In this document: one piece after another, positions 1 to 28,942 of the stretch
Numbering within the stretch: the stretch's first letter is position 1
Layout: each line of letters begins with the position of its first letter
IMG/VR virus record: IMGVR_UViG_3300019863_000052
Coordinates: 1 to 28,942 of that record
Reading direction: 5' to 3' (one strand)
Length of the DNA stretch: 28,942 nucleotides
Source: a virus
Notes under the pieces: model-generated
Told to the model about the DNA's origin: nothing
Database searches by the model: none
The model's input: only the letters and a program-made list of their open reading frames with translations
Position numbers and translations under genes: made by a program

Positions 1-520
1 CGAAGATTCATATATCCAAGATGAATTAAATAAAGAAGATAAAGATGTAGCTACTTTAAGCAAAGATAGTTTAAATACAGTAGATAACAAAACTACTAAC
101 TTTAGTAAGATAAACGATACTGTAAAAACTAATACAAATTCTGTTAATAATATTAATGGTTTTAATCCTAAAGAAGAGATTCCTAAGATTAAGACTAAAA
201 GATCTTTAGGTGATATAACTGGAACTATGATAGCTAAATCTAATGTAGATTCTGTTAAATCTAACAAAGAAACTCAGATACTGGGAGCTAACGGTAATAA
301 GATTCTAGAAGCTATTGCAGGAACTATGGTTAGTTCATTAGCTGTTCAAGAGAAAATGTTAGAACAACTAAATGGAATAAACCAAAGTAATTCTGATATA
401 GTAAGTAAAATAGATGTAGAAAAGAAAGATGTTCCAGCTAATCAGGTTAAAAACAAACCTGTTACTGAGCGTACAAATTTCCCTACTATGCCTGTGGACT
501 TAGCTAGAAAAGCATATTAA
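1..520 (+). CDS. C-terminal part of an unknown protein, 5' end cut by the window edge
   Basis: The reading frame is open from base 2, giving at least 172 residues before the stop at 518-520. The Met codon at 227 has no ribosome site in front and lies inside the open frame, so it is internal. The visible part is rich in Asn, Lys, Thr and Ser with few hydrophobic stretches. It includes a run of short polar segments (residues 1-65) and a weakly repeated I-x-GTM element (ITGTM, then IAGTM about 33 residues later) before a helical stretch with AVQEKMLEQLNGI. It ends DLARKAY and is followed directly by a palindromic terminator. No family recognised; the composition would fit a flexible virion or scaffold-type protein, but that is a guess. 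Confidence 0.75.
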   Translation, partial: EDSYIQDELNKEDKDVATLSKDSLNTVDNKTTNFSKINDTVKTNTNSVNNINGFNPKEEIPKIKTKRSLGDITGTMIAKSNVDSVKSNKETQILGANGNKILEAIAGTMVSSLAVQEKMLEQLNGINQSNSDIVSKIDVEKKDVPANQVKNKPVTERTNFPTMPVDLARKAY

Positions 521-521
521 G

Positions 522-555
522 ATATAGAGTATAGGGATATCCCTATACTCTATAT
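522..555. terminator. 34-base perfect palindrome, two-way terminator between convergent genes
   Basis: The sequence is self-complementary with no spacer, with core TATAGGGATATCCCTATA. It starts just after the rightward partial gene and overlaps the last stop-codon base of the leftward gene at 555-1235. AT-rich flanks supply short U-runs on both sides. It shares its TATAGGGAT core with the palindrome at 9552-9585. Confidence 0.75.
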
Positions 556-1235
556 TATTTTATGTGTTCTATACAAGCTTTTTTATAGCTGTTTAAAGTA
601 ATACTTACATTAGATATTACTCCTAATGGTAATGTATTATATCCTCTACTCTTATTCTTTCTAGATATACCATTTATTTTAGTTTCTAAATCGAATAACT
701 CTGTTTCTAACTCATACTTTCTTTCTACTAAGATAGTATTAAAACAACTTGTATCCATAAAGTTTATTGGTTCATTTAACATATAGTTTATATCGGAATA
801 AGTTTCCCATATATCGTTATAAGTATTTATCAATGTAGTAGCTTTATCGTAAGCTAAATTATAAGCATTAAGTTTTTGAGATAAATTACCATCTGAAACT
901 ATAGTTAAATTTGATTTAACCAATTCCATTTCTGTAACTAAGAATATTTCATTATTAATATTAACTGGATAAAACTTTGTTAATGAATCTATTTTCTTAA
1001 ATGGTAATAAATAATCATATCTATCATCTTGATCTATTACTGGTAAATTAGAATCTATAATAAGTATATTCTCGCAATCCTCTATAGATATACTTTTAGC
1101 ATATTTCTTTAAATATTTTAAAATATCCTTTTCTCTATTACCAGCTATACTTTCTAAACTTTCTCCTGTGTTAGCATTATAAATATCTATAACATTATTA
1201 GTAGCTTTAGCTATATCGAATATACTCTTCGCCAT
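555..1235 (-). CDS. Unknown protein, 226 residues
   Basis: The start at 1235 is supported by a strong ribosome site (AAGAAGGAG) 5-6 bases upstream. The protein is soluble-looking, without signal peptide or membrane segment. The N-terminus (MAKSIFDIAKATNNVIDIYN) is probably helical, residues 35-60 are rich in Lys and Ile, and a Glu-rich helical stretch (VERKYELETELFDLETKI) lies near residues 170-187. It is the last gene of the leftward cluster but is separated from the gene before it by the terminator at 1282-1307, so it needs read-through or a promoter in the roughly 27 bases before its start. It ends inside the palindrome at 522-555. No family recognised. Confidence 0.85.
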   Translation of the reverse strand: MAKSIFDIAKATNNVIDIYNANTGESLESIAGNREKDILKYLKKYAKSISIEDCENILIIDSNLPVIDQDDRYDYLLPFKKIDSLTKFYPVNINNEIFLVTEMELVKSNLTIVSDGNLSQKLNAYNLAYDKATTLINTYNDIWETYSDINYMLNEPINFMDTSCFNTILVERKYELETELFDLETKINGISRKNKSRGYNTLPLGVISNVSITLNSYKKACIEHIK

Positions 1236-1281
1236 TATTTCTCCTTCTTATTTGTTAATCATAAAAAAGAAAAAAGAAACT

Positions 1282-1307
1282 CTAGCAGTACCTATAGGTA
1301 CTGCTAG
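1282..1307 (-). terminator. 26-base palindrome with U-tract, leftward terminator
   Basis: CTAGCAGTACCTA followed directly by its reverse complement, lying immediately after the stop of the leftward gene 1308-1928. On the transcribed strand it is followed by a long T-rich tract (AGTTTCTTTTTTCTTTTTT, down to about 1263). Unlike the other palindromes it lies between two genes of the same direction, so it may attenuate expression of 555-1235. Confidence 0.8.
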
Positions 1308-1928
1308 CTATGGTAAGGTTAAAACTGTTGCACTTTTTTGTCCATGAAATGGATCTGTTTCGTTACATTGTCTATTACTATAAATAAGGTTCCAAATATC
1401 ATTGTCTGTTACCTTAGTGGTTTTATACATATTTAAAACAGAATGTAAAACTTTTAAATATAGATTTGATTTAGTATGGTAGTTTCTTTTACTTACCTCT
1501 ACACCAAATTCTTTAGAAGAAATATCTTTATAGCTAACAAATTTAGTATCTTTATTTAAATCTGTAAATAGTTTTCTAAGTTCTATATCTGACTCTATTT
1601 TAGTTATTACCATATATGTTAATGCAGCACCATAATTCTTTAAACTATATCTAGTTTTTGGTATAGTAGATATATCTTCTTTAGTTAACTTATACTTAGT
1701 AAGTAGTCTAGTAGGATAATTCTTAATAGTTAAATTATCCATAGCCACTCTTAAAGATATCATATCGCCAAACATAGTAGGAAACTTTTTAGTATATCCT
1801 AAAGATAACATTTTACCTAACTTATCATTTACATCACTAATGTTAACTATAGGGAAAGTATCTGTTTCTTTAATTCTCTTAAGAGGATAATTACTTAAGT
1901 TGTTTATTATAGTTTTATTTATTTTCAT
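1308..1928 (-). CDS. Unknown protein, 206 residues
   Basis: The start at 1928 overlaps the end of the upstream gene by 14 bases. The ribosome site (TGAGGTAAAG) lies inside that gene, so translation is probably coupled. The protein is basic and mixed alpha/beta in look, without signal peptide or membrane segment. It contains an LGYTKKFPTMFGDMISLRVA stretch near residues 43-62 and ends in a short polar tail (NETDPFHGQKSATVLTLP). It belongs to a tight group with 1915-2334 and 2324-2767 and is followed by a strong terminator, so it closes that transcription unit. No family recognised. Confidence 0.85.
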   Translation of the reverse strand: MKINKTIINNLSNYPLKRIKETDTFPIVNISDVNDKLGKMLSLGYTKKFPTMFGDMISLRVAMDNLTIKNYPTRLLTKYKLTKEDISTIPKTRYSLKNYGAALTYMVITKIESDIELRKLFTDLNKDTKFVSYKDISSKEFGVEVSKRNYHTKSNLYLKVLHSVLNMYKTTKVTDNDIWNLIYSNRQCNETDPFHGQKSATVLTLP

Positions 1929-2334
1929 GCGACTTTACCTCATTGAGTAATGTTAAGATATCATTAGAGAAAATATCCATAATCAATACTAGATTAGTTA
2001 CTCTATTAAATTTCTCTTCTAGTTCTATCTCTATGTTATTATCATCTGACCAAGTCTTTAAGTCTTTAAGTGTGTCTTCTGATATGAAAGTTTCTTCCAC
2101 TTCTAGTATTTTACACTTTATATCAAAGAACATAACTAGGTCAGGTAATAAAGCTTGAACTGTTTCTTTGTTATCTTTATCTACCTCCATATCCATCTCT
2201 TTGAAACTCTTTAAGATAGCGTGTGTTTTAATAGTAATAATTTCATTTATGACTAATGTCATTTCATTTTTACCATACTTAACTATCATATCTTTAAAAA
2301 TACTTAATAATTTATTTGTATTATTATTTTCCAT
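1915..2334 (-). CDS. Unknown acidic helical protein, 139 residues
   Basis: The start at 2334 overlaps the preceding gene by 11 bases and uses GAGG inside its end. The protein looks almost wholly helical and acidic. A Lys-rich first helix (residues 6-20) is followed by a Glu/Asp-rich middle (EEKF and similar near residues 105-109) and a hydrophobic C-terminal helix (LVLIMDIFSNDILTLL, 115-130). No membrane anchor is evident. It is co-transcribed with its neighbours on both sides. No family recognised; size and helical content would suit a small phage regulatory or binding protein, but nothing proves that. Confidence 0.85.
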   Translation of the reverse strand: MENNNTNKLLSIFKDMIVKYGKNEMTLVINEIITIKTHAILKSFKEMDMEVDKDNKETVQALLPDLVMFFDIKCKILEVEETFISEDTLKDLKTWSDDNNIEIELEEKFNRVTNLVLIMDIFSNDILTLLNEVKSHENK

Positions 2335-2767
2335 TGTTATTTTCCTCTACTTCTTTATTTAATATATCTACTATATCTTCAGTAACTTCTTCCCCAAATC
2401 CATCTGTAGATACTGTATGCGTTGAAGTTCTATTATTAGCATGTGTAAGGGTGATAGTGATATCTAATCTTTTTACATTTAAAACATTGAATAATAAATC
2501 TACTAATGTCTTAACTGTCATGTTAGTAGCAGTAACTCTATTCACTACAGCTGACCTTAATGTACTCACAGTTACTTTAGAAGCATCTTCTTTATCTTTA
2601 ACTAACTTTGATATCTCTTTATTAACATGTCCGTTAATAAGATGCATAAGAGCTTTATCTAAGTTATTCTCTTTTATAGCTTTACGCCATAGTAAGGCTA
2701 ACAGACCGCCTTCTGACCTAGCTACACTAAACTTATTGACATCTATTTTGTTTGTCTTTGTTGCCAT
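2324..2767 (-). CDS. Unknown protein, 147 residues
   Basis: The start at 2767 follows an AAAGGA ribosome site. It is the first gene of a three-gene overlapping group running left to 1308. The N-terminal half is helical and basic (SEGGLLALLWRKAIKENNLD near residues 18-37). The middle is Val/Thr-rich (VTVSTLRSAVVNRVTATNMTV, roughly 65-85) and the tail is acidic (VEENNNGK end). The 82 bases upstream hold two copies of an ATAACCATA motif that may be promoter elements. No family recognised. Confidence 0.85.
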   Translation of the reverse strand: MATKTNKIDVNKFSVARSEGGLLALLWRKAIKENNLDKALMHLINGHVNKEISKLVKDKEDASKVTVSTLRSAVVNRVTATNMTVKTLVDLLFNVLNVKRLDITITLTHANNRTSTHTVSTDGFGEEVTEDIVDILNKEVEENNNGK

Positions 2768-2849
2768 TTTATTCCTTTTGTTACAGTTATTTAATCACTG
2801 TGGTTTATTTGCATAGTATGGTTATACTAGCTATTTTAATAATATATGG
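2768..2849 (-). promoter_or_regulatory. Leader of the three-gene cluster, with two ATAACCATA repeats
   Basis: Read leftward, the leader begins at the end of gene 2850-3320 with ATAACCATATATTA (2840-2853), followed 28 bases later by a second ATAACCATA (2817-2825). The long form recurs at 7996-8009 in front of another leftward operon. An A/T-rich stretch and an AAAGGA ribosome site follow. Promoter role is inferred from repetition and position only. Confidence 0.4.
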
Positions 2850-3320
2850 TTATGGTAATTTACAATATTCTTCATATAGTTTATTTACTATACTAGTTAT
2901 GTTATTTATGTGGGGTCTAAGCTTATTACCATTAGCTCCTATTTTAGGATGGTGTAATCCTTTTATTAATACTTGTTCTAACAAAATAAGTTCTCTAGCT
3001 CGTTCTAACCATCTAAGTATATCATCATTACTAGTAAGATAACCATTATTAGATAACCAATACCTTAACTTTATATTTACATTATTATGTAAGCTTATTG
3101 TAGGTATGTCTAAATACTCTACAGTTACCTTACTTATATCAAAATCAGATAATGAAATATAATGTTCAACTATATTATTTTTTGGTGTATTTATGTATAT
3201 ATTTTTAGTTCTTAATGTTTCAATCTTATTTACATTTTCTTTAAGTATATCAATTTTATCTATACTTGTAAGTTCTTTATTAAAAAAGTCATTATATTTT
3301 TTAATTAGAAAATCAAACAT
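2850..3320 (-). CDS. Unknown protein, 156 residues
   Basis: The start at 3320 has a clear AAAGGAG ribosome site. The protein begins with a basic helical stretch (MFDFLIKKYNDFFNKEL). A beta-looking middle (residues 43-85) follows, then a helical end with a Trp/Arg-rich element (DILRWLERARELILLEQVLI near 100-119) and a Gly/Asn turn (GANGNKLR). There is no signal peptide or membrane segment. It is divergent from 3407-3850 and separated by 82 bases from the next leftward gene, which has its own candidate promoter. No family recognised. Confidence 0.85.
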   Translation of the reverse strand: MFDFLIKKYNDFFNKELTSIDKIDILKENVNKIETLRTKNIYINTPKNNIVEHYISLSDFDISKVTVEYLDIPTISLHNNVNIKLRYWLSNNGYLTSNDDILRWLERARELILLEQVLIKGLHHPKIGANGNKLRPHINNITSIVNKLYEEYCKLP

Positions 3321-3375
3321 ATTTCTCCTTTCAGTATCTTATATCAAATATACAATCCATATGGAAGTTTTACTG

Positions 3376-3394
3376 TTTAATTGATAAATTTAAA
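3376..3394 (+). promoter_or_regulatory. Candidate promoter motif TTTAATTGATAAATTTAAA
   Basis: It lies about 12 bases before the start of 3407-3850, in the 86-base divergent gap. A near copy (ATTAATTGAATAATTTAAAT, 10491-10510 on the minus strand) stands at a similar distance from 9588-10475. No good host -35/-10 pair is evident, so a phage-specific element is more likely. Confidence 0.35.
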
Positions 3395-3406
3395 CAGGAG
3401 ATACAA

Positions 3407-3850
3407 ATGAGTGATATAGTAGAAATTAATACTGATTTAGAAGATGATTCAATAAGTGTATTTACAGATGAAGATCAGGATACATTAGACTTTACACAGA
3501 ATATGCGTAAGAACTTAGTACTAAATATGACTAAAGAAAAACTACCTAAAGATATAGGTAGTGTTAGAGTTCTTAATGAACTATTAGGAAGTATGGATGG
3601 TCAAGTTACAGATAAAACTAAAATTAAACTTAATGCTAATAAAAATGCTGATGATAGTAAGCATAAAGAAGCTATGTTATCTGCGTTAACTAATATAGAT
3701 AGAGAAACTGGTAAAGCTAGAACTGGTAGTCTAGAACTAGAAGATGAATATATACCTTTAGACTTAGTTCCTGGAGAAACATCTACTAATAAAATAGAGT
3801 TAGATTACGAGGAAATAATGGATGCTTTAGTTATAGATGATGAAGATTAG
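3407..3850 (+). CDS. Unknown strongly acidic protein, 147 residues
   Basis: The start has an AGGAG ribosome site 7 bases upstream. About a quarter of the residues are Asp or Glu, concentrated at both ends: the N-terminus to residue 25 and the last 40 residues, finishing IDDED. A Lys-rich, probably helical middle (residues 70-90, TDKTKIKLNANKNADDSKHK) is followed by a hydrophobic helix. It is first in a rightward operon with a probable virion protein (12 bases downstream) and RuvC. Acidic proteins of this size next to structural genes are common in large phages, but no specific family is recognised. Confidence 0.85.
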   Translation: MSDIVEINTDLEDDSISVFTDEDQDTLDFTQNMRKNLVLNMTKEKLPKDIGSVRVLNELLGSMDGQVTDKTKIKLNANKNADDSKHKEAMLSALTNIDRETGKARTGSLELEDEYIPLDLVPGETSTNKIELDYEEIMDALVIDDED

Positions 3851-3862
3851 AAAGGATATATA

Positions 3863-4681
3863 ATGTTATTAACATCACAAAGAACAATGTATGCTAGTAA
3901 ATTAGATTTATGTCAAAAATTTAATGTACCTTATGTTATAAATAGTAATACTACTCTTAATGAGAAGTTTGATATAGAAATAGATAAAGAACTACCTAAT
4001 GATACTTATCCTTATTTACAATACATGGCTATTGGTACGGGCGGTGTATTTCTAAATGATAGTTTAGATGGATTAAACATATCTAAACACGGACCTATGG
4101 ATGGTGCGTTGTTTGAACATATACCATTTATCATAAGAGAACCTGATAAAGATTTAGTTCCAGCTCAGAGAGAAAAATATAGGCTTCGTAAAGAAGAAGT
4201 TATAAATGGAGTTCCATACATTTGTTATTATCTTAAAGAGTTAGATAATATAAGAGTTGAAGATAACTTCTATTCAGTAAGTACTGTGAATGAAAGATCC
4301 TCTATGGCGTTATATAATACTAATAACTCTAAGATACTTAATCCAGAACCTAGACACACTATGAAAGACCATATAGATGTAGAGAGTAACTCATACGCAG
4401 CTATCGTAGCTAAGGTAGATGTAAGTCTATCTGACGATGAGTTAGAAGAGATAAATCAAAATATGATTATTATGTATGGTGAAGATAATACTAAATACTT
4501 AAGTGAGATAGCTTTATGTAGTGGATTAGATATAACTACAGAAGAGGGTTATTTAGAAACTATATGTTCGCAAACTATGTTTTTTGTAGATATTGAATTT
4601 AAAGTGTCTGATTCCTTAAAGAATAATGTAGCTTTTAATAAAGCTATAGAGTTAAGTGGTATGGAACCAGATGTATTATGA
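3863..4681 (+). CDS. Probable phage virion (structural) protein, 272 residues
   Basis: The start is preceded by AAAGGA. The core shows an aromatic/glycine segment YLQYMAIGTGG (residues 51-61), then ALFEHIPFIIREPDKDL (82-98), then a basic YRLRKEE element and an aromatic ICYYLKELD. From memory, this order (Y-x-IG-x-GG, LF-x-x-IPF, DL, YRLR, YYLK) is shared by a conserved structural protein of large myoviruses, possibly tail or baseplate, but I cannot confirm the name. The C-terminal third is acidic. Its stop overlaps the RuvC start (ATGA), so the two are translationally coupled. The protein is soluble with no signal peptide. Confidence 0.7.
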   Translation: MLLTSQRTMYASKLDLCQKFNVPYVINSNTTLNEKFDIEIDKELPNDTYPYLQYMAIGTGGVFLNDSLDGLNISKHGPMDGALFEHIPFIIREPDKDLVPAQREKYRLRKEEVINGVPYICYYLKELDNIRVEDNFYSVSTVNERSSMALYNTNNSKILNPEPRHTMKDHIDVESNSYAAIVAKVDVSLSDDELEEINQNMIIMYGEDNTKYLSEIALCSGLDITTEEGYLETICSQTMFFVDIEFKVSDSLKNNVAFNKAIELSGMEPDVL

Positions 4682-5241
4682 TGGATAAGAAAAATACTAT
4701 AAACATTTTAAGTATAGATCCAGGTGCTAACTGCGGAGTTACTATCTTTACTATCAATATACATACTTTAGAAATAGTTGGTATAGAAAGCATATTATTA
4801 TTGTTAAATAATTATGTTAATAAAGATGATACTAAAGATAACATGAATTTTAGATTAAAAGTATTACATAAAAGAATAGTGGGTATTGTTAAGGAATATG
4901 ATATAAGGTTACTAGCTATAGAGAATGCTTTCTTGAATAGTAGATTTCCTAAAGCCGTAATGCAACTATCACAATATATAAGCACTATAGAGTTAGCCTG
5001 TAATGAAGTGAATAAATTTATTAGGATATATAAATACCAACCTACTGTTATTAAAAAACGAATAGGTGCTGGAGGAGGAGCTAACAAAGATGGAATGACT
5101 TCAGCTATAAATAGTATAAAAGATATCACTAAATTTGTAAATCCTTTAAATATGACGGAACATCAAGTAGATTCCATAGCTATAGGTTATTTAGCTATAA
5201 CAGATATCAGAGATAATCCAGCTATATTGATTTTACTATAA
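4678..5241 (+). CDS. RuvC-like Holliday junction resolvase, 187 residues
   Basis: The RNase H-fold nuclease signature is clear: SIDPGANCGVTIF places the first catalytic Asp at D14, AIENAF gives Glu at E82, and the C-terminal EHQVDSIAIGYLA gives H162 and D165, matching the HxxDAxA element of RuvC. A Lys/Gly-rich KKRIGAGGGANKDG stretch (126-138) corresponds to the DNA-contact region. The length is normal for RuvC. In phages such enzymes resolve branched DNA before packaging. The start overlaps the previous gene by 4 bases (ATGA); a second Met codon follows at once, so the exact start may be 4678 or 4681. A two-way terminator follows the stop. Confidence 0.88.
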   Translation: MMDKKNTINILSIDPGANCGVTIFTINIHTLEIVGIESILLLLNNYVNKDDTKDNMNFRLKVLHKRIVGIVKEYDIRLLAIENAFLNSRFPKAVMQLSQYISTIELACNEVNKFIRIYKYQPTVIKKRIGAGGGANKDGMTSAINSIKDITKFVNPLNMTEHQVDSIAIGYLAITDIRDNPAILILL

Positions 5242-5257
5242 AGAAAAAAGAAACTTA

Positions 5258-5287
5258 AGATACTGTACTCCTAGGAGTACAGTATCT
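5258..5287. terminator. 30-base perfect palindrome, two-way terminator
   Basis: AGATACTGTACTCCT followed directly by its reverse complement, between convergent RuvC and the small frameshifted gene; it overlaps the latter's last two bases. On the leftward strand it is followed by a T-rich run (AAGTTTCTTTTTTCTTT), so it should work best for that direction. Confidence 0.78.
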
Positions 5288-5554
5288 ATATTTCATGATT
5301 TAAACCAATGTAATAAGCAGTAACTAAAAGACTGTCTCTTTCTCTTGATTTAATATTTAAACTATGACTATCACCAAAGCAATCTATTTCTAAATTACCT
5401 GCTTTAGTTTAATAAATTTACAAAATCCTGCACCTAATACTTTCTTAGCATTTAAAGCTTGAACCATATCTTTATGAGAATTAGTAGATGGAAATACTAG
5501 TACTTCCTCTCCACCGTTATCTTCATAAACTATATACTTTAACTTTTCTAACAT
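5286..5554 (-). pseudogene. Small conserved-looking phage gene broken by a single-base frameshift
   Basis: An ATG at 5554, overlapping the end of the dUTPase gene by 7 bases, opens 54 codons (MLEKLKYIVYEDNGGEEVLV and on) to a stop at 5390-5392. In the -1 frame the protein continues from about 5408 as KAGNLEIDCFGDSHSL, ending GLNHEI at 5286. Adding one A to the AAA at 5408-5411 (minus strand) would give a single protein of about 89 residues with the join FCKFIK-TKAGNLEI. The style (VFP near the start, GFCKF in the middle, CFGDSHSL then SR) recalls a small phage protein family seen from memory. No good slippery heptamer is present. It may be a true mutation or a homopolymer error; the mirrored arm has the same lesion. 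Confidence 0.72.
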
Positions 5555-6780
5555 ATATACTCGTTTTCTACATGCTCTATCTCATTTAGGTCTATATCAT
5601 AAGCATCATCTTCTTGGTCAAACATAGTTACATAAATATCATGTTCATCACACTTGATACTAGATACTGTACCTACCCATTCGTTAGAATCGCCATTTTG
5701 TTTAGATATAAATCTATTATTTAATTTACTATATTTTATAACCTCTATTATCTTATGTATATCATACTTAGAAGTATATTCTTTGTAAGAGTCTTTAGAT
5801 ACAACATTAGGATTTATAAAGTTATATATTTCTTTCATTTCGTTATAAAGATTTACATTGAACTTATTATCCACTGTAAGTAACTCTATCATAATTAAAT
5901 TATCTTCTAATCCAAACCATGTCTTAACATACTCACCGCTAGAGTAACCAAAATCTTGTCTAAATTTATTTAGTACTTGTTTACCTCTATATAAATTATA
6001 TAAAGGTGTTATGTCTTCACCATATAATTTGTTATGTAAAGTAAAGAAGCTTTCTACTAATCTTTTAGTAGTTCTTTCTTTTATAACTGAATCATATTCT
6101 TTTAACTCTTCTTCGTAAGATACGGATACTAGTTTCTTAGAAGCTTTGATTATCTCTGCAACACTATTTGTTTGCATTTTACTTTCGCCAATAGAGAACA
6201 TAACAGAAAGTATTAAGCTAGTAGCTTTTCCTATATTACCTTTACAATCTATAAGTACTTGAGCCATTACGAAATGCCATGCATCTACTAGCTCTACATG
6301 TAGATTAACGATATCATGCTCTTTATGTATATCTTTCCAATGTTTCCAGTTTAGAGAGTCTATAAGCTCATTCACTTCCATACCTATACATAGTTTAAAA
6401 TCTATGAACCTATTTTTGTTAGTTATTCCCTCTAACCATTGTTTACCATTAGTATCATAATTTAATTCAGATTGTAGAGTTAACATTTCAGTTATGTGTT
6501 CTGTAACTGTTTCTAGATTTAGTTTATCTGAATAGATACAGACATCTATAATAGTTTTGTTAGTATATTTAACTTTGTAATCTTCTAGGTACGCTAGTAT
6601 TTTACCTAACTCTTCTTCATCTTCTTTAGATAAATTAACTTTTAACATATACTCATTAAGTATACCCTCTAAATCTCTAGCCATAATGAAGCTAGTATCT
6701 TTTTTATTTAATATAATCTCGCCAATTTCTAGATCTCTACTTAACATTGTAGCTAATTCTAACATTTTATTTTTACTCAT
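5548..6780 (-). CDS. Dimeric all-alpha dUTPase (dUTP diphosphatase) with N- and C-terminal extensions, 410 residues
   Basis: Hydrolyses dUTP to dUMP and pyrophosphate, keeping uracil out of DNA and supplying dTMP synthesis. The metal-binding pairs are visible: GMEVNELIDS gives E135 and E138, VELVDAWHF gives E163 and D166, with WKHWK between them. Downstream, GKQVLNKFRQDFGY (266-279) and KTWFGLEDN (286-294) complete the family pattern. From memory this matches the Campylobacter jejuni dUTPase closely. The family is usually about 230-270 residues, so residues 1-90 (helical, acidic) and about 325-410 (ending in a beta-like NEWVGTVSSI part and acidic tail) are extra. The ribosome site is AAGGATAAG. 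The HD gene ends 12 bases upstream. dCTPase activity cannot be excluded. Confidence 0.88.
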   Translation of the reverse strand: MSKNKMLELATMLSRDLEIGEIILNKKDTSFIMARDLEGILNEYMLKVNLSKEDEEELGKILAYLEDYKVKYTNKTIIDVCIYSDKLNLETVTEHITEMLTLQSELNYDTNGKQWLEGITNKNRFIDFKLCIGMEVNELIDSLNWKHWKDIHKEHDIVNLHVELVDAWHFVMAQVLIDCKGNIGKATSLILSVMFSIGESKMQTNSVAEIIKASKKLVSVSYEEELKEYDSVIKERTTKRLVESFFTLHNKLYGEDITPLYNLYRGKQVLNKFRQDFGYSSGEYVKTWFGLEDNLIMIELLTVDNKFNVNLYNEMKEIYNFINPNVVSKDSYKEYTSKYDIHKIIEVIKYSKLNNRFISKQNGDSNEWVGTVSSIKCDEHDIYVTMFDQEDDAYDIDLNEIEHVENEYIC

Positions 6781-6791
6781 AACACTTATCC

Positions 6792-7442
6792 TTATTTTAG
6801 TTTACTTTTTATTATTTTATTTACTTCGCCAAGTGTTAAGTTATCTATATCTGCATATAGTTTTTCTAACTCTCCACCTTTCCATTTTATATACAGGTCA
6901 GGGTATTTAACATATCCTACTCTACCGAACTTTTCATGCATATGTTTATATACATCAAACACCACTTCATCGTGTTTCTTTATATCTATGCTAGGCGTAA
7001 GAGGATATTTAGCTTTATTGATATTAAATAGATAACTTCTAACTACCATATCTTCTAAATTTATATTACCTCTATCTGCACTAGCTAGTATTTCTGATAA
7101 CAATGAATAATAACTTCCTTTATGACTAGCTCTATGCTCCCTTACAGCCATAGCTATATCTAATCTATCTCTTTGTTCTATATTTTCAAAAAATATATCA
7201 GAAGAATTCATGGCGTAGTTATACGCTAAAGTGTGATGATTATCTCTATCAACATTACTGAACATATCATGAATATAAACAGCTAATAAAAGATGTTCTT
7301 TATTAACATCTAATTTTAGATCATCTACTATAGTTAAAGCATTATCAGCTACTTCTCTAATATGTAATATATCGTGAGCTTTATCTGTATGTTGATAACA
7401 ATGACCATATGTCTTTTCTAAGCTTTGTTTAAAACATAACAT
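6792..7442 (-). CDS. HD-domain phosphohydrolase, 216 residues
   Basis: The metal-binding pattern of the HD superfamily is seen in order: H27 (DILHIREVA), H58-D59 (AVYIHDMF), H103 (VREHRASH) and D122 (ASADRG). Extra His residues near 69-70 may help bind metal or substrate. Such proteins remove phosphate or pyrophosphate from nucleotides or cyclic nucleotides; the substrate cannot be read from the sequence. It lies between an unknown gene (4-base gap upstream) and dUTPase (12-base gap downstream), so a role in nucleotide pools is the natural guess. Destruction of a signalling nucleotide is a second possibility. The ribosome site is weak, which suggests coupling to the gene upstream. Confidence 0.82.
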   Translation of the reverse strand: MLCFKQSLEKTYGHCYQHTDKAHDILHIREVADNALTIVDDLKLDVNKEHLLLAVYIHDMFSNVDRDNHHTLAYNYAMNSSDIFFENIEQRDRLDIAMAVREHRASHKGSYYSLLSEILASADRGNINLEDMVVRSYLFNINKAKYPLTPSIDIKKHDEVVFDVYKHMHEKFGRVGYVKYPDLYIKWKGGELEKLYADIDNLTLGEVNKIIKSKLK

Positions 7443-7446
7443 CTTA

Positions 7447-7935
7447 TTAATCCAACTTAAAGATTATACTAGATTTATCTAAATAAGAATCTAAATACTT
7501 TGCTCTATTGAAGGCTCTATCAAACTTAGTTCTAGATACCTTTTCAACTTCCATAGGTCCTTCTTTTAAAGTAAGATTAAAATACTCATTATCTTTTGTT
7601 TTAATCATACTCATATCACCTGTTGATATTAATAAACAAGGAGTTAACTTATTTATAACATTAAGACCAAAAAACTGATATCCTACTTCATCATTAAACC
7701 AGACTACTTTCCATAGTTCATTATTGTCATCTAAGAATACTATGGTATTATCTACAAACCCTATAGATCTTATTTTTGCACCATGAGTAAAGCTATGCTT
7801 CATTTTAGAAGTATAGATAATTAATTCTCTTCTTTCGTCACAATCACTAGCGATAACTACCTTGTTATTTATTTTAATAACTTCTTTTTCAACTATACTT
7901 TTATTATCTTTATGATACTCTATTGCTATTTTCAT
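7447..7935 (-). CDS. Unknown protein, 162 residues, first gene of the dUTPase operon
   Basis: The start at 7935 has a strong TAAGGAG ribosome site. The protein looks mostly beta: alternating hydrophobic stretches at residues 1-35, an aromatic IVFLDDNNELWKVVWFND part near 68-85, and LTPCLLISTGDMSMI near 98-112. The last 30 residues are basic and helical. No signal peptide or membrane segment. It leads the leftward operon with the HD protein and dUTPase, and its 5' leader contains a small hairpin and a candidate promoter. No family recognised. Confidence 0.85.
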   Translation of the reverse strand: MKIAIEYHKDNKSIVEKEVIKINNKVVIASDCDERRELIIYTSKMKHSFTHGAKIRSIGFVDNTIVFLDDNNELWKVVWFNDEVGYQFFGLNVINKLTPCLLISTGDMSMIKTKDNEYFNLTLKEGPMEVEKVSRTKFDRAFNRAKYLDSYLDKSSIIFKLD

Positions 7936-7957
7936 TTTGTTCTCCTTACTTTACTTA

Positions 7958-7973
7958 GTTTCAATACTGAAAC
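7958..7973 (-). promoter_or_regulatory. Small hairpin in the 5' leader of the dUTPase operon
   Basis: GTTTCA and TGAAAC flank a 4-base loop, 22 bases upstream of the start of 7447-7935 and downstream of the candidate promoter motif. It could be a leader hairpin or a repressor site; a chance stem of 6 bp in AT-rich DNA is also possible. Confidence 0.3.
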
Positions 7974-7984
7974 AACATAACTAC

Positions 7985-7994
7985 TTACATTAAA
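7985..7994 (-). promoter_or_regulatory. Candidate phage promoter motif TTTAATGTAA (leftward)
   Basis: One of three copies in the unique half, all in divergent gaps and pointing toward a gene start. This one is followed by GTAGTTAT, closely matching GTAATTAT after the copy at 10556-10565. It is preceded one base away by the ATAACCATATATTA element (7996-8009). Confidence 0.45.
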
Positions 7995-7995
7995 T

Positions 7996-8009
7996 TAATA
8001 TATGGTTAT
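7996..8009 (-). promoter_or_regulatory. ATAACCATATATTA element (leftward)
   Basis: Identical over 14 bases to 2840-2853, which stands in front of another leftward operon. It is about 60 bases upstream of the start at 7935. It may be the upstream part of a promoter or an activator site. Confidence 0.35.
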
Positions 8010-8051
8010 ATTTAAATAGCAAAAACTGACTTTTATTTGAGCAAAGTGTAT

Positions 8052-8061
8052 TTTAATGTAA
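8052..8061 (+). promoter_or_regulatory. Candidate phage promoter motif TTTAATGTAA (rightward, RNase H)
   Basis: It lies 27 bases before the RNase H start, on the opposite strand from the copy at 7985-7994, so the divergent gap 7936-8088 appears to hold two back-to-back promoters. The following sequence TAAAGTATATTT is less like the other two copies. Confidence 0.45.
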
Positions 8062-8088
8062 TAAAGTATATTTAAAAAAGGATAACTG

Positions 8089-9543
8089 ATGAAAACAATA
8101 AAGAAAGCGATAATGTATACCGATGGGTCAGCCCATCCAAACAATAATAACTGTACTTACCCTAATACTGGAAGTGGAATGCATGGTTATGTGTATGATG
8201 AAAATAATTTAGATAAGAAAAGAAATGATAGACCATCTACTGCATTTGTTACCGATAAAGGATATTTAGACGACGGGATGGTTTTAGCTTTTCCTGACCA
8301 TAAATTACTAATTCCAGATTGTTACATTACAGGTTACTCTAGTTTTAAAAGGATAGGTACTAATAACACTGCTGAGATTCTGGCTTTTGTATCTACTGTA
8401 GATTACTTTATAAGAGCTAAAGAAGGCGATGTTCATTTAGTAGATGAATTATTAGTATTAACAGATAGCTTATATGTAATAAATATAGTTAAAAAGATAA
8501 AAGAGGATACAGCTAAAACTTGGAATATGACTGTAGAGAAAAACTTAGACTTATGGGGTGAGATAGATAGAGTTTTGGAATTAGCTAAACAAAAGAACCT
8601 TGTAGTTAATATAGATAAAGTACTAGGGCATTCTAATAATGTAGGTAACGAGTTAGCTGATGATTTAGCTTTACTAGCTAGATTAAAGTCTACTAAATAC
8701 CAAAAAGATGAAACTGTATGGAAAGTATCTGATATCAAGAATTTTTGGAAACCTGTAGCTAAAAGACATCCTTTCTTATCTTATAGTAATATATACTTTA
8801 TGAATCAATTAGCTCCTGGTATGGATAATCTTATCTATAGTGTACTTAGATTTAAAACTGATACTGAAGCTGGTAAGAAGACTCCTGCTTCTGGTTATGG
8901 TTTAGTAGTATTAGCTGAGCCAGATAAAACTTTAAATGTAGTTAGAAAAGCTTTCTTAGATAATCTAGGTAGTTTATCTTTAGTATCTGTTATTGATACA
9001 GATGTTTTAGAATCTTTTAGAAGCAACCTTATGTTAACTAACTTTGGAGAAGATGTTCTTACTTATCAAGGTAGAGGTAGAAAAGAGATGAAAGTATTAG
9101 AAGAAGATACCTTATGTAGAGAAGTTTATCCTCCTGGACTAGCTAAAAAATCTTTAGATAAAAACATCTTACTTCTATCTTATATAGAAGATTTAAAGAA
9201 TGAGGTATCTCATTCACATACTGAAGTAATGGATATTACAGATACTTATTTTTCTATAAATGAAAAAGGTAAATATAAATACTTAATTGGTACAGGTGTA
9301 GACCATATACTAATTAAAACAAAGACACAAGCTGGTGATGAAATTACTATACCTATTGTATTTGGAATAGATATTATGGATAGGAATAGTATGAAGAAAC
9401 TAGAACCTCTTAAACCTACGGTATTACTATTAAAAGTATCTGTAAGTGAAGAGTGTATAGAATACTATATAGTTATAAAAACTGAACAAGGTGATTATAG
9501 CATTTGGTGTAACTTTTATTCTAATAAGGTTTATGTATTATAG
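8089..9543 (+). CDS. RNase H-domain protein with long unknown C-terminal region, 484 residues
   Basis: Residues 5-200 form an RNase HI-type domain that cuts RNA in RNA-DNA hybrids, as in primer removal. The catalytic residues are visible: D12 (MYTDGSAHP), E96 (NNTAEILAF), D126 (LLTDSLYV), H181 (LGHSNN) and D191 (ELADDLA). An insert at about residues 40-85 lengthens the domain. Residues 205-484 match nothing I recognise; they are mixed alpha/beta and could bind DNA or a partner. From memory, large phiKZ-like phages encode RNase H near a RecA-like gene, as here. It has an AAAGGAT ribosome site, its own candidate promoter and a palindromic terminator, so it is transcribed alone. Confidence 0.86.
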   Translation: MKTIKKAIMYTDGSAHPNNNNCTYPNTGSGMHGYVYDENNLDKKRNDRPSTAFVTDKGYLDDGMVLAFPDHKLLIPDCYITGYSSFKRIGTNNTAEILAFVSTVDYFIRAKEGDVHLVDELLVLTDSLYVINIVKKIKEDTAKTWNMTVEKNLDLWGEIDRVLELAKQKNLVVNIDKVLGHSNNVGNELADDLALLARLKSTKYQKDETVWKVSDIKNFWKPVAKRHPFLSYSNIYFMNQLAPGMDNLIYSVLRFKTDTEAGKKTPASGYGLVVLAEPDKTLNVVRKAFLDNLGSLSLVSVIDTDVLESFRSNLMLTNFGEDVLTYQGRGRKEMKVLEEDTLCREVYPPGLAKKSLDKNILLLSYIEDLKNEVSHSHTEVMDITDTYFSINEKGKYKYLIGTGVDHILIKTKTQAGDEITIPIVFGIDIMDRNSMKKLEPLKPTVLLLKVSVSEECIEYYIVIKTEQGDYSIWCNFYSNKVYVL

Positions 9544-9551
9544 ATTTTTAA

Positions 9552-9585
9552 TATACTAGTATAGGGATGTCCCTATACTAGTATA
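9552..9585. terminator. 34-base hairpin, two-way terminator between convergent genes
   Basis: 16 paired bases on each side of a two-base TG centre; the core TATAGGGA...TCCCTATA is shared with 522-555. It sits between the RNase H stop and the end of the leftward gene 9588-10475. A/T-rich flanks supply U-runs in both directions. Confidence 0.75.
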
Positions 9586-9587
9586 CA

Positions 9588-10475
9588 TTATATATTTTTT
9601 CTTAAAAGTTTTACTGTACTAATTACTGTATCAGATACTTGCATATTTAAATAGAATACAGTGATAGCTACTGTAACTAAGTTTGCACTAACATCAATAG
9701 CTGAGATCAATTCTTTTAAAGACTCTTTAGATATAGTAATATCTGTATTATCTTCATCTACCATATATTCATATAGAGTTTTTGACTTTTCTTCAATTAC
9801 AGCTATCTTAGAATGTACTTCATTTATGTATTTAACATTAAAACTACTACCTAAATGTTTATAGTCATTTACTATTTGAGGTAAATCTGAAAGTCTATCT
9901 ATAAGGTCACCTACTGCAACTTTCTCTCTTGTACTATTCTTATCTATAATAGTATTAATACTCTCTAACATATTTTGAGAAAGAGCTCTATTCTTTCTTA
10001 TATGTTTATCTGTACTAGAAAGACTTTTTCTAAAATCTTCATTACTAACAATCATAGAGATAGTTTCATCTACCATATCTAATATTGGTAAAAGATTAGA
10101 CTCTATAAGCGAGTTATTCTGCTTAAGAACTACATTACAATTAACTAGGTTAGAATTGAGACCCACCACCGTAGGTGCTTCAAGTTTATGTAACTTAGAG
10201 AAGTCACCCTCTGCTAATATTTTCTTAACATCCGAATCTAATTTAGATAGTAACTTAGCTTGTACTGTTAAATCTTTAACATTGAACTTTTCTAATCTCT
10301 CATTATTAGTTCCAAATATCTTACTAAGACCTTTAAACTTAGTAGCAAACCATTCTCCTACTTTTTCTACAAAATCACTATATGCACCTTGTGTAGTCAA
10401 CTCTTCATAAACAGCTGTTACTCCATTTAAGTTTGTTATAGCTACTTCTAGTTCCTTTAAACTGTTTTCTTTCAT
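9588..10475 (-). CDS. Unknown helical protein, 295 residues, possible internal virion protein
   Basis: The start at 10475 has a TGGAGTAAG ribosome site. The sequence looks helical throughout, with many spaced Leu, Ile, Val, Lys and Glu residues. An early KGLSKIFGTNNERLEKF element (about residues 48-64) recalls, from memory, helical head or inner-body proteins of large myoviruses. The middle holds SLIESNLLPILDMVDETI, and the end (VTVAITVFYLNMQVSDTVIS) is hydrophobic enough to be a packing helix but not a clear membrane anchor. It is a single leftward gene between RNase H (convergent) and the RecA-like gene (divergent). Its promoter-like element resembles that of 3407-3850, perhaps a shared late class. 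Function unproven. Confidence 0.82.
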   Translation of the reverse strand: MKENSLKELEVAITNLNGVTAVYEELTTQGAYSDFVEKVGEWFATKFKGLSKIFGTNNERLEKFNVKDLTVQAKLLSKLDSDVKKILAEGDFSKLHKLEAPTVVGLNSNLVNCNVVLKQNNSLIESNLLPILDMVDETISMIVSNEDFRKSLSSTDKHIRKNRALSQNMLESINTIIDKNSTREKVAVGDLIDRLSDLPQIVNDYKHLGSSFNVKYINEVHSKIAVIEEKSKTLYEYMVDEDNTDITISKESLKELISAIDVSANLVTVAITVFYLNMQVSDTVISTVKLLRKNI

Positions 10476-10490
10476 GTCTTACTCCATTTG

Positions 10491-10510
10491 ATTTAAATTA
10501 TTCAATTAAT
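10491..10510 (-). promoter_or_regulatory. Candidate promoter motif ATTAATTGAATAATTTAAAT (leftward)
   Basis: It lies about 15 bases before the start of 9588-10475 and resembles 3376-3394 on the other strand (shared TTAATTGA, then TAA, then TTTAAA). Both stand at a similar distance from genes that may be structural. Confidence 0.35.
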
Positions 10511-10555
10511 GCACTTATAAGGTAACACTTATAGTATTTTTTAAACCTAGTACTT

Positions 10556-10565
10556 TTTAATGTAA
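10556..10565 (+). promoter_or_regulatory. Candidate phage promoter motif TTTAATGTAA (rightward, RecA-like operon)
   Basis: It lies 33 bases before the start of the RecA-like gene. The sequence that follows (GTAATTATAAACTATAAT) includes a TATAAT that could serve as a host-type -10 box, so host polymerase use is an alternative reading. Confidence 0.45.
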
Positions 10566-10598
10566 GTAATTATAAACTATAATAAACAAAGGATAAAT

Positions 10599-12041
10599 AT
10601 GTTATTTCAAGTACAAAAGAAAGCTGCACCTAAACTTAATATAAATGTAGGAGCATTGATGGATATTCCTACGGGAGTTATGATAACAGGAGCTAGAGGT
10701 GAAACTATCATAAATGGTGGAGCTGGAGCTATAACAGGGGTAGTAGGTCCTGGTAATATTGGTAAGAGCACTATCTTACATTATATTATGTTATCTGCTG
10801 CTAACAAGGTGACTTATTCTACGCCTACAGGTTTACATACTTACGATACAGAAGTTAATGTAATGCCTGAAAGGCTAGAGAAATTAGCTCATAGACATAA
10901 GTACCTACCACATGATTTAGTAACTAGTGAAGAACCTAGATGGACTATAGCCGATAAGACTAGTTATTATGGTAATGAGTGGGCTACTCTTATGAAAAAT
11001 AATACTAATGCTAAAATAAAAGATAAGAAAAACTTTGTAAAATGGACTGCTTTAAAAGCACCTAATAGTAAAGATATGTTAGAAACACCTATACCTACAT
11101 TTATAGAGATAGATTCTATAAGTGAATTTGAGGGTTCTAGCACTATAGATATGTTATCTAAAGACTTAGATGACTCTAGCACTAATACTATATTTATGAA
11201 ACAAGGTGCTCTTAAGACTAAGTTCTTAGCTGAACTACCAAGGATATCTAATAATACTAATAGCAGGTTTGGTATTACTGCACATATTGGTAAAGAGATA
11301 AATATGGATGCTAATAAGTATAATGTTCCTACTAAGAAGTTGCAATACCTTAAAAAGGGTGATGAACTTAAAGGTGTAAGTACTAAATTCTTTTTTCTTC
11401 TTAATAATGCTTGGAGTGCTACTAGTTCTTCTGTTCTTAAGAATCCTACTACTAAAGTAGCTGAATATCCTGTATCTAATAAAGATAGTGCTACTACTGA
11501 ACTAACAGTTGTAAAAATGACACAGCTTAGAGGTAAGTCTGGGCAAAGTGGTTTTACTATAGAAGTAGTAATTTCTCAAGATGAAGGATTATTAGAAGAT
11601 TTAACTAACTTCCATTATATTAAAAGTAATGATAGATTTGGTATAAGTGGTAGTCCAGTACATTATCATTTAGATTTACTACCTGATGTTAACTTAAGTA
11701 GAACTACTATAAGAAGTAAATTAGATACTGATGAAAGAGTGAGAAGAGCTACTGAAATGACAGCTGATTTATTGCAATTAGATATGTTCTTTCCTAGGTT
11801 AAGAGATGAAGGTCTATGGTGTGACCCTAAGACATTATATGAAGATATCAAAGCTATGGGATATGATTGGGAACTTTTATACAAAAGTAGGAATTGGTTA
11901 ACACCTAATCAATATGGTGTTGAGATACCGTTCTTATCTACTGTAGACTTATTAAAGATGCGAGCTGGTCAATATAAGCCTTATTGGTATAAGGGTGAAA
12001 TAAAGAAAATAGATTTAGGAGATAAAAAAGATGAAAAGTAA
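10599..12041 (+). CDS. RecA-like P-loop ATPase, probable recombination protein, 480 residues
   Basis: A Walker A motif GPGNIGKST (residues 50-58) follows a beta strand (AITGVV). YDTE at 82-85 resembles the position of the RecA/UvsX catalytic Glu, and FIEIDSISEF (168-177) is a Walker B strand ending in D172. SRFGITAHIGKE (222-233) may be the sensor strand. This layout fits RecA, UvsX or DnaB-type ATPases; recombination is preferred because RNase H and RuvC are nearby and no primase or helicase motif is seen. The C-terminal 120 residues are charged and helical, perhaps for DNA or partner binding. It has an AAAGGAT ribosome site and is the first gene of a five-gene operon ending with thymidylate kinase. 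A Sak4-like single-strand annealing ATPase is another option. Confidence 0.75.
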   Translation: MLFQVQKKAAPKLNINVGALMDIPTGVMITGARGETIINGGAGAITGVVGPGNIGKSTILHYIMLSAANKVTYSTPTGLHTYDTEVNVMPERLEKLAHRHKYLPHDLVTSEEPRWTIADKTSYYGNEWATLMKNNTNAKIKDKKNFVKWTALKAPNSKDMLETPIPTFIEIDSISEFEGSSTIDMLSKDLDDSSTNTIFMKQGALKTKFLAELPRISNNTNSRFGITAHIGKEINMDANKYNVPTKKLQYLKKGDELKGVSTKFFFLLNNAWSATSSSVLKNPTTKVAEYPVSNKDSATTELTVVKMTQLRGKSGQSGFTIEVVISQDEGLLEDLTNFHYIKSNDRFGISGSPVHYHLDLLPDVNLSRTTIRSKLDTDERVRRATEMTADLLQLDMFFPRLRDEGLWCDPKTLYEDIKAMGYDWELLYKSRNWLTPNQYGVEIPFLSTVDLLKMRAGQYKPYWYKGEIKKIDLGDKKDEK

Positions 12042-12405
12042 TTTAGACTTAGGTCCTGCTACTGCATTATTAAATGCAGTAAGGAAACCAACAGACCCAG
12101 ACTATGTGGTTATGGTATCAGATGCTATAAAATCACATTATAAAGACGATACGGAAGTTAATCACTTCCTAAGTAAATCAGAAGTAATGGCTTCTCTTAC
12201 AAAAATACCTTTAATACAAAGAACTATCTTAAATGGAGTATTTGCTAAAATGCTATTCTCAATAGCCGGTACTACTTCTATTAATATATCTTATGTTATT
12301 GGTTTTTTATCTGATGATGGTTGTGATAAGATATGGGTAGCTAACTTAAACAAGGTAGTAATTCCATTTATGTGTCAAAATAAAATAAGCTTTAAGGATT
12401 ATTAA
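12031..12405 (+). CDS. Unknown protein, 124 residues, overlapping the RecA-like gene
   Basis: The start lies 11 bases inside the end of the RecA-like gene, with GGAG upstream, so translation is coupled. The protein is mostly helical, with a hydrophobic middle (FAKMLFSIAGTTSINISYVIGF, about residues 70-91) that might be a buried helix pair or a weak membrane segment. The end is basic. The overlap suggests it works with, or in fixed ratio to, the ATPase. No family recognised. Confidence 0.83.
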   Translation: MKSNLDLGPATALLNAVRKPTDPDYVVMVSDAIKSHYKDDTEVNHFLSKSEVMASLTKIPLIQRTILNGVFAKMLFSIAGTTSINISYVIGFLSDDGCDKIWVANLNKVVIPFMCQNKISFKDY

Positions 12406-12407
12406 AA

Positions 12408-13136
12408 ATGAAAGATTTAGTATATATAAAAAAGAATGGTGTGTTTTTAGGAGAGCTTAATATTATAAGTAATGATAATACAAATGAAGTCGATCCTGTA
12501 TTTGTATCTATGACAGATAGTGTATTTGACGACTTAAATGTTACTAATACATCAATGACTAAAACTACTGTAAACCAATTAGTACTTTCTACAGTAGCTG
12601 ATGGTGGAGATGTAAATGATGAAGAGTTAACTTATCTTAAAACTATTACAAATGTAACTTCTGGATACAGTATTGACCTATATATTTTTAGAGGTAATTT
12701 TATTGTAATACCTACTATTGATAATGATAATCCTGATTCTTTAGTTTACTTTACAGCTAGAAACTTTAAAGGTGCAACTGGTAAACCTATCACTAGTTTA
12801 TTTGGTAGAAATGAAGATAACTATATGGTATATGAAGCTAAAGCTGGACTAACTCTTAATCCAGATATTAAAATGCTAAATGGGTTTAACATAATAGGGT
12901 TAGATTTCTCTGATGGAGTAGACCTGTATATAAATTCTACTGATGATTATGCTAGAATATCTACGCCTAGATTTAAACCTCTTATCTTTTTAGATATAGG
13001 TACTTGTGAAGATGTGTTTGAAAGAGTAGATGACATTAGAGTAAACTCTATTAAAAGATCTGCTGTTAGAGAATACAAAATACATAATCAAAAAGCTATA
13101 GCTACAAACCGTATTCTTATACCTCTATTATTTTAG
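12408..13136 (+). CDS. Unknown beta-rich protein, 242 residues
   Basis: It starts 2 bases after the previous stop, using AAGGAT. The composition (many Asn, Asp, Thr, Val and Ile in alternating patterns) suggests beta structure, for example DLYIFRGNFIVIPTI near residues 89-103 and FNIIGLDFSDGVDLYI near 160-175. No signal peptide or membrane segment. It could be a virion protein or a cofactor of the recombination operon; the sequence does not decide. Its stop codon lies inside a hairpin that also covers the next gene's ribosome site. Confidence 0.83.
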   Translation: MKDLVYIKKNGVFLGELNIISNDNTNEVDPVFVSMTDSVFDDLNVTNTSMTKTTVNQLVLSTVADGGDVNDEELTYLKTITNVTSGYSIDLYIFRGNFIVIPTIDNDNPDSLVYFTARNFKGATGKPITSLFGRNEDNYMVYEAKAGLTLNPDIKMLNGFNIIGLDFSDGVDLYINSTDDYARISTPRFKPLIFLDIGTCEDVFERVDDIRVNSIKRSAVREYKIHNQKAIATNRILIPLLF

Positions 13137-13145
13137 AGGTATAAG
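13116..13145 (+). promoter_or_regulatory. 12-bp hairpin covering the stop codon and the next ribosome site
   Basis: CTTATACCTCTA (13116-13127) pairs fully with TAGAGGTATAAG (13134-13145) around a 6-base loop. The right arm contains the stop of 12408-13136 and the GAGG and most of the AAGG ribosome site for the ATG at 13149. Ribosomes finishing the upstream gene would open it, so it should make translation of the downstream gene depend on the upstream one. Confidence 0.6.
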
Positions 13146-13148
13146 GTC

Positions 13149-13814
13149 ATGAATGAAAAACGATTAAAAGCTATAGCTTATTTTTTACCTATAATAAAAG
13201 AGATAGGCGGTAGCGATAACGAACAATTATATATAGACTTATTTGAAAAGATGAGCAATAAAGACTTTGATGCTCTTATGGTAAAGCTTAGAGATGGTGA
13301 CTTAGTGTTACCTGTTATTGCTCCTAATGATGGTAAAAATAGATTAAGTGTTAAGAAGAACTTTACATTAAGTAAAAAATTAGGATTTAGCTTCTTCCAA
13401 TATTTAAAATTTGAGGGTGATAAAAATATACAAGATTATATTACTCCTAATAAATTTCATGTAAGTAGATTACCTGTAAGAAGAGCTGCTCAATTATTAA
13501 CTAAGGGTATAAGTGTACCTACAGATGATAGAAAGATTGACCTTACTACAGGTCAAGTTACAGGAGATAGTAAATCTAGTAAGCTTACCATGCCTGAAGT
13601 ACAAGTATTAGTAGGTCTAGGTTTAGAAGATTCTGTAGTAGAACTTATGAAGTACAGAGGTGGTGATTTAGGTGGATTAAGAGCTATGGATAGTATAGCT
13701 TTGAGTAATGGTGAAGTATCTCAAGATACACTTGAGCAATACGCTACTGGAGTTACATCTACTAAAACACTTAAGACATACTTTACAGCTATGCATATTA
13801 AAAATACATTATAA
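13149..13814 (+). CDS. Unknown protein, 221 residues
   Basis: The start follows GAGG/AAGG sites that lie in a hairpin (13116-13145). The N-terminus is helical (residues 1-50). A basic part with LSVKKNFTLSKKLGFSFF (66-83) and VSRLPVRRAAQLL (105-117) may bind nucleic acid. The C-terminal 70 residues show a well-ordered helical pattern, PEVQVLVGLGLEDSVVELMK followed by GGLRAMDSIAL and a final TKTLKTYFTAMHI. It gives the impression of a conserved phage family, but I cannot name it. It is tightly packed between 12408-13136 and thymidylate kinase (9-base gap). Confidence 0.84.
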   Translation: MNEKRLKAIAYFLPIIKEIGGSDNEQLYIDLFEKMSNKDFDALMVKLRDGDLVLPVIAPNDGKNRLSVKKNFTLSKKLGFSFFQYLKFEGDKNIQDYITPNKFHVSRLPVRRAAQLLTKGISVPTDDRKIDLTTGQVTGDSKSSKLTMPEVQVLVGLGLEDSVVELMKYRGGDLGGLRAMDSIALSNGEVSQDTLEQYATGVTSTKTLKTYFTAMHIKNTL

Positions 13815-13823
13815 GGATGAGTA

Positions 13824-14438
13824 ATGAAAGGTAAATTAATTATATTTGAAGGTATAGATTGTTGTGGTAAAACTACTCAGATAGATAACTTAGTAGAATA
13901 CTATAATAGTAAGAATATTAAAACTATCTCTATGAGTAATGTATCTTCTAGTCCTGTGGGTAAAGCTATTAGAAAGGTATTATCTACACCTAAGTATGTA
14001 GTAAATAACTTACAGATGGCTTTTTTATTTATATCTGAATTATATATTGTAGTTGAGGAGATAAAGAAACAGTTAAACAAAGGGGTTAATGTAGTATTAT
14101 CTAGATATATCTACAGTACTTTGGCTTATGCTGGTAGTAAAATAGAAGAATTTGATTTAATAGAGCAATCTTGGGTAAGTGATTTAAAACCAGATACTAT
14201 TATCTATTTAGATATAGATCCTAAGATAGCTTTAGAAAGATTACATAGTAGAGAAAACGAAGTAATTGAAGTATATGAAAATATAGATAAGTTATCTAAA
14301 GTATACGATACATACAATAAAGTATGGAGCATGGTTTCTATAAAGTATCCTGATATACCTTTATTCAGAATAGATGCTAGTAAAGATATAGAAACTGTTA
14401 AAAATGAAATAGTATTTAAAACTGATATGTTATTTTAG
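13824..14438 (+). CDS. tmk: Thymidylate kinase (dTMP kinase), 204 residues
   Basis: Phosphorylates dTMP to dTDP on the way to dTTP. The P-loop FEGIDCCGKTTQ (residues 8-19, Lys at 15) and overall length are typical. VVLSRYIYSTLAYAG (90-104) aligns with the family DRY/DRH element, but the usual Asp before Arg is Ser93. The FPxR/TREPGG loop is replaced by SNVSSSPVGKAIR (38-50). IIYLDIDPKIALERLHSR (126-143) matches the strand and start of the LID region. It has AAGGATGAG before the start and is the last gene of the RecA-like operon. The altered residues raise the chance of a different nucleotide substrate. The stop is followed 3 bases later by the central palindrome. Confidence 0.87.
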   Translation: MKGKLIIFEGIDCCGKTTQIDNLVEYYNSKNIKTISMSNVSSSPVGKAIRKVLSTPKYVVNNLQMAFLFISELYIVVEEIKKQLNKGVNVVLSRYIYSTLAYAGSKIEEFDLIEQSWVSDLKPDTIIYLDIDPKIALERLHSRENEVIEVYENIDKLSKVYDTYNKVWSMVSIKYPDIPLFRIDASKDIETVKNEIVFKTDMLF

Positions 14439-14504
14439 TTCGAGTAAGAGTAAATATACACACTATGGAATATTCCATAGTGTGTATATTTACTCTTACT
14501 CGAA
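14439..14504. repeat. Symmetry axis of the window; central palindrome and likely terminator
   Basis: The 66 bases between the two thymidylate kinase stop codons are the only non-coding part of the axis. The innermost sequence CACTATGGAATATTCCATAGTG is GC-richer than its flanks and resembles the palindromes at the three convergent junctions. So the original sequence probably had a palindromic two-way terminator here, and the fold happened at it. How far the natural palindrome extended cannot be seen, because everything outside it is also mirrored. Confidence 0.7.
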
Positions 14505-15119
14505 CTAAAATAACATATCAGTTTTAAATACTATTTCATTTTTAACAGTTTCTATATCTTTACTAGCATCTATTCTGAATAAAGGTATATCAGGATACTT
14601 TATAGAAACCATGCTCCATACTTTATTGTATGTATCGTATACTTTAGATAACTTATCTATATTTTCATATACTTCAATTACTTCGTTTTCTCTACTATGT
14701 AATCTTTCTAAAGCTATCTTAGGATCTATATCTAAATAGATAATAGTATCTGGTTTTAAATCACTTACCCAAGATTGCTCTATTAAATCAAATTCTTCTA
14801 TTTTACTACCAGCATAAGCCAAAGTACTGTAGATATATCTAGATAATACTACATTAACCCCTTTGTTTAACTGTTTCTTTATCTCCTCAACTACAATATA
14901 TAATTCAGATATAAATAAAAAAGCCATCTGTAAGTTATTTACTACATACTTAGGTGTAGATAATACCTTTCTAATAGCTTTACCCACAGGACTAGAAGAT
15001 ACATTACTCATAGAGATAGTTTTAATATTCTTACTATTATAGTATTCTACTAAGTTATCTATCTGAGTAGTTTTACCACAACAATCTATACCTTCAAATA
15101 TAATTAATTTACCTTTCAT
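14505..15119 (-). CDS. tmk: Thymidylate kinase, mirrored copy
   Basis: Identical in every residue to 13824-14438 and facing it tail to tail across the axis. P-loop FEGIDCCGKTT and the altered SRY element (Ser93 for Asp) are the same. It should not be counted as a second gene unless the inverted repeat is shown to be real. Confidence 0.8.
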   Translation of the reverse strand: MKGKLIIFEGIDCCGKTTQIDNLVEYYNSKNIKTISMSNVSSSPVGKAIRKVLSTPKYVVNNLQMAFLFISELYIVVEEIKKQLNKGVNVVLSRYIYSTLAYAGSKIEEFDLIEQSWVSDLKPDTIIYLDIDPKIALERLHSRENEVIEVYENIDKLSKVYDTYNKVWSMVSIKYPDIPLFRIDASKDIETVKNEIVFKTDMLF

Positions 15120-15128
15120 TACTCATCC

Positions 15129-15794
15129 TTATAATGTATTTTTAATATGCATAGCTGTAAAGTATGTCTTAAGTGTTTTAGTAGATGTAACTCCAGTAGC
15201 GTATTGCTCAAGTGTATCTTGAGATACTTCACCATTACTCAAAGCTATACTATCCATAGCTCTTAATCCACCTAAATCACCACCTCTGTACTTCATAAGT
15301 TCTACTACAGAATCTTCTAAACCTAGACCTACTAATACTTGTACTTCAGGCATGGTAAGCTTACTAGATTTACTATCTCCTGTAACTTGACCTGTAGTAA
15401 GGTCAATCTTTCTATCATCTGTAGGTACACTTATACCCTTAGTTAATAATTGAGCAGCTCTTCTTACAGGTAATCTACTTACATGAAATTTATTAGGAGT
15501 AATATAATCTTGTATATTTTTATCACCCTCAAATTTTAAATATTGGAAGAAGCTAAATCCTAATTTTTTACTTAATGTAAAGTTCTTCTTAACACTTAAT
15601 CTATTTTTACCATCATTAGGAGCAATAACAGGTAACACTAAGTCACCATCTCTAAGCTTTACCATAAGAGCATCAAAGTCTTTATTGCTCATCTTTTCAA
15701 ATAAGTCTATATATAATTGTTCGTTATCGCTACCGCCTATCTCTTTTATTATAGGTAAAAAATAAGCTATAGCTTTTAATCGTTTTTCATTCAT
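15129..15794 (-). CDS. Unknown protein, 221 residues, mirrored copy
   Basis: Identical to 13149-13814: helical N-terminus, basic middle (VSRLPVRRAAQLL) and conserved-looking C-terminal helices. Its ribosome site is again inside a hairpin (15798-15827). Confidence 0.8.
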   Translation of the reverse strand: MNEKRLKAIAYFLPIIKEIGGSDNEQLYIDLFEKMSNKDFDALMVKLRDGDLVLPVIAPNDGKNRLSVKKNFTLSKKLGFSFFQYLKFEGDKNIQDYITPNKFHVSRLPVRRAAQLLTKGISVPTDDRKIDLTTGQVTGDSKSSKLTMPEVQVLVGLGLEDSVVELMKYRGGDLGGLRAMDSIALSNGEVSQDTLEQYATGVTSTKTLKTYFTAMHIKNTL

Positions 15795-15797
15795 GAC

Positions 15798-15827
15798 CTT
15801 ATACCTCTAAAATAATAGAGGTATAAG
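15798..15827 (-). promoter_or_regulatory. Hairpin over stop codon and ribosome site, mirrored copy
   Basis: Mirror of 13116-13145: a 12-bp stem and 6-base loop covering the stop of 15807-16535 and the ribosome site of 15129-15794. Confidence 0.55.
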
Positions 15828-16535
15828 AATACGGTTTGTAGCTATAGCTTTTTGATTATGTATTTTGTATTCTCTAACAGCAGATCTTTTAATAGAGTTT
15901 ACTCTAATGTCATCTACTCTTTCAAACACATCTTCACAAGTACCTATATCTAAAAAGATAAGAGGTTTAAATCTAGGCGTAGATATTCTAGCATAATCAT
16001 CAGTAGAATTTATATACAGGTCTACTCCATCAGAGAAATCTAACCCTATTATGTTAAACCCATTTAGCATTTTAATATCTGGATTAAGAGTTAGTCCAGC
16101 TTTAGCTTCATATACCATATAGTTATCTTCATTTCTACCAAATAAACTAGTGATAGGTTTACCAGTTGCACCTTTAAAGTTTCTAGCTGTAAAGTAAACT
16201 AAAGAATCAGGATTATCATTATCAATAGTAGGTATTACAATAAAATTACCTCTAAAAATATATAGGTCAATACTGTATCCAGAAGTTACATTTGTAATAG
16301 TTTTAAGATAAGTTAACTCTTCATCATTTACATCTCCACCATCAGCTACTGTAGAAAGTACTAATTGGTTTACAGTAGTTTTAGTCATTGATGTATTAGT
16401 AACATTTAAGTCGTCAAATACACTATCTGTCATAGATACAAATACAGGATCGACTTCATTTGTATTATCATTACTTATAATATTAAGCTCTCCTAAAAAC
16501 ACACCATTCTTTTTTATATATACTAAATCTTTCAT
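15807..16535 (-). CDS. Unknown beta-rich protein, 242 residues, mirrored copy
   Basis: Identical to 12408-13136, with the same 2-base gap to the gene before it and the same hairpin at its stop. Function unknown; a virion part or recombination cofactor are both possible. Confidence 0.8.
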   Translation of the reverse strand: MKDLVYIKKNGVFLGELNIISNDNTNEVDPVFVSMTDSVFDDLNVTNTSMTKTTVNQLVLSTVADGGDVNDEELTYLKTITNVTSGYSIDLYIFRGNFIVIPTIDNDNPDSLVYFTARNFKGATGKPITSLFGRNEDNYMVYEAKAGLTLNPDIKMLNGFNIIGLDFSDGVDLYINSTDDYARISTPRFKPLIFLDIGTCEDVFERVDDIRVNSIKRSAVREYKIHNQKAIATNRILIPLLF

Positions 16536-16537
16536 TT

Positions 16538-16912
16538 TTAATAATCCTTAAAGCTTATTTTATTTTGACACATAAATGGAATTACTACCTTGTTTAAGTT
16601 AGCTACCCATATCTTATCACAACCATCATCAGATAAAAAACCAATAACATAAGATATATTAATAGAAGTAGTACCGGCTATTGAGAATAGCATTTTAGCA
16701 AATACTCCATTTAAGATAGTTCTTTGTATTAAAGGTATTTTTGTAAGAGAAGCCATTACTTCTGATTTACTTAGGAAGTGATTAACTTCCGTATCGTCTT
16801 TATAATGTGATTTTATAGCATCTGATACCATAACCACATAGTCTGGGTCTGTTGGTTTCCTTACTGCATTTAATAATGCAGTAGCAGGACCTAAGTCTAA
16901 ATTACTTTTCAT
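16538..16912 (-). CDS. Unknown protein, 124 residues, mirrored copy
   Basis: Identical to 12031-12405. It overlaps the mirrored RecA-like gene by 11 bases and has the same hydrophobic middle segment. Confidence 0.8.
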   Translation of the reverse strand: MKSNLDLGPATALLNAVRKPTDPDYVVMVSDAIKSHYKDDTEVNHFLSKSEVMASLTKIPLIQRTILNGVFAKMLFSIAGTTSINISYVIGFLSDDGCDKIWVANLNKVVIPFMCQNKISFKDY

Positions 16913-18344
16913 CTTTTTTATCTCCTAAATCTATTTTCTTTATTTCACCCTTATACCAATAAGGCTTATATTGACCAGCTCGCATCTTTAATAAGTCTAC
17001 AGTAGATAAGAACGGTATCTCAACACCATATTGATTAGGTGTTAACCAATTCCTACTTTTGTATAAAAGTTCCCAATCATATCCCATAGCTTTGATATCT
17101 TCATATAATGTCTTAGGGTCACACCATAGACCTTCATCTCTTAACCTAGGAAAGAACATATCTAATTGCAATAAATCAGCTGTCATTTCAGTAGCTCTTC
17201 TCACTCTTTCATCAGTATCTAATTTACTTCTTATAGTAGTTCTACTTAAGTTAACATCAGGTAGTAAATCTAAATGATAATGTACTGGACTACCACTTAT
17301 ACCAAATCTATCATTACTTTTAATATAATGGAAGTTAGTTAAATCTTCTAATAATCCTTCATCTTGAGAAATTACTACTTCTATAGTAAAACCACTTTGC
17401 CCAGACTTACCTCTAAGCTGTGTCATTTTTACAACTGTTAGTTCAGTAGTAGCACTATCTTTATTAGATACAGGATATTCAGCTACTTTAGTAGTAGGAT
17501 TCTTAAGAACAGAAGAACTAGTAGCACTCCAAGCATTATTAAGAAGAAAAAAGAATTTAGTACTTACACCTTTAAGTTCATCACCCTTTTTAAGGTATTG
17601 CAACTTCTTAGTAGGAACATTATACTTATTAGCATCCATATTTATCTCTTTACCAATATGTGCAGTAATACCAAACCTGCTATTAGTATTATTAGATATC
17701 CTTGGTAGTTCAGCTAAGAACTTAGTCTTAAGAGCACCTTGTTTCATAAATATAGTATTAGTGCTAGAGTCATCTAAGTCTTTAGATAACATATCTATAG
17801 TGCTAGAACCCTCAAATTCACTTATAGAATCTATCTCTATAAATGTAGGTATAGGTGTTTCTAACATATCTTTACTATTAGGTGCTTTTAAAGCAGTCCA
17901 TTTTACAAAGTTTTTCTTATCTTTTATTTTAGCATTAGTATTATTTTTCATAAGAGTAGCCCACTCATTACCATAATAACTAGTCTTATCGGCTATAGTC
18001 CATCTAGGTTCTTCACTAGTTACTAAATCATGTGGTAGGTACTTATGTCTATGAGCTAATTTCTCTAGCCTTTCAGGCATTACATTAACTTCTGTATCGT
18101 AAGTATGTAAACCTGTAGGCGTAGAATAAGTCACCTTGTTAGCAGCAGATAACATAATATAATGTAAGATAGTGCTCTTACCAATATTACCAGGACCTAC
18201 TACCCCTGTTATAGCTCCAGCTCCACCATTTATGATAGTTTCACCTCTAGCTCCTGTTATCATAACTCCCGTAGGAATATCCATCAATGCTCCTACATTT
18301 ATATTAAGTTTAGGTGCAGCTTTCTTTTGTACTTGAAATAACAT
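16902..18344 (-). CDS. RecA-like P-loop ATPase, mirrored copy
   Basis: Identical to 10599-12041: Walker A GPGNIGKST at residues 50-58, YDTE at 82-85 and Walker B strand ending at D172. Probable recombination ATPase (RecA/UvsX or Sak4 type). Confidence 0.72.
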   Translation of the reverse strand: MLFQVQKKAAPKLNINVGALMDIPTGVMITGARGETIINGGAGAITGVVGPGNIGKSTILHYIMLSAANKVTYSTPTGLHTYDTEVNVMPERLEKLAHRHKYLPHDLVTSEEPRWTIADKTSYYGNEWATLMKNNTNAKIKDKKNFVKWTALKAPNSKDMLETPIPTFIEIDSISEFEGSSTIDMLSKDLDDSSTNTIFMKQGALKTKFLAELPRISNNTNSRFGITAHIGKEINMDANKYNVPTKKLQYLKKGDELKGVSTKFFFLLNNAWSATSSSVLKNPTTKVAEYPVSNKDSATTELTVVKMTQLRGKSGQSGFTIEVVISQDEGLLEDLTNFHYIKSNDRFGISGSPVHYHLDLLPDVNLSRTTIRSKLDTDERVRRATEMTADLLQLDMFFPRLRDEGLWCDPKTLYEDIKAMGYDWELLYKSRNWLTPNQYGVEIPFLSTVDLLKMRAGQYKPYWYKGEIKKIDLGDKKDEK

Positions 18345-18377
18345 ATTTATCCTTTGTTTATTATAGTTTATAATTAC

Positions 18378-18387
18378 TTACATTAAA
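18378..18387 (-). promoter_or_regulatory. TTTAATGTAA motif, mirrored copy (RecA-like operon)
   Basis: Mirror of 10556-10565, 33 bases before the mirrored RecA-like start. Confidence 0.42.
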
Positions 18388-18432
18388 AAGTACTAGGTTT
18401 AAAAAATACTATAAGTGTTACCTTATAAGTGC

Positions 18433-18452
18433 ATTAATTGAATAATTTAAAT
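18433..18452 (+). promoter_or_regulatory. TTAATTGA-type motif, mirrored copy
   Basis: Mirror of 10491-10510, about 15 bases before the start of 18468-19355. Confidence 0.33.
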
Positions 18453-18467
18453 CAAATGGAGTAAGAC

Positions 18468-19355
18468 ATGAAAGAAAACAGTTTAAAGGAACTAGAAGTA
18501 GCTATAACAAACTTAAATGGAGTAACAGCTGTTTATGAAGAGTTGACTACACAAGGTGCATATAGTGATTTTGTAGAAAAAGTAGGAGAATGGTTTGCTA
18601 CTAAGTTTAAAGGTCTTAGTAAGATATTTGGAACTAATAATGAGAGATTAGAAAAGTTCAATGTTAAAGATTTAACAGTACAAGCTAAGTTACTATCTAA
18701 ATTAGATTCGGATGTTAAGAAAATATTAGCAGAGGGTGACTTCTCTAAGTTACATAAACTTGAAGCACCTACGGTGGTGGGTCTCAATTCTAACCTAGTT
18801 AATTGTAATGTAGTTCTTAAGCAGAATAACTCGCTTATAGAGTCTAATCTTTTACCAATATTAGATATGGTAGATGAAACTATCTCTATGATTGTTAGTA
18901 ATGAAGATTTTAGAAAAAGTCTTTCTAGTACAGATAAACATATAAGAAAGAATAGAGCTCTTTCTCAAAATATGTTAGAGAGTATTAATACTATTATAGA
19001 TAAGAATAGTACAAGAGAGAAAGTTGCAGTAGGTGACCTTATAGATAGACTTTCAGATTTACCTCAAATAGTAAATGACTATAAACATTTAGGTAGTAGT
19101 TTTAATGTTAAATACATAAATGAAGTACATTCTAAGATAGCTGTAATTGAAGAAAAGTCAAAAACTCTATATGAATATATGGTAGATGAAGATAATACAG
19201 ATATTACTATATCTAAAGAGTCTTTAAAAGAATTGATCTCAGCTATTGATGTTAGTGCAAACTTAGTTACAGTAGCTATCACTGTATTCTATTTAAATAT
19301 GCAAGTATCTGATACAGTAATTAGTACAGTAAAACTTTTAAGAAAAAATATATAA
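18468..19355 (+). CDS. Unknown helical protein, 295 residues, mirrored copy
   Basis: Identical to 9588-10475: helical throughout with KGLSKIFGTNNERLEKF near residues 48-64; possible internal virion protein. Ribosome site TGGAGTAAG. Confidence 0.78.
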   Translation: MKENSLKELEVAITNLNGVTAVYEELTTQGAYSDFVEKVGEWFATKFKGLSKIFGTNNERLEKFNVKDLTVQAKLLSKLDSDVKKILAEGDFSKLHKLEAPTVVGLNSNLVNCNVVLKQNNSLIESNLLPILDMVDETISMIVSNEDFRKSLSSTDKHIRKNRALSQNMLESINTIIDKNSTREKVAVGDLIDRLSDLPQIVNDYKHLGSSFNVKYINEVHSKIAVIEEKSKTLYEYMVDEDNTDITISKESLKELISAIDVSANLVTVAITVFYLNMQVSDTVISTVKLLRKNI

Positions 19356-19357
19356 TG

Positions 19358-19391
19358 TATACTAGTATAGGGACATCCCTATACTAGTATA
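19358..19391. terminator. 34-base hairpin terminator, mirrored copy
   Basis: Mirror of 9552-9585, between the 295-residue protein gene and the mirrored RNase H gene. Confidence 0.72.
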
Positions 19392-19399
19392 TTAAAAAT

Positions 19400-20854
19400 C
19401 TATAATACATAAACCTTATTAGAATAAAAGTTACACCAAATGCTATAATCACCTTGTTCAGTTTTTATAACTATATAGTATTCTATACACTCTTCACTTA
19501 CAGATACTTTTAATAGTAATACCGTAGGTTTAAGAGGTTCTAGTTTCTTCATACTATTCCTATCCATAATATCTATTCCAAATACAATAGGTATAGTAAT
19601 TTCATCACCAGCTTGTGTCTTTGTTTTAATTAGTATATGGTCTACACCTGTACCAATTAAGTATTTATATTTACCTTTTTCATTTATAGAAAAATAAGTA
19701 TCTGTAATATCCATTACTTCAGTATGTGAATGAGATACCTCATTCTTTAAATCTTCTATATAAGATAGAAGTAAGATGTTTTTATCTAAAGATTTTTTAG
19801 CTAGTCCAGGAGGATAAACTTCTCTACATAAGGTATCTTCTTCTAATACTTTCATCTCTTTTCTACCTCTACCTTGATAAGTAAGAACATCTTCTCCAAA
19901 GTTAGTTAACATAAGGTTGCTTCTAAAAGATTCTAAAACATCTGTATCAATAACAGATACTAAAGATAAACTACCTAGATTATCTAAGAAAGCTTTTCTA
20001 ACTACATTTAAAGTTTTATCTGGCTCAGCTAATACTACTAAACCATAACCAGAAGCAGGAGTCTTCTTACCAGCTTCAGTATCAGTTTTAAATCTAAGTA
20101 CACTATAGATAAGATTATCCATACCAGGAGCTAATTGATTCATAAAGTATATATTACTATAAGATAAGAAAGGATGTCTTTTAGCTACAGGTTTCCAAAA
20201 ATTCTTGATATCAGATACTTTCCATACAGTTTCATCTTTTTGGTATTTAGTAGACTTTAATCTAGCTAGTAAAGCTAAATCATCAGCTAACTCGTTACCT
20301 ACATTATTAGAATGCCCTAGTACTTTATCTATATTAACTACAAGGTTCTTTTGTTTAGCTAATTCCAAAACTCTATCTATCTCACCCCATAAGTCTAAGT
20401 TTTTCTCTACAGTCATATTCCAAGTTTTAGCTGTATCCTCTTTTATCTTTTTAACTATATTTATTACATATAAGCTATCTGTTAATACTAATAATTCATC
20501 TACTAAATGAACATCGCCTTCTTTAGCTCTTATAAAGTAATCTACAGTAGATACAAAAGCCAGAATCTCAGCAGTGTTATTAGTACCTATCCTTTTAAAA
20601 CTAGAGTAACCTGTAATGTAACAATCTGGAATTAGTAATTTATGGTCAGGAAAAGCTAAAACCATCCCGTCGTCTAAATATCCTTTATCGGTAACAAATG
20701 CAGTAGATGGTCTATCATTTCTTTTCTTATCTAAATTATTTTCATCATACACATAACCATGCATTCCACTTCCAGTATTAGGGTAAGTACAGTTATTATT
20801 GTTTGGATGGGCTGACCCATCGGTATACATTATCGCTTTCTTTATTGTTTTCAT
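19400..20854 (-). CDS. RNase H-domain protein, mirrored copy
   Basis: Identical to 8089-9543, with catalytic D12, E96, D126, H181 and D191 in the first 200 residues and about 280 further residues of unknown role. Confidence 0.82.
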   Translation of the reverse strand: MKTIKKAIMYTDGSAHPNNNNCTYPNTGSGMHGYVYDENNLDKKRNDRPSTAFVTDKGYLDDGMVLAFPDHKLLIPDCYITGYSSFKRIGTNNTAEILAFVSTVDYFIRAKEGDVHLVDELLVLTDSLYVINIVKKIKEDTAKTWNMTVEKNLDLWGEIDRVLELAKQKNLVVNIDKVLGHSNNVGNELADDLALLARLKSTKYQKDETVWKVSDIKNFWKPVAKRHPFLSYSNIYFMNQLAPGMDNLIYSVLRFKTDTEAGKKTPASGYGLVVLAEPDKTLNVVRKAFLDNLGSLSLVSVIDTDVLESFRSNLMLTNFGEDVLTYQGRGRKEMKVLEEDTLCREVYPPGLAKKSLDKNILLLSYIEDLKNEVSHSHTEVMDITDTYFSINEKGKYKYLIGTGVDHILIKTKTQAGDEITIPIVFGIDIMDRNSMKKLEPLKPTVLLLKVSVSEECIEYYIVIKTEQGDYSIWCNFYSNKVYVL

Positions 20855-20881
20855 CAGTTATCCTTTTTTAAATATACTTTA

Positions 20882-20891
20882 TTACATTAAA
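20882..20891 (-). promoter_or_regulatory. TTTAATGTAA motif, mirrored copy (RNase H)
   Basis: Mirror of 8052-8061, 27 bases before the mirrored RNase H start. Confidence 0.42.
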
Positions 20892-20933
20892 ATACACTTT
20901 GCTCAAATAAAAGTCAGTTTTTGCTATTTAAAT

Positions 20934-20947
20934 ATAACCATATATTA
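20934..20947 (+). promoter_or_regulatory. ATAACCATATATTA element, mirrored copy
   Basis: Mirror of 7996-8009; the same 14 bases occur at 26090-26103 in this arm. Confidence 0.33.
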
Positions 20948-20948
20948 A

Positions 20949-20958
20949 TTTAATGTAA
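20949..20958 (+). promoter_or_regulatory. TTTAATGTAA motif, mirrored copy (dUTPase operon)
   Basis: Mirror of 7985-7994, followed by GTAGTTAT and 49 bases before the start of 21008-21496. Confidence 0.42.
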
Positions 20959-20969
20959 GTAGTTATGTT

Positions 20970-20985
20970 GTTTCAGTATTGAAAC
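20970..20985 (+). promoter_or_regulatory. Small leader hairpin, mirrored copy
   Basis: Mirror of 7958-7973: GTTTCA, 4-base loop, TGAAAC, upstream of 21008-21496. Confidence 0.28.
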
Positions 20986-21007
20986 TAAGTAAAGTAAGGA
21001 GAACAAA

Positions 21008-21496
21008 ATGAAAATAGCAATAGAGTATCATAAAGATAATAAAAGTATAGTTGAAAAAGAAGTTATTAAAATAAATAACAAGGTAGTTATCGCTAGTGAT
21101 TGTGACGAAAGAAGAGAATTAATTATCTATACTTCTAAAATGAAGCATAGCTTTACTCATGGTGCAAAAATAAGATCTATAGGGTTTGTAGATAATACCA
21201 TAGTATTCTTAGATGACAATAATGAACTATGGAAAGTAGTCTGGTTTAATGATGAAGTAGGATATCAGTTTTTTGGTCTTAATGTTATAAATAAGTTAAC
21301 TCCTTGTTTATTAATATCAACAGGTGATATGAGTATGATTAAAACAAAAGATAATGAGTATTTTAATCTTACTTTAAAAGAAGGACCTATGGAAGTTGAA
21401 AAGGTATCTAGAACTAAGTTTGATAGAGCCTTCAATAGAGCAAAGTATTTAGATTCTTATTTAGATAAATCTAGTATAATCTTTAAGTTGGATTAA
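21008..21496 (+). CDS. Unknown protein, 162 residues, mirrored copy
   Basis: Identical to 7447-7935, with the TAAGGAG ribosome site. Beta-rich with a basic helical end; first gene of the mirrored dUTPase operon. Confidence 0.8.
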   Translation: MKIAIEYHKDNKSIVEKEVIKINNKVVIASDCDERRELIIYTSKMKHSFTHGAKIRSIGFVDNTIVFLDDNNELWKVVWFNDEVGYQFFGLNVINKLTPCLLISTGDMSMIKTKDNEYFNLTLKEGPMEVEKVSRTKFDRAFNRAKYLDSYLDKSSIIFKLD

Positions 21497-21500
21497 TAAG

Positions 21501-22151
21501 ATGTTATGTTTTAAACAAAGCTTAGAAAAGACATATGGTCATTGTTATCAACATACAGATAAAGCTCACGATATATTACATATTAGAGAAGTAGCTGATA
21601 ATGCTTTAACTATAGTAGATGATCTAAAATTAGATGTTAATAAAGAACATCTTTTATTAGCTGTTTATATTCATGATATGTTCAGTAATGTTGATAGAGA
21701 TAATCATCACACTTTAGCGTATAACTACGCCATGAATTCTTCTGATATATTTTTTGAAAATATAGAACAAAGAGATAGATTAGATATAGCTATGGCTGTA
21801 AGGGAGCATAGAGCTAGTCATAAAGGAAGTTATTATTCATTGTTATCAGAAATACTAGCTAGTGCAGATAGAGGTAATATAAATTTAGAAGATATGGTAG
21901 TTAGAAGTTATCTATTTAATATCAATAAAGCTAAATATCCTCTTACGCCTAGCATAGATATAAAGAAACACGATGAAGTGGTGTTTGATGTATATAAACA
22001 TATGCATGAAAAGTTCGGTAGAGTAGGATATGTTAAATACCCTGACCTGTATATAAAATGGAAAGGTGGAGAGTTAGAAAAACTATATGCAGATATAGAT
22101 AACTTAACACTTGGCGAAGTAAATAAAATAATAAAAAGTAAACTAAAATAA
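21501..22151 (+). CDS. HD-domain phosphohydrolase, mirrored copy
   Basis: Identical to 6792-7442. HD-superfamily residues H27, H58-D59, H103 and D122 are present; substrate unknown, nucleotide-pool role inferred from the dUTPase gene next to it. Confidence 0.78.
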   Translation: MLCFKQSLEKTYGHCYQHTDKAHDILHIREVADNALTIVDDLKLDVNKEHLLLAVYIHDMFSNVDRDNHHTLAYNYAMNSSDIFFENIEQRDRLDIAMAVREHRASHKGSYYSLLSEILASADRGNINLEDMVVRSYLFNINKAKYPLTPSIDIKKHDEVVFDVYKHMHEKFGRVGYVKYPDLYIKWKGGELEKLYADIDNLTLGEVNKIIKSKLK

Positions 22152-22162
22152 GGATAAGTGTT

Positions 22163-23395
22163 ATGAGTAAAAATAAAATGTTAGAATTAGCTACAATGTT
22201 AAGTAGAGATCTAGAAATTGGCGAGATTATATTAAATAAAAAAGATACTAGCTTCATTATGGCTAGAGATTTAGAGGGTATACTTAATGAGTATATGTTA
22301 AAAGTTAATTTATCTAAAGAAGATGAAGAAGAGTTAGGTAAAATACTAGCGTACCTAGAAGATTACAAAGTTAAATATACTAACAAAACTATTATAGATG
22401 TCTGTATCTATTCAGATAAACTAAATCTAGAAACAGTTACAGAACACATAACTGAAATGTTAACTCTACAATCTGAATTAAATTATGATACTAATGGTAA
22501 ACAATGGTTAGAGGGAATAACTAACAAAAATAGGTTCATAGATTTTAAACTATGTATAGGTATGGAAGTGAATGAGCTTATAGACTCTCTAAACTGGAAA
22601 CATTGGAAAGATATACATAAAGAGCATGATATCGTTAATCTACATGTAGAGCTAGTAGATGCATGGCATTTCGTAATGGCTCAAGTACTTATAGATTGTA
22701 AAGGTAATATAGGAAAAGCTACTAGCTTAATACTTTCTGTTATGTTCTCTATTGGCGAAAGTAAAATGCAAACAAATAGTGTTGCAGAGATAATCAAAGC
22801 TTCTAAGAAACTAGTATCCGTATCTTACGAAGAAGAGTTAAAAGAATATGATTCAGTTATAAAAGAAAGAACTACTAAAAGATTAGTAGAAAGCTTCTTT
22901 ACTTTACATAACAAATTATATGGTGAAGACATAACACCTTTATATAATTTATATAGAGGTAAACAAGTACTAAATAAATTTAGACAAGATTTTGGTTACT
23001 CTAGCGGTGAGTATGTTAAGACATGGTTTGGATTAGAAGATAATTTAATTATGATAGAGTTACTTACAGTGGATAATAAGTTCAATGTAAATCTTTATAA
23101 CGAAATGAAAGAAATATATAACTTTATAAATCCTAATGTTGTATCTAAAGACTCTTACAAAGAATATACTTCTAAGTATGATATACATAAGATAATAGAG
23201 GTTATAAAATATAGTAAATTAAATAATAGATTTATATCTAAACAAAATGGCGATTCTAACGAATGGGTAGGTACAGTATCTAGTATCAAGTGTGATGAAC
23301 ATGATATTTATGTAACTATGTTTGACCAAGAAGATGATGCTTATGATATAGACCTAAATGAGATAGAGCATGTAGAAAACGAGTATATATGTTAG
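22163..23395 (+). CDS. Dimeric all-alpha dUTPase with extensions, mirrored copy
   Basis: Identical to 5548-6780: metal ligands E135, E138, E163 and D166 and the KQVLNKFRQDFGY element, with extra N- and C-terminal parts. Confidence 0.84.
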   Translation: MSKNKMLELATMLSRDLEIGEIILNKKDTSFIMARDLEGILNEYMLKVNLSKEDEEELGKILAYLEDYKVKYTNKTIIDVCIYSDKLNLETVTEHITEMLTLQSELNYDTNGKQWLEGITNKNRFIDFKLCIGMEVNELIDSLNWKHWKDIHKEHDIVNLHVELVDAWHFVMAQVLIDCKGNIGKATSLILSVMFSIGESKMQTNSVAEIIKASKKLVSVSYEEELKEYDSVIKERTTKRLVESFFTLHNKLYGEDITPLYNLYRGKQVLNKFRQDFGYSSGEYVKTWFGLEDNLIMIELLTVDNKFNVNLYNEMKEIYNFINPNVVSKDSYKEYTSKYDIHKIIEVIKYSKLNNRFISKQNGDSNEWVGTVSSIKCDEHDIYVTMFDQEDDAYDIDLNEIEHVENEYIC

Positions 23396-23657
23396 AAAAG
23401 TTAAAGTATATAGTTTATGAAGATAACGGTGGAGAGGAAGTACTAGTATTTCCATCTACTAATTCTCATAAAGATATGGTTCAAGCTTTAAATGCTAAGA
23501 AAGTATTAGGTGCAGGATTTTGTAAATTTATTAAACTAAAGCAGGTAATTTAGAAATAGATTGCTTTGGTGATAGTCATAGTTTAAATATTAAATCAAGA
23601 GAAAGAGACAGTCTTTTAGTTACTGCTTATTACATTGGTTTAAATCATGAAATATAG
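23389..23657 (+). pseudogene. Frameshifted small phage gene, mirrored copy
   Basis: Carries the same lesion as 5286-5554: 54 codons from the ATG at 23389 to the stop at 23551-23553, with the conserved-looking second half in the -1 frame from about 23535 to the stop at 23655-23657. The shared lesion shows that the two arms were copied after it arose. Confidence 0.7.
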
Positions 23658-23685
23658 ATACTGTACTCCTAGGAGTACAGTATCT
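23656..23685. terminator. 30-base palindromic terminator, mirrored copy
   Basis: Mirror of 5258-5287, followed rightward by a T-rich tract (23688-23704). Confidence 0.75.
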
Positions 23686-23701
23686 TAAGTTTCTTTTTTC
23701 T

Positions 23702-24265
23702 TTATAGTAAAATCAATATAGCTGGATTATCTCTGATATCTGTTATAGCTAAATAACCTATAGCTATGGAATCTACTTGATGTTCCGTCATATTTAAAGG
23801 ATTTACAAATTTAGTGATATCTTTTATACTATTTATAGCTGAAGTCATTCCATCTTTGTTAGCTCCTCCTCCAGCACCTATTCGTTTTTTAATAACAGTA
23901 GGTTGGTATTTATATATCCTAATAAATTTATTCACTTCATTACAGGCTAACTCTATAGTGCTTATATATTGTGATAGTTGCATTACGGCTTTAGGAAATC
24001 TACTATTCAAGAAAGCATTCTCTATAGCTAGTAACCTTATATCATATTCCTTAACAATACCCACTATTCTTTTATGTAATACTTTTAATCTAAAATTCAT
24101 GTTATCTTTAGTATCATCTTTATTAACATAATTATTTAACAATAATAATATGCTTTCTATACCAACTATTTCTAAAGTATGTATATTGATAGTAAAGATA
24201 GTAACTCCGCAGTTAGCACCTGGATCTATACTTAAAATGTTTATAGTATTTTTCTTATCCATCAT
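23702..24265 (-). CDS. RuvC-like Holliday junction resolvase, mirrored copy
   Basis: Identical to 4678-5241, with D14, E82, H162 and D165 as the catalytic set. The start overlaps the structural gene by 4 bases. Confidence 0.84.
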   Translation of the reverse strand: MMDKKNTINILSIDPGANCGVTIFTINIHTLEIVGIESILLLLNNYVNKDDTKDNMNFRLKVLHKRIVGIVKEYDIRLLAIENAFLNSRFPKAVMQLSQYISTIELACNEVNKFIRIYKYQPTVIKKRIGAGGGANKDGMTSAINSIKDITKFVNPLNMTEHQVDSIAIGYLAITDIRDNPAILILL

Positions 24266-25080
24266 AATACATCTGGTTCCATACCACTTAACTCTATAGC
24301 TTTATTAAAAGCTACATTATTCTTTAAGGAATCAGACACTTTAAATTCAATATCTACAAAAAACATAGTTTGCGAACATATAGTTTCTAAATAACCCTCT
24401 TCTGTAGTTATATCTAATCCACTACATAAAGCTATCTCACTTAAGTATTTAGTATTATCTTCACCATACATAATAATCATATTTTGATTTATCTCTTCTA
24501 ACTCATCGTCAGATAGACTTACATCTACCTTAGCTACGATAGCTGCGTATGAGTTACTCTCTACATCTATATGGTCTTTCATAGTGTGTCTAGGTTCTGG
24601 ATTAAGTATCTTAGAGTTATTAGTATTATATAACGCCATAGAGGATCTTTCATTCACAGTACTTACTGAATAGAAGTTATCTTCAACTCTTATATTATCT
24701 AACTCTTTAAGATAATAACAAATGTATGGAACTCCATTTATAACTTCTTCTTTACGAAGCCTATATTTTTCTCTCTGAGCTGGAACTAAATCTTTATCAG
24801 GTTCTCTTATGATAAATGGTATATGTTCAAACAACGCACCATCCATAGGTCCGTGTTTAGATATGTTTAATCCATCTAAACTATCATTTAGAAATACACC
24901 GCCCGTACCAATAGCCATGTATTGTAAATAAGGATAAGTATCATTAGGTAGTTCTTTATCTATTTCTATATCAAACTTCTCATTAAGAGTAGTATTACTA
25001 TTTATAACATAAGGTACATTAAATTTTTGACATAAATCTAATTTACTAGCATACATTGTTCTTTGTGATGTTAATAACAT
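24262..25080 (-). CDS. Probable phage virion protein, 272 residues, mirrored copy
   Basis: Identical to 3863-4681, with the YLQYMAIGTGG, ALFEHIPF and YRLR elements in the same order. Confidence 0.66.
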   Translation of the reverse strand: MLLTSQRTMYASKLDLCQKFNVPYVINSNTTLNEKFDIEIDKELPNDTYPYLQYMAIGTGGVFLNDSLDGLNISKHGPMDGALFEHIPFIIREPDKDLVPAQREKYRLRKEEVINGVPYICYYLKELDNIRVEDNFYSVSTVNERSSMALYNTNNSKILNPEPRHTMKDHIDVESNSYAAIVAKVDVSLSDDELEEINQNMIIMYGEDNTKYLSEIALCSGLDITTEEGYLETICSQTMFFVDIEFKVSDSLKNNVAFNKAIELSGMEPDVL

Positions 25081-25092
25081 TATATATCCTTT

Positions 25093-25536
25093 CTAATCTT
25101 CATCATCTATAACTAAAGCATCCATTATTTCCTCGTAATCTAACTCTATTTTATTAGTAGATGTTTCTCCAGGAACTAAGTCTAAAGGTATATATTCATC
25201 TTCTAGTTCTAGACTACCAGTTCTAGCTTTACCAGTTTCTCTATCTATATTAGTTAACGCAGATAACATAGCTTCTTTATGCTTACTATCATCAGCATTT
25301 TTATTAGCATTAAGTTTAATTTTAGTTTTATCTGTAACTTGACCATCCATACTTCCTAATAGTTCATTAAGAACTCTAACACTACCTATATCTTTAGGTA
25401 GTTTTTCTTTAGTCATATTTAGTACTAAGTTCTTACGCATATTCTGTGTAAAGTCTAATGTATCCTGATCTTCATCTGTAAATACACTTATTGAATCATC
25501 TTCTAAATCAGTATTAATTTCTACTATATCACTCAT
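25093..25536 (-). CDS. Unknown strongly acidic protein, 147 residues, mirrored copy
   Basis: Identical to 3407-3850: acidic ends and a Lys-rich middle; first gene of the operon with the virion protein and RuvC. Confidence 0.8.
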   Translation of the reverse strand: MSDIVEINTDLEDDSISVFTDEDQDTLDFTQNMRKNLVLNMTKEKLPKDIGSVRVLNELLGSMDGQVTDKTKIKLNANKNADDSKHKEAMLSALTNIDRETGKARTGSLELEDEYIPLDLVPGETSTNKIELDYEEIMDALVIDDED

Positions 25537-25548
25537 TTGTATCTCCTG

Positions 25549-25567
25549 TTTAAATTTATCAATTAAA
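25549..25567 (-). promoter_or_regulatory. TTTAATTGATAAATTTAAA motif, mirrored copy
   Basis: Mirror of 3376-3394, about 12 bases before the start of 25093-25536. Confidence 0.33.
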
Positions 25568-25622
25568 CAGTAAAACTTCCATATGGATTGTATATTTGAT
25601 ATAAGATACTGAAAGGAGAAAT

Positions 25623-26093
25623 ATGTTTGATTTTCTAATTAAAAAATATAATGACTTTTTTAATAAAGAACTTACAAGTATAGATAAAATTGATATACTT
25701 AAAGAAAATGTAAATAAGATTGAAACATTAAGAACTAAAAATATATACATAAATACACCAAAAAATAATATAGTTGAACATTATATTTCATTATCTGATT
25801 TTGATATAAGTAAGGTAACTGTAGAGTATTTAGACATACCTACAATAAGCTTACATAATAATGTAAATATAAAGTTAAGGTATTGGTTATCTAATAATGG
25901 TTATCTTACTAGTAATGATGATATACTTAGATGGTTAGAACGAGCTAGAGAACTTATTTTGTTAGAACAAGTATTAATAAAAGGATTACACCATCCTAAA
26001 ATAGGAGCTAATGGTAATAAGCTTAGACCCCACATAAATAACATAACTAGTATAGTAAATAAACTATATGAAGAATATTGTAAATTACCATAA
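25623..26093 (+). CDS. Unknown protein, 156 residues, mirrored copy
   Basis: Identical to 2850-3320, with the AAAGGAG ribosome site. Basic helical start, beta-looking middle, helical end. Confidence 0.8.
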   Translation: MFDFLIKKYNDFFNKELTSIDKIDILKENVNKIETLRTKNIYINTPKNNIVEHYISLSDFDISKVTVEYLDIPTISLHNNVNIKLRYWLSNNGYLTSNDDILRWLERARELILLEQVLIKGLHHPKIGANGNKLRPHINNITSIVNKLYEEYCKLP

Positions 26094-26175
26094 CCATATA
26101 TTATTAAAATAGCTAGTATAACCATACTATGCAAATAAACCACAGTGATTAAATAACTGTAACAAAAGGAATAAA
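26094..26175 (+). promoter_or_regulatory. Leader with ATAACCATA repeats, mirrored copy
   Basis: Mirror of 2768-2849; the repeats are at 26090-26098 and 26118-26126. Confidence 0.38.
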
Positions 26176-26619
26176 ATGGCAACAAAGACAAACAAAATAG
26201 ATGTCAATAAGTTTAGTGTAGCTAGGTCAGAAGGCGGTCTGTTAGCCTTACTATGGCGTAAAGCTATAAAAGAGAATAACTTAGATAAAGCTCTTATGCA
26301 TCTTATTAACGGACATGTTAATAAAGAGATATCAAAGTTAGTTAAAGATAAAGAAGATGCTTCTAAAGTAACTGTGAGTACATTAAGGTCAGCTGTAGTG
26401 AATAGAGTTACTGCTACTAACATGACAGTTAAGACATTAGTAGATTTATTATTCAATGTTTTAAATGTAAAAAGATTAGATATCACTATCACCCTTACAC
26501 ATGCTAATAATAGAACTTCAACGCATACAGTATCTACAGATGGATTTGGGGAAGAAGTTACTGAAGATATAGTAGATATATTAAATAAAGAAGTAGAGGA
26601 AAATAACAATGGAAAATAA
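26176..26619 (+). CDS. Unknown protein, 147 residues, mirrored copy
   Basis: Identical to 2324-2767. Helical basic N-terminus and acidic tail; overlaps the next gene by 11 bases. Confidence 0.8.
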   Translation: MATKTNKIDVNKFSVARSEGGLLALLWRKAIKENNLDKALMHLINGHVNKEISKLVKDKEDASKVTVSTLRSAVVNRVTATNMTVKTLVDLLFNVLNVKRLDITITLTHANNRTSTHTVSTDGFGEEVTEDIVDILNKEVEENNNGK

Positions 26620-27028
26620 TAATACAAATAAATTATTAAGTATTTTTAAAGATATGATAGTTAAGTATGGTAAAAATGAAATGACATTAGTCATAAATGA
26701 AATTATTACTATTAAAACACACGCTATCTTAAAGAGTTTCAAAGAGATGGATATGGAGGTAGATAAAGATAACAAAGAAACAGTTCAAGCTTTATTACCT
26801 GACCTAGTTATGTTCTTTGATATAAAGTGTAAAATACTAGAAGTGGAAGAAACTTTCATATCAGAAGACACACTTAAAGACTTAAAGACTTGGTCAGATG
26901 ATAATAACATAGAGATAGAACTAGAAGAGAAATTTAATAGAGTAACTAATCTAGTATTGATTATGGATATTTTCTCTAATGATATCTTAACATTACTCAA
27001 TGAGGTAAAGTCGCATGAAAATAAATAA
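26609..27028 (+). CDS. Unknown acidic helical protein, 139 residues, mirrored copy
   Basis: Identical to 1915-2334; overlaps its neighbours by 11 and 14 bases. Confidence 0.8.
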   Translation: MENNNTNKLLSIFKDMIVKYGKNEMTLVINEIITIKTHAILKSFKEMDMEVDKDNKETVQALLPDLVMFFDIKCKILEVEETFISEDTLKDLKTWSDDNNIEIELEEKFNRVTNLVLIMDIFSNDILTLLNEVKSHENK

Positions 27029-27635
27029 AACTATAATAAACAACTTAAGTAATTATCCTCTTAAGAGAATTAAAGAAACAGATACTTTCCCTATAGTTAA
27101 CATTAGTGATGTAAATGATAAGTTAGGTAAAATGTTATCTTTAGGATATACTAAAAAGTTTCCTACTATGTTTGGCGATATGATATCTTTAAGAGTGGCT
27201 ATGGATAATTTAACTATTAAGAATTATCCTACTAGACTACTTACTAAGTATAAGTTAACTAAAGAAGATATATCTACTATACCAAAAACTAGATATAGTT
27301 TAAAGAATTATGGTGCTGCATTAACATATATGGTAATAACTAAAATAGAGTCAGATATAGAACTTAGAAAACTATTTACAGATTTAAATAAAGATACTAA
27401 ATTTGTTAGCTATAAAGATATTTCTTCTAAAGAATTTGGTGTAGAGGTAAGTAAAAGAAACTACCATACTAAATCAAATCTATATTTAAAAGTTTTACAT
27501 TCTGTTTTAAATATGTATAAAACCACTAAGGTAACAGACAATGATATTTGGAACCTTATTTATAGTAATAGACAATGTAACGAAACAGATCCATTTCATG
27601 GACAAAAAAGTGCAACAGTTTTAACCTTACCATAG
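27015..27635 (+). CDS. Unknown protein, 206 residues, mirrored copy
   Basis: Identical to 1308-1928; its stop touches the terminator at 27636-27661. Confidence 0.8.
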   Translation: MKINKTIINNLSNYPLKRIKETDTFPIVNISDVNDKLGKMLSLGYTKKFPTMFGDMISLRVAMDNLTIKNYPTRLLTKYKLTKEDISTIPKTRYSLKNYGAALTYMVITKIESDIELRKLFTDLNKDTKFVSYKDISSKEFGVEVSKRNYHTKSNLYLKVLHSVLNMYKTTKVTDNDIWNLIYSNRQCNETDPFHGQKSATVLTLP

Positions 27636-27661
27636 CTAGCAGTACCTATAGGTACTGCTAG
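27636..27661 (+). terminator. 26-base palindrome with T-tract, mirrored copy
   Basis: Mirror of 1282-1307, followed by AGTTTCTTTTTTCTTTTTT up to about 27680. Confidence 0.77.
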
Positions 27662-27707
27662 AGTTTCTTTTTTCTTTTTTATGATTAACAAATAAGAAGG
27701 AGAAATA

Positions 27708-28388
27708 ATGGCGAAGAGTATATTCGATATAGCTAAAGCTACTAATAATGTTATAGATATTTATAATGCTAACACAGGAGAAAGTTTAGAAAGTATAGCT
27801 GGTAATAGAGAAAAGGATATTTTAAAATATTTAAAGAAATATGCTAAAAGTATATCTATAGAGGATTGCGAGAATATACTTATTATAGATTCTAATTTAC
27901 CAGTAATAGATCAAGATGATAGATATGATTATTTATTACCATTTAAGAAAATAGATTCATTAACAAAGTTTTATCCAGTTAATATTAATAATGAAATATT
28001 CTTAGTTACAGAAATGGAATTGGTTAAATCAAATTTAACTATAGTTTCAGATGGTAATTTATCTCAAAAACTTAATGCTTATAATTTAGCTTACGATAAA
28101 GCTACTACATTGATAAATACTTATAACGATATATGGGAAACTTATTCCGATATAAACTATATGTTAAATGAACCAATAAACTTTATGGATACAAGTTGTT
28201 TTAATACTATCTTAGTAGAAAGAAAGTATGAGTTAGAAACAGAGTTATTCGATTTAGAAACTAAAATAAATGGTATATCTAGAAAGAATAAGAGTAGAGG
28301 ATATAATACATTACCATTAGGAGTAATATCTAATGTAAGTATTACTTTAAACAGCTATAAAAAAGCTTGTATAGAACACATAAAATAA
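27708..28388 (+). CDS. Unknown protein, 226 residues, mirrored copy
   Basis: Identical to 555-1235, with the AAGAAGGAG ribosome site just upstream. The stop overlaps the palindrome at 28388-28421. Confidence 0.8.
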   Translation: MAKSIFDIAKATNNVIDIYNANTGESLESIAGNREKDILKYLKKYAKSISIEDCENILIIDSNLPVIDQDDRYDYLLPFKKIDSLTKFYPVNINNEIFLVTEMELVKSNLTIVSDGNLSQKLNAYNLAYDKATTLINTYNDIWETYSDINYMLNEPINFMDTSCFNTILVERKYELETELFDLETKINGISRKNKSRGYNTLPLGVISNVSITLNSYKKACIEHIK

Positions 28389-28421
28389 TATAGAGTATAG
28401 GGATATCCCTATACTCTATAT
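28388..28421. terminator. 34-base palindromic terminator, mirrored copy
   Basis: Mirror of 522-555, at the convergent junction near the right end. Confidence 0.72.
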
Positions 28422-28422
28422 C

Positions 28423-28942
28423 TTAATATGCTTTTCTAGCTAAGTCCACAGGCATAGTAGGGAAATTTGTACGCTCAGTAACAGGTTTGTTTTTAACCTG
28501 ATTAGCTGGAACATCTTTCTTTTCTACATCTATTTTACTTACTATATCAGAATTACTTTGGTTTATTCCATTTAGTTGTTCTAACATTTTCTCTTGAACA
28601 GCTAATGAACTAACCATAGTTCCTGCAATAGCTTCTAGAATCTTATTACCGTTAGCTCCCAGTATCTGAGTTTCTTTGTTAGATTTAACAGAATCTACAT
28701 TAGATTTAGCTATCATAGTTCCAGTTATATCACCTAAAGATCTTTTAGTCTTAATCTTAGGAATCTCTTCTTTAGGATTAAAACCATTAATATTATTAAC
28801 AGAATTTGTATTAGTTTTTACAGTATCGTTTATCTTACTAAAGTTAGTAGTTTTGTTATCTACTGTATTTAAACTATCTTTGCTTAAAGTAGCTACATCT
28901 TTATCTTCTTTATTTAATTCATCTTGGATATATGAATCTTCG
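28423..28942 (-). CDS. C-terminal part of an unknown protein, mirrored copy, cut by the right edge
   Basis: Identical to 1-520; the frame runs open to the last bases of the window, so its start lies outside. At least 172 residues, polar and Asn/Lys-rich. Confidence 0.72.
   Translation of the reverse strand, partial: EDSYIQDELNKEDKDVATLSKDSLNTVDNKTTNFSKINDTVKTNTNSVNNINGFNPKEEIPKIKTKRSLGDITGTMIAKSNVDSVKSNKETQILGANGNKILEAIAGTMVSSLAVQEKMLEQLNGINQSNSDIVSKIDVEKKDVPANQVKNKPVTERTNFPTMPVDLARKAY

Follow-up and report, generated by a model that had tools for sequence, protein, structure and literature searches.

Organization of the record

The window, that is, the whole stretch of DNA analyzed here, comprises 28,942 nucleotides and represents an entire virus record, not a section cut from a longer one. 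In a base-by-base comparison with its own reverse complement, 28,942 of 28,942 positions were identical (0 mismatches). The perfect 2 × 14,471-base palindrome described in the initial annotation was thus confirmed; differences between the arms in such a self-comparison had been named there as a refutation. The symmetry axis is located between positions 14471 and 14472 with a spacer of zero, and the second half mirrors the first exactly and contains no independent variation, as expected of a fold-back. Both ends of the record stop at the identical base inside the same open reading frame (ORF 2–520, open at the 5′ end), in line with the earlier remark that the arms end together inside a gene. 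A private frameshift, which had been listed as a further common feature of both arms, was not found; the arm-matching ORFs of three close relatives each stay in one frame. The longest perfect palindrome elsewhere in the arm (axis excluded) has a length of 34 bp, so the record-wide symmetry is far above chance. The two halves are described as follows:

1..14471, plus strand: arm 1, the sole unique sequence; phiKZ-like jumbo phage fragment as judged by its genes, 20 genes, 94% coding
14472..28942, minus strand: arm 2, the exact reverse complement of arm 1 with 0 mismatches; no independent information

Gene content of the arm

Several genes of the arm could be assigned to protein families:

4678..5241, plus strand: RuvC-like resolvase (phrog_159, PF02075)
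5548..6780, minus strand: MazG/dUTPase_2-like NTP pyrophosphohydrolase (PF08761, 8e-18; phrog_173)
8089..9543, plus strand: RNase H (phrog_3265, 6e-56)
10599..12041, plus strand: UvsX-like recombinase (phrog_97, 1e-29; 41–57% identity in the close clade)
13149..13814, plus strand: RNA polymerase beta-subunit-like protein (phrog_3233, 4e-66), used as the marker for finding relatives
13824..14438, plus strand: thymidylate kinase, tmk (PF02223, 5e-35; phrog_761, 9e-31), the last gene before the axis

The gene matches point to phiKZ-like jumbo phages (Chimalliviridae), whose core gene families and local gene order are both present in the arm. Several arm genes without database names are common to the closest IMG/VR clade. 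Neither an Rfam family nor a tRNA was detected in the record. Burkholderia phage FLC9 (321,833 bp) and Pseudomonas phage Psa21 (305,260 bp) share these gene families with the arm and arrange them alike, with RNase H followed by an opposite-strand gene, UvsX, small genes, and the RNA polymerase beta-like gene. Unlike the record, both genomes are complete, at about 300 kb, and run on past this block. The clade of the arm differs from both phages in being AT-richer and in its palindromic terminators, and in this record tmk follows the beta-like gene. Long relatives have lengths of about 218–325 kb and carry the same block in their interior; the 14.5-kb arm corresponds to a small part of such a genome. 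Judged by its predicted genes, each arm comes from a jumbo phage genome of the phiKZ-like (Chimalliviridae) type, of which it covers 14.5 kb.

Palindromic terminators and the axis site

Apart from the axis, four natural palindromes were identified in the arm:

522..555, no strand assigned: perfect palindrome of 34 bp, terminator-like, between convergent genes
1282..1307, minus strand: perfect palindrome of 26 bp, terminator-like
5258..5287, no strand assigned: perfect palindrome of 30 bp, terminator-like, between convergent genes
9552..9585, no strand assigned: near-perfect palindrome of 34 nt with a 2-nt center, terminator-like, between convergent genes

All four are located directly 3′ of stop codons and score as terminators, and three of the four lie between convergent genes. 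Two of the terminators have a 22-nt core in common (528–549, AGTATAGGGATATCCCTATACT, and 9558–9579, AGTATAGGGATGTCCCTATACT), while the gene ends next to them are unrelated. Unusually long perfect or near-perfect palindromes of 26–36 bp, apparently bidirectional terminators, were also observed in the AT-rich phiKZ-like clade (loci L018, L019, L020, and L099–L108). Perfect palindromes of at least 24 bp occurred in only 7 of 79 loci, most of which belong to this AT-rich clade.

Between the stop codon of tmk and the axis lie 33 nt. Although 94% of the arm is coding, the axis thus falls into a short gap after a stop codon, which is where the other palindromic terminators of this phage sit; a terminator is therefore expected at this position. 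The strand at the axis folds into one stem of 31 pairs, which is trivial for a palindrome. The site is described as follows:

14455..14488, no strand assigned: probable natural bidirectional terminator palindrome with a core of about 30–36 bp, TATACACACTATGGAATATTCCATAGTGTGTATA; its natural limits are not readable from the record

The axis region probably represents a natural bidirectional terminator palindrome.

The operon end in related phages

Relatives were found by an alignment-based scan with the beta-like protein, which yielded 80 loci, and by a clade-specific scan, which yielded 13 loci, ten of them new. A single-sequence scan with the same protein gave no matches, and no relatives were detected among the prokaryote genome contigs searched. 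In 11 of the 13 clade relatives, the corresponding operon, which extends to the RNA polymerase beta-like gene or slightly beyond it, has a palindromic hairpin of 30–36 nt at its end. Two of these relatives, L103 and L104, are nearly identical; they come from two samples with neighboring numbers (3300003872 and 3300003873) and agree in hairpin and continuation. In ten of the relatives (L018, L019, L020, L099, L101–L105, and L107), the hairpin is located within about 30 nt after the beta-like gene, measures 30–36 nt, and is either perfect or has a center of 1–6 nt. It is followed by a convergent minus-strand gene and not by a mirror copy. This gene belongs to phrog_3222 in L018 and L020, where a virion structural gene comes next; in L019 it is related to the gene at 6792–7442 of the arm. 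In the eleventh relative, L106, the beta-like gene is followed by two extra genes (compare tmk in this record), a perfect 36-bp palindrome, and then a convergent gene. No hairpin is present at that place in L100 or in the distant L108.

The DNA past the terminator differs from the mirror in all 11 hairpin-bearing relatives, an observation made in relatives and not in the record's own phage. An inverted 60-mer was present in 0 of 89 related loci (79 from the alignment-based scan and 10 further clade loci); 65 of the 79 reach at least 5 kb past the marker gene. With a hairpin, a convergent gene, and no mirror in these relatives, the axis appears to be an operon end of the usual kind, whose usual continuation is different DNA. 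The axis site lies at a terminator position, and we infer that, despite the insertion of tmk in this record, it is the equivalent of the operon end that carries a hairpin in the 11 relatives. A tmk directly after the beta-like gene is absent from all 13 clade loci, so the exact junction is not alignable to an intact copy. A tmk query recovered only one distant relative in the viral scan, and distant copies occur in two of seven related records. An exact search of viral contigs with the sequence on the inner side of the axis gave no match, in a set from which near-identical records may be omitted.

Origin of the palindrome

The record is very probably a technical fold-back, by an assembler turn or by hairpin self-priming, seeded by the natural terminator palindrome. 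The palindrome almost certainly stems from an error of sequencing or assembly at a natural terminator hairpin and is then not a biological structure. In the real molecule, uvsX would be followed by two small genes, the RNA polymerase beta-like gene, tmk, and the palindromic bidirectional terminator, beyond which a different convergent gene would be expected from the relatives. At a palindromic terminator, a sequence may be extended along its own complementary strand, and here the true continuation would have been exchanged for the reverse complement of the incoming arm. This could have occurred in two ways. Either the assembler walked back along its own reverse strand, triggered by a graph ambiguity at a palindrome at least about k long or by coverage stopping inside the second half of the palindrome, or, while the DNA was being amplified or the library prepared, a 3′ end within the hairpin folded back and acted as a primer for copying its own strand. 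We infer that one of these two routes was taken in this record.

Toy unitig walks were run on L099 and L019 sequences that had been truncated within the second half of the palindrome; at k = 21–31 (as far as k fits), they turned back and gave a symmetric, spacer-free product. When the sequence continued past the palindrome, a fork was obtained instead of a turn, and with k larger than the palindrome the walk went straight on; a turn requires k to be at most about the length of the palindrome. These walks show what can happen in such a model and are not a reconstruction of the assembler used. By turning back at the palindrome, the toy walk recreates the lack of mismatches and of a spacer as well as the position of the axis at a terminator, and the equal ends of the arms would follow from both arms being the same graph path. 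No turn occurred at the remaining perfect palindromes, which reach 34 bp in the arm, so an extra factor must single out the axis, for example the end of coverage, a greater palindrome length, or breakage of the molecule.

Three further explanations were considered. The first is a long-read artefact, in which a missed adaptor or a strand switch causes both strands of one molecule to be read as one, with the turn at a random molecule end. Missed SMRTbell adaptors do produce palindromic reads (PMC6218980). However, a random turn would hit coding sequence about 94% of the time, whereas the axis lies at a terminator position, which makes this origin very unlikely; were it true, the record would still be an artefact.

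Even less probable is that snap-back replication at the terminator hairpin gave rise, within cells, to a real inverted (head-to-head) duplication of this phage or to a defective subgenomic molecule of it. The hairpin is a plausible self-priming site, and the axis strand forms the 31-pair stem, trivial as this is for a palindrome, but such a molecule is absent from all relatives examined. Long perfect palindromes are usually unstable in bacteria, which also speaks against it as a matter of general knowledge, and arms ending at the same base need no biology, since a collapsed assembly graph yields them.

The least credible explanation is an N15-like linear phage genome with hairpin ends, in which the closed end was read through, the record then being a head-to-head dimer centered on a telomere. 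Reading through a closed hairpin results in a perfect, spacer-free palindrome, and the axis is indeed without a spacer. As a real structure (ALTERNATIVES), a hairpin-ended genome is nevertheless poorly supported, because the axis would then have to mark the end of a genome and a protelomerase would have to be present, but the arm is an interior 14.5-kb fragment whose block lies inside the contig in the long relatives, so that the axis is not a genome end there, and no ResT/TelK-type protelomerase (PF16684) was found in any of 16 records (this one and 15 related ones, several of which are fragments). The absence from this record alone is weak evidence, as the record is a fragment. The phiKZ-like phage Churi has moreover been reported to be circularly permuted and terminally redundant (PMC11849849).

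The explanation preferred in the initial annotation, a fold-back chimera or an assembly path that reverses at a palindrome, thus gains support from the axis lying at the natural place of a terminator and from the DNA of relatives continuing into other genes. The alternative of a real concatemer or a hairpin-ended genome fares poorly, as there is no mirror in relatives, the arm is small and interior, and a protelomerase is lacking. It had also been stated that the sequence alone cannot decide; the related sequences decide most of the question, not all of it. The suggested search for the arm continuing differently in related assemblies revealed other genes past the terminator in relatives, while the exact inner-axis sequence was unmatched in viral contigs.

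Comparison with known artefacts

The palindrome should not be read as a structure of the phage genome, and we suggest cutting the record at 14471 and keeping the 14.5-kb fragment. The record satisfies the inverted-terminal-repeat rule of CheckV (at least 20 bp; PMC8116208) and could on that basis pass for a closed genome. Mirror-image contigs of this kind may arise readily in phages whose terminators are long perfect palindromes. A literature search on palindromic contigs in metagenome assemblies revealed no direct case; two related kinds of artefact have been described. Palindromic chimeras arising from whole-genome amplification and from missed SMRTbell adaptors are documented (Pacasus; PMC6218980). 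As in this record, a sequence is followed by its own reverse complement, an arrangement missing from the source genome. Those chimeras are noisy reads, whereas a contig with identical arms is found here, with its turn at the place of a natural terminator palindrome. IMG/VR contigs holding one genome more than once, flagged by k-mer frequency, are considered probable assembly artefacts (CheckV; PMC8116208). They resemble the record in containing one sequence twice per contig, but in this record the second copy is inverted.
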